Assembly: GCF_005871085.1 (NCBI RefSeq)
Contig: NZ_VAUP01000035.1
Coordinates: 186,001 to 250,000, forward strand
Direction: 5' to 3'
Source: Xanthobacter autotrophicus
GTDB taxonomy: Bacteria; Pseudomonadota; Alphaproteobacteria; Rhizobiales; Xanthobacteraceae
DNA: 64,000 bases
The translations under genes were made by a program, and so were the position numbers. Under the pieces are notes generated by a model. That model saw only the letters and a list, made by a program, of their open reading frames with translations, did no database searches and was not told the origin of the DNA. This document shows positions 1-64,000 of this stretch, one piece after another. How positions within the stretch are numbered: position 1 is the stretch's first letter; each line of letters begins with the position of its first letter.

Positions 1-369
1 GAGGGCAATGGCCGCATCGCTCAGCGGCACGCCGGCCGGCACGGGAAGATAAAGGTCGCGGCGCGCATCCATGCCCTGGAGCACCACCGGCCCGTCGATG
101 CCGAGATCGGACAGGGTGTAGGAGCGCGTCACCCGCGTGTCCGCCGCCCGCTCCTGAATGGCGGAGACGATCGGGTCCGCCGTCTGCGCCATGGCGGGAG
201 CCGCGCCGAGCAGGCCGGCCAAAAGACCGGGGAGAAGGCCGGCCGGCAGCAGCACCGCCGCGAGCCGGGCAGCGAGTGGGCGGGCCGCCCCTCGGCCAGC
301 CACGGCGCGGCCCAGCGCCGAAGGGACGGCGAGCGGGGGAGCTGGCGCGAAAGCGGAATGGTGTCTCAT
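1..369 (-). CDS. BcsB-like polysaccharide synthase periplasmic subunit (partial, N-terminus)
   Basis: The first 123 codons are visible and the gene runs off the left edge. The protein starts MRHHSAFAP and has a long hydrophobic stretch ending in an AMAQ-type signal cleavage site near residue 65. A mature region follows with YTLSDLGIDGPVVLQGMD and then LPVPAGVPLSDA. This pattern of a beta-rich segment opening with a leucine-glycine dyad and 'LxG' resembles the N-terminus of cellulose synthase BcsB-type periplasmic subunits. The start ATG lies 1 nt after the wecB stop, so the two are probably one operon. The family call rests on a short stretch and is tentative; signal peptide and export are clear. 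Confidence 0.55.
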   Translation of the reverse strand, partial: MRHHSAFAPAPPLAVPSALGRAVAGRGAARPLAARLAAVLLPAGLLPGLLAGLLGAAPAMAQTADPIVSAIQERAADTRVTRSYTLSDLGIDGPVVLQGMDARRDLYLPVPAGVPLSDAAIAL

Positions 370-370
370 G

Positions 371-1630
371 TCAGTCTCTCACGAGCATGGCGGCGAGGCC
401 GGCCGGACGCCGGGGCGCAGGCACAGCGGAGGGGAAGGCGGGGGCTACGGAAAGCGGTGAGAATTCCTCCACCGGCCGTCCGCACAGGCAGTCGAGGATG
501 CGGCGGCACGCCTGCCCGTCGCCATAGGGATTGATGCGGCCGCTATAGGCGACATAGGCGTCGGGATCATCCAGCAGCCGCGTGACGGCGGTGACGATGG
601 CGGCGCGGGCGGTGCCAACCAGCTCCACCGTGCCCGCCTCCACCGCCTCCGGCCGCTCGGTCACCTCGCGCATGACCAGCACCGGCTTGCCCAGCGCCGG
701 CGCCTCCTCCTGCACGCCACCGGAATCAGTGAGGACCAGGTGGGCGCGCTGCAGCAGCCGCTGGAACGGCAGGTAATCGAGGGGCGGCACCAGATGGATG
801 TTGGCCCGTCCGGCCAGTTCCTCGGTGACAGGGCCGCGCACATTGGGGTTGAGGTGCACCGGATAGACGATCTCCACGTCGGACCGCCCGGCGATCTCAG
901 CCAGCGCCGCGCAGATGGAGCGGAAGCCGTCGCCGAAATTCTCGCGGCGGTGGCCGGTGACGAGAAGGATGCGCTTAGCGGGATCAAGCGCCGGCAGCGC
1001 CCGGTCGAGGGCGGCGGCCAGCGCCGGGTCGTCATCGATGCGCGCCTGGGTCGCCTGAAGGGCGTCGATCACCGTGTTGCCGGTGACCACCACCCGGCCG
1101 GCGAGCCGCTCGGCGGCCAGGTTTTGCCCGGCGCCAGCGGTGGGCGCGAAAAGAAAGTCGGCGACCAGATCCACCACCCGGCGGTTCATCTCCTCCGGGA
1201 AGGGCTGGGTCAGATCATAGGTGCGCAGGCCCGCTTCCACATGGCCCACCGGGATGCGGCGATGGAAGGCGGCCAGCGCCGCCGCCATGGCGGTGGTGGT
1301 GTCGCCATGCACCAGCACGCGGTCGGGCTGAACCTGCGCCAGCACATGATCGAGGCCGGTGAGCGCACTGGCGGCAAGGCCGCTGAGCCCCTGATTGTGC
1401 GCCATGAGGGAAAGGTCGAATTCGGGGCGGATGTCGAACAGGCGCAGCACCGGGTCCAGCATTTCGCGGTGCTGGCCGGTGACGCAGACCATCGATGCGA
1501 TCCCCGGCGCCCCCGCGAGGGTGCGGACCAGCGGCGCCATCTTGATGGCCTCCGGCCGCGTGCCGAAGATCGACAGAATTTTCAAGCGCGTCCCCGGTGA
1601 TTCGATTTTTTGACGGTCGCACGAACCCAT
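371..1630 (-). CDS. wecB: UDP-N-acetylglucosamine 2-epimerase (non-hydrolysing)
   Basis: Cytosolic enzyme interconverting UDP-GlcNAc and UDP-ManNAc, the donor for ManNAc-containing surface glycans. The N-terminal signature FGTRPEAIKMAPL is at residues 22-34, followed by VTGQHREM, the VHGDTTTAMAAALAAFH segment, the HVEAGLRT loop, TGHRRENFG and a C-terminal TDSGGVQEEAPALGKP motif, all typical of the GT-B fold epimerase. Length (419 aa) is slightly long. The first 15 residues are not conserved-looking, and a TTG at 1585 just before KILSIFGTRPE is an alternative start. It is followed with a 1-nt gap by an exported BcsB-like gene, so its product probably feeds an exopolysaccharide rather than only peptidoglycan or LPS side reactions. 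Confidence 0.93.
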   Translation of the reverse strand: MGSCDRQKIESPGTRLKILSIFGTRPEAIKMAPLVRTLAGAPGIASMVCVTGQHREMLDPVLRLFDIRPEFDLSLMAHNQGLSGLAASALTGLDHVLAQVQPDRVLVHGDTTTAMAAALAAFHRRIPVGHVEAGLRTYDLTQPFPEEMNRRVVDLVADFLFAPTAGAGQNLAAERLAGRVVVTGNTVIDALQATQARIDDDPALAAALDRALPALDPAKRILLVTGHRRENFGDGFRSICAALAEIAGRSDVEIVYPVHLNPNVRGPVTEELAGRANIHLVPPLDYLPFQRLLQRAHLVLTDSGGVQEEAPALGKPVLVMREVTERPEAVEAGTVELVGTARAAIVTAVTRLLDDPDAYVAYSGRINPYGDGQACRRILDCLCGRPVEEFSPLSVAPAFPSAVPAPRRPAGLAAMLVRD

Positions 1631-1810
1631 ACTGTCAAGATCAAGTTTTTAGCACTGCCGCCACATGAAACGCAATTTACCGTCGGATTGGCGCCGACGG
1701 GTCGGGCGAGGAAAGGTGCGGGGGGTATCGTGAGACCGCAGATCGCCCCGCCCTCCTGCTCACGCACTGTGAACCCGGAAGGTTGAGCGACACTTAAGCC
1801 CAAATTCTTT

Positions 1811-1829
1811 ATTTCGCAAAATGCGAAAT
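1811..1829. terminator. Perfect 8-bp stem hairpin after tlpA
   Basis: ATTTCGCA, a 3-nt A loop, then TGCGAAAT form a perfect inverted repeat 35 nt past the tlpA stop, in an AT-rich patch. The stem is AT-rich and no long T-run follows on the minus strand, so it could be a weak terminator or an operator in the wecB-tlpA spacer. Confidence 0.35.
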
Positions 1830-1863
1830 CATTGGCTGGCGCGGCGTCTCCGCACCAGTCCCC

Positions 1864-2679
1864 TCAGCGCACCGGTGCCGAGGCCTTCGAGGGCGAGAGC
1901 GCGGCGCGCACCAGGGCCTCGGCGTCTGGCCCCCCCCAGTTGGCCGGTCCGGCGAGGAAGCCCATCTCACAGCCGTCGCGGTCCACGATGAGCGTCGTGG
2001 GCAGGCCGAAACCCCGGCCAGCCCCGCGCAGGGCCTGGAAGGTCCTGGTTGCCGGATCGGCATAGAAGACGAGGCTCTTCACCCCGATCTCGTTGAGGAA
2101 GGCGCGCGGCTTCTCCGGATCGCGGGTGTCGAGATTGACCGCAACCACCTCGAAGTCCGGCCCGCCGAGGGTCGCCTGGAGCTGGTCGAGATCCGGCATC
2201 TCCTTGCGGCAGGGCACGCACCAGGTCGCCCAAAGATTCAGCAGCACCACCCGGCCCCTGAAATTCGCCAGCGTCACCTCCTTGCCCTTGCCGTCGGCGA
2301 AGGCCAACGGCGGCAGGCGGCGCGGCTCGGTGGCGACGGCAAAGGCCGCGAGGTCGCCCTTGACCAGCGGCGCGAGCGCGCGGGCGCGCTCCACCGTGCC
2401 CTGGCATGCTGCATCGGCCACCTTGGACGAAGCCGGCTCCGCGGCAGGCGCGGAGGTGACCTCAGGCGCCTGTGCATTGCCGGGGAGGCGGTTCATCCCG
2501 TATAGGGCGAGCGCGCCGGCAACGGCGCCCGCCAGCGTCGCCAGCGCGACGATCGCGACGGTCCGCACGCCGGAGCCGCGCCGCCCCCTGGGAGGCGTCG
2601 CTGCCGGCCCGGTCGCCGTCTCGTCGGTCTCGGTCGCGCGGGGCTGGTCGGCTTCGGTCATCACGAGGGGATCCGTCAT
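1864..2679 (-). CDS. tlpA: TlpA family thiol:disulfide interchange protein
   Basis: Membrane-anchored periplasmic thioredoxin-like protein, expected to reduce cysteines of apocytochromes or Cu-site proteins. One N-terminal transmembrane segment spans about residues 38-62 ([20 protein letters not shown]). The thioredoxin fold starts near residue 120 and carries the active site WCVPC at 153-157, and the cis-Pro loop [12 protein letters not shown] follows. Length 271 aa from the ATG at 2679; an in-frame ATG at 2661 is equally possible. With the 2679 start the gene shares the tetranucleotide CATG (2677-2680) with the oppositely directed argH start, so its promoter must lie inside argH. A tlpA-argH divergent pair is seen in other Hyphomicrobiales. 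Confidence 0.85.
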
Positions 2680-4066
2680 GAGCAACAAGATGTGGGGCGG
2701 GCGCTTTACCTCCGCCCCCGACGCCATCATGGAGGAGATCAACGCCTCCATCGGCTTCGACCAGCGTCTTTATGCGCAGGACATCGCCGGATCCAAGGCC
2801 CATGCGAAGATGCTCGCGGCCCAAGGCATCGTGGCGGCGCAAGATGCCGACAAGATCACGGAGGGTCTAGACACGATCCTGTCAGAGATCGAGGCCGGCA
2901 ATTTCACCTTCAAGCGCGAGCTGGAGGACATCCACATGAACGTGGAGAGCCGCCTCGCCGAGCTGATCGGGGCCTCAGCCGGCCGCCTCCACACTGCCCG
3001 CTCGCGCAACGACCAGGTGGCCACCGACTTCCGCCTCTATGTGCGCGACACGTTGGATGCCCTCGACGCCCAGCTCGCCGATCTGCAGCGGGCGCTGGCG
3101 GAGAAGGCGCTGGCCCATGCCGCCACCGTCATGCCCGGCTTCACCCATCTGCAGACCGCCCAGCCGGTGACCTTCGGCCACCACCTGATGGCCTATGTGG
3201 AGATGGTGGCGCGCGACCGTGGCCGCCTTGCCGATGCCAGGAAGCGCCTGAACGAGTGCCCACTGGGCTCGGCGGCGCTGGCCGGCACCTCGTTCCCCAT
3301 CGACCGGGAGGCCACGGCGAAGGCGCTCGGCTTCGACCGGCCTACCGCCAATTCGCTGGACGCCGTCTCCGACCGCGACTTCGTCATGGAGACGCTCGCC
3401 GCCGCCTCCATCTGCGCGGTGCATCTCTCGCGCTTCGCCGAGGAGGTGGTGATCTGGACCTCGCCGTCCTTCGCCTTGGTGAAGCTCTCGGACAAGTTCA
3501 CCACCGGTTCGTCCATCATGCCGCAGAAGCGCAACCCCGACGCGGCCGAGCTGGTGCGGGCCAAGGCCGGGCGCATCATCGGCGCACTCACCGGCATCCT
3601 GGTGGTGATGAAGGGGCTGCCGCTCGCCTATGCCAAGGACATGCAGGAGGACAAGGAAGGCGCCTTCGACGCCTTCTCGGCCCTCTCCCTGGTGGTGGCG
3701 GCCTCGGCCGGCATGGTGCGCGACATCGTCCCCGACGAGAAGCGCATGGAGAAGGCGGCGGGCCAAGGTTATTCCACCGCCACCGACCTTGCCGACTGGC
3801 TGGTGCGCGCGCTCAACATCCCGTTCCGGGAGGCCCACCACATCACCGGGCGCATCGTGGGGCTCGCCTCCGACCGCGGCATTGCGCTGCACAAGCTGTC
3901 GCTCGACGACATGCAGGGGGTGGACCCGCGGATCACGCAGGATGTGTTCTCGGTGCTGTCCGTGGTGCGCTCCGTGCGCAGCCGGGTGAGCTATGGCGGC
4001 ACCGCGCCGACCCGGGTGCGGGCGCAGGCCAAGCGCTGGCTAAAGAAGCTCGGGGTCCCGGCGTGA
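2678..4066 (+). CDS. argH: Argininosuccinate lyase
   Basis: Last step of arginine synthesis: argininosuccinate to arginine and fumarate, in the cytosol. Starts [10 protein letters not shown] as in most ArgH. Superfamily motifs are intact: SRNDQVATD (109-117), [10 protein letters not shown] (154-163) and the signature [12 protein letters not shown] (277-288) with the catalytic-loop serine. Length 462 aa is normal. Its ATG at 2678 overlaps the tlpA start on the other strand. The order argH, small lipoprotein, lysA downstream is the conserved alphaproteobacterial arrangement. Confidence 0.97.
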
Positions 4067-4182
4067 CGCGCCGGCGCGGGTTCCTCTCGTCCCCCATCCT
4101 GCAGCGCGGGAGGCAGGGGCTCGCCTTTGGCGCGGCGCGGGCTATAGTGGCGGCCACCTTTTCCGGAACGGCCCAATCCGCC

Positions 4183-4536
4183 ATGCGCCCCCTTCTCGTC
4201 CCCCTCGCCCTCTGCGGCACCCTCGCCCTCGCGGCGTGTGGCGTGAAGGGACCGCTTGAGCCGCCGCCCGGCGCCCATGCCACGCCCCCGGCCGTCAAGC
4301 CAGCGGCGCAGCAGACGGCCGCGACCTCGGCCAAGCCGGGCACCAAGCCGGGCACCACCACCGCCGACGGTCCCTATATCGCCCCGACCTCGGACGGCGA
4401 GATTCTGGATAGCGCCACGCCCCACGCGGAGTGGCAGAAGAAAAAGGTGGCGCCGGGCGCCACCACCGGGGAATCGCCCCTGCTCAAGGACGTCAAGAAA
4501 CCCGACCAGCCCTTCATCCTCGACGGCCTGCTCTGA
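4183..4536 (+). CDS. lptM: LptM-type small lipoprotein
   Basis: A 117-aa lipoprotein with a 19-residue signal peptide and lipobox LAAC (Cys19), followed by the family signature CGVKGPLEPP. That CGxKGPL motif defines LptM (YifL), an outer-membrane lipoprotein that in E. coli helps assemble the LPS translocon LptD. The rest is Pro/Thr/Ala-rich and low complexity, ending in LKDVKKPDQPFILDGLL. It sits between argH and lysA, its usual place, 116 nt after argH and 92 nt before lysA. It is longer than the E. coli protein because of the C-terminal extension, as is common in alphaproteobacteria. Confidence 0.85.
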   Translation: MRPLLVPLALCGTLALAACGVKGPLEPPPGAHATPPAVKPAAQQTAATSAKPGTKPGTTTADGPYIAPTSDGEILDSATPHAEWQKKKVAPGATTGESPLLKDVKKPDQPFILDGLL

Positions 4537-4628
4537 GGGCGGGCTCGCACAGGTAAAGCCTCGCGCCCTGCGGACGGCCCCCGACCGTCCCGGCCCGAAC
4601 GACAGCGCGCACGGACCGCCCCCTCTCC

Positions 4629-5897
4629 ATGCACCATTTCGATTACCGCAACGGCCGCCTCTTCGCCGAGGACGTGGACCTCACGCCCCTCGCCAGCGAG
4701 GTGCGCACCCCCTTCTATTGCTATTCGAGCGCCACGCTGGAGCGCCACTATCAGGTGTTCATGGAAGCGTTCAGCGGCCGCGACGTGCTGCTGTGCTACG
4801 CCCTGAAGGCCAATTCCAACCAGTCGGTCATCGCCACCCTGGCCCGGCTGGGCGCGGGGGCGGACATCGTCTCCGCCGGCGAGCTGGCGCGCGCCCGCGC
4901 CGCCGGCATATCGAACGAGCGCATCGTCTTCTCCGGCGTCGGCAAGACCCGGGCGGAAATGGCGGCGGCGCTGGATGGCGGCATTCTCTGCTTCAACGTG
5001 GAGAGCGAGCCCGAGCTGGCCGCCCTTTCCGAGGTGGCGACCGCCTTGGGCGTGAGCGCCCCGGTCTCCATCCGCGTCAATCCGGACGTGGACGCCAAGA
5101 CCCACAAGAAGATCTCAACCGGCAAGTCCGCCACCAAGTTCGGCATTCCCATCTCGCGGGCCCGAGAGGTCTATGACTATGCCGCCCGCCTGCCCGGCCT
5201 CGCCATCACCGGCGTGGACATGCACATCGGTAGCCAGATCACCGACATGGCGCCCTTCGACAATGCGGTGACGCTGCTGGCGGAACTGGCGCGCGACCTC
5301 ATGGGCGCCGGCCACAAGCTCCGCCACATGGATCTGGGTGGCGGGCTCGGAGTACCCTACGCCGCCTCCGATCCGGTGCCACCGCCGCCCAGCGCCTATG
5401 CCGAAGTGGTCGGCCGCGCCCTCGGCGACCTGAAGCTGCCCCTCGTGTTCGAGATGGGCCGCATGCTGGTGGCCAATGCCGGTATTCTGGTCACCCAGGT
5501 GATTTACGTGAAGGAGGGCGAGGGCAAGACCTTCGTGGTGGTGGACGCCGCCATGAATGATCTCATCCGTCCCACCCTCTACGAGGCGCACCACGACATC
5601 ATTCCCGTCATCGAACCGGCGGCCGAGGCGCCGCTGGTTGTGGCCGACGTGGTGGGGCCGGTGTGCGAGACCGGCGACTTCCTCGCCCTCGACCGGCCGC
5701 TGCCCCACCTGAAGGCCGGCGACCTTCTGGCGGTGATGACTGCCGGAGCCTACGGCGCGGTGCAGGCCGGCACCTACAACACCCGTCCGCTGGTGCCGGA
5801 AGTGCTGGTGCGCGGCGCGGCGGCGGCGGTGGTGCGGCCACGGGTGGAGGTGGAGGAGCTCATCGCACTCGATCGCCCGGCGCCGTGGCTGGCGTGA
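4629..5897 (+). CDS. lysA: Diaminopimelate decarboxylase
   Basis: PLP-dependent decarboxylation of meso-diaminopimelate to lysine. Alanine racemase-type barrel with the PLP lysine in YALKAN (Lys60). Other family motifs are GAGADIVSAGEL, FSGVGKT, the IGSQI segment with MHIGSQITD, the phosphate loop DLGGGLGVPY, and the C-terminal GPVCETGDFLALDR with the active-site Cys contributed across the dimer. Length 422 aa is typical. Last gene of the argH-lptM-lysA set; the next gene is convergent. Confidence 0.97.
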   Translation: MHHFDYRNGRLFAEDVDLTPLASEVRTPFYCYSSATLERHYQVFMEAFSGRDVLLCYALKANSNQSVIATLARLGAGADIVSAGELARARAAGISNERIVFSGVGKTRAEMAAALDGGILCFNVESEPELAALSEVATALGVSAPVSIRVNPDVDAKTHKKISTGKSATKFGIPISRAREVYDYAARLPGLAITGVDMHIGSQITDMAPFDNAVTLLAELARDLMGAGHKLRHMDLGGGLGVPYAASDPVPPPPSAYAEVVGRALGDLKLPLVFEMGRMLVANAGILVTQVIYVKEGEGKTFVVVDAAMNDLIRPTLYEAHHDIIPVIEPAAEAPLVVADVVGPVCETGDFLALDRPLPHLKAGDLLAVMTAGAYGAVQAGTYNTRPLVPEVLVRGAAAAVVRPRVEVEELIALDRPAPWLA

Positions 5898-5947
5898 CCT
5901 GGTGACGCGTTCTTTTCGGGACGTCTGAAGGCGGCAGGCGCCGGCGC

Positions 5948-7279
5948 TCAGCTCGCCAGACGGCGGTCGGCGATATAGGCGAGCAGCGCCTCTTCCGTCA
6001 TCGGACGTCCGAGGAAGAAGCCCTGCACCTCGTCGCAGGTATCGGCCCTGAGAATGGCCAGCTGGCTCTCGGTCTCCACGCCCTCCGCCACCACCTGCAA
6101 CCCCAGGGCGCGACCAAGGCCGAGGATCGCCTGCACGATGGCCAGGGCGTCCTTGGACTCATCGAGGTCGCCGACGAAGCGCCGGTCGATCTTCAGCGCA
6201 TCGAACGGGAAGGTCCGCAGGTAGCCCAGGGACGAATAGCCGGTGCCGAAGTCGTCCATGGACAGGCGCACGCCCAGGCCCTTCAGGCCAGCCAACACCT
6301 CCAGGGCCTTCTCGGCGTTCTCGATCAGCACGCTCTCGGTGATTTCGAGTTCAAGCCGGTGGGGTGCCACCCGGGTGGACTTGAGCACCGCGTCCACCGT
6401 GTCGACCAGCGCGTCGTTGCGGAACTGCACCACCGACACGTTGACGGAGACATTCAGCTCCGGCAGGCGGGAGATGGTGTCGCACGCCTTGCGCAGCACC
6501 CACTCGCCGATGGGAATGACAAGACCGCTCTTTTCCGCGAGGGGAACGAACGCATCGGGGGCGAGCAACCCCAGTTGGGGGTGGTCCCAGCGGATGAGCG
6601 CCTCGACCCCGAGCAGCTTCAGGGACCGCGCGTCGCAGCGCGGCTGGAACAGCAGGACGAACTCGTCGGCAACGATAGCTCGCCGCAGGTCGCTCTCCAG
6701 CGTCCGCCGACCGCTCATCTCGTCGTTCATGTCGTCGGCGAAATAGGAACAGATCCCAGGGCCTGCAGCCTTGGACTGGACCAGCGCCAGTTCGGCGCAA
6801 CGCACGAGGCCCTCGGCGTCCTCCGCATCGAGCGGAGCGAGGGAAACGCCCATGTTGGCCTGAGGATAGGCCGACGCACCGGAGGGCAGGCCCACGGGGG
6901 CGTTCAGCGCCAACAGCAGCCGCCGGGCCAGGCCGTCCACCGCCTTCGCGTCGCCGACGCCGGTGGCGACGACGACGAACCTCTCCGCATCCACCCGCGC
7001 CACCAAGTCGCGGTCGCGCACGCAACGGCGGATGCGTCGCGCCGTCTCGGCGAGGATGAGATCGCCCGCCGTCGGGCCGAACAACGTGTCGAAATGCGGG
7101 AAATTGTCCAGGTCGAGGCAAAAAACGGCAAGCATCCGCCGGGATTCCTGCGGTGAGCTGAGCGCACCCGCGAGGAATTCAGTCATCAAGAGGCGATTGG
7201 GCAGGCTGGTCACCGGGTCGTGCAGGGCAAGATACTCCGATTTCCAGGGCCCACGCGCTCCATCGTCGGCGTCGCTCAC
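5948..7279 (-). CDS. GGDEF-EAL protein with degenerate GGDEF and intact EAL
   Basis: Cytoplasmic 443-aa protein without membrane or sensory domain. The N-terminal half is a GGDEF domain (LALHDPVTSLPNRLLM; FCLDLDNF) in which the signature site reads VDAERF instead of GGDEF, so cyclase activity is unlikely. The C-terminal EAL domain keeps VEALIRW, the ITESVLIENAE helix, MDDFGTGYSSLGYL, LKIDRRFV and VAEGVET, the metal and catalytic residues of active c-di-GMP phosphodiesterases. The degenerate GGDEF may act as a GTP-sensing regulatory domain, as known in other EAL proteins. Start is GTG at 7279. Expected effect: lowering c-di-GMP, with exopolysaccharide or motility as possible outputs. Confidence 0.9.
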   Translation of the reverse strand: MSDADDGARGPWKSEYLALHDPVTSLPNRLLMTEFLAGALSSPQESRRMLAVFCLDLDNFPHFDTLFGPTAGDLILAETARRIRRCVRDRDLVARVDAERFVVVATGVGDAKAVDGLARRLLLALNAPVGLPSGASAYPQANMGVSLAPLDAEDAEGLVRCAELALVQSKAAGPGICSYFADDMNDEMSGRRTLESDLRRAIVADEFVLLFQPRCDARSLKLLGVEALIRWDHPQLGLLAPDAFVPLAEKSGLVIPIGEWVLRKACDTISRLPELNVSVNVSVVQFRNDALVDTVDAVLKSTRVAPHRLELEITESVLIENAEKALEVLAGLKGLGVRLSMDDFGTGYSSLGYLRTFPFDALKIDRRFVGDLDESKDALAIVQAILGLGRALGLQVVAEGVETESQLAILRADTCDEVQGFFLGRPMTEEALLAYIADRRLAS

Positions 7280-7610
7280 AAGTCACCCACTGCCGATCGT
7301 TGCGATGCCGGACGGCGACGGGGACGCTCCCGGAGGGGCGGCCCATTCAACGGTCGGCACATCCACTCGCCCCCGGCCCCGTCCCGATTGCCATCCTGAT
7401 CGAGGCCGCCGCCAACATGGTGATCCCCGCCCGGCCAAGTGGCAAGAGCCATATCGCCGTCAAGCCTGGTCCCGTCAAGGTCGTATTTTACCATAAGGCA
7501 CCCAGAGGGCGGGAGCGCAGGCCACCATCGCCGGAATGCCAGCGCCCATCGGCGGCCAGACTGGCATCGATTCCCACCCCGTGCCCTTATCCCGCAGGGG
7601 GGCACGTCAC
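7280..7610. other. Gene-free stretch between the GGDEF-EAL gene and pat
   Basis: 331 bp between two minus-strand genes. Short open frames here have no convincing start, no Shine-Dalgarno site and no recognisable product. Two TTGACG hexamers on the minus strand (about 7465-7485) could be part of a promoter for the GGDEF-EAL gene, but no good -10 partner is visible. Confidence 0.4.
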
Positions 7611-10313
7611 CTACAGGCTCGCCGTGGCGGTGGGCACGGGTGTGGCGGCCAGATCAAGGACCACCCGCATGACGGTCGGATCGTCGCTGCCGGCCGTGAC
7701 CTTGAAGCCCAGATCCTGGGCAAGGTGCAGCATGGGCCCGTTTTCCCGGAGCACGTCGCCGAACACCTTGTTCAGGCCACGCTTGCGCGCATGGGAGAGA
7801 ATCTCGTTCATGAGCTGAAAGCCGAGGCCTTTGCCCTTGAGGTCCGAGCGCACCATGATGGCGTATTCCGCCGCCTCGTTGTCGGGGTCGGCGATGATAC
7901 GCACGACGCCGCAGATATCCCCGTTTGGCTCCACCGCCACGAACGCCATCTCCCGGTCGTAGTCGATCTGGGACAGGCGGGCGGCCATCAAGTGGGGAAA
8001 ATCCTTCACCGACCCGAGGAACCGCATACGCACGTCCTGCGGGTCGGAGCGGTGGACGAGATCCACGAGGGAGGGCTCGTCCTCGGGCCGGATGGGCCGG
8101 AGCGCCACCTTGGATCCGTCGATCAGCGCCAGTTCGGAGACCTCGCTGGTGGGATAGGGCTTGATGGCGAAGCGTCCGGTGCCCTCCACCCGCGTCTCAT
8201 GCACCACGATGCGGGCGTCGAGGGCGATGACGCCGCTCTCGTCGGCAAGCAGCGGGTTGATGTCGAGTTCGGCGATCTGCGGCAGATCGGCGAGCAGCTC
8301 GGCGAGCTTCACCAGCGTGCCGGCCACCGCGCCCATGTCCGCCGGCGGATGGTCGCGGTAGCCGGCGAGCAGCTTGGCGACGCGGGTGCGCTCGATCATC
8401 TCGCGGGCGAGGACGCCGTTGAGGGGCGGCAGGGCCACGGCGCGGTCGCCGATCACCTCCACCGCCGTGCCGCCCTGGCCGAACAGCACCACCGGCCCGA
8501 AGGTCTTGTCATAGGCGATGCCGGCGATCAGCTCCTGAGCGTTGGGACGGCGCACCATGGCCTGCACCGTGAAGCCGGCAATGTGTGCCTCGGGCCGCTT
8601 CTCGGCCACCGAGGCGATGATGGCCCGGCAGGCATCCTCCACCGCAGCCGGGGTGCGCAGGTCGAGCCGGACGCCGCCCACGTCGGACTTGTGGGTCAGA
8701 TCGTGGGACAGCACCTTGACCACCACCGGCCAGCCGATCTCGGCTGCGCACCGGCCAGCATCCTCGGGCGTCGGGGCCACCCGCGTCTCCACCACCGGGA
8801 TATCGTAGGCGGAGAGCACCGCCTTCGCCTCCACTTCGGAGAGCGCGCTGCGGCCTTCGCCCAGCACCTTCTCCACCAGGGCCCGCGCCTTGGCCCGGTC
8901 GGGGTCCTCGAAGGTCCGCGCCGGCGGCGTCTCCATGAGCTGGGTCTGGTTGCGCTGGTAGGAGACCAGGTGACCGAAGGCGCGCACCGCCTCGTCGGGG
9001 GTCTCGTAGGTGGGAATGCGGCGGGCGGCGAAACGCCGCCGCGCGCCGGCGGCCGCGGTCTCGCCCAGCCAGCAGGTGAGCACCGGCGCGCGCATGCGCG
9101 TCTCCAGCACGGTGATCACCGCGTCGGCGGCCTGGCTGCTGTCCGCCACCGACGAGGGGCAATTGAGCACCAGCACCGCGTCCGCCCCCTTGTCGCCAAG
9201 GAGCGCCTTCAGGGCGGCTCCGTAGCGGGCGCCGTCGGCGTCATCCACGATGTCCACCGGATTGGCACGCGACCACACGCCGGGAATGATCTTGTCGAGC
9301 GCCTCCACCGTCTCCGGCTTCAGGATGCCCAGGCGGCCGGAAATGCCCTCCACCGCATCCACGGCCACCACGCCCGCGCCGCCGCCGTTGGTAAGGATGG
9401 CAAGCCGGTCGCCGGTGAGCTTGATGCCGGCCGCAAGGGTGGACACCGCCTCGAACAGCTCACGCAGTTCGTGCACGCGGAGCATGCCGGCACGGCGGAA
9501 GGCCGCGTCATAGACGAGATCACTGCCGGCCAGCACCCCGGTGTGGGACTGCGCCGCCCGGGCACCGGCAGCGCCCCGCCCGGCCTTGATGACGATGACT
9601 GGCTTGGAGCGCGCCGCGATGCGCCCCGCAGACATGAACTTGCGGGCGTCCTTCACATGCTCGACATAGAGCAGGATGGCGCGGGTGGTGTTGTCGAGGG
9701 CGAGATAGTCGAGCATGTCGCCGAAATCCACGTCCGCGCTCTCGCCCAGCGAAACGACGTGGGAGAAGCCGAAGCCCCGGACATGCGCCCAGTCCAGCAC
9801 CGCCGAGGTCATCGCCCCGGACTGGCTGACGAAGGCCACATCGCCCTTGGCCGGCATCAGGTGGGCGATGCTGGCATTGATATGCGGCCGGGTGGAGATG
9901 AAGCCGAGCCCGTTCGGCCCCAGCACGCGCAGCAGGAAGGGCCGCGCCGCGTCCAGCATCGCCTGGCGCTGCGCGGCGGTCTCGATCTGCTCACCCGGGC
10001 CGTAGCCGGCGCGCAGGACCACCGCAGCGCGGCACCCCTTTTCGCCCAGCTGGGCGATGGTGGTGGGCACGCTGTCCGGCGGGGCGGCCACCACGGCGAG
10101 ATCCACCGCAATGGGCAGGTCCGCCACCGAGGCGTAGTTGAGCGAGGAGCGGATGGCGCGCTCCTTCGGATTGACGGTGAGGATCGGCCCCTCGAACCCC
10201 GCCTCGAACAGGTTGCGCGCGATCACCGCGCCGATGCTGCCGGGTCGGTTGCTGGCGCCCACGAGGGCGATGGCGCGGGGGTGAAACAAGGCGTCGAGAT
10301 TGCGCGTGGTCAT
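7611..10313 (-). CDS. Pat-type protein lysine acetyltransferase (NDP-forming acyl-CoA synthetase fused to GNAT)
   Basis: A 900-aa protein starting MTTRNLDALFHPRAIALVGAS, with a CoA-binding Rossmann domain (1-130), succinyl-CoA-ligase-like domains (about 130-460, including LGPNGLGFIS and VSQSGAM), an ATP-grasp domain (about 480-700; PVVVKVLSHDLTHKSDVGGV and ELDINPLLAD), and a C-terminal GNAT domain (about 735-895; YAIMVRSDLKGKGLGFQLM is the acetyl-CoA loop). This is the architecture of Pat/YfiQ, which acetylates acyl-CoA synthetases and other proteins. The CoA-ligase part is usually non-catalytic in such enzymes. The in-frame ATG 84 nt upstream gives an Arg-rich tail unlike the family, so the 10313 start was chosen. 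Confidence 0.9.
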   Translation of the reverse strand: MTTRNLDALFHPRAIALVGASNRPGSIGAVIARNLFEAGFEGPILTVNPKERAIRSSLNYASVADLPIAVDLAVVAAPPDSVPTTIAQLGEKGCRAAVVLRAGYGPGEQIETAAQRQAMLDAARPFLLRVLGPNGLGFISTRPHINASIAHLMPAKGDVAFVSQSGAMTSAVLDWAHVRGFGFSHVVSLGESADVDFGDMLDYLALDNTTRAILLYVEHVKDARKFMSAGRIAARSKPVIVIKAGRGAAGARAAQSHTGVLAGSDLVYDAAFRRAGMLRVHELRELFEAVSTLAAGIKLTGDRLAILTNGGGAGVVAVDAVEGISGRLGILKPETVEALDKIIPGVWSRANPVDIVDDADGARYGAALKALLGDKGADAVLVLNCPSSVADSSQAADAVITVLETRMRAPVLTCWLGETAAAGARRRFAARRIPTYETPDEAVRAFGHLVSYQRNQTQLMETPPARTFEDPDRAKARALVEKVLGEGRSALSEVEAKAVLSAYDIPVVETRVAPTPEDAGRCAAEIGWPVVVKVLSHDLTHKSDVGGVRLDLRTPAAVEDACRAIIASVAEKRPEAHIAGFTVQAMVRRPNAQELIAGIAYDKTFGPVVLFGQGGTAVEVIGDRAVALPPLNGVLAREMIERTRVAKLLAGYRDHPPADMGAVAGTLVKLAELLADLPQIAELDINPLLADESGVIALDARIVVHETRVEGTGRFAIKPYPTSEVSELALIDGSKVALRPIRPEDEPSLVDLVHRSDPQDVRMRFLGSVKDFPHLMAARLSQIDYDREMAFVAVEPNGDICGVVRIIADPDNEAAEYAIMVRSDLKGKGLGFQLMNEILSHARKRGLNKVFGDVLRENGPMLHLAQDLGFKVTAGSDDPTVMRVVLDLAATPVPTATASL

Positions 10314-10530
10314 GAACGGCCTCGCTGCTGGTGCCCGGCGGCTCTCAAGTGCGGCCGACCGAGCCAAATAGCCGTGCCAAGTAACGCACGGGAACACCGC
10401 AAGAGCACCTCCGGATCATACCGCAATGCAATATGATCGGCAAAATGGTCTCTTTTTTCAGGTTTGAAGCCGGATCGACCGATCAGGTTGGCTTAACCGG
10501 ATCAGGTCCGGCTCCGGAGCAGGCGACGGA

Positions 10531-10570
10531 GAGCGGGGCGACGGGGAGCGGGGCGACGGGGAGCGGGGCG
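10531..10570. repeat. 15-bp tandem repeat (2.7 copies)
   Basis: GAGCGGGGCGACGGG is repeated at 10531 and 10546 with a partial third copy from 10561. It lies just past the stop of the orphan receiver gene, outside any coding sequence. Confidence 0.85.
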
Positions 10571-10577
10571 AGCCGGA

Positions 10578-10967
10578 TCAGCACAGGCCCGAGCGCGCGA
10601 AACTGTCGCGCACGGCCTCGCTAAGCTGGTTGCCGAGGAGGGGTTTCTCGATGATGGCCACGCCCTGGGCGGTGGCGCGGCTGCGCACGTGCAGGGCGGG
10701 ATTGCTGGTGATGAGGAAGGCCGGGAGACGCACGTCGCGCCGGTCCAGTTCGCGCAGCAGGTCGAGACCATTGAGGCCGGGAAGATTGTAGTCCACGATC
10801 ATGCATCCACCGCGCGAAAATTCGGCGGCCAGCACGTCTTCCGAGCGCGCATAGGTCCGCACGCTGAAGCCATCGACCTCAAATGCGAACTTCAGCGAGC
10901 TGCAAACGGCCGGATCGTCGTCCACCACATGAACGACGAAGCCGGGCGTCTCGTTGGACACGATCAT
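10578..10967 (-). CDS. Single-domain response regulator (orphan receiver)
   Basis: 129-aa receiver domain and nothing else. Acidic pair in VVDDDP (15-19), phospho-acceptor Asp59 in MIVDYNLPGLNG, the switch threonine in FLITSN and the conserved lysine in IIEKPL are all present, so it should be phosphorylated. It has no output domain. It resembles the receivers of FixJ-like regulators and lies 167 nt downstream of fixJ on the same strand, so phosphate sharing with FixL or another kinase is plausible. The upstream ATG at 11030 gives an unrelated Arg-rich extension; MIVSNETPG at 10967 fits the fold better. Confidence 0.85.
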   Translation of the reverse strand: MIVSNETPGFVVHVVDDDPAVCSSLKFAFEVDGFSVRTYARSEDVLAAEFSRGGCMIVDYNLPGLNGLDLLRELDRRDVRLPAFLITSNPALHVRSRATAQGVAIIEKPLLGNQLSEAVRDSFARSGLC

Positions 10968-11134
10968 TTCCCAGATCCTTCCCCACGACCGGCTCGCGGG
11001 TCCACGCGGCCGATGGGTCCGCATGGTCAATTAGCTACGATCGTACGTCGGGCACTAGCCTCCCGCGTTGCGCTAGATCAAGGGGAGCGCGGAGGTACGC
11101 GCGCCTTGACGCCGCCGCCTCTTCCCGCGCGCCG

Positions 11135-11776
11135 CTAGGCGGCCTTGGGCGAGATGCCGGCCAGCAGCGCCATGCGCACCAGCTCGGACAGGCTCTGCGC
11201 CTTCATCTTGGTCATCACATTGGCGCGGTAGACCTCCACCGTGCGGGGGCTGATGCCCAGCTCATAGGCGATGGTCTTGTTGGCCTGGCCGACCACCAGG
11301 CATTCCAGCACCTGCCGCTCGCGCTGGGACAAGGCGGCGATGCGCTCCGCCACCTGCTCGCGCAGGGCATCGTGCTGGTAGGCCTTCTCCCGCCGCGCCA
11401 GCGCGGATTTCACCGTGTCGAGGATGGCGACATCATCGAACGGCTTCTCCAGGAAATCGGCGGCGCCGAGCTTCATGGCCTCTACCGCCAAAGGCACGTC
11501 GCCATGGCCGGTGACCACGATCACCGGAACGTTGGAGCCCTTCTCCTGCAGGTGCTGAAGCAGATCGATGCCGGTCATGTCCGGCATGCGCACATCGGTG
11601 ATGATGCAGCTCATGGAGGGGTCGGCCGCCGGCATGCCCGCGTCCAGGAAGAGCCGGGCCGAGGCGTGCGTATGTACCGTGTGGCCGGCCGTGGCGAGCA
11701 GGAAGGCCAGCGATTCGCGCACGGCCTCGTCGTCGTCGATGACGTGGATCACCGCGGCCATCCGTGCGTCAGTCAT
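11135..11776 (-). CDS. fixJ: FixJ-type response regulator
   Basis: 213 aa: receiver domain (phospho-acceptor Asp61 in [11 protein letters not shown], Lys in LEKPFDD) followed by a LuxR-type HTH ([28 protein letters not shown], then [14 protein letters not shown]). Downstream of FixL it activates fixK and other microaerobic genes. The ATG overlaps the fixL stop by 8 nt (ATGACTGA), so the two are translationally coupled; a second in-frame ATG at codon 6 would give the length closest to Sinorhizobium FixJ. A possible target site lies between fixL and fixK. Confidence 0.93.
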
Positions 11777-13286
11777 GAAGCGCCGCCTCCTCGCCCACGG
11801 CGCGCAGGGTGAAGCGGAACACCGCACCGCCCTGCGGATTGGGCTCGGCCCAGATGCGGCCGCCGTGGCTCTCGATGATGGTGCGGGAGATGGACAGCCC
11901 CACCCCCATGCCGTGCTGCTTGGTGGTGACAAAGGGCGTGAACAATTGCGGCGCGAACTCGGCCGATATGCCGTGGCCGGTATCCGAGACGCTGATCATC
12001 ACCATGTCGTCCTCCGCCGCCTCGGTCTTCACCAGCAGCTGGCGCCGCGGCGCCTCCATCATTGCCTCCAGGGCGTTGCGCATCAAGTTCAGCAATACCT
12101 GCTGCACCTGCACCTTGTCGGCAAGCACGAGGTCGCACCCGGGATCATAAAGAAAACGCACCTGGATACCATGCTCCTTGGCGCCGACCAAGGCGAGGGC
12201 GCTCGCCTCCTCCACCAGCTTGGACAGGCTTTCCACCCGCCGCTCGCTCTCCCCTCGGGAGACGAAGTCGCGCAGCCGCCGGATGATCTGCCCGGCGCGC
12301 AGCGCCTGCTCCCCGGCTTTCTCCAGCGCACCCTGCAGCATCTCCACCTTGACGGTGCCGGCATCCAGCAAGCGGCGCGAGCCCTTGATGTAATTGGCGA
12401 TGGCCGACAGCGGCTGGTTCAGCTCGTGGGCGAGGGTGGAGGCCATCTCGCCCATGGCGGTGAGGCGGGAGATGTGGACCAGCTCGGCCTGGAGCTCCTG
12501 GAGGCGGGCCTCGGTCTCCTGCCGCTCGGTCAGGTCGCGGATGAAACCGGTGAAGAAGCGCTCGGAGGTGGAGCGCATCTCGCCGACCGCCAGTTCCATG
12601 GGGAAGGTGGAGCCGTCCTTGCGCTCGCCCACCACCACCCGGCCGACACCGATAATGCGCCGCTCGCCGGTGGTGAGATAGCGCACAAGATAGCCGTCGT
12701 GGGCGCCCCGGTGGGGCGCGGGCATGAGAATCGAGACGTTCTGGCCCACTGCCTCGGCCGCCGTGTAGCCGAACAGGCGCTCGGCCGCGCTGGAGAAGGA
12801 GCGCATGATGCCACGCTCGTCGATCACCACCATGGCGTCGGGCACGGTGTCGAGGATCGAGGAGAGGTGCGCCTCGCGGGCCAGCAGGTCGCGGTTGCGG
12901 GCGGCGGCATCCAGTCGTGTGCGGCGCAGCCGCTCGCCAAGCACCGCGATGCCGAGCGCCACCGCGATAAACAGGGCCAGCGTTGCCGGATCGAAGGCCC
13001 CCCCGAGGCTTGTCGCGCCGCTGGCGAGGGCCAGCACCGCCCCTCCCGCGATGGCAACCGCCAGGGCGGTGCCGCCGGCCACCAGCCCGCGCCCGCTCAC
13101 CACGATCACGCCGGCGAGCTGGAGCATCAGCCCCTCGGCCCGGAACGGCGGGAAGCCAACGACAAGCCCCAGGACGAGGACGAGGAGCGCCACCGCGCCC
13201 CCAACCAGGGCGTCGGACCAGGCGGCACGCCCCGCCAGGCGCCTTGCGGCCATATCGGTCACCACGCTGTCCATCCCGTTCGCCAC
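11769..13286 (-). CDS. fixL: Oxygen sensor histidine kinase FixL
   Basis: 505 aa. An N-terminal membrane part (about 25-118) with roughly four hydrophobic segments precedes a heme-PAS domain (140-255). The PAS carries the FixL heme pocket [15 protein letters not shown], the proximal heme His196 in [28 protein letters not shown] and [10 protein letters not shown]. The kinase core follows: H-box LAHELNQP with His287, N-box [11 protein letters not shown]-boxes SDTGHGIS and GMGVGLSIS. Oxygen binding to the heme should shut the kinase off. It forms an operon with fixJ and diverges from fixK. Confidence 0.95.
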
Positions 13287-13313
13287 ACCATCCCCGGGGC
13301 CGGCTTTCGGCCT

Positions 13314-13346
13314 CCGTAAAACTACTTAAGGACACCGACTTAAGTG
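13314..13346. promoter_or_regulatory. Candidate FixJ binding region between fixL and fixK
   Basis: On the minus strand the sequence TTAAGTAGTTTTACG appears, one mismatch in eight from the FixJ class I core GTAAGTAG known from the Sinorhizobium fixK promoter, and the following T-run also matches. ACTTAAG occurs twice, 14 bp apart (13324 and 13338), the second as the palindrome ACTTAAGT. It lies about 70-100 bp before the fixK ATG, a sensible activator distance. This is a match by eye only. Confidence 0.5.
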
Positions 13347-13359
13347 TTCGATCCGAATT

Positions 13360-13373
13360 TTGCGATGCGTCAA
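13360..13373. promoter_or_regulatory. Candidate FixK/FNR box upstream of fixK
   Basis: TTGCGATGCGTCAA fits the FixK/FNR-type pattern TTG-N8-CAA with half sites TTGCG and GTCAA. It sits 42 bp before the fixK ATG, downstream of the candidate FixJ site, where binding would overlap the core promoter; negative autoregulation is the natural reading. Confidence 0.55.
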
Positions 13374-13415
13374 TGCCGGTTATCCCTTTCTGCAACGTGA
13401 TGGAAGGGTAAACCG

Positions 13416-14126
13416 ATGCCGAGCCCCGCTGCAGCGATCGCCCAGAAGGCCTACGCTCATCCCATGACCGCTCCGCGCTGGGGCGACGAGGCCGAGACCC
13501 GCTCCCCCATCGACGTGGTGGCCCGCCTTGGCATCGTGGCCTCTTATGCCCGCAATGCCGAGATCTTCGGTGAAGATCAGGCCGCCGATCATCTCTACAT
13601 CGTTCTGTCCGGAGCGGTGCGCATCTGCAAGCTGCTCGGCGACGGCCGGCGCCAGATCGAGACCTTCTGCCTCGCCGGCGACGTGTTCGGCTGGGAGATG
13701 GAGCCCCGGCACCGCTTCTCCGCCGAGGCCGTGAGCGAGTGCAAGGTGGTGCGCATCAAGCGGTCCATCCTGTTTTCCCGTGCTGCCGACGACGCCGAGC
13801 TGGCTCATGCCCTTTGGGCGCTGACCGCTTCCGAGTTGGGCCGGGCTCAGTCCCATCTTCTGGTGCTCGGTCGCAAGACTGCCCAGGAGCGGGTGGCCAC
13901 CTTCCTGCTCGACATGGCGGCGCGCGCCGGCTCCGGCCAGGGCACCAACGGCATTGAGGTGACGCTGCCCATGTCGCGGCAGGATATCGCCGACTTCCTC
14001 GGCCTCACCATCGAGACCGTGTCGCGGACCCTGACCCATCTCGAGGAGATTTCGGCCATCGCCCTCCCCTCATCCCGCCGCGTGGTGCTGCGCGACGGAG
14101 CGGCGCTGCGGCGCCTGAATTCCTGA
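13416..14126 (+). CDS. fixK: FixK-type CRP/FNR transcription regulator
   Basis: 236 aa: cyclic-nucleotide-like beta-roll (about 30-135), dimer helix, and a C-terminal winged HTH (MSRQDIADFLGLTIETVSRTLTHLEE). The recognition helix has the FNR-type E-x2-S-R pattern that reads TTGA half sites. The N-terminal Cys cluster of FNR is missing, so it is FixK-like, controlled by its expression level instead of directly by oxygen. It diverges from fixL-fixJ, and TTG-N8-CAA boxes lie before its own gene and before hemN. A GGAAGGG Shine-Dalgarno site precedes the ATG. Confidence 0.92.
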   Translation: MPSPAAAIAQKAYAHPMTAPRWGDEAETRSPIDVVARLGIVASYARNAEIFGEDQAADHLYIVLSGAVRICKLLGDGRRQIETFCLAGDVFGWEMEPRHRFSAEAVSECKVVRIKRSILFSRAADDAELAHALWALTASELGRAQSHLLVLGRKTAQERVATFLLDMAARAGSGQGTNGIEVTLPMSRQDIADFLGLTIETVSRTLTHLEEISAIALPSSRRVVLRDGAALRRLNS

Positions 14127-14180
14127 TCCGTCTTTCCCCCCGGCGTGCCGCACTCTTCATCTGCGGCGCACCTCCCCTTT

Positions 14181-14217
14181 GGCACGTGCTCCCGGGCGCG
14201 TGCCTTTTTCTTTTTTT
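14181..14217 (+). terminator. Rho-independent terminator of fixK
   Basis: Stem GGCACGTGC / GCGCGTGCC (9 bp with one G-T pair), loop TCCCGG, followed by T5-C-T7. It is the clearest intrinsic terminator in the window and lies 55 nt after the fixK stop. Confidence 0.9.
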
Positions 14218-14234
14218 GGGGAGGAATCTCCGAG

Positions 14235-14259
14235 AAATAAAGCAGGCCGCCGTGCGGCC
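14235..14259 (-). terminator. Terminator hairpin of hemN
   Basis: On the minus strand GGCCGC-ACG-GCGGCC is followed by TGCTTTATTTC, 17 nt past the hemN stop. Together with the fixK terminator it separates the convergent pair. Confidence 0.6.
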
Positions 14260-14275
14260 CGCTCCAAATCAACCT

Positions 14276-15679
14276 TCAGACTGCCGCGGCGTGGCGCTTC
14301 TGCTCCGGGGCCGCGGCGCGGCTTGCCACAAGGCGCGTGTCGAACACCGCGCAAACCACGCGGGTGAAGGGCCGGCTCGCCTCCGGCACCTCCACCACCG
14401 CGCCGTGGCGAAAGGCGAGGCCATCGGCGATCAATGGCTCCAGTGCGTGGATCTCGTCGGCGAAGAAGCCGCGCGGAAAGCCGTGCTGCATGCAGGCTTC
14501 ATCCAGATCCACCGACAGGTCGCACATGAGCCGCTCGATGACGTGGCGGCGCAGCCGGTCCTCGTCAGTCAGGGCGATGCCCCGCGCGATGGGCAGGGTG
14601 CCGGCTTCTACCGCCTTGTGCCAAGCCGGCGTGGCGGGCAGGTTCTGCACATAGCCCTGCGGCAGCGCGCCGATGGCCGACGCTCCGAAGCCGATCAGCA
14701 CCGGGGCGTCGTCGGTGGTGTAGCCCTGGAAATTGCGCTTCAGCGTCCCCGCCGCCGCCCGCTCCGCCATGGCGTCCGAGGCGCGGGCGAAATGGTCGAG
14801 CCCCACCGGCACATAGCCATGGCGGGCGAGCACGTCCGCCACCAGTTCCGCCTGCGCCAGCCGCGCGCCGGCGTCTGGTAGCGCGTCTTCCGGGATCAGG
14901 GCCTGGTGTTTCTTCATCCACGGCACATGGGCATAGCCGAACACGGCGATACGGTCCGGATCAAGGCCGAGCGCCGCCTCCACCGTGCGGCGGACGGAGG
15001 CCTCGTCCTGATGCGGCAGGCCGTACATGAGGTCGAGGTTGAGGGCGGTGATGCCGGCGGCGCGCAAGGCATCCGCCACCGCCTGCGTCTCCTCGCACGA
15101 CTGGTGGCGGCCGATGGCCTGCTGCACGGCGGGATCGAAATCCTGCACGCCGAGGCTGGCGCGGTTGAAGCCCTCGCGGGCGAGCGTCGCCACCTTGGCC
15201 GCGTCCATCACCCGCGGGTCGATCTCGATGGCGATCTCGGCGCCCGGGGCAAACTCGAAGGTCTCACGCAACGCGCCCAAGATGGCGGCGAAGTCCTCGT
15301 CCGCCAGCATGGTGGGCGTGCCACCACCGAAATGCAGGTGCGACAGCTTCAGCCGGCCCGGCAGGTGGCGGGCGACGAGACCAATCTCCTCCACGAGGCG
15401 CTCCGCATAAGCCTTCACCGGCGTGCGGCTGCGGGCCACCGCCGTCTGGCAGCCGCAATAGAGGCACAGCTCGGCGCAGAACGGCACGTGCACATAGGCC
15501 GACACGCGGGCATCCCCCGGCACGGCCGCGAGCCACGAGGCATAGGTCGCGGCATCGACGGCGGGGGAGAAATGGGGCGCGGTGGGGTAGCTCGTATAGC
15601 GCGGCACCGGCTGCCCGTAGCGGGCAAGGAGGGTTGCGGCATCAAGCTTGGGGGCGGGGCAGAAGGAAGCTTGGGTCAT
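14276..15679 (-). CDS. hemN: Oxygen-independent coproporphyrinogen III oxidase
   Basis: Radical-SAM enzyme decarboxylating coproporphyrinogen III to protoporphyrinogen IX under low oxygen. It starts MTQASFCPAP and has the HemN N-terminal PRYTSYPTAPHF. The [4Fe-4S] cluster motif is Cys68-x3-Cys72-x2-Cys75 in VPFCAELCLYCGC. HFGGGTPTML, GVQDFDPAVQQAIGR and LMYGLPHQ follow, and the C-terminal HemN domain has LKRNFQGYTT. Length 467 aa is standard. An ATG at 15691 is an alternative start. A FixK-type box lies 35 nt upstream of the chosen start, in keeping with induction under microaerobic conditions, and fixK itself is next door. Confidence 0.95.
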   Translation of the reverse strand: MTQASFCPAPKLDAATLLARYGQPVPRYTSYPTAPHFSPAVDAATYASWLAAVPGDARVSAYVHVPFCAELCLYCGCQTAVARSRTPVKAYAERLVEEIGLVARHLPGRLKLSHLHFGGGTPTMLADEDFAAILGALRETFEFAPGAEIAIEIDPRVMDAAKVATLAREGFNRASLGVQDFDPAVQQAIGRHQSCEETQAVADALRAAGITALNLDLMYGLPHQDEASVRRTVEAALGLDPDRIAVFGYAHVPWMKKHQALIPEDALPDAGARLAQAELVADVLARHGYVPVGLDHFARASDAMAERAAAGTLKRNFQGYTTDDAPVLIGFGASAIGALPQGYVQNLPATPAWHKAVEAGTLPIARGIALTDEDRLRRHVIERLMCDLSVDLDEACMQHGFPRGFFADEIHALEPLIADGLAFRHGAVVEVPEASRPFTRVVCAVFDTRLVASRAAAPEQKRHAAAV

Positions 15680-15714
15680 GGCCGCGACCATGAGGCGCCG
15701 ACCCTTGCGGCGCC

Positions 15715-15728
15715 TTGATGTGGCGCAA
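15715..15728. promoter_or_regulatory. FixK/FNR box (anaerobox) upstream of hemN
   Basis: TTGATGTGGCGCAA: the left half is the full consensus TTGAT and the right half CGCAA keeps CAA, giving TTG-N8-CAA. It lies 35 nt upstream of the hemN ATG. FixK control of hemN is established in rhizobia; the site itself is read here by eye. Confidence 0.7.
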
Positions 15729-15809
15729 GGGGCCAGGCTCTGAGGCCGCCCCCTTGAATGCCCCTTTGTCGCACCCGGCTCCGGCCATTGCCGGATCCGG
15801 CTTTGACAT

Positions 15810-15837
15810 CCACAACTCGGGAACACCCGAGTTGTGG
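15810..15837. terminator. Perfect 12-bp stem hairpin after the nfrA-like gene
   Basis: CCACAACTCGGG, loop AACA, CCCGAGTTGTGG. It begins 43 nt after the nfrA-like stop and lies upstream of the hemN promoter. No T-run follows on either strand, so it may stabilise the 3' end of the long transcript instead of acting as a classical terminator. Confidence 0.6.
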
Positions 15838-15880
15838 CGCGTACCCACTCGGCATCGGTCAAAGACCGAGGCCGATGGCA

Positions 15881-18800
15881 TTAATAGGACAGGAAGGCCC
15901 CGGCGAAGATGCCCTCGGCCCGCTCGTCCCCGGCCAGCTTGAAGCGATATTGCAGCGTCAGGTCGAGGTAGGAGCGTGGCGCGGCGTATTCGTCCTCGTT
16001 GAACCAGTAGCGCATGGTCGCGCCCGGTCCCGCGCCGAGGGCAAACGGCGTGGCATAGCCGGTGTCGTAGCCGCCGCCGATGGCGAGATAGGGCCACAGC
16101 ACCAGCCGGTCGGAGATCGCGTCGAGCCGCCAGGCATGGCCGTAGCGCGCCTCGAAGGAGGCCACCGTCTGCGGCGTCATCAGGAAATAATTGTAGTCGC
16201 CATAGATCTGCCAGGCCCGCCAATTGTCCACGTCGACCCTGAGGTCGGTGCCCTCGCTCTTGGAATAGGCGGCGCGCAGCAGCACGTCGTCGCGGGCATA
16301 CTGGCCCACCGGGAACAGGTAGGACACCTCCAGCACCAGGTTCTCGCTCTTGAACGGCTTCCACCGGGCGCCAGCGCCGCCCTGGATGGTGTCGAAGCCG
16401 GTGGGGCCGCCCGCATCGCTGTAGAGCGTGCCGAAGCCGCGCACGAACAATTCGAAGATGGCGCCGTCGCGATAGCCGATGCCCGGCGGGCGCCAGTAGA
16501 TCTCCCCACCCGCGCCGATGGTGTGGTTGGCGCCCGGCGTGGGCGGGGCCAGGTAGGAGCCGGGGGCGACGCCCACCGCGCCGTAGCTCACCGAGGCATA
16601 GGCGCCCCAGGTCCGCGTCAGCTCCGCCACCTCGCGCCGGAGGCCGAACAGATATTGCGGATCAAGCTTCAGCTTGCCCTCGCGCGCCTCGTCGATGGCG
16701 GACTTGAAGTAATCCACCGCCTCCGCATTGTGATAGGTATGCCGCGCCGCATAGCCGGCATTGATCAGGTTGGTGCCGCGCAATTGCCAGCGACTGTTGG
16801 CTTCCGAGAAGTATTCGTAAGCGAGATCATCTTCGCCCGCCTGGCTCGCCAGCACCGCAAGGTCCACCGCCTTCATGCCGCGCAGGGCACCCGAATTATA
16901 GGCGGAGAGGAAGAGCTGGCGCGCCTCCTCCCTGCGCCCGAGCTGGGACAGCACGCCGATGCGCGCCGTGAGCATGGCCATGCGCTCCTGCCCGCTGCGC
17001 GCACGGGTGGCGGCAAGAGTGAAGGCCTGAAGCGCTGCTTCCTTGTCGTCGAGGGCGAGATAGGCAAAGCCAAAACGCGCCTGCACCTCATAGCTTCCCT
17101 CGCCTTCGTACGGCGCGAGAGCGTCGAGGGCGATAGCCGGCTGCTTGGCCGAAAGGCCGGCGTCGGCAAGGCCGAGGCGCACCTGTCGCACCTGTCCGGT
17201 TGGTAGGCGGCCGGAGGCGAGGGCGGCGCGGAAATCCAGGATGGCACCGGAGAAGTCCCGCGCCCGCATGCGCAAATTGGCCCGTTGCACCAGCAGCGTC
17301 GCATCGCGCGGGTTGCCGGCGAGCAGGCGGTTGGCCACCACCTCGGCTTCCCGGTAGCGGCCCGCCGAGGTGAGGGCGTTGAGCAGCAGCACCTGATAGG
17401 TGGTGTTGCCCGGCTCGGCATCCACCGCGCGGCGCGCCTCGGCGATGGCGGTCGAGTAGTCGCGCTTGCCGAAGGCGGCATAGGCGGCGCTGGCGGCCGC
17501 ATAGCCGGGCGCGGCCGGGTTCAGGCCCGCCCCCGCCACCTGCAGGGACTGGCCGGCGAACACCGAGCAAATGACCCCGTAGGACGTGGGCTGGCACAGC
17601 ACCACGGGCTGCACCAGGGCCGGGCGCGGACCGCCCGGCGCCTTCATCAGCGCCTCCGCCTGCTTGTGCAGGGGCACGATTTCCTTGTTCTTGCCCGCGT
17701 CGAGGGGCTCGAGCAGCTTCAAGGCGTCGGCCGCCTGCCCGGCGGCGAGCGCGGCATTGGAGGCGATGATGCGGAAGTTCAGGTCTTCCAGATCGGTCAG
17801 GACGGGGCTGGCGAGGGCGGTGTCGAATTCGCGGATCGCCTCGTCGCGCTGTCCGAGCTTCTGCACCAGATAGCCGCGCAGGACGTGGGGCAGAGGCTCG
17901 CTCGGATTGTCGGCCACCGCGCCGGCGGCGGCAGCCTCCGCCTCCTTGACCTGACCTGCCGCCATCAGCGCGTTGATCAGCACGATACGGAACACCAGGG
18001 CGTCCGGCGCCCGGTCCACCGCCTGCCGGGCGAGGGTGACGGCGGCCTGCGCCTTGCCGCGCGCCAGCTCCTTGATGGCCTGTTCCGCCAACGGCTCGGC
18101 GAGGCGCTTCTCGTTGGCGGCGCGCAGGGCGAGCAGGGTCGGATCGGTGTCGCCCTGGGCGATGGCGTCGCGGATGGCGACATCCAGATCCTTGAACTTC
18201 TTCGCCCGCTCCAGCGTATCCACCAGAAGGCGGCGCCAGGTGGGATTGCCGGGATTGTCCTTCAGCGCCTCGCGGATGCGGGTTTCTGCGAGGGCATCGT
18301 TGCCGTCGCGATAGGCGTTGAAAGCCTCCAGCGCGGCGTCGTAGCCGGGGGTGTCGGACACCCCGCCGCCGGGGGGCGTGGTGGCCGGCACGAGGCTGCA
18401 CGAGGGACCATAGGGGGTGTCCACGCACTTCTGGTAAGGCACGGGCAGGCTCTGGAACGCCTTGTCTGGCACCAGCTTCGGGTTTTTCTCCTGGGTCCGG
18501 GCGACGCGCAGGCGACCAGCGACCGCCGCGTCCTGCGGCTGCACCTGTTCCAGCAGCTTGATGGCGCGCTGGGGGTGGCCGGCGGCGATGGCGGCATCGG
18601 CCATCACCAGGCGCACGTCGCGCGCGGTCGCTCCGGAAAGGACTTCGTCCTTCAGGGCGGTGTCGAAATCCTGCTCGGCTTCGGCGATGCGGCCGAGCCG
18701 CTCGCGCAGATAGCCACGCAGGGTGCGGGGCAGGAAGGATTGCGGATCCACCTCCACCGCCTCGCCGGCGGCCTTCTCCGCCGCCTCGATCTGCCCATCA

Positions 18801-19354
18801 GCGATGAGGGCGTAGACCAGCAACATGCGGTAGCTCAGATCGTCCGGCACCAGCGCGATGGCCTTCTTCGCCGCCTCCACCGCCGCCTTCGGGTTGGAGG
18901 CCTCCAGCGCCTTGTTGGCGGCGAGCGAGGGCGCCTGCGCCAGGATCTTGCTTTGCGCCCGCACCCGCGCCACCAGCGTCTGGTCGGTGATGCCGGCGGC
19001 GATGGCCTGATTGCCGGCGGCCACCGCCTCGGCGGTCTTGTCCTGGGCCTCCAGCGCATCCATCAGCAGCAGCCACAGGCGCGCCACGTCCGGCCGCAGC
19101 TTCAGGGCTTCGCGGGCATAGGTGACCGTCTCGGAATACTTCTTGTCGCGCTGGGCCGCATAGGCCCGGTCGGCCGCGGCCCAGGCCGCGCCGGTCAGTT
19201 CCGGCGGCTCGGCGCGGGCCGGAGTTGGGCCGGCGAGAGGCCCGGCCGCAAGCGCGGTGGCCAGCATCACGCCGAGCGCCATGCGCTTCAAGCGAATCGG
19301 GTCCCGAAGCGCGGGGGACGAAAGAGCCGGGCGGAGAGGATTCGCGGTGGTCAT
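15881..19354 (-). CDS. NfrA-like TPR / outer-membrane beta-barrel exopolysaccharide exporter
   Basis: 1157 aa. A signal peptide ends near ARAE (residue 49). About 850 residues of helical TPR-type repeats follow, then a beta-rich C-terminal domain (about 900-1157) ending in an aromatic barrel-like terminus (RAEGIFAGAFLSY). The C-terminal segment with LVLWPYLAIGGGYD, GAGPGATMRYWFNEDEY and SYLDLTLQYRFKL resembles the C-terminal domain of phage N4 adsorption protein A (NfrA). NfrA exports the N4 glycan receptor polysaccharide in E. coli. The TPR part is built from three similar modules of about 280 residues, two of which end in a C-x2-T-x-Y-G-x2-C motif (Cys310/319 and Cys587/596). A methionine at codon 25 is an alternative start. 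It lies downstream of the AlgFIJX-like genes and 14 kb from wecB. Confidence 0.72.
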   Translation of the reverse strand: MTTANPLRPALSSPALRDPIRLKRMALGVMLATALAAGPLAGPTPARAEPPELTGAAWAAADRAYAAQRDKKYSETVTYAREALKLRPDVARLWLLLMDALEAQDKTAEAVAAGNQAIAAGITDQTLVARVRAQSKILAQAPSLAANKALEASNPKAAVEAAKKAIALVPDDLSYRMLLVYALIADGQIEAAEKAAGEAVEVDPQSFLPRTLRGYLRERLGRIAEAEQDFDTALKDEVLSGATARDVRLVMADAAIAAGHPQRAIKLLEQVQPQDAAVAGRLRVARTQEKNPKLVPDKAFQSLPVPYQKCVDTPYGPSCSLVPATTPPGGGVSDTPGYDAALEAFNAYRDGNDALAETRIREALKDNPGNPTWRRLLVDTLERAKKFKDLDVAIRDAIAQGDTDPTLLALRAANEKRLAEPLAEQAIKELARGKAQAAVTLARQAVDRAPDALVFRIVLINALMAAGQVKEAEAAAAGAVADNPSEPLPHVLRGYLVQKLGQRDEAIREFDTALASPVLTDLEDLNFRIIASNAALAAGQAADALKLLEPLDAGKNKEIVPLHKQAEALMKAPGGPRPALVQPVVLCQPTSYGVICSVFAGQSLQVAGAGLNPAAPGYAAASAAYAAFGKRDYSTAIAEARRAVDAEPGNTTYQVLLLNALTSAGRYREAEVVANRLLAGNPRDATLLVQRANLRMRARDFSGAILDFRAALASGRLPTGQVRQVRLGLADAGLSAKQPAIALDALAPYEGEGSYEVQARFGFAYLALDDKEAALQAFTLAATRARSGQERMAMLTARIGVLSQLGRREEARQLFLSAYNSGALRGMKAVDLAVLASQAGEDDLAYEYFSEANSRWQLRGTNLINAGYAARHTYHNAEAVDYFKSAIDEAREGKLKLDPQYLFGLRREVAELTRTWGAYASVSYGAVGVAPGSYLAPPTPGANHTIGAGGEIYWRPPGIGYRDGAIFELFVRGFGTLYSDAGGPTGFDTIQGGAGARWKPFKSENLVLEVSYLFPVGQYARDDVLLRAAYSKSEGTDLRVDVDNWRAWQIYGDYNYFLMTPQTVASFEARYGHAWRLDAISDRLVLWPYLAIGGGYDTGYATPFALGAGPGATMRYWFNEDEYAAPRSYLDLTLQYRFKLAGDERAEGIFAGAFLSY

Positions 19355-19377
19355 GACGCCACCGTCTCAGGGAATAT

Positions 19378-19393
19378 TTAAACCGGGGTTAAC
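19378..19393. promoter_or_regulatory. Consensus CtrA box upstream of the nfrA-like gene
   Basis: TTAA-ACCGGGG-TTAAC is an exact match to the CtrA full site TTAA-N7-TTAAC. It is 24-39 bp before the annotated ATG, in the most AT-rich patch of the surrounding sequence. Depending on the true start codon it would cover the -35 region (activation) or the start region (repression). Confidence 0.6.
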
Positions 19394-19533
19394 CTTAAGA
19401 GATACGATGAATAAAATACTTCCATAAATACTTTGTTTACCATACTGACCGGCGCGGACCCGCATGGCACACAAGAAATGCGCCGGCTCCTTCGCGAAAG
19501 CGGCGCGCCGGACCCATCTTCTTAACTTGCTGT

Positions 19534-20538
19534 TTACTTCCCGATCGCCGCGCGCATCCGCTCGCGCCAGGTCTCGCCGCTCATGAGCGAGGGCGCATCC
19601 CACTGGTCCGCGGCCTGCGGACCGCTATGGAACGGTCCCTCGTTGAACTGCCACACCAGCACCTGCGGCGGCGCCTTGGCGAAGTCAGGCGTGCCGACGG
19701 CCTGGAGGAAGGTGACCCATGGCCCCACGTTGCCGGGGTTCCAGGTGAGGGAGACCGGCCGGTCGAGCCCATTGGAGAGCTTCTGCGGGAAGCCGAGATA
19801 GGGCTGCACGAAGCTGTTGCCCACCACATGGACGGGCGCCGGCCCGCTATCGAGCAGGGAGGCCTTGGCGGCGGGCGGGGTGCGCACGGTGTAGAGGTCG
19901 GGGCCCACCTGCTTCTGCTGGTCGGGCGGCAGGAAGCGCTCGGCAAGATCCCCCAGATGGCGCTGGGTGACCCATTCCCCCAGCTTGTCGCCGCCCGGCG
20001 CGCCGGCGAGCTTCGACACCTTGGTCTTGATGAAGGCGGCCACGGCATCCGCCGCCGCCTCGGACGACCAGGCCGTCCAGTGGTAGTCGGCCCGGTAGAA
20101 GCTGGTCTGGCGGCCGGTCTCCACCGATTTGAGCGCCGGGCGCAGGTCCAGCGTATCAATGCCCGCCTTCTTCAGCTCGTCGAGGATGAAGTCGTACTGC
20201 CCCGCCACGTCCGCCGACAGGCTGGTGCCGTCGGGCAGGCGCGCCGCGTAGAAGCGGGCCTTCAGCGGCACCACCAAAGTGATGAGGGTGATGCCCCGCG
20301 CGGCGAGTGACGCCTTGGCGTCCTTGATCAGCCCCACATTGGCGGTGATGCCGGCCCGGTCCAGAACCGTCAGGCTCTCCCAGCCGGGAAAAAGCCAGCC
20401 GTCCTTGCCGATGATGAGGGTGGTGCCGCCGGACGGGCCCTGCGCCGCCGCCGGAGCCGCCGCGCCCGCGACGGCGAGCGCCGAGGCCAGGGCTGCCCCG
20501 GCCAGCAGCCGGCGGCGGGTGAGGGCGCGAAGCGTCAT
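19534..20538 (-). CDS. AlgX/AlgJ-like SGNH O-acetyltransferase (Tat-type signal)
   Basis: 334 aa from the ATG at 20538. The N-terminus has a twin-arginine-like signal (LTRRRLLAGAALASALAVAG, cut near AAAQ). The mature part has IIGKDGWLFPGWESL (the start typical of AlgX/AlgJ SGNH domains), the catalytic Asp-His pair in RADYHWTAWSS, and HVVGNSFVQPY holding the presumed serine nucleophile. The family transfers acetyl groups to exported polysaccharide in the periplasm. Its ATG overlaps the stop of the preceding algJ-like gene (ATGA), so the two are coupled. No C-terminal carbohydrate-binding module is present, unlike Pseudomonas AlgX. Confidence 0.82.
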   Translation of the reverse strand: MTLRALTRRRLLAGAALASALAVAGAAAPAAAQGPSGGTTLIIGKDGWLFPGWESLTVLDRAGITANVGLIKDAKASLAARGITLITLVVPLKARFYAARLPDGTSLSADVAGQYDFILDELKKAGIDTLDLRPALKSVETGRQTSFYRADYHWTAWSSEAAADAVAAFIKTKVSKLAGAPGGDKLGEWVTQRHLGDLAERFLPPDQQKQVGPDLYTVRTPPAAKASLLDSGPAPVHVVGNSFVQPYLGFPQKLSNGLDRPVSLTWNPGNVGPWVTFLQAVGTPDFAKAPPQVLVWQFNEGPFHSGPQAADQWDAPSLMSGETWRERMRAAIGK

Positions 20539-21617
20539 GTCGGATCTCCCAGAAAGCGGCGTTCGGTCTCCGTCAGCGGGCGGGTAAGCGCACGCATGGG
20601 AAACTCCCACACGATGAGCCGTGTCTGCGCGAGACTTTCGGGCTCATTCATCAGAAATTCCAGAAGCTGGCCGGCAAAGCCGCTGCCGTCAGCGCTCTTC
20701 TGCGCCACCTCATAGCCGGACGCCGCCTGCAGATAATCCAGGAAACCGGAATTGCGCGAGAAAGAGGACCCCGCCAACACCACCGCGGGCGCGGGCACAT
20801 CGTCGAGCAGGCCGCCGCTGCGGGCGATGGTGACGGACACGTCCGGCACCTCGTCGGGCTCGGGACCCGACCAGGGCCAGGAGCGCTCCAGCCCGGCAAG
20901 GCGCATCAGGTCGCCCACACGCGCATGCGGCGCGCTCTCCTTCAACGTCACCTTCTGGGTCCCGGCGCCGATCTTCCGCGCCACATGCTCGGCCACGCGC
21001 GCGGCGGCGAGGCGCGCGCCCGAAGGGCTCCAGTGGGTGTCGGTGCGCAGGAAGCCGTCCGCGTCGGGAAAGCCCGGCGCGATCTCCACCTGGTCGAGGC
21101 CCAGCCCACGGCTCCCCTGCCACCACGCGGCGGAACGCTTGGCCGCCAGATCCGCCACCTGAAGACCACAGAGCCGGTCTGCCGCCAGCAGGGCCTTGTC
21201 GGGCACCGGCAGCACCACAAGGGCGATGTTCCGCGCGACGAGATGATCTCGGATCTTCGCGGCGAGCCGGATGCGCGCGCCCACATGGGCCTCCCGCTCG
21301 CGCGGCTCGACGATCTCGTCGGCATAGAACAGCCAGCCGGGACACCCGGCGCGCACCAGCGGCCCGGCATCGCCGAAAAGACGGTAGGCAAGGCCCGAGG
21401 CGATATCACCAAGCCCCGTCAGCTTAGGCAAAGCGGCCACCACCTGCTTGTCCAGCACCGCAGTGAAGCGACCTTCCAGGATGTCCGCCGGGCTGGCCAC
21501 TGCCGCAAGCGCCTCCCGGCTTTCGGGGCCGGGGAGCCGCGCCGCGACGAAGCCGAGGCCGGCTAGCAACAGCGCCAGGAAGGCCAGGGTGGCGAGGGTG
21601 CGGGCGAGGGTCGTCAT
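20535..21617 (-). CDS. AlgJ-like SGNH O-acetyltransferase (membrane-anchored)
   Basis: 360 aa with one N-terminal membrane anchor (LATLAFLALLLAGLGFVAA). The AlgJ-type SGNH domain has PGWLFYADEIVEP near the start, IALVVLPVPDKALLAADRL, the Asp-His catalytic pair in LRTDTHWSPSGARLAA, and VVLAGSSFSRNSGF with the candidate nucleophile serine. It lies 6 nt downstream of algI and overlaps the next SGNH gene by 4 nt. It would take acetyl groups from AlgI and pass or add them to a nascent surface polysaccharide. Confidence 0.85.
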   Translation of the reverse strand: MTTLARTLATLAFLALLLAGLGFVAARLPGPESREALAAVASPADILEGRFTAVLDKQVVAALPKLTGLGDIASGLAYRLFGDAGPLVRAGCPGWLFYADEIVEPREREAHVGARIRLAAKIRDHLVARNIALVVLPVPDKALLAADRLCGLQVADLAAKRSAAWWQGSRGLGLDQVEIAPGFPDADGFLRTDTHWSPSGARLAAARVAEHVARKIGAGTQKVTLKESAPHARVGDLMRLAGLERSWPWSGPEPDEVPDVSVTIARSGGLLDDVPAPAVVLAGSSFSRNSGFLDYLQAASGYEVAQKSADGSGFAGQLLEFLMNEPESLAQTRLIVWEFPMRALTRPLTETERRFLGDPT

Positions 21618-21623
21618 GCCGCG

Positions 21624-23009
21624 TCAGAACTGGAAATAGAGGAAGGGCACGACGATCCGCCCCTGCAGCACGAACACCGCGAACAGGAACAAAGGCAGCG
21701 CCGTCCACGCCCGCAGCGCGTGGCCGGGATTGGGCGCGGAAGGGTCAATGCGCATCAGCTTCGGCAGATAGATGAGGCCGATGCCGAGGGCGAGGGTGAC
21801 CAGTTCCAGCGGCCGGAGCGCCGCCCCCATGGCGGGCGAAAGCGAAAGCCCGTGGGCGCCGGCGAGGCCGGAGAAGATGCGCCCCGCCTCGTCCCAGCTC
21901 GCGGCGCGGAACAGCGCCCAGCCGACCATGACGAAGGCGAGGGTAAGCACATGGCCCGGCAGCGCACCGGTGCCGGGCAGGCGCGCGGCCTTCCACACCC
22001 GCCCCACCATCAGGCCGAAGCCGTGCCACAGGCCCCAGATGAGGAAGGTCCAGCTCGCCCCATGCCACAGGCCGCCAAGGCCCATGGTGACCAGCAGGTT
22101 CATGGAGACGCGGCCGGTGGAGCCCCGGTTGCCGCCCAGCGGAATGTAGAGATAGTCCCGCAGCCAGCTGGACAGGGAGATGTGCCAGCGCCGCCAGAAA
22201 TCAGAAAGCGAGGTGGCAAGATAGGGATTGTCGAAATTCTCCGGGAATTTCAGCCCCACCATCAGCCCGAGGCCGATGGCCATGGCGCTGTAGCCGGAAA
22301 AATCGAAATAGAGCTGCAGCGTATAGCCCGCCACCGCCAGCAGCACGTCCGCCGTGGTCGGCTCGGCTAGGGCGTAGCCCGCGTCCACCATGGGGGCGAG
22401 CGTATCGGCGATGAGCACCTTCTGGGCGAAGCCGAGCATGAAGCGCTCCACCGCGAACATGAACTCGGCGCGGTGGAAGGTGCGCGCCTTCAACCGCTGC
22501 GCCACCCATTCGTAGCGCACCACGGGACCGGCCACGAGGTGGCCGAACATGGACTGGTAGGTGGCGTAGTTCACGAACGACGGCTCGGCCGCGACCGTGC
22601 CGCGGAACACGTCGGTGGAATAGGAGATGGCGCCGAACACGAAGAAGCTGAGGCCGATGGGCAACAGCACATCCTGCCAGCCCCACACCGAGGCCCCCAG
22701 CGCCCCCGCCGAATGCACGAACATGTTGGCGTATTTGAACCAGACGAGCGACGCCAGCGGCCACGCGATCCCCACCACCAGCGCCCGCCGCCGTCCCGCG
22801 CCGTCCGCCCGGGCGATCCACAGGCCCGTGGCCCAGGACCACACGGCGATGGAGACGATGAGCGGCAGGAAATCCGCCCGCCACCAAGCATAGAACAGCC
22901 AGGAGAAGGCGAGGATGGCAAGGTTGCGCGCCGCCCCCGGCGTCAGCGCGTAGACGATGAGGAACACCGGCAGGAACAGGAACAGGAAGCTGTCGGAGGC
23001 GAAGACCAT
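21624..23009 (-). CDS. AlgI-like MBOAT O-acetyltransferase
   Basis: 461-aa polytopic inner-membrane protein of the MBOAT family, about 10-12 hydrophobic segments. It starts MVFASDSFLFLFLPVF, the typical AlgI N-terminus. The middle has PIGLSFFVFGAISYSTDVFRG and QLYFDFSGYSAMAIGLGLM. The catalytic region has FWRRWHISLSSWLRDYLYIPLGG and the essential histidine in GGLWHGASWTFLIWGLWHG. It moves acetyl groups from cytoplasmic acetyl-CoA to periplasmic acceptors. Third partner of the AlgF/AlgJ/AlgX set here. Confidence 0.93.
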   Translation of the reverse strand: MVFASDSFLFLFLPVFLIVYALTPGAARNLAILAFSWLFYAWWRADFLPLIVSIAVWSWATGLWIARADGAGRRRALVVGIAWPLASLVWFKYANMFVHSAGALGASVWGWQDVLLPIGLSFFVFGAISYSTDVFRGTVAAEPSFVNYATYQSMFGHLVAGPVVRYEWVAQRLKARTFHRAEFMFAVERFMLGFAQKVLIADTLAPMVDAGYALAEPTTADVLLAVAGYTLQLYFDFSGYSAMAIGLGLMVGLKFPENFDNPYLATSLSDFWRRWHISLSSWLRDYLYIPLGGNRGSTGRVSMNLLVTMGLGGLWHGASWTFLIWGLWHGFGLMVGRVWKAARLPGTGALPGHVLTLAFVMVGWALFRAASWDEAGRIFSGLAGAHGLSLSPAMGAALRPLELVTLALGIGLIYLPKLMRIDPSAPNPGHALRAWTALPLFLFAVFVLQGRIVVPFLYFQF

Positions 23010-23022
23010 GGACCCCGCCCGA

Positions 23023-23724
23023 CTAGTTGGCGGCGCCGCGATAGGTCTCGGTCTCGTCGCGTTGGCCGGTGAGCACCGGGCCGGAGGCGCCCGGCAGCAG
23101 GAACAGGCTGTAATGGTCCCCGGCCTTCAGCGGCGGCAGGGTCAGGGGGCCGGAGGCCGCCGCCCCGCAGGTGGCCGATAGGATCGCCTCGATGGGATTG
23201 ATGGCGCGCTGGCGGGTGGCGTTGGGCGCCACCGCCTCGAACACGGTGGGGCCGCCATCGGCGACAGTCACGGCGCCGTCGCAGCCGGGCACGAGATTGT
23301 AGAAGCGCAGCTGGGCCTTCAGGTCGTTGCGGCCCTCGGTGGAATCGGCGATGACCACCGCCGGGCCGCCCGCCGGCACCACCACGGTGGAGAAGGCGTC
23401 CGCCGCCGGCACGATCTCGCCGGCCACCGGCCGGCCGTCGATGCTGAGGGCGAGCGGGGTACCGCCTTTCACCACGCGGTAGATGGTGGCGGTGTCGCCC
23501 TGCGCCATCGGTGCCGCCGGACCTGATCCGAAGGCGATGGGCAGGCCGCTGAGGGAAAGGTCGATCACGCGCACATAGGCCGAGCCGGCCGGAGGCTTGG
23601 GCGCATAGAGCCGGGTCAGTTCCTGCGCCTGTGCGCCAAAGCTGGCCATGGCGAGGGCCAAGGCGCCGAGGCCGGCGGCGATCCGGCTTCCGGCGGCACG
23701 CGTGACACGGATGGAAACAGGCAT
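23023..23724 (-). CDS. AlgF-like periplasmic O-acetylation protein
   Basis: 233 aa with a signal peptide cut near AQAQE (residue 35). The mature N-terminus LTRLYAPKPPAGSAYVRVIDLS matches the start of alginate O-acetylation protein AlgF (LY-PxxPxGSAFVRV), and the rest is beta-rich with two cysteines. First gene of the algF-algI-algJ-algX-like operon; 13 nt separate it from algI. AlgF links AlgJ and AlgX in Pseudomonas. No alginate polymerase genes are visible, so the substrate is another glycan. Confidence 0.75.
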   Translation of the reverse strand: MPVSIRVTRAAGSRIAAGLGALALAMASFGAQAQELTRLYAPKPPAGSAYVRVIDLSLSGLPIAFGSGPAAPMAQGDTATIYRVVKGGTPLALSIDGRPVAGEIVPAADAFSTVVVPAGGPAVVIADSTEGRNDLKAQLRFYNLVPGCDGAVTVADGGPTVFEAVAPNATRQRAINPIEAILSATCGAAASGPLTLPPLKAGDHYSLFLLPGASGPVLTGQRDETETYRGAAN

Positions 23725-23909
23725 GCGCGGACCCCTGACCAGCCTGAAGACAGCTTCAGCCTCCGGCGCGACCCCGAACCCAAATACGGGGATCGCACCT
23801 GAAGCCAGACGCCAAGACAGTTAGGCCCTGCGCCCGCGCGAGACAACCGAGCCGCCCGCCCATCGCCGCCCATGGTTACGCAGCGTGACCGAAACTGGCG
23901 CGCCCGCGC

Positions 23910-24524
23910 TCAGGCTTCATACTTCTCCAGGAAGCCTTCGATGGGCAGCGCGCGGAAGTCCGGCAGGGCCGTCCGAAGTTGCTCGTGGCTCCAGTCCCAC
24001 CACCCCAGCGCCTGGAGGCGCGCGGCGATGTCCGCCGGGAAACGCTCCTTCACCACCCGCGCCGGCACTCCGGCAACGATGGCATAGGCCGGCACATCCT
24101 TGGACACCACCGCACCCGCCGCCACCACCGCGCCGGTACCCACGCTGCGCCCGGCGAGCACCACCGCCCCATGGCCGATCCACACGTCATGGCCGAGGGT
24201 CAGGCGCTGGTCGCGGCGCCACTGGAAGAAGTCCGTCTCGTCCGCCTCGCCAGGAAAATAGGCGGAGGCGCGATAGGTGAAATGCGCCTGCGAGGCCCGC
24301 CAGGTGGGGTGGTTGCCGGGATTGAGGCGGGTCATGGCGGCGATGGAGCAGAACTTGCCGATGCGCGCATAGGCGATGTCGGCGTCGTTCACCACGTAGG
24401 AATAATCGCCCATCTCCACTTCGAGCAGCTTGGTGCGGGCGCCCACCTCGGTATAGCGGCCGAGGGTGGAAGCCTTTACCTGCGCGGTGGGATCGATGAG
24501 GGGGGTCTCCCCCAGCACCTTCAC
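23910..24524 (-). CDS. Hexapeptide-repeat acyltransferase of the phosphonate-associated type
   Basis: 204 aa left-handed beta-helix protein: [56 protein letters not shown] shows the [LIV]-G-x4 repeats. Then come [20 protein letters not shown] with the catalytic-type histidine, and [17 protein letters not shown]. This resembles the xenobiotic acyltransferase-like protein found in phn operons. Start is GTG and overlaps the preceding gene by 4 nt (GTGA). The partner gene is also a phosphonate-operon type, yet no C-P lyase or phosphonate transporter is in the window, so the role may be elsewhere. Confidence 0.8.
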
Positions 24525-25225
24525 CGTTCACCCCCGAACGGCAGGCGCTTGAGGATGCGGAAGCGCGCGCCGGGCGTGTCCTGCACATAGAGGGCGATAT
24601 CGCCAACGCTCACCGGCACGTCGGCGCCACTGGCCCGATAGGCGTCGGCGAGGGCGTTCATGGCGTGGCTGCGCTCGCCCTCGGCCAGCGGCCCGGTGAG
24701 CGTCATGTGGAAGCGGAACTCGTCCAGCACATAGGGGTAGCCGTAGGTTTCAAGATATCCCGTCTGCCGCGCCGACAGGCGGTCCGGCTTGCGCCGCGCG
24801 ATGTCCGCAGAGGATAGCTGGGCCCTCACCTCCTCCAGCTCCAGGACGCAGGAGGCGGCGAGGTGTTCGAGCTTGGGCGCAGCCACCGCCGGCACCAGGG
24901 CCACGAAAGGGCCGATGGCACGCACCTCCAAGGGCGGCATCTCGAACGGATGGTGGCCGGCGGCGCAGGCGGCGACCGCATCCACGAGGTCCTGTTCCGT
25001 CTTCCCCTCCGCGAGGCGGAACGGCGCCTTCAACGTGCCGTGGAAGCCGTAGCGCCTGGGCTCGGCGGTGGCCGCGTGCCAAGCCTCGGCATCGAAGCCG
25101 GGCAGGTCGGGACAGGCCGGCTCGGTGCCGGTCTGCGCGTCATAGCCGAGCACGCACGAGCCGAAGCGCCACAAGGCGCTGTCGGCGGGCGGCGCGAGAT
25201 AGAGGGCATAGCGCGGGGCGGTCAG
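24521..25225 (-). CDS. DUF1045 / phosphonate-metabolism 2H-phosphoesterase-like protein, probable CTG start
   Basis: 234 aa. Two His-x-Thr-type motifs, [11 protein letters not shown] and [11 protein letters not shown], mark the 2H phosphoesterase fold of the DUF1045 proteins found in phn operons. The family begins with a strand like [14 protein letters not shown]; here that segment is encoded upstream of any ATG, GTG or TTG in frame. A CTG codon at 25225 lies 10 nt after a strong AAGGAGG (25242-25236), giving (M)[12 protein letters not shown], so CTG is the likely start. A TTG at 25174 would cut off the conserved strand. Coupled by GTGA to the hexapeptide acyltransferase gene. Confidence 0.75.
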
Positions 25226-25291
25226 TGTGGCAGCGCCTCCTTGCGCGTCACGGGCGGAAGATCAGGGGCCAGAGGTCTGCGGGACGGAAAG

Positions 25292-25933
25292 TCAGCGCGG
25301 AAGGAACGGGTTGTGGGCCTTTTCGTCGCCGATGCTGGTGACAGGACCATGACCGGGCAGGCAGACCACATTGTCCCCCAGCGGCAGCAGCTTGCCGACG
25401 ATGCCCGCGATCAGCAGATCCGGATCGCCATAGGGAAAGTCGGTACGCCCCACCGAGCCGCGGAACAGGGTATCGCCCACGATGGCGATGCCCACGCCCT
25501 TGTGGACGAAGACCAGATGGCCGGGCGTGTGCCCCGGCACATGGAGGATATCGAGGGTGAGATCACCCACGCTCACCGTTTCACCCTCGCTGAGATAGCG
25601 GTCGGGCGTCACCGCGCGGGCGTTGGGAATGCCGTATTTGGCGGCCATGGCGGGGATGTCGTCTATGATGAACTGGTCCGCCTCGCCCGGCCCCTCCACC
25701 TTGACCCCGAGGGTTTCGGCAAGCTCGGCGGCGCCGGCGGCGTGGTCCACATGGCCGTGGGTCAGAAGGATCTTGTCCACCGTGATCCCGGTCTCGGCGA
25801 TGGCCGAGCGGATCTTGTCGAGATCGCCGCCGGGATCGATCACCACACCCTTCATGGTCCTGGTGCACCACAACAGCGAGCAGTTCTGCTCGAACGGCGT
25901 GACGGGAACGACGGCGATCTGGATCGGCTGCAT
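25292..25933 (-). CDS. MBL-fold hydrolase of the YcbL / glyoxalase II-like type
   Basis: 213-aa metallo-beta-lactamase fold protein starting MQPIQIAVVPVTPFEQNCSLLW. Metal-binding motif THGHVDHAAG, then HVPGHTPGHLVFV, VGDTLFRGSVGRTDFP and the C-terminal LPGHGPVTSIGDEKAHNPFL. This set matches the single-domain YcbL-type hydroxyacylglutathione hydrolases that lack the C-terminal substrate domain of GloB. Stands alone in the minus-strand run. Confidence 0.88.
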   Translation of the reverse strand: MQPIQIAVVPVTPFEQNCSLLWCTRTMKGVVIDPGGDLDKIRSAIAETGITVDKILLTHGHVDHAAGAAELAETLGVKVEGPGEADQFIIDDIPAMAAKYGIPNARAVTPDRYLSEGETVSVGDLTLDILHVPGHTPGHLVFVHKGVGIAIVGDTLFRGSVGRTDFPYGDPDLLIAGIVGKLLPLGDNVVCLPGHGPVTSIGDEKAHNPFLPR

Positions 25934-26066
25934 GAAGGGCTCCGCGTGAGCACGTTTGGCGCCGGCGCGGGCATCGCCCGTCTCCGGTGAAGTTGTAAAG
26001 GGTCCGGCAGGACGGGCGCGGACGCAAGATGGCGGATGGTCCGCGATGGGCGAAAGGCCGCCGGCC

Positions 26067-27422
26067 TCAGTCGCTGTCTCCGTGGGAGCTTCGGATTCGC
26101 CGCACCACCGACCACACGCCGAGCACTGCCACGGGCACCGCCAGCGCCGTCGCGAGCCCCACGTCCAGGTGGACGCCGAAGGTGCGCACGTCGATCCCGC
26201 TCTCGTGGACGCCCTCGGCCATGTGGTGGAACAGGCTGACCACATAATAGGAGATGGCCGCCACCGAGAGGCCTTCCACCGTGCGCTGCAGGCGCAGCTG
26301 CAGGCGGGTGCGCTCGTTCATGGAGGTGAGCAGGTCGCGGTTCTGCTGCTCCAGCTCCACGTCCACGCGGGTGCGCAGCAGGTCGGCGGCATTGGAGAGC
26401 TTGCGGGCGATCTTTTCCTGCCGCTCCTCCACCGCAAAGCAGGTGCGCATGGCCGGTTGCATGCGGCGATCCAGGAATTGCTGCCAGGTGGGAAAGCCCG
26501 TCACCGGCACCTCGCGGATGGTGGCGAGGCGCAGCCGCACGATCTCCATATAGGCCCGGCTGGCGCCGAAGCGGAACAGGGCGCCGGCCGCCCCCGCCTC
26601 CAGCTCGGCCGCAAGGCCGACCAGCTGGTTCAGGAGGTTGTTGTTGTCCACCAGCCCCTTGGCGGAGGTCATGGCGGTCGCCGCCGTGGCAAGTCGCGCC
26701 TCGATGCGCGCCACCTCGGGCGACAGCCGCTGCGCTTCCGGCAGACCGAGCAGGGCCAGCGTCCGGTAGGTCTCGATCTCCAGCAGGCGCTGCACCAGCG
26801 CCCCGGCCGCGTCGGCCCCCAGGCCCCGGTTGCGCACCAGGATGCGCACGAATCCGGACGGGTCTGGCATGAAATCGGTGGCTATCTCGGCGAAGCCGTC
26901 ATTCACGTCGGCGCGGGCAAGGCTCGAGCGGTCGAACACCTGGTCGAGGAAGAAATCCTCGGCGGTGTCGGGCACCAGGTGGAGATCCACCGCGACCAGC
27001 AGCGGACCGGGCTGCGGAACCTCTCCGAACGGGCTGGCGAGCGTCGCAGCCGGAGGCTGGAACGGCAGGCCGCCGGGCTGGATGCCGCTGGAGGGCAGGT
27101 CCCAGGTGTAGGTGCAGAATTCGGCGTGGCTCTCCCAGCGCAGCTCGGCGCCGCCGAACGAGACGTGGTGATATTTGGCGCCCGATGCCGGCGCTGGAAG
27201 CCCGCGGGCGTTGCACAGGGCTGCCACCGCCTTGCGATCGGCCTGGGCCGTGGTCGGGTCCAGCAGGAAGGCGGCGTGCAGCATGCGCCGGGGCGCCTGC
27301 GCCGGCGCGAACGGGCGCGCATGAAGCTCGCGCAAGACCTGCGCGCGCAGGGGATGGGCATGAAGCGCCCGCCCTTCGCCGATGACGAGGTCCGCCTCGC
27401 CGCCCGTGCGCCCAGTGTCCAT
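26067..27422 (-). CDS. DUF3422 family membrane protein
   Basis: 451 aa from MDTGRTGGEADLVIGEGRALHAHPLRAQVLRELHARPF. The N-terminal 'HP-R---ELHARPF' segment, SHAEFCTYTW in the middle and a C-terminal pair of transmembrane helices (about 385-440; GLSVAAISYYVVSLF and VGLATALAVPVAVLGVWSVV) are the pattern of the DUF3422 proteins. A long helical region (about 280-375) precedes the membrane part. No function is known to me for the family. The 27563 ATG adds an Arg/Pro-rich extension and was rejected. Confidence 0.8.
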   Translation of the reverse strand: MDTGRTGGEADLVIGEGRALHAHPLRAQVLRELHARPFAPAQAPRRMLHAAFLLDPTTAQADRKAVAALCNARGLPAPASGAKYHHVSFGGAELRWESHAEFCTYTWDLPSSGIQPGGLPFQPPAATLASPFGEVPQPGPLLVAVDLHLVPDTAEDFFLDQVFDRSSLARADVNDGFAEIATDFMPDPSGFVRILVRNRGLGADAAGALVQRLLEIETYRTLALLGLPEAQRLSPEVARIEARLATAATAMTSAKGLVDNNNLLNQLVGLAAELEAGAAGALFRFGASRAYMEIVRLRLATIREVPVTGFPTWQQFLDRRMQPAMRTCFAVEERQEKIARKLSNAADLLRTRVDVELEQQNRDLLTSMNERTRLQLRLQRTVEGLSVAAISYYVVSLFHHMAEGVHESGIDVRTFGVHLDVGLATALAVPVAVLGVWSVVRRIRSSHGDSD

Positions 27423-27559
27423 CGCGCCCGCTCCCCTGTGTGTTTTGTCCGTGCTGGCACGGCGGCGGCGCGCGATCAAGGCGCATGCTCCGTCGCAAGC
27501 GTCGCACCGGGGGAGCGGGAGAGGCGGAGGCGATCGGGGCGGGCCCCGCCCCTCCCCCC

Positions 27560-30118
27560 TCACAGGTGTCGCAGCACCCGCGCCGGCGGCACCGAAAGCG
27601 CCCTCAGGGTGCCGGCGAGCCCGACGCCCATTGTGACCACCAGCGCGCCGATGACCGCGCCGACAGCTGCCGGCAGCGAGAAGCTGAAGCCGATGTCCAT
27701 CACCTGCGTCACCACCGCGAAGGCGGCAAGGCTGCCCGCCGCCACCGCCACCAGCGCGGTGGCGAGGCCCAGCCCGGCATATTCGAGGGCATAGGCGAAC
27801 ATGAGCCGGCCCCGCGTCGCCCCCAGGGTCTTCAGGATCACCGCGTCATAGATGCGACCTTCACGCCCCGCCGCCAGGGCACCGGCCAGCACCAGCACCG
27901 AGGTGATGAGGGTGACGAGGCTTGCCGCGCGGATACCGAGCGACAGGTTGTCCAGCATGCGCTGGGCCTCCTCCAGCGTCTCCTTCACCCGCACCGTGGT
28001 GATGGCCGGAAAACGCCCCGCCACCGCCTTCAGCAGCGCGACTTCCCGCGCGGTGTCGCCGCCATCGGGAAAGGTGAGTGTGGCCAGCACCGTGTGCGGC
28101 GCCCCGGCGAAGGTGGCCGGCGAGAACACCATGACGAAATTGATGCCGAGCCGCTCCCACTTCACCTCGCGCAGATTGGCGATGCGGGCGGTGATGGGGC
28201 GGCCGAGCACGTTCACCGTCACATGATCACCCAGAGCGAGGCCAAGGCCCTTGGCCAGCTCCGCGTCGAAGGAAACGAGGGGCTCGGTCTCGTCGCCGGT
28301 CCACCACTGGCCCGCCACCACCCGCGAGCCCTCCGGCACCTGGGCGGCGCTGGAGATGCCGCGATCGCTCTGCAGGACCCAGGCGGCATCGGCGCGCGGC
28401 TTCACCTCCTCGGCGGGAGTGTCCTTCACCCTGGTGATGCGCCCGCGCAGCATGGGCACCGCCTTTACCTCGGCGCCGGGGGCCGTGGCGGCCAGGAAGG
28501 CGCGAAACTCCGGTTCCTCGCCACTGGGCACGTCCACGAAGAAGAAGCTCGGCGCCGCCTGCCGCATCGGACCGGCCAGTTCGCGGTTGAGGCTCGCATC
28601 GATGAGGGCGATGCCCACCATCAGCGACAGGCCGAGCCCCAGGGACAGCACGACGGACGGCGTCAGCGCTCCCGGCCGGTACACATTGGTAAGGGCGAGG
28701 CGCACCATGGCATCCTTGGGCCTGGGCGCCCGTCGCGCCAGCGCCATCAGGCCGGCGGCGACGCCGCGCAGCAACAGGAACACCAAGGCCGCCGCGGCGA
28801 GGAAGACCGCGGCGGCGCGCCGGTCCTCCGACGTGGCCATCGCCAGCACCACCAGCGCCGCGCCCACCCCCGCCACCGCCAGAAAAGTGCCGAGGCCGAT
28901 CTTCACCGCCGGCTCGCCGATGCCGTCGCGGAACAAAGCGGAGACCCGCGCCTGCTGCGCCCGCGCCAGCGGCAGCAGGGAGAACAGGGCCGACACCAGC
29001 ACGCCATAGAGCGCGGCCAGCGCCAGCGCCGCCGGATCGATGCGCGGCTCCAGCGGAAACGGCACCAAAGCGCCGATGGCCGCGCTCGCCGCGAACGGCA
29101 GCGCCGCGCCCAGAACCAGCCCGATGCCGATGCCCAGCGCCGCGATCAGTCCGATCTCGGCGGCATAGGTAAAGAAGATGTCGCGCCGCGTGGCGCCCAC
29201 GGCCTTCAGGGTGGCGATGACCTCGCGCTTGGCCGCCAGATGGCTCGACACCGCATTGGCGACGCCGACCCCGCCCACCATGAGCGCGGTGAGCGCCACC
29301 AGCGCCAGGAACTGACTGATGCGCCGCACGTTGCGGGCGAGCTGCGGGGTGGCCCCGTCGCGGGTGCGCATCTCGAAACCCGCCGCGCCGAAGCGCTCCC
29401 GCGTGGCATCCATGAAGGCGGTGAGCGCCGTCGGTGACGGATCGGCCAGCACCACGCGATAGCTCCAGCGCACCAGGCTTCCCGGCTGGATCAGCCGGGT
29501 CTGCGACAGCACGCCCTGCGATACCAGGAGCCGCGCGCCGAAGCCGATGCCGGAGGAGAGCTTGTCCGGCTCACTGTCGAGCACGGCGCGCACCTCCACC
29601 ATGGCATCGCCCAAAAGCAGGCGGTCGCCCACCTTCAGGCCCAGCCGGCCGAGCAGCACCGGATCGGCCGCCGCGCCATAGAAGCCGCCCTTTTCGCCCA
29701 GCACGTCGGCCAACGGCGCGGGTGGGCTCAGGGTCACCTGCCCCACCAGGGGATAGCGGCCATCCACCGCCTTCACCTCGGCCAGCGCCGCATCGCCGCC
29801 GGCGGTGCGGGCCATCACCCGCAGCAAGGCGGTGGTGCCCAGCGTGCCGGCGCTTTCGAGCACCGCGCGCTCGTCCGCGCTCGCCTCCCGCTGCACCAAT
29901 GTAAAGGCGGCATCGCCGCCGAGGATGGCGCGACCTTCCCGCTCCAACCCCTGGGTGAGCGCCCCGGCAAAGGAGCCGATGCCGGCAATAGCCATGACGC
30001 CCAGCACCAGGCAGCCGAGGAACACGCCGAAGCCCCGCCGCGCCCCGCGCAATTCACGCAGGGCGAAGCGCAGGGACCGGGGCAATCGAGGCGCGGCGGC
30101 GACGAACGCCGCCATCAC
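27560..30118 (-). CDS. FtsX-like ABC transporter permease (YbbP type)
   Basis: 852-aa inner-membrane permease with an N-terminal transmembrane helix (GFGVFLGCLVLGVMAIAGIGSFAGAL), a large periplasmic MacB-like domain, a central block of membrane helices (about 250-410), a second periplasmic domain (about 500-690) and three C-terminal helices. The FtsX duplication is typical of YbbP. Overlaps the ATPase gene by 4 nt (ATGA). Gene order ybbA-ybbP beside tesA is the same as in E. coli. The transported substrate is not established; export of lipophilic or toxic molecules is the usual guess. Confidence 0.87.
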   Translation of the reverse strand: MMAAFVAAAPRLPRSLRFALRELRGARRGFGVFLGCLVLGVMAIAGIGSFAGALTQGLEREGRAILGGDAAFTLVQREASADERAVLESAGTLGTTALLRVMARTAGGDAALAEVKAVDGRYPLVGQVTLSPPAPLADVLGEKGGFYGAAADPVLLGRLGLKVGDRLLLGDAMVEVRAVLDSEPDKLSSGIGFGARLLVSQGVLSQTRLIQPGSLVRWSYRVVLADPSPTALTAFMDATRERFGAAGFEMRTRDGATPQLARNVRRISQFLALVALTALMVGGVGVANAVSSHLAAKREVIATLKAVGATRRDIFFTYAAEIGLIAALGIGIGLVLGAALPFAASAAIGALVPFPLEPRIDPAALALAALYGVLVSALFSLLPLARAQQARVSALFRDGIGEPAVKIGLGTFLAVAGVGAALVVLAMATSEDRRAAAVFLAAAALVFLLLRGVAAGLMALARRAPRPKDAMVRLALTNVYRPGALTPSVVLSLGLGLSLMVGIALIDASLNRELAGPMRQAAPSFFFVDVPSGEEPEFRAFLAATAPGAEVKAVPMLRGRITRVKDTPAEEVKPRADAAWVLQSDRGISSAAQVPEGSRVVAGQWWTGDETEPLVSFDAELAKGLGLALGDHVTVNVLGRPITARIANLREVKWERLGINFVMVFSPATFAGAPHTVLATLTFPDGGDTAREVALLKAVAGRFPAITTVRVKETLEEAQRMLDNLSLGIRAASLVTLITSVLVLAGALAAGREGRIYDAVILKTLGATRGRLMFAYALEYAGLGLATALVAVAAGSLAAFAVVTQVMDIGFSFSLPAAVGAVIGALVVTMGVGLAGTLRALSVPPARVLRHL

Positions 30119-30840
30119 AGCGCTTCCGCGCCAGCGCGGGGCGTCACGGCGCTGTCGTCCTTCACCACGCCGGAATGGAGGGACAGCACCCTTTGGCAGC
30201 GCCGCGCCAAGGCGGTGTCGTGGGTGACGAGCACCAGCGTCGTGCCCCGCGCCCGATGGACGGAGAAGATGAGGTCCATGATCTGCCGGCCGGTGGCCTC
30301 GTCCAGATTGCCGGTGGGCTCGTCGGCGACGAGGATGGGCGGCTCGGGGGCGAGCGCGCGGGCGAGCGCCACCCGCTGCTGCTCGCCGCCGGAAAGCTGG
30401 CCGGGATAATGCTGCGCGCGGGCGGAAAGCCCCACCGCCTCCAGTTCCCGCGCGGCGCGGGCGAAGGCGTCGGCGCGGCCCATCAGTTCCAGCGGCACGG
30501 CGACGTTTTCCAGCGCCGTCATGGTGGGGATGAGGTGGAAGGACTGGAACACGATGCCGATATGCCGGCCGCGAAACCGCGCCAGCGCATCTTCCCCGAG
30601 CCGCGTGATGTCGGTGCCGGCCACGGTGACACGGCCGGTGTCCGCGCGTTCGAGACCCGCCATCACCATGAGCAGGGTAGACTTGCCGGAGCCCGAGGGG
30701 CCCACAAGCCCCACGGCCTGCCCCGCCCCGATCTCGACAGAGATGTCCTTCAGGACATGGACCCGGGCCGCCCCGGTTCCCAGGGAGAGGTCCACATGCG
30801 ACAGCGCAATGGTGGAACGCGGAGAGGACACATCATCCAT
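30115..30840 (-). CDS. ABC transporter ATPase (YbbA type)
   Basis: 241 aa, LolD/MacB-like ATPase: Walker A GPSGSGKST, Q-loop VFQSFHLIPTMTALENV, signature LSGGEQQRVALARAL, Walker B ILVADEPTGNLDE and switch His in VLVTHD. Starts MDDVSSPRSTIALSHVDLSLG at 30840. This ATG overlaps head-to-head with the tesA ATG (shared CATG 30838-30841). It works with the FtsX-like permease encoded next. Confidence 0.93.
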   Translation of the reverse strand: MDDVSSPRSTIALSHVDLSLGTGAARVHVLKDISVEIGAGQAVGLVGPSGSGKSTLLMVMAGLERADTGRVTVAGTDITRLGEDALARFRGRHIGIVFQSFHLIPTMTALENVAVPLELMGRADAFARAARELEAVGLSARAQHYPGQLSGGEQQRVALARALAPEPPILVADEPTGNLDEATGRQIMDLIFSVHRARGTTLVLVTHDTALARRCQRVLSLHSGVVKDDSAVTPRAGAEAL

Positions 30841-31588
30841 GCCTGAAAATGCCGTGGCTCGAAAAAAGGGATCTGCGACGATCGCCGCCGGGGAATGCCG
30901 GCGCACTCGCCTATGGGAGACGGCATTTAAGGCGGCGGCGGGGCTGATGGCCGCGCTCACCCTGTTCACGTTCACGTCAGGGCTTCCCGCCTCGGGGCGG
31001 GCGATGGCGGCCGAGGCGCGCACCGTGCGCATCGTCGCGTTCGGCGACAGCCTCACCGCCGGCTACGGCCTGCCCGCCAGCGCCGCCTTCCCGGCCCGCC
31101 TGGAAGCGGCGCTGAAGGCCAAGGGCCTCGACGTGAAGGTCGAGAATGCCGGCGTCTCCGGCGAGACCGCGTCCCAGGGGCTCGCCCGGCTCGACTGGTC
31201 CATCGGCGAGGGCACCGACGCGGTGATCGTGGAACTGGGCGCCAACGACATGCTGCGCGGCCTCAACCCCGCCACCACGCGTGCCGCCCTGACCGAAATC
31301 GTCCAGCGGCTGAGGGCACGCGGCATCACCGTGCTTCTGGCCGGCATGAAGGCCGCGCCCAATCTGGGCAAGCCCTATCAGGAGACGTTTGACGCCATCT
31401 TCCCCGAGCTGGCGGCGGCGGAAGGGGTGCTGCTCTATGCCTTCTTCCTCGACGGCGTGGCGGGCGATCGCAGCCTGATCCAGCCGGACGGGCTCCATCC
31501 CAATGCGGAGGGGGTCAGGCGCATCGTCTCCGGCATCCTGCCCAAGGCGGAGGAGCTGGTGGCGCAGGTCCAAGCTAAAGGGAGGTAG
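30839..31588 (+). CDS. tesA: Arylesterase / acyl-CoA thioesterase TesA-like SGNH hydrolase
   Basis: 249 aa from ATG 30839, with a hydrophobic segment (about 33-52) ending before AMAAEA, so it should be exported. SGNH blocks: I AFGDSLTAGYGLP (nucleophile Ser), II glycine in VSGETASQGLARL, III ELGANDMLRG, V DGLHPNAEG with catalytic Asp and His. Divergent from the ybbA-like ATPase with overlapping start codons, the same neighbourhood as E. coli tesA-ybbAP. Starts at codons 37 or 56 are possible but would shorten or remove the signal. Confidence 0.9.
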   Translation: MPENAVARKKGSATIAAGECRRTRLWETAFKAAAGLMAALTLFTFTSGLPASGRAMAAEARTVRIVAFGDSLTAGYGLPASAAFPARLEAALKAKGLDVKVENAGVSGETASQGLARLDWSIGEGTDAVIVELGANDMLRGLNPATTRAALTEIVQRLRARGITVLLAGMKAAPNLGKPYQETFDAIFPELAAAEGVLLYAFFLDGVAGDRSLIQPDGLHPNAEGVRRIVSGILPKAEELVAQVQAKGR

Positions 31589-31669
31589 GCCGGGAAAGCC
31601 TGCCCGAGCAGGGGATAGGCCAGCTAGACTGACTAATTTTTCAGCATTTCCAGCATCACTCATCAGCAC

Positions 31670-31698
31670 TTGACCAATCCATAATCATTCATCTAAAT
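31670..31698 (+). promoter_or_regulatory. Candidate housekeeping promoter for the small acidic protein gene
   Basis: TTGACC (31670), 17-nt spacer, CTAAAT (31693) in an unusually AT-rich stretch (31620-31700). About 80 nt before the ATG at 31781. Confidence 0.45.
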
Positions 31699-31780
31699 TC
31701 CGCCGCTTTCTGCGGGGATCGCCCTGCCCATTCGTTGCGTTTGCGTACCCATTTTGCTTGAAACAACAGTGAGAACGACA

Positions 31781-32089
31781 ATGGTTCGGGAATTCGAGTA
31801 TCAGGGCGAGACCTTCCGCGTCACCGCCCATGGCGTTCATGGCCACGAAGAGATTTTCATCGTCCATATCGAAGAAGACGGCGTGGAGGGCGCGGAAATC
31901 TCCATCGACCGCATGACCGAAGAGAATGACACCAGCGCGCCCATCGAGGCCATCCTGGTGATGCTGTGCGACAAGCTCATCCCCCAGAGCGAGATCCAGG
32001 TGCAGAACCCCGAGGCGCCTTTCGCCTGGCGCGAGGGCAACGTGGTGTTCCAGGTCCACGACGGTCTCCAGGACACCAAGCACGACTGA
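31781..32089 (+). CDS. Small acidic protein of unknown function
   Basis: 102 aa starting MVREFEYQGETFRVTAHGVHGHEEIFIVHIEEDG. It is rich in Glu and Asp, has no signal peptide or membrane segment, and alternates hydrophobic and polar residues like a small beta-sheet protein; MLCDKLIPQSEIQVQNPEAPF lies near the end. I do not recognise the family. A TTG at 31754 gives nine extra residues, but ATG 31781 was preferred. It has its own candidate promoter and a strong terminator, so it is a monocistronic gene. Confidence 0.75.
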   Translation: MVREFEYQGETFRVTAHGVHGHEEIFIVHIEEDGVEGAEISIDRMTEENDTSAPIEAILVMLCDKLIPQSEIQVQNPEAPFAWREGNVVFQVHDGLQDTKHD

Positions 32090-32153
32090 TCGGCGATCGG
32101 CTGCGCGTGGGCGGTGCGCGCGGCGCCCGATTGAACGAAATTCGAAACGAAAG

Positions 32154-32185
32154 CGGCCGTCCCGGAACCTCCGGGACGGCCGTTT
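32154..32185. terminator. Strong bidirectional terminator hairpin
   Basis: CGGCCGTCCCGGA, loop ACC, TCCGGGACGGCCG: a perfect 13-bp stem followed by TTT on the plus strand and preceded by an A-rich patch (T-run on the minus strand). It lies between convergent genes. Confidence 0.85.
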
Positions 32186-32249
32186 CATGTGAAACATCGT
32201 TAACGGAACCTTGCACCGCGGCTTGGGTTCAAGCCGCGGTGCAGCCGTC

Positions 32250-34283
32250 CTACTTCTTCTTGGCGGGTGCTGGGGCGACCGGCGCCGACACGGCCGGCTT
32301 GGCAGGAGCCTCCACCACGATCTTGCGCGGAGGCAGTAGCTGCAGCGCCTGCACCGCCTGTCCGGCGAAGCCGTTCAAAAGCTCGTTCTGGTCCGCCACC
32401 GTGGTGTTGGGCTGGACCGCCACCACCCGGCAATAGGCCGCGATCAGCGCATTGGCCACGTCGGCGGGACGCGCCTTCGGGGTCTGCTGGTACAGCGTCG
32501 TGGCGAGGGTGGAGATGGCGTCCGCAGCGAGCGGCGGCTTCGGCGTGCCGAGGAGTTTGGTGGCGGCGGCGGACAGGTCCGCCGGCACCGCCTTGCCGTC
32601 ATCCGCCGGGCAGGCGAGTTTGCCCACGAGGCTCTTCGGCTCCTTCAGCACCAGGCCCGGCCCCACCGGCAGCGCCCAGGCGATGGGCTGGCTGTCGACC
32701 GGACCGGTGACGGTCCGCCGCGACACCTCCAGCGCCGTCTGCAGGGTGAAGCGGCGCAGCTCCGCATACTTCTGCCAAGTGGGAGCGTCGCTCTTGGCCA
32801 CCACCGGGCAATAGGCGGCGGTGAGCGCGTCCACCACCGCGCCGCTGCCCGAGGTGCCCGAGGCGGCCTTGTAGGCATCCACCATCATGGGAATGGAGCG
32901 CTGGCCGCCGGCCATCATGGCGGAGAGCGCTGCCACCGCCTTCGGGTCCGGCCCGTCCGAGCCGGGGGCACCGCCCACGTCCGGGCAGGTGAAGGCGTCC
33001 GCCGCCTGCGTGCCGTAGTCCGGCGCATGGGCGGTGGCGCGCCAGGAGGCGACCATGGAAGAGGTCACATTCGGCGCGGCGGTGTTGCCCCAGGAGGTGC
33101 GCACATAATTGGCGAGATCGGCGATCTGCTGGTCGTCGAGCCGGCCGGCGAAGGACGGCATGGCGCCATAGGTGCCCCCCGTGGGCAGGCCGCCGAGCAC
33201 GGCCATGATGATGTTGTAGGGCTCCGCCGCCACCACCGCCGGATTGCCGGCCAGCGCCGGCACCGTGTCGCCGCGGCCGGCGCCCTTGTCCATGTGGCAG
33301 ACGGCGCAATTGTCCACATAGAGCGCCGAGGCGCGGGTGTAGACGGCGGCCGACAGCGGCGAGGCCGCCTGCGGGGCCGGCACGTCCGCCGGGCGAGGCG
33401 AATCGAACAGATAGGTGACGATGGCGGCGCGGTCGGCATCGGTGAGGAAACCGAGGGAGTCATGCACCACCTCGGCCATGGGGCCGAACACCGAGGTCTT
33501 GGCGGGTGCCGAGCCGGTCTTGAGAAACACCGAGAGGGTGTCCACCGTCCAGCCGTCCTTCTTCAGCGCATCGGCAGCAATGTCCGGTGCCCAGAAGCCG
33601 TCCACGTCGGCGCCGAGGAAATGGGCCTTGCCCTTGGTGGCGCCCATGATGTTGCGCGGGGTGTGGCAATCCGAGCAGTGGCCCAGCGCGTTCACCAGAT
33701 AGGCGCCGCGGTTCCAGGCCTCGCTCTTACCGGCGTCGGTGATGAAGCGGGCGTTCTGGAAGAACAGCTCCCGCCACGCCAGCATGCCGAGGCGCACGTT
33801 GAAGGGGAATTCCAGGCCATTGGCCGGCGGGGTGTTGGGAATGGGCGGAATGCGCCGCACGAAGGCCCACAGGGCCTTCATGTCGTCGTCGCTGATTTCC
33901 GTATAGGCGTCGAACGGCATGGCCGGATAGAGATAGGCGCCGTCCTTGCGGATGCCGTTGCGCACCGCGTTCACGAACTCATCGTAGGTCCACAGGCCGA
34001 TGCCGGTGGAGCGGTCCGTGGTGATGTTGGGCGAGTAGATCGCGCCGAACGGGGTGTTCAGCCCCAAGCCGCCGGCGAAGGGCTTTGCCTTGTCGCCGGT
34101 GTGGCAGGGCATGCAGTCCGCCGCCTTGGCGAGATATTCGCCGCGCACCACGAGGTCGGCGTCCTTGGCCGCGTCGGCCACCGGATAGGTGGCCATCTGC
34201 GCCAAGGCCGGCGCACCGGCGCTCAGCAAGGTGGCGGCCGCCAGCGCGGCGATGCTGCGGGAAAATCCTGAAACCCTGGCCAT
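32250..34283 (-). CDS. Triheme c-type cytochrome (alcohol-dehydrogenase cytochrome subunit-like) with duplicated C-terminal extension
   Basis: 677 aa with a signal peptide cut near LAQM (residue 30). Three heme-binding sites, CMPCH (57-61), CSDCH (203-207) and CAVCH (326-330), each sit in a cytochrome c domain with Met ligand candidates such as YPAMPF and GAMPSF. The first 410 residues resemble the triheme subunit of membrane-bound alcohol/aldehyde dehydrogenases. Beyond this is a tail of about 260 residues not expected in that family. It is built of two similar units with Cys433/Cys492 and Cys558/Cys618 and the shared motif AL-AAYC-VVA, ending in a Pro/Ala/Lys tail. No dehydrogenase gene is adjacent. 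Expected in the periplasm, passing electrons from a dehydrogenase to the respiratory chain. Confidence 0.85.
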   Translation of the reverse strand: MARVSGFSRSIAALAAATLLSAGAPALAQMATYPVADAAKDADLVVRGEYLAKAADCMPCHTGDKAKPFAGGLGLNTPFGAIYSPNITTDRSTGIGLWTYDEFVNAVRNGIRKDGAYLYPAMPFDAYTEISDDDMKALWAFVRRIPPIPNTPPANGLEFPFNVRLGMLAWRELFFQNARFITDAGKSEAWNRGAYLVNALGHCSDCHTPRNIMGATKGKAHFLGADVDGFWAPDIAADALKKDGWTVDTLSVFLKTGSAPAKTSVFGPMAEVVHDSLGFLTDADRAAIVTYLFDSPRPADVPAPQAASPLSAAVYTRASALYVDNCAVCHMDKGAGRGDTVPALAGNPAVVAAEPYNIIMAVLGGLPTGGTYGAMPSFAGRLDDQQIADLANYVRTSWGNTAAPNVTSSMVASWRATAHAPDYGTQAADAFTCPDVGGAPGSDGPDPKAVAALSAMMAGGQRSIPMMVDAYKAASGTSGSGAVVDALTAAYCPVVAKSDAPTWQKYAELRRFTLQTALEVSRRTVTGPVDSQPIAWALPVGPGLVLKEPKSLVGKLACPADDGKAVPADLSAAATKLLGTPKPPLAADAISTLATTLYQQTPKARPADVANALIAAYCRVVAVQPNTTVADQNELLNGFAGQAVQALQLLPPRKIVVEAPAKPAVSAPVAPAPAKKK

Positions 34284-34434
34284 TGTGCCCCCCGGTCGAA
34301 TTCTCGATCCGATGCTCTGGAGCATGCGCGGATCGGCTTGCCGCCCATGCCCTTCGGATAACGTCGGTTCTTTTCGCGTCAGAGCCCCGATCCGGCTCTA
34401 GCTTAGACATCTTACAAGAGAGCGACATTGATAA

Positions 34435-36747
<2,313 letters not shown>

Positions 36748-36780
36748 CGGGTCCGCTGCCAGCGCCCATTGCTCGCCCAC

Positions 36781-37167
36781 CAGCCGGCCGGGCGGCCGCG
36801 GTGTGGGACCTTGCGTCCGCATCGAGGAAAGTCCGGGCTCCACTCAGACACGGTGCCGGATAACGTCCGGCGGGGGTAACCCTAGGGAAAGTGCCACAGA
36901 AAACAAACCACCCGCGAAGGACTTTCGGGTCCGCGCGGGCCAGGGTGAAACGGTGGGGTAAGAGCCCACCGCGCGACCGGCAACGGGAGCGGCACGGCAA
37001 ACCCCACCGGGAGCAAAGTCGAATAGGGACGGCACGGGAAACCACCCCTGTCTGCGGGGCGCCGTCCGGGTTGACTGCTAGAGGCGCCGGGCAACCGGCG
37101 TCCCAGAGGAATGGTCGCCACGCGGGCGCAAGCCCGCCGTACAGAACCCGGCTTACAGGCCGGCTGG
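36781..37167 (+). ncRNA. rnpB: RNase P RNA (bacterial type A)
   Basis: Catalytic RNA that matures tRNA 5' ends. Universal blocks are present in order: GAGGAAAGTCCGGGCTCC at about 36822, the GGGGTAACCCTAGGGAAAGTG region, GGTAAGAGCCCACCG at about 36956, AGAGGAATGGTCGCC near 37105 and ACAGAACCCGGCTTACAGGC at about 37141. The 5' end (CAGCCGGCC) pairs with the 3' end (GGCCGGCTG) as stem P1, which sets the borders to within a few nucleotides. About 387 nt, normal for alphaproteobacteria. It lies between ligA and azlC. Confidence 0.95.
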
Positions 37168-37348
37168 TGCATACCCCTCCCCGAGGTGATGGGTCATGCC
37201 GTCACCCTTCATCAGCCATGCATCTGGCGCATGGCAAGCGCCGTGGCCCCCGGGGGAAAACGGGTTGGCCTTCGGTCGGGCTACGGCCATAAGGCTTCAA
37301 TCCCACCGTTTCGGTGTTGATTACCCCTTCCCCGCATTGCCCCTGCCC

Positions 37349-38059
37349 ATGACCAAGCCGCCCCCCGTTCCCCTTACCTTGCACGGCATGCTGCACGGCG
37401 CGCGCGAGACCCTCCCGCTCATGCCGGGGCTCGCCGCCTTCGGCATGGCGTTCGGCGCCGCCTCGGTACAGAAGGGCTTCTCCATGCTGGAGGCCGTCCT
37501 TTCCAGCGGCCTCGTCTTCGCCGGCCTCGCCCAGATGGTGGCGCTCGAAGGCTGGCGGGAGCAGTGGACACCGGCTGCCCTCCTCGCACTCGGCCTGCTG
37601 ACCATGACCGTCAACATGCGCCATGTGCTCATGGGGGCGTCCATGCGGCCGTGGCTGTGGTCCATGCCGGCGTGGAAAACCTACCCCTCCCTGCTGCTGA
37701 TGGCGGACAACAACTGGGCCGCCGCCATGCGCTACCACCAAGAGGGTGGCAACGACGCCGGCTATTTCGTCGGCTCGGGGCTCGTCACCTGGGTGCTGTG
37801 GGTGGTCTCCACCGCGGCCGGGCACGCCATCGGCGGCGGCATTCCCGACCCCAAGGCGGTGGGCATCGACCTGGTGGTGCCGGCCTTCTTCGTGGCCATG
37901 CTGCTGCCCAACTGGAAAGGCCGGCGCGAGGCGGTGGGCTGGGGCGTGGCGGCCGCGGTCTCCATCGCGGTCTCGTTCGTACTGGCGGGGTGGTGGTTCA
38001 TCGTCATCGGCGCCTTGGCCGGCGCGTTCGCAGGCGGGTTCACCGACGATGAGCGTTGA
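37349..38059 (+). CDS. azlC: AzlC family branched-chain amino acid exporter, large subunit
   Basis: 236-aa inner-membrane protein with about five to six hydrophobic segments. It starts MTKPPPVPLTLHGMLHGARETLPLMPGLAAFGMAFGAA, typical of AzlC, and has MTVNMRHVLMGASMRPWL in the middle. Forms the exporter with the small AzlD subunit encoded next, overlapping by 11 nt. The start follows a 180-nt leader after rnpB. Confidence 0.9.
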   Translation: MTKPPPVPLTLHGMLHGARETLPLMPGLAAFGMAFGAASVQKGFSMLEAVLSSGLVFAGLAQMVALEGWREQWTPAALLALGLLTMTVNMRHVLMGASMRPWLWSMPAWKTYPSLLLMADNNWAAAMRYHQEGGNDAGYFVGSGLVTWVLWVVSTAAGHAIGGGIPDPKAVGIDLVVPAFFVAMLLPNWKGRREAVGWGVAAAVSIAVSFVLAGWWFIVIGALAGAFAGGFTDDER

Positions 38060-38354
38060 TCCGCAGACCCTCGCCGCCATCTGCGTGATGGCGCTCGCCA
38101 CCGCTTTCAACCGGTCGGCGGGCTTCTTCCTGATGCGCCTCATCCCGGTGACACCGCGGGTGCGTCGGGTGCTGGACTGCCTGCCGGGGGCGGTGCTGGT
38201 GGCGCTGCTGGCGCCCGGCGCGGTCCATGGCGATGCCGCCATGCTGGCCGGCCTCGGCGCCGCCTTCCTCGCCGCCAAATTCACGCGCAGCGACCTTCTC
38301 GCCGTGGTGGCCGCCATGGCGACGGCGGCGGGCCTGCGCGCCCTGGGTTTCTGA
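38049..38354 (+). CDS. azlD: AzlD family branched-chain amino acid exporter, small subunit
   Basis: 101-aa membrane protein with three hydrophobic segments and the AzlD pattern NRSAGFFLMRLIPVTPRVRRVLDCLPGAVLVALLAP. Its ATG lies inside the end of azlC, so the two are coupled. Confidence 0.9.
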   Translation: MSVDPQTLAAICVMALATAFNRSAGFFLMRLIPVTPRVRRVLDCLPGAVLVALLAPGAVHGDAAMLAGLGAAFLAAKFTRSDLLAVVAAMATAAGLRALGF

Positions 38355-38373
38355 CGGCCGGCTCTACACAGCA

Positions 38374-38407
38374 AGACGCCGGCGCGGCGAGGAGCCGGCC
38401 GGCGTCT
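38374..38407. terminator. Hairpin between convergent azlD and hydrolase genes
   Basis: AGACGCCGGC and GCCGGCGTCT form a 10-bp stem around a GC-rich loop, 20 nt after azlD. Followed by GTGTGTTC, a poor T-tract, so termination is likely but not certain. Confidence 0.5.
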
Positions 38408-38465
38408 GTGTGTTCCCGATGGTCTCTTGGAACCGTGTTTCCCAGTTGCGTTCCGGAGCCGGGGC

Positions 38466-39158
38466 TCAGCCCGGGGCGCCGGGCTTGGCGGCCGCCTGGG
38501 TGCCGGGGCTGGAGGGCTCGGCGGTGGGGGCCGCAGGCGCCGCGGGAGCGGCCGGCTTGGGCTTGGGCTTCGGCTTGTTGGTGATGGACCGCACCTGGGT
38601 GATGACCTCGTCGTGCAGCCGCGGCGACTTCTCGATGTTGAAATGATCGATGGAGCCGATGGCGTCGAGGTTGCGGTTCACGATGTTGCCGCGGAAGCCG
38701 GAGCCGGCGGTGAGGCGCTTCCCGTAGCCGTTCGTGGACTGGTAATAGTTCACGAAATAACCCTGCGCCCGGCCGACCTGGGTGACACCCACCGGATCGA
38801 AGGTCACCACCAGCTTGGGCGGCACGCCGAGGGCGGTGAGGCGCTCGGCCATCTCAATGGCGGCATCCGCGCCCAGTGAATGGCCGACGATGACGATGGG
38901 CGAATTGCCCGTGGCCCGGCTTTCGGCGGCGGCCGCATCGGCAAGCTGCTGCCACTGGCCATATTCATGCACCGTGGCGACGATCCCACGCCCGTTCATC
39001 TTGGCCGCCAGATCGTCCATGCCCAGCGAAAAGACATTGGCAAGGCCGCGCAGCAAATAAACGTGACCACGGTTCTGCTGGGCCAGCGCGGGCTGGGCAG
39101 CACAGATTACGATGAGCGCTGCAAGCAGGGCTTTGGCGAAGCGCAAGCCAGACTTCAT
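38466..39158 (-). CDS. Secreted alpha/beta hydrolase (lipase-like)
   Basis: 230 aa from MKSGLRFAKALLAALIVICAAQPALAQ, a clean signal peptide. The mature protein has HVYLLRGLANVFSLGMDDLAAKM, the nucleophile elbow VGHSLGADAAIEMAE and a late His in GSIDHFNIEKSPRLHDEVI as catalytic candidate. The C-terminus is a Lys/Pro then Ala/Pro-rich tail. Lipase or esterase of the alpha/beta fold, substrate unknown; single gene. Confidence 0.75.
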   Translation of the reverse strand: MKSGLRFAKALLAALIVICAAQPALAQQNRGHVYLLRGLANVFSLGMDDLAAKMNGRGIVATVHEYGQWQQLADAAAAESRATGNSPIVIVGHSLGADAAIEMAERLTALGVPPKLVVTFDPVGVTQVGRAQGYFVNYYQSTNGYGKRLTAGSGFRGNIVNRNLDAIGSIDHFNIEKSPRLHDEVITQVRSITNKPKPKPKPAAPAAPAAPTAEPSSPGTQAAAKPGAPG

Positions 39159-39412
39159 GATGGCACCGTCCTTGATGGTGACCGAGTTCTGCCGCCAAAA
39201 GTCGGGCCGGGCAACTGCGGATCGGTTATCCGGCGCACAACCTCGGGAGCAGGCTGCATTTTTCACCACCCCGTGGCCCGACTGCATCATGCTGCATCAG
39301 CACAGGACCTAGGGTAAAAACCCTTCGTAGGTATTCACACACTACCGGCTAAGCTCATAGGTTGTATATTGATAAGCTTCGACTAAGATGGCCTCTTGGT
39401 GAGGGCACGAGC

Positions 39413-39721
39413 GTGAACGCAATTCTCACGGGATCCGTCGTCCAACGCGACGGGCGCGGCTTTCCTCCGGACCTTCAGATTCTCGCGAATCTCAGGATGG
39501 ATACGGAGCTGAAGCGAGAGCGTCAGATCCGCCGACCGGAGCCGGAAGCTCCCGATTCGCGCCCGCCCGGCAGCGTGTTGATTGTCGCCGCCCTGTCGGC
39601 CATCTCCGGCGCGGTGATGGGCCTCGTCTTCGGCGGGCACTTCACCATCGCGACGGCTGTTCTGGTCTGCGTCCCCATTGGTGTGGCCGTTGGCATGTGG
39701 GTGCGCGGGCTGGCGGGCTGA
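39413..39721 (+). CDS. Small two-helix membrane protein, hypothetical
   Basis: 102 aa from a GTG preceded by GAGGG. A charged N-terminal half (MDTELKRERQIRRPEPEAPDS) is followed by two hydrophobic segments (VLIVAALSAISGAVMGLVFGG and IATAVLVCVPIGVAVGMWV). No family recognised. The TTG at 39362 or ATG at 39497 are other possible starts. Open frame and membrane pattern support a real gene, but weakly. Confidence 0.4.
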   Translation: MNAILTGSVVQRDGRGFPPDLQILANLRMDTELKRERQIRRPEPEAPDSRPPGSVLIVAALSAISGAVMGLVFGGHFTIATAVLVCVPIGVAVGMWVRGLAG

Positions 39722-39758
39722 GTCCGGCCGCCCCGCGCCGTTTCCAGGATCGTTTGCG

Positions 39759-40454
39759 TCAGGCCCCGCCCACCAGCAGCCCACCCACCAGCAGAACATG
39801 TAGGCTGCGGGGGCCGTGGGCACCCAGCAGCAGCGTCTGCTCGATGTCGGCGGAACGCGACGGACCGGTGATCCAGTTCACCGTGCGCGGCATCACCCCC
39901 GGCCCGAACTGCTCGCGCAGGCGCGTCCACACGCTCTCGTAGTCGCCAGCCACATCGGCCGCATCCACCACCACCAGGTGATGATCCGGCAGAAGGTTCA
40001 GCGTGCTGGGATTGTCGGGGCCCGAAAGCATCACCAGCGTGCCCGATTCGGCCACGCCAGCGAAGGCATGGGACAGGCCCGCGAGCTGGCGCCCGTCGGA
40101 GGCGCCGATCCAGACGTCGAGGTTGGGCTCGCGGTGCCATGGAAGCGACGCCAGACGGGCATCGCCGCCGCGCAGGATGGTCGGCGGCAGGTTACGGCCG
40201 CGCAGATAGGCCGCGACCGCGCCGGGCACATCATCCGCGCTCGGCAGATGGTCAATGCTGGCGGCAGCCGCCACCACCATGTCCTTGAAGAGGGCGAGCC
40301 GCTCGGCCGCCGGAAGCTGGGCGCGGGCAGGCACGAGGCCGCGCGGATGCCCGGCGAGCCGGCCGTCCACCTCCTGCCGGCGCGGCGCCTCCTGCGAGGT
40401 GACGCCCAGCGCGCGGCGGACCGAGGCGAAGACCGTGTCGCGGGAAGAGGTCAT
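39759..40454 (-). CDS. lutC: Lactate utilization protein C
   Basis: 231 aa, LUD domain protein: starts MTSSRDTVFASVRRALG, with VWIGASDGRQLAGLSHAFAGVAESGTLVM and LNLLPDHHLVVVDAADV, ending in TGPSRSADIEQTLLLGAHGPRSLHVLLV. These are the conserved blocks of LutC/LldG. Acts with LutA and LutB in oxidation of L-lactate to pyruvate. Overlaps lutB by 4 nt (ATGA). Confidence 0.92.
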   Translation of the reverse strand: MTSSRDTVFASVRRALGVTSQEAPRRQEVDGRLAGHPRGLVPARAQLPAAERLALFKDMVVAAAASIDHLPSADDVPGAVAAYLRGRNLPPTILRGGDARLASLPWHREPNLDVWIGASDGRQLAGLSHAFAGVAESGTLVMLSGPDNPSTLNLLPDHHLVVVDAADVAGDYESVWTRLREQFGPGVMPRTVNWITGPSRSADIEQTLLLGAHGPRSLHVLLVGGLLVGGA

Positions 40455-41911
40455 GGGCGGGCGTCCCTGTTGGCGTGCCGGGTATTGCGCGCGGCCTTCT
40501 GGGCGCGCCACTGGGCCTGGAAGGTGCCGCCCTCGGGCGCCGGGAAATCGCGGTGGCCGGTCCAGCCACCGGCGAGCGGCAACGAAGCGAAGCGCCCTTT
40601 CTTGCGGCCGAGGACGGACAGCAGCTTCATGGCAAGGCCCGTCGCCGGCCGGTACAGCCAGCCGCGCCGCGCGAAGAAACCCCACACAGCAAGGCCGTAG
40701 CGCTGGGGCGCCGGCGTGAGGTGCCGCTCGAACTCCTTCTCCCGCCAATGCCGCATGAGCTTGGGCAGGGGGATGCGCACCGGGCACACCTCTTCGCAGC
40801 GGCCGCAGAAGGTGGAGGCGTTGGGCAGGTTGGCGCCCTTCTCGATGCCGATGAGGGCGGGGGTCAGAACCGATCCCATGGGACCGGGATAGACCCAGCC
40901 ATACGCATGCCCGCCCACCGCATGGTAGACTGGACAATGGTTCATGCAGGCGCCGCAGCGGATGCAGCGCAGCATCTCCTTCAGCGGGCCCCCGAGCATG
41001 CCGGAGCGGCCGTTGTCGAGGATCACCACGTGATACTCCCCCGGCCCGTCCGGATCGCCGGGGCGGCGCGGGCCGGTGGAGAAGGTGGTGTAGACGCTCA
41101 TCTCCTGCCCGGTGGCCGAGCGGGCGAGCACGCGCAGGAGCTGGCTCACGTCCTCCAGCGTCGGTACCAGCTTTTCCAGCGAGGCCAGCACGATGTGCGC
41201 CTTGGGCAGGGTCTGGGTGAGGTCGCCGTTGCCCTCGTTGGTGACGATGATGGAGGTGCCGGTCTCCGCCACCAGGAAGTTGGCACCGGTGATGCCCACG
41301 TCCGCCACCAGGAACTTCTGGCGCAGCTCGCCCCGCGCCTCGGCCAGCAGCGCCGTGGGCTCGGAGAGGTTGCGCTCGGGGGCGAGGTGCGCATGGACGC
41401 GGCGGAAGTCCTCCTCCACCTGCTCCTTGTTGAGGTGGATGGCGGGGGCGATGATGTGGGACGGCGCTTCGCCGCGGATCTGGATGAGATATTCGCCGAG
41501 ATCCGTCTCCACGGGCTCGATGCCGGCGCTCTCCAGGTGATCGTTGAGGCCGATCTCTTCCGAGATCATGCTCTTGCCCTTGGTCACGGTCCGTGCGCCA
41601 AGGTCGCGGCAGATCTTCGTGACGATGTCCCGCGCCTCGGCCGCGTCCACCGCGAAATGCACATGGCCGCCGGCCGCCTTCACCTTCTCCTCGAAGCGCT
41701 CCAGATAGAGGTCGAGGTGGGCCAGCGTGTGGTTCTTGATGTCCCGCGCCGAGTCGCGCAGGGCGTCGAACTCCGGCAGCTTTTCCGCCGCTGCCGTCCG
41801 CTTGCCGATGAAGCCCGGCCCGACCTTGGACAGCGCCGCCTGCAGCGGCACATCGGCCAGGGCGCGCTTCGCATTGTCCTTGAAACGGGGCGAGGTGATC
41901 TCGACGCTCAT
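40451..41911 (-). CDS. lutB: Lactate utilization iron-sulfur protein B
   Basis: 486 aa. N-terminal LUD domain (about 60-300; HVHFAVDAAEARDIVTKICRDLG and KGKSMISEEIGLN) and a ferredoxin domain with two cluster motifs, CIRCGACMNHCPVY and CGRCEEVCPVRIP. C-terminal DUF3390-type tail. Middle gene of lutABC, with ATGA overlaps on both sides. Confidence 0.95.
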   Translation of the reverse strand: MSVEITSPRFKDNAKRALADVPLQAALSKVGPGFIGKRTAAAEKLPEFDALRDSARDIKNHTLAHLDLYLERFEEKVKAAGGHVHFAVDAAEARDIVTKICRDLGARTVTKGKSMISEEIGLNDHLESAGIEPVETDLGEYLIQIRGEAPSHIIAPAIHLNKEQVEEDFRRVHAHLAPERNLSEPTALLAEARGELRQKFLVADVGITGANFLVAETGTSIIVTNEGNGDLTQTLPKAHIVLASLEKLVPTLEDVSQLLRVLARSATGQEMSVYTTFSTGPRRPGDPDGPGEYHVVILDNGRSGMLGGPLKEMLRCIRCGACMNHCPVYHAVGGHAYGWVYPGPMGSVLTPALIGIEKGANLPNASTFCGRCEEVCPVRIPLPKLMRHWREKEFERHLTPAPQRYGLAVWGFFARRGWLYRPATGLAMKLLSVLGRKKGRFASLPLAGGWTGHRDFPAPEGGTFQAQWRAQKAARNTRHANRDARP

Positions 41912-42708
41912 GGGGTTTTCTCCGGAGCGGGTTCGCCGAGGGCGGGGGCATCGCCCATGCCCGCGAGCACCTCGGCCACGTGGCGCACCACCACCGGGCG
42001 GCCCTGGCGCTGGAGCTTCCCGGCCATGTTCATGAGGCAGCCCAGATCCCCCGCCAGAAGCGTGTCCGCCCCAGAGGCTGCGATGTTGGCCGTCTTCTTC
42101 TCCACGATGGCGTTGGAGACATCGGGATATTTCACGCAGAAGGTGCCGCCGAAGCCGCAGCAGGTGTCGGCGTCCGCCATCTCGGCGAGGGTCAGCCCCT
42201 CCACCGAGGCAAGCAGCGCGCGCGGCTGGTCCTTCACCCCCAGTTCGCGCAGGCCGGAGCAGCTGTCGTGATAGGTGACGGTGCCGTCATAGGCCGCCTC
42301 CACCCGCGTCACCCCGCGCACGTCCACCAGGAACGACACCAGCTCGTGGACCTTGGCGCAGAAGCGGTCCACGCGCCCCGTCCAGTCCGGCTCGCCGGCG
42401 AACAGCTCGGGATAATGGGCCTTGATCATGCCGGCGCAGGAGCCGGACGGCGCCACTACGTAATCGAAATTCTCGAACGCCGCGATCACCTGCTCGGCCA
42501 GGGCGCGGGCGGTGGCCCGGTCGCCGGAATTGAAGGCGGGCTGGCCGCAGCAGGTCTGCGCCGGCACGTCCACGTCGCAGCCGGCATCCTCCAGCAGCTT
42601 TGCCGCCGCGAACCCGATGGAGGGCCGAATCATGTCCACGAGGCAGGTACAGAACAGGCCGACCCGCGGCGGCGACAGGTCCGCATTCCGTGGCGAGGAG
42701 AAGGGCAT
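41908..42708 (-). CDS. lutA: Lactate utilization Fe-S oxidoreductase A
   Basis: 266 aa with the two CCG domains of the heterodisulfide-reductase-type family: TCCGQPAFNSGD and DTCCGFGGTFCVKYPDVS. Starts MPFSSPRNADLSPPRVGLFCTCLVD. First gene of lutABC; no regulator gene is adjacent. Confidence 0.93.
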   Translation of the reverse strand: MPFSSPRNADLSPPRVGLFCTCLVDMIRPSIGFAAAKLLEDAGCDVDVPAQTCCGQPAFNSGDRATARALAEQVIAAFENFDYVVAPSGSCAGMIKAHYPELFAGEPDWTGRVDRFCAKVHELVSFLVDVRGVTRVEAAYDGTVTYHDSCSGLRELGVKDQPRALLASVEGLTLAEMADADTCCGFGGTFCVKYPDVSNAIVEKKTANIAASGADTLLAGDLGCLMNMAGKLQRQGRPVVVRHVAEVLAGMGDAPALGEPAPEKTP

Positions 42709-43029
42709 GGCATCCCGGGCGTTGTGGGTGTGCGCGCGGCACCGGTGGGCGGTCGCGCATTTTAGAACGATTCATATAGCACCCGGCCCGGCGCCCCGAA
42801 AAGGCGCGTGCAGGCAGGCGCCGTGTCTCGGTTTGAAAGAAGCGCGCAGGCCTGCTCCCTCTCCCGCGTTCGGAGGAGGGGTGGGGAGGGGGCACGGCAC
42901 CGGGCAGAACACAGGGGCAGGTTGGCGGAGCGGGTCTGCCCCCACCCTGCCCTCCCCCGCACGCGGGAGAGGGTTCCCGGTGTGCCCAGTCAAAGCGGCA
43001 GATTTCAAAACGGAGACGCCGCTGCCCGC
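42709..43029. other. Gene-free spacer before lutA
   Basis: 321 bp upstream of lutA and downstream of the convergently oriented L,D-transpeptidase stop. It holds the large inverted repeat described separately and presumably the lutABC promoter near 42710-42790, where an AT-rich TTCATATAG patch occurs. No coding sequence seen. Confidence 0.5.
42855..42980. repeat. Large imperfect inverted repeat (MITE/BIME-like)
   Basis: Arms CTCCCTCTCCCGCGTTCGG.. with ..GAGGGGTGGGGAGGGGGC and, inverted, GCCCCCACCCTGCCCTCCCCCGCACGCGGGAGAGGG, each about 40-45 bp, around a 50-bp centre. Looks like a dispersed intergenic palindromic element. No transposase or obvious target-site duplication seen. Confidence 0.6.
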
Positions 43030-43584
43030 TCACGGCTCGATCAGCAGCCGCGGCGCACGGGACAGCCGGGACAGCAGCCGCAGCATGTCGGCCCGCCTCA
43101 AGGCCACGCAGCCCTCGGTGGGCCGGAAGCCGGGACGGGCCAGATGGACGAACACCGCCGAACCCCGCCCCGCCACCCGCGGGCGGGTGTTGTGGTCGAG
43201 CACCAGCACCAGATCATAGAGCCCATCGTCCCGCCACATGCGCTCGTGGGAGATGTTTCGGGCGCCGCCCATGGGGAGGGCGACGGGCTGGTTGTAGCGC
43301 CGGTCGGCGGCGTCATCACACCAGCCGTCACCGGGCTTCAGCGCCCGGCAAGGCAGGCGCGTCACCGGGCGCGGGCCGTGGTCGGGCCGGTAGAGGAGAC
43401 GCACGATCCGCCAATGTCCGCCGGGGGTTCGCCCGTCGCCCTCGCGCTTGTCGAAGGCGATCCCGGAGCGCCCGAGCGCCACCGGAAGGGTGAGGCCGCC
43501 GTAGTGCAAAATGCCGAGATGAGGGGGCCCCGGACGTCGCCTGACCCTGATTCGGGAGATGCCCACAGGATATCGCTCGATCAT
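43030..43584 (-). CDS. L,D-transpeptidase family protein (YkuD type)
   Basis: 184 aa without a signal peptide. The C-terminal half has the catalytic block: His in VFVHLARPGF and the cysteine in RPTEGCVALRRADM, the H-x..-S/T-x-G-C pattern of YkuD domains. PLGQ-like REGDGRTPGGHWRIVRLLYRPD matches the family's substrate strand. Chosen start is MIERYPVGISRIRVRR; a longer ATG at 43647 adds an unlike extension. Short, non-secreted YkuD proteins of this kind are common in Hyphomicrobiales. Confidence 0.82.
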   Translation of the reverse strand: MIERYPVGISRIRVRRRPGPPHLGILHYGGLTLPVALGRSGIAFDKREGDGRTPGGHWRIVRLLYRPDHGPRPVTRLPCRALKPGDGWCDDAADRRYNQPVALPMGGARNISHERMWRDDGLYDLVLVLDHNTRPRVAGRGSAVFVHLARPGFRPTEGCVALRRADMLRLLSRLSRAPRLLIEP

Positions 43585-43695
43585 GACGTAGTGTAATACC
43601 CCCCGACGCTCGTCCATGGATGGAAATTTGCGCCAAGCCATGGACATGCTCTACTTGCGCGATTCGCGCGCCTGCAAGGGCGCAGGAGGAATTGA

Positions 43696-44382
43696 ATGCC
43701 CAATGCGTGGAAAATCCTGGTGGTCGAAGACGACCCGGAGCTGCGCGACGCCCTGATCGAACAGCTCGCGCTCCAGGACGAGTTCGAACCGGTGCCCGCC
43801 GAGACCGCCGCCGGCGCCATGGAACTGGCGAAGAACGGTGCCATTGATCTCGTCATCATGGACGTGGGCCTGCCCGACATGGACGGGCGCGAGGCGGTGC
43901 GCCTGATGCGGCGCGCCGGCTTCAAGGCGCCCATTCTCATGCTCACCGGGCACGACACCGACAGCGACACCATCCTGGGCCTCGAGGCCGGGGCCAACGA
44001 CTATATCATCAAGCCGTTCCGCTTCGCCGTGCTGCTGGCGCGCCTGCGGGCGCAGATGCGCTCCCACGAGGCGAGCGAGGACGCGGTGTTCGCCATCGGC
44101 CCCTATTCCTTCCGGCCCGGCGCGAAGCTGCTGCTGACAGATCGTGGCTCCAAGATCCGCCTGACCGAGAAGGAGACGGCGATCCTGCGCTATCTCTACC
44201 GCGCCGGGAAGACGCCGGTGCCGCGCGAGACCCTGCTGCAGGAAGTGTGGGGCTATAATTCCGGGGTCACCACCCATACGCTGGAAACCCACATCTACCG
44301 CCTGCGCCAGAAGATCGAGCCCGATCCCTCCAACCCCACACTGCTCGCAACCCAGGCCGGTGGCTACAAGCTGGTGCCTTGA
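43696..44382 (+). CDS. OmpR-family response regulator
   Basis: 228 aa: receiver domain (VVEDDPELRDAL, phospho-acceptor Asp56 in LVIMDVGLPDMDG, Thr in MLTGHD, Lys in IIKPF) and a winged-helix effector domain (about 130-228; LTEKETAILRYLYRAGKTPVPRETLL and THTLETHIYRLRQKIE). Strong AGGAGGAATTG ribosome site. No histidine kinase is adjacent. A cyclic-nucleotide-binding protein gene follows 59 nt later and may be co-transcribed. Confidence 0.93.
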   Translation: MPNAWKILVVEDDPELRDALIEQLALQDEFEPVPAETAAGAMELAKNGAIDLVIMDVGLPDMDGREAVRLMRRAGFKAPILMLTGHDTDSDTILGLEAGANDYIIKPFRFAVLLARLRAQMRSHEASEDAVFAIGPYSFRPGAKLLLTDRGSKIRLTEKETAILRYLYRAGKTPVPRETLLQEVWGYNSGVTTHTLETHIYRLRQKIEPDPSNPTLLATQAGGYKLVP

Positions 44383-44441
44383 GCCGTCGGGATGCGCGCG
44401 TTGCACATCCCGCGGCCCCAACACGTGAGGAAACCCCTTCG

Positions 44442-44927
44442 GTGAGCATTGAGAGGGACATCGCGCTGCTTCGGTCAGTCGCCACCTTCGACATGCTGAA
44501 CAGCGAGGCCCTGCGCCTGCTGGCGGGCGACGCGCAGGCCGAGACCCTGGCGCGGGGCGAAACCCTGTTCCGCATGGGCGAGACCGCCGACTGCGCCTAT
44601 GTGGTCGCCTCCGGCCACGTCCGCCTCGTGGATGACCGCAAGGCGGACGCGCCGCGCCTCCTGAAGGAGGTCGGTCCCGGTACCCTCATTGGCGAGACCG
44701 CCCTCATCGTGCCCACGCCCCGCCCGGTGACGGCGGTGGCCGCCGACGAGGTTCAGCTGCTGAAGATCCCCCGGACGGCCTTCGTCGCCATGCTGGAGCG
44801 CTTCCCAGATGCCACCGCCAAGATGCGGCGCGCCATCGCCAAGCGGCTGGAAGACACCATCCGCGCCCTCGACACGGTGCGCCTGAAGCTCGAGGACCAG
44901 CGCGCGCGGCAACGCCGCCGGCGCTGA
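44442..44927 (+). CDS. Cyclic nucleotide-binding domain protein without HTH
   Basis: 161 aa from GTG 44442, preceded by GTGAGGAAA. A single cNMP-type beta-roll: LLRSVATFDMLNSEALRLLAGDAQAETLARGETLFRMGETADCAYVVASGHVRLV, then LLKEVGPGTLIGETALIVPTPRPVTAVA with the phosphate-binding cassette region GETAL. A C-terminal amphipathic helix ends in Arg-rich QRARQRRRR. There is no DNA-binding domain, so it may act through protein contacts. Ends 8 nt from the convergent chrA stop. Confidence 0.85.
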   Translation: MSIERDIALLRSVATFDMLNSEALRLLAGDAQAETLARGETLFRMGETADCAYVVASGHVRLVDDRKADAPRLLKEVGPGTLIGETALIVPTPRPVTAVAADEVQLLKIPRTAFVAMLERFPDATAKMRRAIAKRLEDTIRALDTVRLKLEDQRARQRRRR

Positions 44928-44935
44928 ACGTTCCC

Positions 44936-46201
44936 TCAGGCGAGGAAGACTCCTGCCCCCGCAAGCACCACCACCACCGCCAGCGGCGGCACCCGCCACA
45001 CGGTGAGCAGCAGGAAGCCGGCCACCGCCGCCACGAAGTCCGGCGCGTCGAACACGGCGCCGGTGAAGACGGGGCTGTAGAGGGCCGCCCCGATGAGGCC
45101 CACCACCGCCGCATTAGCGCCGCGCATGGCGGCTTGGGCACGAGTGCGGCGCCTCAGCTGGTCCCAGAACGGCAGCACGCCGGTCACCAGCAGCAGACCC
45201 GGCAGGAAGATCGCGCCGAGCGCGATGGCCGCCCCGGCGATGCCGTTGGGTTCGGGGCCCATGGCCGCGCCGAGATAGGCGGCGAAGGTGAACAGCGGGC
45301 CGGGCACCGCCTGGGCGAGGCCGTAGCCGGCGAGGAAGGTGGAAGCGGAAACCCAGCCGGGCGCCACCACCTCGGCCTGGAGCAAAGGCAGCACCACGTG
45401 GCCGCCGCCGAACACCAGCGCGCCAGAGCGGTAGAAGGCATCGAACAGGGCGAGGGTCTGGACGCCGGTCGCTGCCGCGACCACCGGCGGTACCACCAGA
45501 AGCGCCGCGAACAGACCCAGCAGGAGTGCGCCCGTGCGCCGCGAGAGCGGCACCGCCAGGGCCGGCTCCGGTCCCGGCACATCCCCACGCGCGGGGGCCG
45601 CCTCGGCGCAGAGGACGAGCCCCGCGAGGGCGCCCAGCGCGATGGCCGCCACCTGCCCCAATGCGCTGCCGGCGAACACCACGAGCGCAAGGGCGGCGAG
45701 GGCAATGCCGGCGCGGGCGCGATCTGGCGTCAGGGTGCGGGTCATCCCCCACACCGCCTGCGCCACCACGGCGACGGCCACCAGCTTGAGGCCATGCAGC
45801 ACGCCGTCGGTGCCGGCAAGGCTCGCCGCGCCCAGGGCGCAGGCCGTCAATACAATTGCCGAGGGCAGGGTGAAGCCAGCCCAGGCGGCGAGCCCGCCGA
45901 GCAGTCCGCCGCCGCGCAACAGGCCCAGCGCGAAGCCGAGCTGGCTGGAGGCGGGGCCGGGCAGGAACTGGCACAGGGCGACGAGATCGCCATAGGCGGC
46001 GTCGTCCATCCAGCGCCGGCGCAACACCAGCTCGTCGCGGAAATAGCCGAGATGGGCGACGGGGCCGCCGAACGAGGTGAGGCCGAGCTTGAGGAAGGCG
46101 CCGAACACTTCGCCGGTCGAGCCCGGGGGGGCACTTGTCCCGTGTGCGCCCGTCTCCTGCACGCCCGTCTCCTGCGCGCGTGGCGCACTCTGCTCCGTCA
46201 T
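44936..46201 (-). CDS. chrA: Chromate transporter, long-chain ChrA
   Basis: 421-aa polytopic membrane protein with two CHR domains. The first begins FLKLGLTSFGGPVAHLGYFRDELVLRRRWMDDAAYGDLVALCQFLPGPASSQLGFALG with the family signature. The second has FYRSGALVFGGGHVVLPLLQAEVVAPGWVS and GYGLAQAVPGPLFTFAAYLGA. Expected to export chromate. Single gene; no chrB regulator next to it. Confidence 0.93.
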   Translation of the reverse strand: MTEQSAPRAQETGVQETGAHGTSAPPGSTGEVFGAFLKLGLTSFGGPVAHLGYFRDELVLRRRWMDDAAYGDLVALCQFLPGPASSQLGFALGLLRGGGLLGGLAAWAGFTLPSAIVLTACALGAASLAGTDGVLHGLKLVAVAVVAQAVWGMTRTLTPDRARAGIALAALALVVFAGSALGQVAAIALGALAGLVLCAEAAPARGDVPGPEPALAVPLSRRTGALLLGLFAALLVVPPVVAAATGVQTLALFDAFYRSGALVFGGGHVVLPLLQAEVVAPGWVSASTFLAGYGLAQAVPGPLFTFAAYLGAAMGPEPNGIAGAAIALGAIFLPGLLLVTGVLPFWDQLRRRTRAQAAMRGANAAVVGLIGAALYSPVFTGAVFDAPDFVAAVAGFLLLTVWRVPPLAVVVVLAGAGVFLA

Positions 46202-46279
46202 GGCGTGCGGCCCCGTTCTGTCGGAGCCTTCGATGTCATCGGTACCGGCAGGCCGTCAAGGCGGCGCCGTGCCGCCCTC

Positions 46280-46308
46280 AAAGAAACCGCCTCCCCTGGG
46301 GGAGGCGG
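46280..46308 (-). terminator. Hairpin terminator downstream of dctA
   Basis: CCGCCTCCCC-TG-GGGGAGGCGG (46287-46308), followed on the minus strand by TTTCTTTG. It lies beyond the dctA stop; a second palindrome of the same kind precedes it. Confidence 0.65.
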
Positions 46309-46345
46309 TAGCGGACCTTGCGGTCCCGGTCCGGCGAGCCACCGC

Positions 46346-46367
46346 CCGCCTCTCCGGGGAGAGGCGG
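46346..46367. repeat. Second CCGCCTC-type palindrome between chrA and dctA
   Basis: CCGCCTCTCC-GG-GGAGAGGCGG, nearly the same as the palindrome at 46287-46308 and 59 bp from it. The pair looks like a small intergenic palindromic unit. Confidence 0.6.
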
Positions 46368-46394
46368 AGCCCGCCGGATGTCGTCAGGCCCTGC

Positions 46395-47741
46395 TCACTC
46401 GGCCGCGATGGCCGGGGCGCCGGTGGTCTCCAGCTCGTCCTCAAGGGAGAAATGCTCGCCGTTGAGGGCGCGGTTGAGCTGGTCCTTGTTCAGCTCGCCT
46501 TCCCAGCGGGCGACCACGATGGTGGCCACCGCATTGCCGATGAAGTTGGTGATGGCCCGGCACTCGGACATGAAGCGGTCGATGCCGAGGATGAGGGCGA
46601 GGCCCGCCACCGGCACGCTCGGCACCACCGAGAGCGTGGCAGCGAGGGTGATGAAGCCGGCGCCGGTGATGCCCGCCGCGCCCTTGGACGAGAGCATGGC
46701 CACCAGAAGCAGCAGGATCTGTTCCTCGAACGACAGGTGGATGCCGGTGGCCTGGGCGATGAACAGGGCCGCCAGCGTCATGTAGATGTTGGTGCCGTCG
46801 AGGTTGAACGAGTAGCCCGTGGGGATCACCAGGCCCACCACCGACTTGGCGCAGCCGGCGCGCTCCATCTTCAGCATCAGGCCCGGCAGGGCGGCTTCCG
46901 ACGACGAGGTGCCGAGCACGAGGAGCAGTTCCTCGCGGATATACTTCAGCAGCTTCCACAGGGAGAAGCCGTTGTAGCGCGCCACCAGGCCCAGCACCAC
47001 GAAGATGAACAGGGCGGCGGTGATGTAGAAGGTGACGATCAGCATGGCGAGGTTCGCCACCGATCCGATGCCGTATTTGCCGATGGTGAAGGCCATGGCG
47101 CCGAAGGCGCCGATGGGGGCCGCCTTCATCAGGATCGCCACCAGGCGGAACATGGCCGCCGACGCCGAGTTCAGGATCTTCATCACCGGCTCGCCGGCAT
47201 CGCCGACGCCGCCCAAAGCGATGCCGAACAGCACGGCGAAGAACAGCACCTGCAGGATGTCGCCCGAGGCGAGCGCCGAGATGGGCGTCGTCGGGATGAT
47301 GTTCATCAGGAAGCCGATGATGGTCGAGTCATGGGCCTGCGCCGCATAGCCGGCCACTGCCTTGGGGTCCAGCGACTTGGGATCGATGTTGAGGCCCGAG
47401 CCGGGCTGCACCACGTTCGCCACCACGAGGCCGATGAGCAGCGCCAGGGTGGAGAAGGTGATGAAGTAAATCATGGCCTTGCCGGCCACGCGCCCGACCT
47501 TGGCAAGGTCGCGCATGCCGGCGATGCCGGTGACCACGGTGAGGAAGATGACCGGGGCGATGACCATCTTCACCAGCTTGATGAAGGCGTCGCCCAGCGG
47601 CTTCAGGCTGGCGCCCACATCCGGGTAGAAATGGCCGAGCAGGATGCCGGCGATGATGGCGATGATGACCTGGAAATACAGGTGGTGGTAGAATTTGCGC
47701 GGATGCGCCGACAGCGCCACGGCGGGAATTGCATGGGCCAT
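46395..47741 (-). CDS. dctA: C4-dicarboxylate/H+ (Na+) symporter
   Basis: 448-aa inner-membrane carrier for succinate, fumarate and malate. Starts [48 protein letters not shown] family blocks: [35 protein letters not shown] with the serine-rich hairpin, [30 protein letters not shown], and [15 protein letters not shown] near the end. Strong GGAGGAA site before the ATG. A sigma-54 promoter and two activator-like dyads lie upstream, and the divergent dctBD encode the matching two-component system. Confidence 0.96.
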
Positions 47742-47848
47742 TGGAGAGTTCCTCCGCCGGCGCCGGGGTGCCTCTTGCGATGGGCACTGCGGACGCCGGA
47801 TGCTTCATTGACGGGACGGCGCGGCGCGCCGGGCACGCCCCCTCTTGC

Positions 47849-47863
47849 GCAAGCTGCATGCCA
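47849..47863 (-). promoter_or_regulatory. Sigma-54 (-24/-12) promoter of dctA
   Basis: On the minus strand TGGCATGCAGCTTGC: -24 element TGGCA and -12 element TTGC with GG-N10-GC spacing as in the consensus. About 107 nt before the dctA ATG. DctD is a sigma-54 activator, so context agrees. Confidence 0.75.
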
Positions 47864-47947
47864 GTCCCGCGTCACACGCGTATCTTTGTTAGAGCTTTGG
47901 AAACGAACACAAATTTCTGGAAGCTCCGGAATAGCGCTCGACTCCGC

Positions 47948-47963
47948 GTGCGGATGGATGCAC
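47948..47963. promoter_or_regulatory. Candidate DctD upstream activator site, proximal
   Basis: GTGC-N8-GCAC dyad. Its centre is 32 bp (about three helix turns) from the second, stronger dyad, and it lies 85 bp upstream of the -24 element. Confidence 0.5.
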
Positions 47964-47979
47964 TCTCACTCTCAACCAC

Positions 47980-47995
47980 GTGCGGAAAATCGCAC
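47980..47995. promoter_or_regulatory. Candidate DctD upstream activator site, distal
   Basis: GTGCGGAAAATCGCAC, an inverted repeat GTGCG-N6-CGCAC close to the rhizobial DctD site pattern (GTGCGGAAATCCGCAC). Its position in front of dctB argues that the dctB coding region starts after it. Confidence 0.65.
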
Positions 47996-48016
47996 AGTTT
48001 GAGATCGGGATCGGGA

Positions 48017-49867
48017 GTGGACGCGTCCCTTAGCGAGGGTCGACCGGCAACCCGTCGGCGACCCATCCTCGTGGCAGCGGGCGTGGGGGCGGCCATCGCG
48101 CTCACCCTGCTGGGGCTCGACCGGGTGGCGGACTATGCCGCCCGGCGCTGGGCCCTGGCCCAGGTGGAGGCGAGCGCGGCCACCGCCGCCGCCCTGCGCG
48201 TGGCGGTGCTGCGCTCCGAGATCGAAAAGCAGCGCTCCCTGCCTCTCGCTTTGGCCCAGGACCCCGACGTGCGCCGGGCGCTGGAGACCGGCAACACGGC
48301 GCGCATCGACGCCCTCAACAAACGGTTCGAGCAACTGGCGGCGGGCACCCGCACCGGCGTCATCTATCTCATCGACGCCGATGGCCACACCATCGTGGCG
48401 AGCAACTACCGCACTCCCGAAAGCTTCCTGAACAGCGACTACGGCTTCCGCCCCTATTTCCGTCTCGCCTTGGCGCAGGGCCGGGCCGAGCATTTCGCCT
48501 TCGGCACCGTCAGCCACCGCCCCGGCCTTTATCTCGCCCAAAGGGTGGAGGCGGACGGCGTGCCCATCGGCGTGCTGGTGCTTAAGGCCGAGTTCGACGC
48601 GCTGGAGGACGAGTGGCGGCGTTTCGCCGAGCCCACCTTCGTCACCGATGCCCGCCACATCGTGCTCATCTCCAGCGTGCCCGGCTTCCGCTTCCGCACC
48701 ACCCAACCCCTCGACCCAACGGAGCGCGAGGCCATCCGCGAGAGCCTCCAGTTCGGCGATGCGCCCCTCGACCTCCTCGACCTCGCCCCCACCGCCGCCG
48801 ATCCGGCGGTGAAGCGGGTGCGGCTACCCGGCCAGGCCAAGCGGGAGGATTTCCTCGAATCCTCCCTGCCCGTGCCCACCACCGACTGGACCTTGTCGGT
48901 GCTCGCGCCCACCGCCGCCACCACCAACCTTGCCGCCACCGCGGCGCGCACTTCCGCCGCCCTGCTTGGGGTGGTCGCCATCGGCTCAGCGGGATTGTGG
49001 CGCACCCGCCGCCGCCGCCGCGCCCGCGCCGAGGCGCAGGAGGCCGAGGCCCGGCGCGAGTTGGAAGCGCGGGTTGCCGACCGCACCGCCGAGCTGAGCG
49101 CCGCCAACGCCCAGCTGCGCACCGAGATGGAGGAGCGCCGGCGCGCCCGCCTCGCCATCGACGCCCTCCAGGACGAGCTGGTGCAGGCGTCCAAGCTCGC
49201 GGTGCTGGGCCAGATCGCCGCCGGCGTCGCCCATGAGGTGAACCAGCCGGTGGCGGCCATCCGCACCTTCGCCGAGAATTCCCGGGCCTTCCTGGCGCAG
49301 GGCCAGACGGAACCTGCGGTGGAGAACCTGCGAACCATCGCCACGCTCACCGAGCGCATCGGCGCCATCACCGGGGAATTGCGCGCGTTTGCCCGCAAGT
49401 CCGCCGCGCGGCTCGAGCCGGTGGGGCTGGGCACCGTCGTAGACGGCGCGCTGCTGCTGCTGCGCTATCGGCTGCTGCAGAACAACATCACCCTGAAGGT
49501 CGACCTCGACGACCCCGCCGCGCAGGTGACGGGTGACCGGGTGCGGCTGGAGCAGGTGTTTGTCAACCTCATCCAGAACGCCGCCGAGGCCCTCGAAACC
49601 CGCCGCGACGGCGAGATCCGCATCGCCTCCGCCACGGGCGCGGACAAGGTGGTGATCACGGTGGCCGACAACGGCCCCGGCCTGCCGCCGGAAGTGCTGG
49701 GGGCGCTGTTCCTGCCCTTCACCACCACCAAGCCCCAGGGGCTGGGGCTGGGGCTCGTGATCTCCAAGGACATCATTTCCGAATCGGGCGGCACGCTGGC
49801 CGTGGCCAATGCGGACGGCGCCGTCTTCACCATCACACTACCCAGGGCCTCCGGGGCAATCTCATGA
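48017..49867 (+). CDS. dctB: C4-dicarboxylate sensor histidine kinase
   Basis: 616 aa from GTG 48017. A first transmembrane helix ([19 protein letters not shown]), a periplasmic double-PAS sensor region ([86 protein letters not shown]), a second helix ([17 protein letters not shown]), a coiled coil, then H-box [16 protein letters not shown]-box [12 protein letters not shown] and G-boxes [10 protein letters not shown] and [12 protein letters not shown]. An ATG at 47954 also lies in frame, but falls between the activator dyads; the GTG gives the length usual for DctB. Coupled to dctD by ATGA. Confidence 0.9.
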
Positions 49868-51219
49868 GCGATGTCGCGTTCATCGATGACGACGACCTGC
49901 TGCGCGCCGCCAATGTGCAAGCGCTGATGCTCGCCGGCCTCACCGCCGCCGGCTATGGCTCGGCCCTGGCCGCGCTGGAGGAGATCGGCGCCGATTTTCC
50001 CGGCGTGGTGGTCAGCGACGTGCGCATGCCGGGCATCGACGGGCTGGAACTGTTCCGGCGCCTCAGGCGCATCGATCCGGACCTGCCGGTCATCCTCATC
50101 ACCGGTCACGGCGACATCGCCATGGCGGTGGATGCCATGCGCGAGGGCGCCTACGACTTCCTCGCCAAGCCCTATGCCAACGACCGGCTCCTCACCAGCG
50201 TCCGCCATGCCCTCGACCGGCGGCGCCTGGTGCTGGAAAATCGCGAGCTGAAGCGCGCGGTGGAGACCGCCAGCGAGGACATGCCCCTTTTGGGCGCCAC
50301 CCCGGTGATGGCGCGCATGCGCCAGATGCTGCGCCAGATCGCCGACGCCGACGTGGACGTGCTGGTGGAGGGCGAGACCGGCTCCGGCAAGGAGGTGGTG
50401 GCGAATGCGCTCCATCGCTGGAGCCGCCGCGCCTCACGGCCGTTCGTGGCGGTCAATTGCGGCGCGCTGCCGGAAACCGTCATCGAGAGCGAATTGTTCG
50501 GCTACGAGGCCGGCGCCTTCACCGGCGCGCTCAAGAAGCGGGTGGGGCGCATCGAGCACGCCAATGGCGGCACCCTCTTCCTCGACGAGATCGAGGCCAT
50601 GTCGCCAGCTTTGCAGGTGAAGCTGCTGCGGGTGCTGGAAGCCCGCGAGATCGCGCCACTCGGCACCAACGACACGCGACGCGTGGACATCCGCGTGGTG
50701 GCCGCCTCCAAGGTGGACCTGCCGGCGCTGGTGCGGCAGGGCGCCTTCCGCGAGGATCTCTATTATCGACTGCACGTGGCCGGTGTGCGGATTCCCGCGC
50801 TGCGCGAGCGGCGGGCGGACGTACCGTTGCTGTTCGGCCATTTCCTCGCCCGCGCGGCGGACCGCTTCAAACGGCCGCCGCCGGAGCTGGACGCCGCCGT
50901 GCGCAAGCACCTCGCCGAGCACGAGTGGCCGGGCAATGTGCGCGAGCTGGTGCATTATGCCGAGCGGGTGGCGCTGGGGCTGGTGGATGACCTCAGGGAC
51001 GACCCCGGCGCACGGGCCGAGCCCACGGATGGGACATTGCCGGAGCGGGTGGACCGTTTCGAGGCCGGCGAAATCCGCGCCGCGCTGGCAGCCAGCCAGG
51101 GCGATATCCAGGCCACCGTTGCGGCCCTCGGCATTCCGCGCAAGACCTTCTACGACAAGCTGCGCCGCCACGGCATCGACCAGTCCGCCTACCGCCCGCC
51201 CCGCCAGACCGCGCGGTGA
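49864..51219 (+). CDS. dctD: Sigma-54-dependent response regulator DctD
   Basis: 451 aa: receiver (FIDDDDLLR, Asp52 in [13 protein letters not shown], Lys in FLAKPYA), AAA+ domain (Walker [12 protein letters not shown], sigma-54 loop [12 protein letters not shown], Walker [12 protein letters not shown]) and a Fis-type HTH ([26 protein letters not shown]). Activates dctA from the divergent sigma-54 promoter when DctB senses C4-dicarboxylates. Ends 20 nt from the convergent SoxYZ-like gene. Confidence 0.96.
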
Positions 51220-51239
51220 GGGTGGGAAGACAGCCCCCC

Positions 51240-52103
51240 TCAGCTGCCGCCGCCCGGAAACGTGCGGGTGAAGACCTTGCCTTCCGTGTCCTCGGCGCGG
51301 ACGCTCACCTGGTCCGATGAGGGCGTGTAGCTGAAGCGGAAGGTGGGGTCCTCGCTGATGGAGATGCCGCCTTCCATGGCGAAGATCAGCTTCTCGCCCT
51401 GCTTCACCTCCACCTCGCGCACGAACCAGGCCGGGGTATAGCCGCGAGTCTCCTGATCGATCTGGAGGCCCGAGAAATTGGGGTGGCGGATCTGCACCTG
51501 GGCTTCCGGCCGGCCAGTGGCGGCGAAGGAGCGGAATCGCATCTCGCCCACATGGGCGATGGAGTCCGCCGTGTCCTTGGTGGCGGGGGCAGAACAGCCG
51601 CCCGCCGCCTTCACATAGGCCTTGGTCATCAGCAGCGCGCCGTCGCTGGTCTCCGCCACCGCGCGCACGAAGGAATAGGAATTCACCCGCACCCGCAGCG
51701 ACAGGGCAAAATTCCGCGTGCCCTCGGCCAGGGTGAAGCGGCCGGCCATGGGCGCGGGGTTCTCGTCCACCACCAAAGTGACCGCCTTCAGCGTGCGCGG
51801 ATCGCCCGCCGGCACGGCCAGCTGAATGGTGATGGGCACGAGGGCCGCATCCTCCGCCCGGCCCGGCGCGTCGAGCTGCACGATGGCGCCGGCCTCGGCG
51901 ATGGACTTGCCCGGAAAGAGATCGGGCCGGATGGAGGACCAGGTGGCCTCCTTGGTGGCCTCCTGGTCCAGCTCCAGGCTGGGCCGCGGGGCCGGATCGG
52001 CCGCCAGGGCGGCGGCTGGGACGACGCCCACGGCCGGCGCGCCCAGAGCCAGCGCGAGCAGGCCCGCCCGGCCGGCGGTGCGGAATGGCGAGCGGCGCAT
52101 CAT
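51240..52103 (-). CDS. Quinoprotein dehydrogenase-associated SoxYZ-like carrier
   Basis: 287 aa, signal peptide cut near ALAAD. The mature protein has a SoxY-like N-terminal part (ATWSSIRPDLFPGKSIAEAGAIVQLDAPGRAEDAALVPITI) with GGCSAPATKDTAD carrying the conserved Cys. The SoxZ-like C-terminal part contains FRSFAATGRPEAQVQIRHPNFSGLQID and YTPAWFVREVEVKQGEKLIFAMEGGISISEDPTFRF. SoxYZ fusions of this kind occur in PQQ-dependent dehydrogenase clusters; the exact role is unproven. Last gene of the minus-strand xox run. Start at either of two adjacent ATGs. Confidence 0.85.
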   Translation of the reverse strand: MMRRSPFRTAGRAGLLALALGAPAVGVVPAAALAADPAPRPSLELDQEATKEATWSSIRPDLFPGKSIAEAGAIVQLDAPGRAEDAALVPITIQLAVPAGDPRTLKAVTLVVDENPAPMAGRFTLAEGTRNFALSLRVRVNSYSFVRAVAETSDGALLMTKAYVKAAGGCSAPATKDTADSIAHVGEMRFRSFAATGRPEAQVQIRHPNFSGLQIDQETRGYTPAWFVREVEVKQGEKLIFAMEGGISISEDPTFRFSYTPSSDQVSVRAEDTEGKVFTRTFPGGGS

Positions 52104-52149
52104 GGCGGTTCCTCCTTGTGCCGGATCGGCCAGACCGGATTTGTTGGCG

Positions 52150-52752
52150 TCAGGGCCGCGGTTGGGCGGGGGCGAGCGGCAGGCCGGCATCGGACCAGCC
52201 GTCGACGCCTTCGGGAAACCAGGCGACGTTGCGATAGCCGCCTTCCAACGCCCGCTTCGCCGCGTTCCACGACATCCAGCACTGACGCTGGCAGAAGATG
52301 ACGAGGGTTGCATTCACATCGCCGCGACTGGCGGCTTCCAGCCCGGCGCGGAAATAGGCCTCGGTATCGGAATTGAGGGCGCCAAAGCCCACGTTCGGCA
52401 GCCACAAGGCGCCGGGAATGCTGTCATGGGGCGCATCGCGCCACACCGTGCCCTCGGGCAGGGCGGCGGGCCGGGGCGGGCGCGGCAGCACGTCGACGAA
52501 GACGGCGGTTCCCGCGCGCCAAAGCGCGGCGGCGCCCTGGGTGTCCAGAACCTTGGCGCCGGCAAGGGTGGCCGGGGTCGGCGCGCGATAGGCGTCGAGG
52601 CGATAGCCGGTCGGCTCCGGCGGCGCCTCATCGGCAACGGCACGGGCGATGAAACAGGACAGGGCCGCCGCGAGGCAGAGTGCGGCGAAAGCGGCACGCG
52701 CCAGCCCCCCGGCCCGGCCGGGGGCAGCGGTCGGCGCGCGCCCGGTCGTCAC
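52150..52752 (-). CDS. PQQ-dependent catabolism-associated CxxCW motif protein (rhodanese-like)
   Basis: 200 aa from GTG 52752, which overlaps the xoxJ stop (GTGA). Signal-type hydrophobic N-terminus (AAFAALCLAAALSCFIARAVADE), then a rhodanese-like fold with GAKVLDTQGAAALWRAGTAVFVDVLPRPPRP and the name-giving motif IFCQRQCWMSWNAAKRAL, plus FPEGVDGWSDAGLPL. The CxxCW cysteines could carry sulfur or a disulfide for periplasmic maturation. Always found with quinoprotein dehydrogenases. Confidence 0.88.
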   Translation of the reverse strand: MTTGRAPTAAPGRAGGLARAAFAALCLAAALSCFIARAVADEAPPEPTGYRLDAYRAPTPATLAGAKVLDTQGAAALWRAGTAVFVDVLPRPPRPAALPEGTVWRDAPHDSIPGALWLPNVGFGALNSDTEAYFRAGLEAASRGDVNATLVIFCQRQCWMSWNAAKRALEGGYRNVAWFPEGVDGWSDAGLPLAPAQPRP

Positions 52753-53672
52753 TGGCCGATCCTCGTGTCCCCGGCGGGCGCTGCGGCGGTGATGAGGGCG
52801 CCGTCCTCGTCGACGAGAGGCACGTGGGCGGCGAGCAGCACCTTCTCGATATCCGCGGCGCGCTTGCGCAGCACGGTGTTCAGCGTCTGCTTCCAGGCAT
52901 GGTCGGTGGGCCGCACGCCCATGGTGATGCGATAGGTCATGGCCGGCCGCTCGGCTTCCTTCAGCAGCGGCACCACCTTGAGCTTCGTCGGCGAAGACGC
53001 GGCGAAAGCGCCGGCTGTAGGTCCCCACAGCAGCGCGCCGTCGATCTCGCCCTTGGCGAGGTCCGCCAGCATATCCTCGGCGGGCGAGGCGAAACGGCGG
53101 TCCACCAGCAGCGAATAGGTGCGCGCCTTGGGAAGCAGGCCATATTCCAGCAGGTGATCCGCCGGCGGGGTCGCCGCCATGACGCCGAGCCGGGCCTCCT
53201 TGAGGCGCGGATCGGCAAGCTGCTCGACCCCGTCGAAGGGACCGCCGGCCTTCACCACCAGCACATAGACCGACTGGTAATAGGGATTGGTGTGCAGCAC
53301 CGGATCAGCCCCGGCGGCATAGCCGATGACCACGTCGCACAGGCGCCGGCCGAGGGTGTTGCGCACGAAGCCGGGCCCCTGCGGCATGAAATAATTGCGC
53401 ACCGGAACCTTGAGTTCGTCGGCCACGATGGCGGCGATCTGGTTCTCGAAGCCTTCTCCCGTCATGTTGGAATAGGGCATGTTCGCCGGATCGGCGCAGA
53501 CCCGCAGCGCGTCCGCCGACACCTGGTCGGGGATCTGCTGGCCGCGCGCCCCCGAGGCGCTCAGCAGCAGAATCGCGGCCAGCGCAGCGGTGGCGAAGGA
53601 GGCGAGGAGCGCGGCGAAACGCTCCTTGGTCGCCGGAGACCTTTTACTCGCCGAGGCAGGCTTTTTCCGCAT
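52749..53672 (-). CDS. xoxJ: XoxJ-type periplasmic binding protein
   Basis: 307 aa with a basic N-terminus and hydrophobic signal (FAALLASFATAALAAILLLSASGARGQ). Solute-binding protein fold: LRVCADPANMPYSNMTGEGFENQIAAIVADELKVPVRNYFMPQGPGFVRNTL, CDVVIGYAAGADPVLHTNPYYQSVYVLV, GALLWGPTAGAF. This is the MoxJ/XoxJ family of methanol dehydrogenase clusters, thought to help activate the dehydrogenase. The ATG used lies inside the 3' end of xoxG (29-bp overlap). Confidence 0.9.
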   Translation of the reverse strand: MRKKPASASKRSPATKERFAALLASFATAALAAILLLSASGARGQQIPDQVSADALRVCADPANMPYSNMTGEGFENQIAAIVADELKVPVRNYFMPQGPGFVRNTLGRRLCDVVIGYAAGADPVLHTNPYYQSVYVLVVKAGGPFDGVEQLADPRLKEARLGVMAATPPADHLLEYGLLPKARTYSLLVDRRFASPAEDMLADLAKGEIDGALLWGPTAGAFAASSPTKLKVVPLLKEAERPAMTYRITMGVRPTDHAWKQTLNTVLRKRAADIEKVLLAAHVPLVDEDGALITAAAPAGDTRIGQ

Positions 53673-54192
53673 CGGTGGTTCCCTGCGTCTTGTCGTCCCG
53701 CTTGGCGGGACGCACGCGGCCCAGTGCATCATTCGAACGGGCGCGCAGGTAGACGTAGATGTCGTCCAGGTAGCACATCACGTTCTTGTTCAGGCCGAAG
53801 GACGGCATGACCTTGTCGTTGCCGCCGCCGACATTCTGCCGGCCACCCACCACCACTTCACTGAACTGGTCGAAGTTCATGACCTTGACCGAATCGATCA
53901 GGGCCGGCGCATAGGTGGATCCCATGCCGTCCGGGCCATGGCACACATGGCATTCGGCGTGATAGCGCCGGTAGCCGGAATAGGTGAACCAATCCACCGT
54001 GCCGTCCGGCTTGATGTTGTAGGTGGGCGCGCCGGACGCGTCGAAATACTTGCCGTCCTCGTCCTTCACCGCCTTCGGGTCACCCGGAGGGGTGGTTTCC
54101 GCGAACGCGGGCAGGCTGGCGCCGACCACTTGAAAGCTGAACGCCGCGAAGAAGAAAACGCCGGCGCGCTTCAGATTGACTGTTGAAACCAC
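53644..54192 (-). CDS. xoxG: XoxG-type cytochrome c (electron acceptor of XoxF)
   Basis: 182 aa from GTG 54192, preceded by GGAGAG. Signal peptide (AGVFFFAAFSFQVVGASLPAFAE), then one heme site CHVCH (81-85) in YHAECHVCHGPDGMG and the probable Met axial ligand in NDKVMPSFGLN. Size and motif positions fit the cytochrome cL of lanthanide methanol dehydrogenases. Follows xoxF after a 269-nt spacer with two strong hairpins. Confidence 0.92.
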   Translation of the reverse strand: MVSTVNLKRAGVFFFAAFSFQVVGASLPAFAETTPPGDPKAVKDEDGKYFDASGAPTYNIKPDGTVDWFTYSGYRRYHAECHVCHGPDGMGSTYAPALIDSVKVMNFDQFSEVVVGGRQNVGGGNDKVMPSFGLNKNVMCYLDDIYVYLRARSNDALGRVRPAKRDDKTQGTTDAEKACLGE

Positions 54193-54360
54193 ACGATCTC
54201 TCCAAAAGGGCAGACGAAGGGCTGGAGCCGGTACCGCCGCGGCGGGGTCCGTCTCGTGCGCTTCAAGGCAAAGGCTCCAAGGCACGCGCGGACGGATGCA
54301 GCGGCACGCTCCCGCGTCCGACTGGGGTCCAACCTTGGGTGCGGTGCCGATTTCGGGGCC

Positions 54361-54390
54361 GGCACGCCGCCTGGTGTCAGGGGGCGTGCC
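54361..54390 (-). other. Stem-loop 2 in the xoxF-xoxG spacer
   Basis: GGCACGCC-G-CCTG-GTGT-CAGG-G-GGCGTGCC: 8 + 4 paired bases with one G-G mismatch. Between xoxF and xoxG, no T-run, so more likely a 3'-end stabiliser or processing site of the xoxF message than a full terminator. Confidence 0.7.
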
Positions 54391-54408
54391 GGCCTGTCCG
54401 GAAACGCG

Positions 54409-54427
54409 CCGGAGACGGTGTCTCCGG
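54409..54427 (-). other. Stem-loop 1 in the xoxF-xoxG spacer
   Basis: CCGGAGAC-GGT-GTCTCCGG, a perfect 8-bp stem 35 nt after the xoxF stop. Same position type as REP-like stabilising hairpins after highly expressed genes. Confidence 0.7.
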
Positions 54428-54461
54428 AACGCGTCGCTCGCGGGTCAGGCCATCCGTCCGA

Positions 54462-56267
54462 TCACGGGATGGCGAACACCGTGAGCTGTCCGCCGAGAGC
54501 GGTGTAGTTGCTCAGGGCCGCATAGCCGCCCACAGCGCCGAGGCCGGCGTTGGGGTCGTTGAGGCCGGCCGCGAGGCCGATGCCGGCCCAGCCGCCGACG
54601 CCCGAGAGCACGGCCACATACTGCTTGCCCTGGTGGGTGTAGGTCATCACGTTGCCGATGATGCCGGACGGGGTCTTGAACTTGTAGAGTTCCTTGCCCG
54701 TCTTGGCGTCAACGGCCTTCAGGTAGCCCTCGAGGGTGCCGTAGAAGACCACGCCGCCAGCGGTGGCGAGCGCGCCGGACCACACGGAGAACTGCTCCTT
54801 GTTGGACCACACGATCTTGCCCTGGCGGGCATCCCACGCGATGAAGTTGCCCATGCCGCCGTGGCTGTTCGGCGCCGGGAACATGGAGAGCGTGGCGCCC
54901 ACGAAAGGCTGGCCGGGGGTGTAGCTCACGCGGAACGGCTCGTAGTCCATGCACACGTGGTTGGTGGGCACGTAGAACAGGCCGGTGTCCGGCGAGAAGG
55001 CCGCGGGCTGCTGGTCCTTGGTGCCAAGCGCCGCCGGGCAGATGCCGGTGGTGTTGACATCCTCGCCGCCGTGCTCGGTGGAGTAGCGGGCAACGACCAT
55101 CGGCCGACCGAAGGTCGGGCTGTTGCGGTCCATGTCCACCTTCGTGGCCCAGTTCACGGCGGGGTCGTACTTCTCGGCCACCAGCAGATCGCCGGTCTTG
55201 CGGTCCAGCGTGTAGCCGAAGCCGTTGCGGTCGAAATGAACGAGGAGCGAGCGATCCTTGCCGTCGATCTTCTGATCGACCAGGATCATCTCGTTGACGC
55301 CGTCATAATCCCACTCGTCGTGGGGGGTCATCTGGTAGACCCACTTGGCGACGCCCGTGTCAGCATCGCGGGCGAACACGGTCATGGACCACTTGTTGTC
55401 GCCGGGACGCTGCTTGGGGTTCCAGGTGGAGGGATTACCCGAGCCGTAATAGACGAGGTTGGTCTGGGGATCGAACGAATACCAGCCCCAGGTGCAGCCG
55501 CCGCCGGTCTTCCACTGGTCGCCCTGCCAGGTCTTCAAAGAAGAATCCTTGCCGACGGGCTTGCCCAGCTCGGTGGTCTTCTCCGGATCGACGAGGATGT
55601 CACTGTCGGGGCCGATGGAATAGGCGCGCCAGATCTGCTTTCCAGTCTTGAGATCATACGCCGTCATGTGACAGCGCACGCCGAATTCGCCGCCGGAGAT
55701 GCCGACGAGCAGCTTGTCCTTCACCGGGATGACGGTGGCGGTGTTGGTTTCGCCCTTCTTGGGATCACCATTCTGCGCCGACCACAGCACCTTGCCGTTC
55801 TGGGCGTCGAGGGCCACCACCTTGGTGTCGGCCTGGTGCAGGAACACCTTGCCGTCGGCATAGGCGAGGCCGCGATTGACCGTGTCGCAGCACATCACCG
55901 GGATCACGTTGGGATCCTGCTTCGGCTCGTACTTCCAGATGATCTTGCCCTCGTTCTTCAGATCGAGCGCATAGACGATGTTCGGGAAGGGCGTGTGCAC
56001 ATACATGACGTCGCCCACCACGAGCGGCGAGCCTTCATGGCCGCGCAGCACGCCCGTGGAGAAGGTCCAGGACACCTGGAGCTTGCCCACGTTGTCGGCG
56101 GTGATCTGCTTCAGCTTGGAATAACGCGTGTTAGCGTAATCCCCGGTCTGGAGCGCCCACTGGTTGGGATCTTGGGTGAGTTTCAGAACACTATCATTGG
56201 CGCGGGCTGGCGCGCCGGCAAATGCCGTGACCACCGCCGCGGCGGTCAGTACCAAAAGACGTCTCAT
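54462..56267 (-). CDS. xoxF: Lanthanide-dependent methanol dehydrogenase XoxF
   Basis: 601 aa, PQQ-binding eight-bladed propeller with signal peptide (cut near ARAND). Periplasmic oxidation of methanol, electrons to XoxG. PQQ-site adjacent cysteines VMCCD (Cys126-Cys127); metal ligands Glu194 (SGGEFGVR), Asn278 (GSGNPS) and catalytic Asp320 in HDEWDYDG. The extra Asp322 two residues later is the hallmark of lanthanide-using XoxF and is absent from calcium MxaF. Good GGAGGAA site 8 nt before the ATG. No mxaF or mxaI in the window. The start was chosen by signal peptide; the frame open to 56612 has no good start. Confidence 0.97.
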
Positions 56268-56612
56268 CCGGGCTTCCTCCGATGGATGCGCGCCCGCCTC
56301 CACACACGTGGATCGGGTAACGCACTGAGCGCGTTGTTTTCGCCTTGGGGGACTCCATCTACTTCGGCAGCGTGTCACGACCGGCGTGATGCCATGAAGC
56401 CATGCGGTGACTGGCGTCCCGCAGGCCTGCGAACCAACCCCGCGTTCCCCGCACGGAGTTGTTGAAGCCGAAGCTGTGAGGAACGTAAGCAATGTTCTCT
56501 CCGGACGCAATACGCCAAATGTCTGCCGCCACCGGAGTTTTGTTCTGCACCTGCGAAGTAAGCATACGTAGTTATTGCACTGCAATAACCGCCATCCGGC
56601 GCCGGGAAACAA
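56268..56612. other. xoxF upstream region
   Basis: 345 bp between the metallohydrolase stop and the xoxF start, without a credible gene. It should contain the xoxF promoter; the only striking element is the palindrome at 56572-56590. Confidence 0.5.
56572..56590. promoter_or_regulatory. 19-bp perfect palindrome far upstream of xoxF
   Basis: GTTATTGCA-C-TGCAATAAC, AT-rich in a GC-rich setting, 305 bp before the xoxF ATG and 23 bp after the metallohydrolase stop. It could be a regulator operator at the xox promoter, or a terminator, although no T-run follows. Confidence 0.5.
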
Positions 56613-57548
56613 TTATTCCCACTCCATCTCATGGAACGTTGTGGTGGCGTTGCGGGCGTTGAAATCGTCGAACAGCTGCCAGTTGCCCGCCTCGCTCTGC
56701 CCCGCCTCCCGCGCCGCCTGCGAGAGAGTGCGCCCTTCCCGCACCATGCCGCGCACATCGGCCACCAGCCGCTTGAGATAACGCTCCGTGGGCTCGACCG
56801 CGGCCGGCCACGCCACCGAGGCCGGGCCGTGGCCGGGCACCGCGCGCGCAGCCGGGCGGCGTTTCAGCTCCTCGATCAGCGCGATCCATCCTGCCGCCTT
56901 GCCATCCAGCGCCGGCACATGGCCGAGGAACAGGAGATCGCCGAGGAACCAGGTTCCGGTGGACACGTCGAGCACGGTGAGGTCGGTGGCGGTGTGGGCG
57001 GTGGGCCAGGCTTCCAGACGCAGCACCCGGTCGCCGAGGTCGATGTCGCGCGTGTCGCCCACGGTCTCGTCGGGCAGCACCACCCGCGTGCCCGCCGCCG
57101 CCGGCCCCACCAGCCGCTCAGTGGCGGACACATAGGCCTCGGCGCGGGCGGCAAGCGCCTCCGGCAGGTTCCTGTGGCCGATGAAGGTCACGCCGGGGCC
57201 GACAAACGCGGCATTGCCGAGCACATGATCGGGATGCATGTGGGTGTTGATGACATAGCGCACCGGCAGCGCCGTCTTCTGCCGGATCGCCGCCTTCAGT
57301 TGCTCCCCCGCCTCAAGGCTGCCGCCGGTGTCGATCACCGCCACGCCGTCGCGCCCGACGACGAAGCCGGCATTGCCCACGAAGCCAAGATTGCGCGGCA
57401 GCGCCAGGGCATAGGGCGCCTGATGGACAAACACGCCGGGGGCCACCTCGCTCACCGCGAACGGCTCCGCTTCTGGTTGCGCTGCAACATGAACCGGCGC
57501 CGCGCAGAGGATGAGTGCGGCGAGCCGCCGCAATAGCCGTAGGGTCAA
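56613..57548 (-). CDS. Quinoprotein-associated zinc metallohydrolase (MBL fold)
   Basis: 311 aa from a TTG at 57548 directly after a GGAGGAGG site; no ATG fits the signal peptide (LRLLRRLAALILCAAPVHVAAQ). MBL-fold motifs: INTHMHPDHVLGN, GTWFLGDLLFLGH and VPGHGPASVAWPAAVEPTERYLKRL. Close to the 'quinoprotein relay system zinc metallohydrolase' proteins seen beside PQQ dehydrogenases. C-terminal conserved-looking SEAGNWQLFDDFNARNATTTFHEMEWE. Upstream of xoxF on the same strand. Confidence 0.85.
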   Translation of the reverse strand: MTLRLLRRLAALILCAAPVHVAAQPEAEPFAVSEVAPGVFVHQAPYALALPRNLGFVGNAGFVVGRDGVAVIDTGGSLEAGEQLKAAIRQKTALPVRYVINTHMHPDHVLGNAAFVGPGVTFIGHRNLPEALAARAEAYVSATERLVGPAAAGTRVVLPDETVGDTRDIDLGDRVLRLEAWPTAHTATDLTVLDVSTGTWFLGDLLFLGHVPALDGKAAGWIALIEELKRRPAARAVPGHGPASVAWPAAVEPTERYLKRLVADVRGMVREGRTLSQAAREAGQSEAGNWQLFDDFNARNATTTFHEMEWE

Positions 57549-58079
57549 GGCAAACCTCCTCCAGTCCCCCTGTGGCGAACGAGTGTTGCGCGCAATCGGA
57601 AAGCAGACGGGGCGCCCCACGCGAAGTTCAAACCCGTCCGCCGAATATGCCCTGGCGTCACGCAGCGCCCCCGCCAAGGCGCCAAGTCAGGGGGCGCCAA
57701 GTCAGGGGGCTCCAAGTCAGGGGGCCAAGTCCGTGCCCCCTGGGATGCACCGTGGCAACAGAACCCGGCTACAGCCGTGTCCGGGCGGAGGAGGGCGTGG
57801 AGACGGTGCTCCATTTCGAACTGAGACACGACCTGCACCCTGGGGAGCGTACATTCTGAGAGAAAAATGAGAGATCTTGCGCGGTCTTCGCGCCCGGATC
57901 ACCCTTGCAACCGCTTGGGTGACCCATCATTGCCCATTCGGCATCGCCGAAAAACTCTAAAGATTGACCGAACACCTGAAATCACTATCCTGCCACAATC
58001 AAGAAACGGCGGTGATACTGCGCACGGCGCTTCGGAGCCCAGCGCAGGTCCTCACGCCGGATAAGCAAAGGGCGGGACG
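57549..58079. other. Divergent intergenic region before the TonB receptor
   Basis: 531 bp between the divergent metallohydrolase and TonB receptor genes. It holds a 15-bp tandem repeat (57679-57731) and an AT-richer stretch (57860-58010) where the receptor promoter probably lies. I looked for a cobalamin riboswitch because of the receptor downstream but found no B12 box. Short open frames here are not convincing. Confidence 0.5.
57679..57731. repeat. 15-bp tandem repeat (3.5 copies)
   Basis: GCGCCAAGTCAGGGG at 57679 and 57694, a one-base variant at 57709, then a partial copy. Noncoding. Confidence 0.9.
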
Positions 58080-60572
58080 ATGAGGGCGGAAACTTCCTGG
58101 CGGGCCATTGCCGTGGCGCTCGGCCTATATGGGGCATCCCTGCCGGCAACGCTTGTCGGGTCGGGGGCGGCGCTCGCGCAATCCGCGCCCGCGCAGTCCC
58201 AATCCACACCCGCCGAAGCTGCGTCCACGGGCACCACGGTCGAGCTACCCACGGTGGAGGTGGTGGCCACCACGCCCCTCACCGGAACCGGCATCGATGT
58301 GGACCGGGTGCCCAGCACAGTGACCATCATCTCGGCGGAAGAGTTCAACCGGCTCCATTCCTTCTCCACCATCGACGCCCTGGTCCAGTACACGCCCAGC
58401 GCCAATTCCACCGACGTGCAGGGCAACGCCTTCTTCCAGGACTTCCGCTTCCGCGGCTTCGCAGCCTCCCCGCTGCAGGGCACGCCGCAGGGCCTCGCGG
58501 TCTACCAGAACGGCATCCGCGTCAACGAGGCGTTCGGCGACACGGTGAACTGGGACCTCATTCCAGAGGTCGCCATCGACCGCGCCGAGGTGTTTACCAA
58601 CAATCCGGCGTTCGGCCTCAACGCGCTCGGCGGCGCCGTCTCCATCCAGATGAAGAACGGCTTCACCTATCACGGCTTCGAGGGCTCGGTGCAGGGCGGC
58701 TCATTCGGCCAGATCGGCGGCTCGATCCAGTATGGCGGCGAGAAGGACGGCGTCGGCCTCTACATCGCCGCCGACGCGGTGCGCGACGACGGCTGGCGCA
58801 AGCAATCGCCCTCCGAGCTGGCGCGCTTCTACGGCGACCTCGGCTGGAAGGGCGACAAGGGCGAACTGCACCTCGTGGCCAGCGCCGCCAGCAATTCCCT
58901 CGGCGTGGTGGGCCCCACCCCGGTGGAGATGCTCGCGGCCGACTACAACTCGGTCTACACGTGGCCGCAGACCACACAGAACGACATGGGCATGCTGGCC
59001 CTCAACGGCCGCTACGACCTCAGCGACACCTGGCAGCTGCAGAGCAATCTCTACGTCCGCCGCTTCAAGCAGTCCCACGTGGACGGCAACGACGCCGACC
59101 TCGAGAACTGCAGCAACAAGTGGAACCCCGGCGTCGGCAAAACCAAGATGTGCCTGGAGGAGGACCAGTTCACCGGTCCCGCCGGCGGCGGCAATCCCCT
59201 CTCCAATCCGCAATACGCCGCGTTCCGCAGCCAGATGGTGCTCTACGACCAGAGCGGCAACACCATTCCGTTCAACGAGCTGGCCTCAAACCAGCTCTAT
59301 GGCGTGATCAACCGCACCTGGACCGACACCACCACGTATGGCGGCTCGGTGCAGGCGACCAGCACCGACAAGCTGATCGGCCACGACAATTATTTCGTCG
59401 TCGGCGGCAGCGTCGACTACAGCACGGTCAACTTCAAATCCAGCACCGAGCTGGGCATTACCGACATCAACACCCTGGGGGTGGCCGGTACCGGCACCTA
59501 CTTGCAGAACAAGCCGAATTATTCGCTGCCAGAAGAATACCAGGTGTTCTACCTGCCGGTGAACCTGGACGCCACCACCACCTATTACGGCCTCTACGCC
59601 ACCAACGCCTTCGACATGACCGACCGCGCCACCCTGACCATGGGCGCGCGCCTCAACATCGCGCAGATCACCATGCAGGACGCCAGCGGCACCAGCCCGC
59701 AGCTCAATGGCGACTACACCTTCGCGCGCATCAACCCCGTCATCGGCCTCACCTACAAGATCACGTCGGACGTTACCGCCTACGGCGGCTATTCGGAATC
59801 CAACCGCGCGCCGACCCCGCTGGAGCTGAACTGCGCCGATCCCAACCGGCCGTGCCTGCTGGAAAATTCCCTGGTGGCCGATCCGCCGCTGGAGCAGGTA
59901 GTGTCGCACACCTACGAGGCCGGCCTGCGCGGGGCCAGCAAGCTGTTCGGTGGCAATGTGAGCTGGAAGCTCGGCCTCTACCGGGTGGACAGCGACGACG
60001 ACATCATCGCCCTCGCCAGCGAGCAGACCGGCTACGGCTATTTCACCAACGTGCCCGCCACCCGCCGGCAGGGCTTCGAGGCCGGGCTGCAATATGCCAA
60101 CGGCCCCTGGAAGTTCTACGCCAACTACGCCTATATCGACGCTACCTTCCAGTTCTCGGGAACGCTGGCCTCCCCCAACAACCCGCTGGCCACCGACGGC
60201 GAGATCTTCGTGACCCCGGGCGACCACATTCCCGGCATCCCGGCCCAGACCCTGAAGTTCGGCGCCGACTACATGGTGACGGACAAGTGGAAGGTGGGCG
60301 GTGACGTGATCGCCGTGTCGAGCCAGTATTATGTGGGCGACGAATCCAACATCAACCCGATGCTGCCAGGCTATTGGGTGGCCAATGTGCGCACCAGCTA
60401 CCAGGTGACGCCCAACATCCAGGTGTTTGGCTTGATCAACAACCTGTTCAACCAGAAATACGCATCCTACGGCACCTTCTTCGACACCGAGTATCTCGGC
60501 CTCAGCAACGCCCAGATGCAGACCCCCGGCCAGCCGCTGTCGGCCTACGCCGGACTGAAGGCGACCTTCTGA
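58080..60572 (+). CDS. TonB-dependent outer-membrane receptor, candidate lanthanide/cofactor uptake
   Basis: 830 aa. Signal peptide cut near ALAQ (residue 34), TonB-box-like TVELPTVEVVA (about 53-63), plug domain (PSTVTIISAEEFNRLHSFSTIDALVQYTPSAN to EVFTNNPAFGLNALGGAVSIQMKNG), then a 22-strand type barrel ending in LSAYAGLKATF. Two Cys pairs fall in predicted outer loops (Cys344/358 and Cys585/592), the first right after an Asp-rich stretch HVDGNDADLEN. The substrate cannot be read from the sequence. Its place between xoxF and the H4MPT genes makes lanthanide-chelate or PQQ uptake a reasonable hypothesis; an ordinary siderophore is the alternative. Confidence 0.88.
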   Translation: MRAETSWRAIAVALGLYGASLPATLVGSGAALAQSAPAQSQSTPAEAASTGTTVELPTVEVVATTPLTGTGIDVDRVPSTVTIISAEEFNRLHSFSTIDALVQYTPSANSTDVQGNAFFQDFRFRGFAASPLQGTPQGLAVYQNGIRVNEAFGDTVNWDLIPEVAIDRAEVFTNNPAFGLNALGGAVSIQMKNGFTYHGFEGSVQGGSFGQIGGSIQYGGEKDGVGLYIAADAVRDDGWRKQSPSELARFYGDLGWKGDKGELHLVASAASNSLGVVGPTPVEMLAADYNSVYTWPQTTQNDMGMLALNGRYDLSDTWQLQSNLYVRRFKQSHVDGNDADLENCSNKWNPGVGKTKMCLEEDQFTGPAGGGNPLSNPQYAAFRSQMVLYDQSGNTIPFNELASNQLYGVINRTWTDTTTYGGSVQATSTDKLIGHDNYFVVGGSVDYSTVNFKSSTELGITDINTLGVAGTGTYLQNKPNYSLPEEYQVFYLPVNLDATTTYYGLYATNAFDMTDRATLTMGARLNIAQITMQDASGTSPQLNGDYTFARINPVIGLTYKITSDVTAYGGYSESNRAPTPLELNCADPNRPCLLENSLVADPPLEQVVSHTYEAGLRGASKLFGGNVSWKLGLYRVDSDDDIIALASEQTGYGYFTNVPATRRQGFEAGLQYANGPWKFYANYAYIDATFQFSGTLASPNNPLATDGEIFVTPGDHIPGIPAQTLKFGADYMVTDKWKVGGDVIAVSSQYYVGDESNINPMLPGYWVANVRTSYQVTPNIQVFGLINNLFNQKYASYGTFFDTEYLGLSNAQMQTPGQPLSAYAGLKATF

Positions 60573-60930
60573 GGGTGAGCTTGAAGAGGCGGCGGGATGA
60601 GCGTCTGCGGCCCTCGCAGGCGCTTAACCATCGTCATTCCCGGCCTTCCGCGCTCGCGCCCTTAGGGAAAGACCCCACGTCCCGCCCGTGCACCGCAGCA
60701 TCCTGCGGTGTTTTCCTACTGTTATCGACCGCTCGTTTTTTCGCAGTGCAAGGAAAAGGTATCCTGCGGCAAAGACACCGGAAGGATAGCTTCAAACGCC
60801 CTTGCGCGGCGCGCGGCGTTGGTTCAAGAGTCTTGTCCATTCGACTGCGTGCGGGGAAACAACCGCCGAGTTCCGGAGCGATCCGGGGCGAAGCCACCCG
60901 CTAATGTTTCCCTCGACACGGAGCTGCGCC
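60573..60930. other. Spacer between TonB receptor and mtdB
   Basis: 358 bp with a clear terminator for the receptor gene (60691-60714) and then a less GC-rich stretch (60711-60800) likely to hold the mtdB operon promoter. No gene seen. Confidence 0.5.
60691..60714 (+). terminator. Rho-independent terminator of the TonB receptor gene
   Basis: CACCGCAG-CATC-CTGCGGTG followed by TTTT, 118 nt after the stop codon. Confidence 0.8.
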
Positions 60931-61824
60931 ATGGCGGAATCCGCCCCCATTCTCCACATCATCACGCCCTTGAACCACGTCAGCCCGTTCGACGTGAACA
61001 TGGCGGTGGATGCCGGCTACACCACCATCGCCCCCTATTCCCGCGTCGCCCTCGCCGAGGTGCGGGACCTGACGCAGGACATGATGTTCTCCCGCGCGCC
61101 CCAGTCGGCGCCGCGCACCGGCCTGTTCATCGGCGGCAAGGATGCCGCCCTTGCCCTCGACATGGCGGCGGAGGCGAAGGCCTCCATCTTCCCGCCCTTC
61201 GAGATTTCCATCTTTCCCGATCCCGCCGGCTCCTTCACCACCGCCGCCGCCATGATCGCCAAGGTGGAACAGGCCTTGCTGAAGACCAGGCCCAAGGGCC
61301 TGGAAGGCGTCGCCGTGCAGGTCTATGGCGCCACCGGCGTGGTGGGTTCCATCGCCGCCGTCATCGCCGCCCAGGCGGGGGCGCTCGTGACCCTCGTTAG
61401 CCATCGCGAGGTCGCCGCGGTGGAGGAGAAGGCGAAGGACCTGAAAGCCCGCTTCGGCGTCGAGCTCGCCTGCACCGCCGCCGTGACCGACTCGGAAAAG
61501 GCGAAGCTCGTTCCCGAGGCGGAGGTGGTGCTCGCCGCCGGCAAGGCAGGGGTGGAAATCCTCACCGCCGCCCATCTTCAGGCCGCGACCCGACTGCTGG
61601 TTGCAGCGGACGTGAACGCCGTGCCCCCCGCCGGCATCGCCGGCATCGGCGCCCATGATGCGGCGGCCGTGCTGCCCCACGGCATCGGCATCGGCGCGCT
61701 CGCCATCGGCAACCTGAAATATGCCGTGCAGCACACACTGCTGAAGCAGATGTGCGTGACCGACACGCCGCTGTTCTTCGATCTTCCCGCCATCTTCAAG
61801 CTCGCCCGCGAGCTGGACGCGTAG
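60931..61824 (+). CDS. mtdB: NAD(P)-dependent methylene-tetrahydromethanopterin dehydrogenase
   Basis: 297 aa. Oxidises methylene-H4MPT to methenyl-H4MPT in the formaldehyde oxidation path of methylotrophs. Starts [30 protein letters not shown], typical of MtdB; nucleotide site [16 protein letters not shown]-terminal [27 protein letters not shown] site before the ATG. First gene of mtdB-mch-orf5-orf7. Confidence 0.95.
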
Positions 61825-61833
61825 GAAGCCGCC

Positions 61834-61923
61834 ATGCAGATCCGCACGTCCTCCCCCGCCCGGCCCCGCGCCTGCCGCGCGGGGCTCGCCCGCGTTCGCC
61901 CGCTCCGGGAGACCCGGCCATGA
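61834..61923 (+). CDS. Possible 29-codon Arg-rich leader ORF coupled to mch
   Basis: ATG 61834, 7 nt after TAGGAAG (a fair ribosome site overlapping the mtdB stop), 29 codons beginning [10 protein letters not shown] with eight arginines, ending in TGA that overlaps the mch ATG as ATGA. It may couple mch translation to mtdB, or be chance; no homologue is known to me. Confidence 0.35.
61863..61885 (+). other. Hairpin in the mtdB-mch spacer
   Basis: GCCCCGCGC-CTGCC-GCGCGGGGC, a 9-bp GC stem lying inside the 29-codon ORF. Could slow ribosomes or affect mRNA stability. Confidence 0.5.
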
Positions 61924-62933
61924 CCTCGCAAGCCACCTCGCAAGCCACCTCGCCTGCCCTGACCACCCCCGTGGATGCCGCCCCGCAGATCAGCCTCGCC
62001 ACCTGCGTGGCGCCGCTGGTGGAGGCCCTGATCCGCGACGCGGATGCCCTGCGCCTCAAGGTGTCCCGCGGCCCCCGCGATGCGCTCATCGTGGATGCCG
62101 GCATCACCGCCGCCGGTGGGCTGGAAGCCGGCCGCCGCATCGCCGAGATCTGCCTCGGCGGCCTCGGCCGGGTCGCGCTGGTGCCCACCGGCCGCTTCTC
62201 GCCCTGGGATACGCTGGCAAGCGTCTCCACCTCAGGCCCCGTGCTGGCCTGCCTCGGCAGCCAGTATGCGGGCTGGAGCCTTGCCGCCGGCGACTTCTTC
62301 GCCCTCGGCTCCGGCCCCGGCCGCGCCATCGCGGCGGTGGAGACCCTGTATGGGGAACTCGGCTACCGCGACCGGGGTGAAAAGGTCGTCCTGGTGCTGG
62401 AAACCGCCGTGGTGCCCCCCGCCGAGGTGGTGGACGAGATCGCCGCGCGCTGCGCCGTGGCGCCGTCCGACATCACGCTGATCCTCACCCCCACCAGTTC
62501 GCTGGCCGGCACGGTGCAGATCGTGGCGCGGGTGCTGGAAGTCGCGCTGCACAAGGCGCACGCCCTGCACTTCCCGCTGGAACATATCGCCGATGGCGTG
62601 GGCTCGGCGCCCATCTGCCCGCCCTCCCCCGATTTCCTCACCGCCATGGGCCGCACCAACGATGCGGTGCTCTATGGCGGCGACGTGCATCTCTTCGTCC
62701 ACGGCCCGGCGGAGGCCGCAAAGGACCTCGCCACGCGACTGCCCTCGCTTGCCTCCCGCGACTATGGCCGGCCGTTCGGGGAGATTTTCGCTGGCTATGA
62801 CTGCGACTTCTACAAGGTGGACCCGCTGCTGTTCTCCCCAGCGCGGGTGACGGTGACCGCCATCGACCATGGCGAAAGCTTCACCGCCGGCGGCTTCGAT
62901 CCCATCCTCATCGCCCGGTCCTTCGGGGGCTGA
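61920..62933 (+). CDS. mch: Methenyl-tetrahydromethanopterin cyclohydrolase
   Basis: 337 aa. Converts methenyl-H4MPT to formyl-H4MPT. Family blocks: [85 protein letters not shown] and [25 protein letters not shown]. The N-terminus has a short [10 protein letters not shown] tail coded by a 12-bp repeat. Starts in an ATGA overlap with the small upstream ORF; next gene follows after 1 nt. Confidence 0.96.
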
Positions 62934-62934
62934 G

Positions 62935-63831
62935 GTGGCGGGCCTCGTCCTCTTCGCCGAGCGGGTGGACTGGCACAGCCGCTCGCTCCTCGCCGCCATC
63001 AAGGCGCGCGGGCACACCGCACGGGTGATCTCGCTGAAGGCCTGCGGCTTCGCCGTGGGGGAGACCGCCCACGGCCTGCTGCTGCCGGGCTTTGCCGACA
63101 ACCTGCCGGACGCCTGCTTCGTGCGCTCGGTGCCCGCCGGCACGCTGGAGCAGGTCACCGCCCGGCTCGGCGTGCTGCATGCCCTGCGGGAGATGGGGGT
63201 GCGGGTGATGAACGACGCCCGTGCCATCGAGCGCTGCGTGGACAAGAGCGCCACCACCTTCCTTTTGGCCCGCGCCGGCCTGCCCACCCCCCGCACCTTG
63301 GTGCTGGAAGACCGCGCGGCAGCGCAGATGATCATCGACGCCGCCCCCGGCGACAGCGTTCTGAAGCCCATGTTCGGCGCCCAGGGCCGCGGCCTCATGC
63401 GCCTTGCGCCCAAGGCCCGCCTGCCGGAGGCTGAGGAGGTCGGCGGGGTCTATTACCTGCAGGATTTCGTTTCCGCGCCGTCCGGCACTGGGCCGTCCGG
63501 CACCCATGAGGATTTCCGCGTGTTCGTGGTGGGCGGACGGGCCGAGGCCGCCATGGCGCGGCGCGGCACCTCCTGGATCACCAACATCCACCAGGGCGCC
63601 ACCGGCCTGGAAGTCGCCGCCGAGGGCCAGCTTGCCGACCTCGCCGTGCGCGCGGCGGCGGCCGTGGGGGCGTCCTATGCCGGGGTGGACCTCATCGCCG
63701 ATGCCGAAGGGCGACTCACCGTGCTGGAGGTGAATTCCATGCCGGCCTGGCGCGGGCTTCATGACGCCACAGGCCGTAATATGGCCGAGCCATTGGCCGC
63801 CCACCTCGTCGCCGAGCCGGTGGCGGCGTAG
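62935..63831 (+). CDS. ATP-grasp protein of the H4MPT cluster (orf5-type, RimK-like)
   Basis: 298 aa from GTG 62935, 1 nt after the mch stop. RimK/ATP-grasp features: ARAGLPTPRTLVLED, VLKPMFGAQGRGLMRL (lysine and Gly-rich loop), YYLQDFV, DFRVFVVGGRAEAAMAR and the metal motif AGVDLIADAEGRLTVLEVNSMPAW. Known in methylotrophs as ORF5 beside mch and implicated in making dephospho-tetrahydromethanopterin; probably a ligase adding an amino or hydroxy acid group. Confidence 0.9.
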   Translation: MAGLVLFAERVDWHSRSLLAAIKARGHTARVISLKACGFAVGETAHGLLLPGFADNLPDACFVRSVPAGTLEQVTARLGVLHALREMGVRVMNDARAIERCVDKSATTFLLARAGLPTPRTLVLEDRAAAQMIIDAAPGDSVLKPMFGAQGRGLMRLAPKARLPEAEEVGGVYYLQDFVSAPSGTGPSGTHEDFRVFVVGGRAEAAMARRGTSWITNIHQGATGLEVAAEGQLADLAVRAAAAVGASYAGVDLIADAEGRLTVLEVNSMPAWRGLHDATGRNMAEPLAAHLVAEPVAA

Positions 63832-63869
63832 GCTCCGGGCTGGCCTGTCCGATTTAAGGAAAACCGCGC

Positions 63870-64000
63870 ATGCGCGTCTTCGTCTGCGAGTTCGTGACCA
63901 GCGGCGGCCTGCGCGGCGCCACGCTGCCGGAGAGCCTCGCGCGGGAAGCCGCCCTCATTCGCGATGCCATGCGCCGCGACCTCGCCGCTTTGCCGCAGGT
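63870..64000 (+). CDS. H4MPT-cluster ATP-grasp protein (orf7-type), partial
   Basis: 43 codons visible, cut by the right edge. Starts MRVFVCEFVTSGGLRGATLPESLAREAAL after a TAAGGAAAA site. The opening RVFVCEFVT-GGL matches the N-terminus of the ORF7 protein that follows orf5 in methylotroph H4MPT clusters. Confidence 0.75.
   Translation, partial: MRVFVCEFVTSGGLRGATLPESLAREAALIRDAMRRDLAALPQ

Follow-up and report, generated by a model that had tools for sequence, protein, structure and literature searches.

Two gene blocks of this stretch and its left flank likely belong together as a single Nfr-type (N4 glycan) system for synthase-dependent exopolysaccharide production, which includes an O-acylation module. 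The source organism is a soil bacterium of the Xanthobacter group, an alphaproteobacterium, and in its genus the blocks read wecB-bcsB-nfrB-DUF4434 and algF-algI-algJ-algJ'-nfrA (Table 1; the window is the whole 64,000-nucleotide stretch that was analysed). What could be established directly for the system is its gene content, conserved catalytic residues, co-occurrence, and synteny. The earlier note, which knew of no described system joining NfrA-type export with AlgFIJX, was wrong on this point, as two mBio papers of 2021 report acetyltransferase genes in nfr clusters. Sellner et al. (PMC8669472) describe an Achromobacter xylosoxidans cluster in which nfrA, nfrB, and wecB are accompanied by genes for a homologue of BcsB and for homologues of O-acetyltransferases of the periplasm, and Junkermeier and Hengge (PMC8669469) describe a cluster related to the alginate acetyltransferase complex within the nfr cluster of Simplicispira suum. 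Since the gene pairing has been in print since then, the idea of a categorically new system was rejected, and it is well supported that the Xanthobacter blocks are a new example of this pairing, not a new kind of system.

Table 1. Genes of the two blocks, with positions in the window or, for those reaching beyond its left edge, on contig C32
Gene	Window	Contig C32	Strand	Remarks
BcsB-like gene, 5' part	1..369		(-)	remainder left of window, C32:184063-186000
BcsB-like gene, full in assembly		C32:184063-186369	(-)	768 aa
nfrB		C32:181914-184043, left of window	(-)	709 aa; NF012033 1137 bits, cut-off 537
DUF4434/ybcH-like gene		C32:180881-181759, left of nfrB	(-)	292 aa
wecB, non-hydrolysing UDP-GlcNAc 2-epimerase	371..1630		(-)	TIGR00236 461 bits, cut-off 210
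nfrA-like, TPR + C-terminal NfrA_C outer-membrane domain	15881..19354		(-)	PF13283 257 bits, cut-off 25
Second SGNH O-acyltransferase-like gene (AlgJ/AlgX-like)	19534..20538		(-)	PF16822 251 bits
AlgJ-like SGNH gene	20535..21617		(-)	PF16822 257 bits
AlgI-like MBOAT	21624..23009		(-)	PF03062 101 bits
AlgF-like gene, first of acylation block	23023..23724		(-)	PF11182 57 bits, cut-off 34.4

The synthase block agrees with what had been expected of it: wecB is followed after a 1-nt gap by the BcsB-like gene, and to the left of position 1 lie the anticipated NfrB-type synthase gene and a YbcH/DUF4434-like gene. WecB is the sole Epimerase_2 (PF02350) match in the genome, and its family membership marks it as the putative supplier of UDP-ManNAc. 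NfrB carries c-di-GMP_motif and MshEN domains and, like the synthase of an Nfr system, is a GT2 protein with DxD, TED, and QxxRW motifs; its residues D116, D175, D178, E272, D273, Q334, R337, and W338 are kept in 99 of 100 aligned rows, the remaining row being gapped. On the equivalog model of E. coli NfrB it reached 637 bits, below the cut-off of 1170, which counts against the single-system reading.

The BcsB-like protein gave 32.7 bits with Pfam BcsB (PF03170; cut-off 21) at partial coverage, and the same family was matched at an E value of 0.001 or less by 39 of its 42 homologues. In a scan of the whole genome with PF03170 it scored 19.9 bits, under the cut-off, and no second BcsB match appeared; a divergent second BcsB could be missed, because the scan placed even this one under the cut-off. 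Searches of the PDB by sequence, with alignments or single sequences, returned no credible relatives of either the BcsB-like or the YbcH-like protein (the alignments gave one chance match at E = 0.45 and the single sequences one match at E = 0.1), and fold searches were therefore used. Xanthobacter oligotrophicus has a close homologue of the BcsB-like protein, and with a structure model of it (mean pLDDT, 77.6) the top 22 Foldseek matches were all BcsB or cellulose-synthase entry chains (best E = 1e-21); the gene product is accordingly taken to have a BcsB fold with a C-terminal helix.

The YbcH-like protein encoded after nfrB, a component also of the Nfr system of E. coli, is 23% identical to E. 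coli YbcH over 95 residues (E = 1e-4), and DUF4434 was found in 43 of 45 aligned homologues (E up to 0.1). Its own DUF4434 scores were absent or under the cut-off, an observation counting against the single-system reading, and on the equivalog NF007404 it scored only 24.5 bits (cut-off, 344). The model of the protein (pLDDT, 92.5) is a TIM barrel, matching 4h41 with a Z score of 20.4 and the PgaB hydrolase domain with one of 13.7. Glycosidases of clan GH-A are TIM barrels in which strands 4 and 7 end in the catalytic acids. In the model, Glu150 and Glu238 end strands 144-151 and 233-238; both are invariant in 45 of 45 aligned sequences and present in E. coli YbcH. This barrel and the two invariant glutamates ending strands 4 and 7 lead us to predict glycoside hydrolase activity for YbcH/DUF4434, a function for which our literature search gave no paper.

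At the far end of the second block, the 1157-aa protein passed the profile search against the NfrA C-terminal domain, with all 173 positions of NfrA_C covered by residues 982 to 1153, and also matched TPR families. Judged by these two features it is an NfrA, as the earlier note had proposed. Its C-terminal part shares 23% identity with E. coli NfrA (E = 3e-10), its N-terminus resembles a signal sequence by eye, and its score on the E. coli phage-receptor equivalog NF007302 was only 39 bits (cut-off, 1223).

Of the algF-algI-algJ-algX-like genes reported upstream of nfrA, the first three stood, while the supposed AlgX fits AlgJ better (68 bits with the AlgJ structure 4o8v versus 39 bits with AlgX). 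AlgX has a C-terminal carbohydrate-binding module, for which this protein has no room, because its ALGX domain stops at residue 324 of the 358-aa open reading frame. The AlgX identity was dropped on these grounds, and by gene content the module is AlgF-AlgI with two AlgJ-like SGNH proteins. The gene for the second of these likely starts at the ATG at 20538, which overlaps the upstream stop as ATGA, and not at the GTG at 20610. Its triad of Asp175, His177, and Ser266 (358-aa numbering) occurs in 42 of 42 aligned rows; the triad of the AlgJ-like protein (65 bits with 4o8v) is Asp193, His195, and Ser285, in 44 of 44 rows, the AlgJ residues being taken as set out in PMC4148444. Compared with an alginate-type module, AlgF, an AlgI-type MBOAT with the catalytic His and a C-terminal FxYxxF, and, twice, an AlgJ-type SGNH protein are present, and an AlgX with a carbohydrate-binding module is absent.

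The MBOAT itself matched DltB structures with 104 bits and has His316 and Tyr458 in 44 of 44 rows, the tyrosine lying within the C-terminal acyl-shuttle motif FLYFQF. The general form, FxYxxF, was present in the window's MBOAT and in all 43 MBOATs of nfr loci (one gene counted twice), and PMC12148441 shows this motif to be acetylated in PatA. AlgI proteins from nfr clusters of the Alg type fall together in a single group (100/99), and in the remaining 397 genomes of a phylum sample the best AlgI matches had at most 52% identity.

We determined how these genes are distributed in 61 related genomes and in the phylum sample of 398 genomes. NfrA_C and NfrB occurred in the same 16 of the 61 relatives, and AlgF was found in 14 of these 16 and in 0 of the 45 others; counted by genus, 3 of the 5 that have NfrA carried it, and 0 of the 43 that lack NfrA. 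In the phylum sample, NfrA_C was found in 15 genomes, AlgF in 22, and both in only 5, in 3 of which they were adjacent; the rarity of this combination counts against our reading. Fisher values were 5e-12 for the relatives and 7e-4 for the phylum, both ignoring kinship, with 12 of the 16 positive relatives belonging to one genus. Wherever the genus has the acylation block (12 of 12 genomes), it was contiguous with nfrA; in the 7 of these genomes where a single contig holds both blocks, the two are separated by 14 to about 57 kb. In two sister genera the acylation block sits between nfrB and nfrA: wecB-bcsB-nfrB-algF-algI-algJ-algX-nfrA are contiguous in genome G026, as are bcsB through nfrA in G014, where the contig ends inside nfrA, whose C-terminal part is on another. 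In two further genomes, G019 and G031, nfrA-wecB-bcsB-nfrB are contiguous. Given the single clusters of these two sister genera, the two blocks are the split of one system, in line with the earlier proposal. The glycosyltransferase, the co-occurrence, and the NfrA profile match, whose absence was to have spoken against that proposal, were all found. In the 250 bp upstream of wecB (11 sequences of the genus) and of algF (12 sequences), no dyad was shared by 80% of both sets, which counts against one system, and none of three FNR/FixK-like patterns was found.

A ranked sample of 80 nfrB loci, biased toward the relatives of the window, had nfrA near nfrB in 73 (within the sequence available per locus) and a BcsB-like gene in 78; the BcsB-less E. 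coli cluster may therefore be a reduced form. Within that sequence, 58 of the loci showed no acylation module, although 5 of these are Xanthobacter loci with the module elsewhere and several contigs are short; that the module is optional, AlgF being absent also from 2 of the 5 related genera that have NfrA, counts against the single-system reading. Eleven loci carried an Alg/Dlt hybrid cassette made up of AlgF, two SGNH proteins, a DltB-like MBOAT, a carrier protein, and a DltA-like ligase. For three of the ligases the best NCBIfam match was DltA, with 328 and 338 bits on TIGR01734 (cut-off, 560) and 404 bits on NF003417 (cut-off, 476), and two carriers scored 26 and 28 bits with DltC (cut-off, 68). 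By gene content, the acylation module is thus optional and exchangeable among nfr loci. A broader reading, to which we give slightly less than an even chance, is that of a widespread c-di-GMP-gated WecB/BcsB-like/NfrB/NfrA/YbcH chassis with a dedicated periplasmic glycoside hydrolase in YbcH/DUF4434, on which O-acylation cassettes of the Alg and Alg/Dlt hybrid types were gained at least twice. The hybrid cassette would then put an amino acid or another ligase-activated acid on a Gram-negative exopolysaccharide. A literature search for nfr joined with dlt, or Alg with Dlt, gave none relevant by title among the matches listed, beyond the papers cited here, and one for NfrA with AlgI or AlgX gave none with NfrA among the matches listed.

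Taken as one machine, the two blocks probably make, acetylate, and export a polymer related to the phage-N4-binding glycan of E. coli. WecB would make UDP-ManNAc, and NfrB, a processive GT2 enzyme gated by c-di-GMP through MshEN, would polymerise its sugar across the inner membrane. In the periplasm the growing chain would be guided by the BcsB-like protein. The C-terminal tyrosine of AlgI would take up acetyl from acetyl-CoA, and the AlgJ-like SGNH proteins, with AlgF assisting, would transfer it to the chain's hydroxyls. NfrA would export the chain, and the YbcH/DUF4434-like protein, as a periplasmic glycoside hydrolase, would trim or clear the polymer. The ManNAc unit, the acetyl group, and every biochemical step are what we infer here, ManNAc and acetylation by analogy with E. 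coli genetics and the protein families.

The same machine might perform other chemistry, such that the product is no plain ManNAc homopolymer (e.g., mixed GlcNAc/ManNAc) or the transferred group is not acetyl; we consider this unlikely but deserving of weight. According to PMC8669472 and PMC8669469, the system was worked out in E. coli, with the composition deduced from genetics and the structure and role of the polymer left open. In other nfr clusters, these polymer genes are accompanied by genes for a carrier protein and a DltA-like ligase, and the acyl group may therefore well differ between clusters. The position of wecB, as the lone 2-epimerase gene, at the head of the synthase block argues for ManNAc, however, and the window's module is free of ligase and carrier genes, consistent with an acyl-CoA donor. 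The AlgI of this module also groups with those of ligase-free loci, apart from the Dlt-type group. Among the literature matches listed, none dealt by its title with the chemistry of an exopolysaccharide from Xanthobacter.

It is improbable that the AlgF-AlgI-AlgJ-AlgJ' block acts on a different polymer, such as cellulose, peptidoglycan, or a capsule, and neighbours nfrA by chance. The distance between the blocks in the genus would allow it, as would the other AlgI-like MBOATs and ALGX-domain proteins (two of each) encoded elsewhere in the genome, but the restriction of AlgF to relatives with NfrA and NfrB, its unbroken linkage to nfrA, and its place between nfrB and nfrA in the sister genera all speak against it. 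Cellulose as the target was rejected for want of a second BcsB match, bearing in mind that a divergent BcsB could escape the scan, and alginate itself was ruled out as the product, as the genome had no match to an AlgE-type exporter (PF13372), a family matched in only 1 of 14 control genomes. Least probable, to the point of being barely tenable, is that wecB-bcsB-nfrB and algFIJ-nfrA are two independent pathways that merely resemble one system: the blocks are separate and no shared promoter element was found, but their presence and absence coincide in the relatives, and the arrangements in G026, G019, and G031 and the proximity of nfrA to nfrB in the locus sample join them.

For the single Nfr-type system that we favour, clusters in which wecB is joined by an acylation module, a predicted hydrolase, and a BcsB-like partner offer handles that are absent from E. 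coli, namely a lone 2-epimerase to delete, a predicted hydrolase to free oligosaccharides for chemistry, and an acyl group to seek. Exchangeable acylation cassettes on one polymer, if true, would be a route to altered surface charge and phage recognition.

In cellulose synthesis (bcs), BcsA carries a PilZ domain, and acetylated cellulose systems (Wss) combine a GT2 synthase, a BcsB partner, and MBOAT/SGNH acetylation genes, whereas here the synthase is NfrB with MshEN and the exporter NfrA. The acylation module resembles Pseudomonas AlgF-AlgI-AlgJ-AlgX in its AlgF, its MBOAT ending in FxYxxF, and its SGNH proteins with Asp-x-His and Ser; it differs in having no AlgX-type carbohydrate-binding module, in the other polymer genes, and in an AlgI that falls in its own group. 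With S. suum and A. xylosoxidans, likened here through the text descriptions in the two 2021 papers, the Xanthobacter system shares nfr and O-acetyltransferase genes and, with the latter species, also wecB and a BcsB homologue; the genes there are described as clustered or integrated, while here they form two blocks in an alphaproteobacterium. Like E. coli NfrA-NfrB-WecB-YbcH (the N4 glycan receptor system, NGR), it has an MshEN GT2 synthase, a TPR/barrel exporter, WecB supply, and a YbcH/DUF4434-like protein. The E. coli wecB belongs to the ECA operon (PMC8669472), and the nfrBA-ybcH stretch of that species carries neither an annotated BcsB-like gene nor an acylation module; in Xanthobacter, wecB heads the synthase block, and both of these additions are present.

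All of the genes named in the earlier note turned out to be present in this 5.0-Mb assembly, with family matches, and the NfrB-like glycosyltransferase expected beside wecB lies just left of the window (table). WecB matched its profile with 461 bits and the NfrB-type synthase matched NF012033 with 1,137 bits (cut-off, 537), while the latter scored 637 bits against the E. coli NfrB model, under its cut-off of 1,170; it carries c-di-GMP_motif and MshEN domains. In the second block, the matches were NfrA_C (257 bits, as proposed for the nfrA product), AlgF (57 bits), MBOAT (101 bits), and ALGX (257 and 251 bits). The Pfam match of the BcsB-like protein is partial (32.7 bits), and 39 of its 42 homologues match the BcsB family. 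For the predicted model of its Xanthobacter oligotrophicus homologue (pLDDT 77.6; residues 1 to 59 and two loops below 50), the top 22 structure matches were all BcsB or cellulose-synthase chains (E values of 1e-21 to 3e-14), with a Z score of 14.3 over 527 residues at 5.5 Å against BcsB.

Genes of the two blocks and a second example of the hybrid acylation cassette (unprefixed positions are those of the window; C32 is its contig, of which it spans 186001-250000)
Feature	Position	Strand	Remarks
wecB	371-1630	minus	first block; ends 1 nt before the next gene
BcsB-like gene	starts 369, extends left of window	minus	768 aa
NfrB-like gene	left of window, after BcsB-like gene	minus	709 aa
DUF4434/YbcH-like gene	C32:180881-181759, left of window	minus	292 aa
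purH (AICAR transformylase/IMP cyclohydrolase)	beyond DUF4434/YbcH-like gene	opposite	
nfrA	15881-19354	minus	second block
SGNH gene 2	19534-20538	minus	second block
SGNH gene 1	20535-21617	minus	second block
algI	21624-23009	minus	second block
algF	23023-23724	minus	second block
Hybrid cassette in nfr cluster	L068:15751-21493		second example

The second block, in which an ATGA overlap joins the two SGNH genes, sits 14.25 kb to the right of the first. Between them (5948-15862) are two response regulators, a PAS histidine kinase, and a GGDEF-EAL gene whose GGDEF motif seems degenerate by eye. Inspection by eye also suggests an FNR-type regulator, a hemN-like gene, and a long gene resembling acetyltransferases/CoA ligases. 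The kinase, a regulator, and the FNR-type and hemN-like genes adjoin nfrA in 10 of 11 genus relatives, the eleventh stopping at a contig edge.

The proposal of one system spread over two blocks is right in outline, with the O-acetylated ManNAc-type polymer as its putative product. NfrA_C and above-cut-off NfrB occurred in the same 16 of 61 related genomes, and AlgF in 14 of these (G004 slightly under the cut-off) and in none of the other 45, so the co-occurrence in relatives is borne out. The nearest named genomes by NfrB, among the loci listed, are X. oligotrophicus and X. autotrophicus (98%). The system is present in 12 of 14 genus genomes; NfrA_C, NfrB, and AlgF were all undetected in the other two (G005 and G010), whose assemblies reach 88 and 93% completeness. 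All 12, the window's included, have alg genes that run straight into nfrA and synthase genes that lie apart from them (wecB of G006 is beyond a contig end), with both blocks on one contig in seven, 14 to about 57 kb apart, and on separate contigs in five. In G026, wecB through nfrA form a single cluster, and in G014, bcsB through nfrA are clustered (nfrA broken at the contig end; no wecB within the 20 kb examined); this is most simply explained by a split within this genus. G019 and G031 have the order nfrA-wecB-bcsB-nfrB, with alg genes undetected. Among 398 genomes sampled across the phylum, AlgF was found in 22 (21 above the cut-off), NfrA_C in 15, and both in 5; they were adjacent in three (the window's genome, G253, and G264) and distant or on different contigs in two, whose AlgF scored 282 bits, like full alginate-type AlgF.

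We then considered conserved residues, in alignments that include near-identical genus rows and genomes present twice. The SGNH triads are conserved in 42/42 and 44/44 rows, AlgI His316 and Tyr458 in 44/44, and the NfrB transferase residues in 99/100, the remaining row having a gap; for the two Leu-Gly pairs of MshEN, 94 and 93 of 100 rows have the Leu, and 99 and 100 have the Gly. The C terminus of the window's AlgI, FLYFQF, fits FxYxxF, a motif shared by 43/43 MBOATs from other loci, a set in which one gene appears twice. Excerpts of the PatA study (PMC12148441) describe acetylation of the FxYxxF tyrosine from acetyl-CoA, with the group then handed to an SGNH partner, and its authors extend this shuttle to alginate and cellulose systems. 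Two more MBOAT/ALGX-domain pairs in the window's genome (C1:390745-392949 and C7:88124-90339) presumably acylate other polymers.

To place the system more widely, we took the best 80 of at least 565 confirmed NfrB loci, ordered by how closely they resemble the query alignment. Same-strand neighbours within 10 kb each side were BcsB-like (78 loci), wecB (74), nfrA (73), and DUF4434-like (68) genes. An Alg-type module like the window's occurred at six loci (L060, L062, L073, L082, L101, and L102), and an Alg/Dlt hybrid at 11 (L064, L066, L067, L068, L076, L077, L078, L080, L081, L122, and L131), with two more hybrids from the phylum sample (L141 and L142). Five Pseudomonas loci (L109, L118, L126, L130, and L133:14673-16336) have AlgF with one AlgX/AlgJ-like SGNH gene and no MBOAT detected nearby; their acyl donor would need to be supplied from another part of the genome. 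No acylation module was detected at the remaining 58 loci, five of which are Xanthobacter with the module elsewhere in the genome. An unrooted AlgI tree was built from 35 of the 44 sequences, excluding eight further genus members and one duplicate. In it, the 12 Alg-type nfr proteins grouped together (100/99), and the 13 hybrid-type proteins formed a separate group (100/100), which suggests that acylation modules were recruited at least twice; the other 10 rows are from AlgF loci without a detected nfr gene in the 16 to 19 kb examined.

The hybrid cassette at L080:7951-14145 encodes AlgF, two ALGX proteins, an MBOAT, a 77-aa phosphopantetheine attachment domain protein, and an AMP-binding enzyme. 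The best NCBIfam matches of three ligases and two carriers scanned were DltA and DltC models, respectively, all under cut-off, and the DltB-like MBOAT likewise ends in FLYFQF. Such a cassette could possibly aminoacylate a Gram-negative exopolysaccharide; among the literature matches listed, no title reports it in nfr clusters.

The YbcH-like protein is a predicted glycoside hydrolase, because its X. oligotrophicus homologue is modelled as a TIM barrel (pLDDT 92.5) with hydrolase-like structural relatives and because Glu150 and Glu238, located where strands 4 and 7 end as counted in the model, are invariant in 45/45 homologues. Among solved structures, the putative alpha-L-fucosidase 4h41 ranks first (Z score of 20.4, 247 residues, 3.1 Å), followed by PgaB hydrolase domains and chitinase-type enzymes (Z scores of about 13 to 14); the Foldseek top ten also includes TIM barrels that are not hydrolases, endonuclease IV being one example. 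The equivalent positions are Glu in 74/74 rows, E. coli YbcH included (some genomes twice). Excerpts of PMC8669469 present E. coli YbcH as a putative periplasmic scaffold with a partial, non-essential role.

According to excerpts of two 2021 papers (PMC8669472 and PMC8669469), NfrB binds c-di-GMP, N4 infection requires WecB and none of the other ECA genes tested, and a ManNAc-containing polymer is the proposed nfr product. Here, wecB heads the nfrB block and is the only Epimerase_2 match in the genome, which agrees with the rule in section 11 of PMC8669469. The earlier note's view that no system joining NfrA-type export with AlgFIJX acetylation had been described was wrong, as both papers mention that nfr clusters of other bacteria contain acetyltransferase genes. 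The leads of greater interest are the exchangeable acylation cassettes and the predicted hydrolase; the window's system itself is a further member of the known combination of nfr and acetyltransferase genes.
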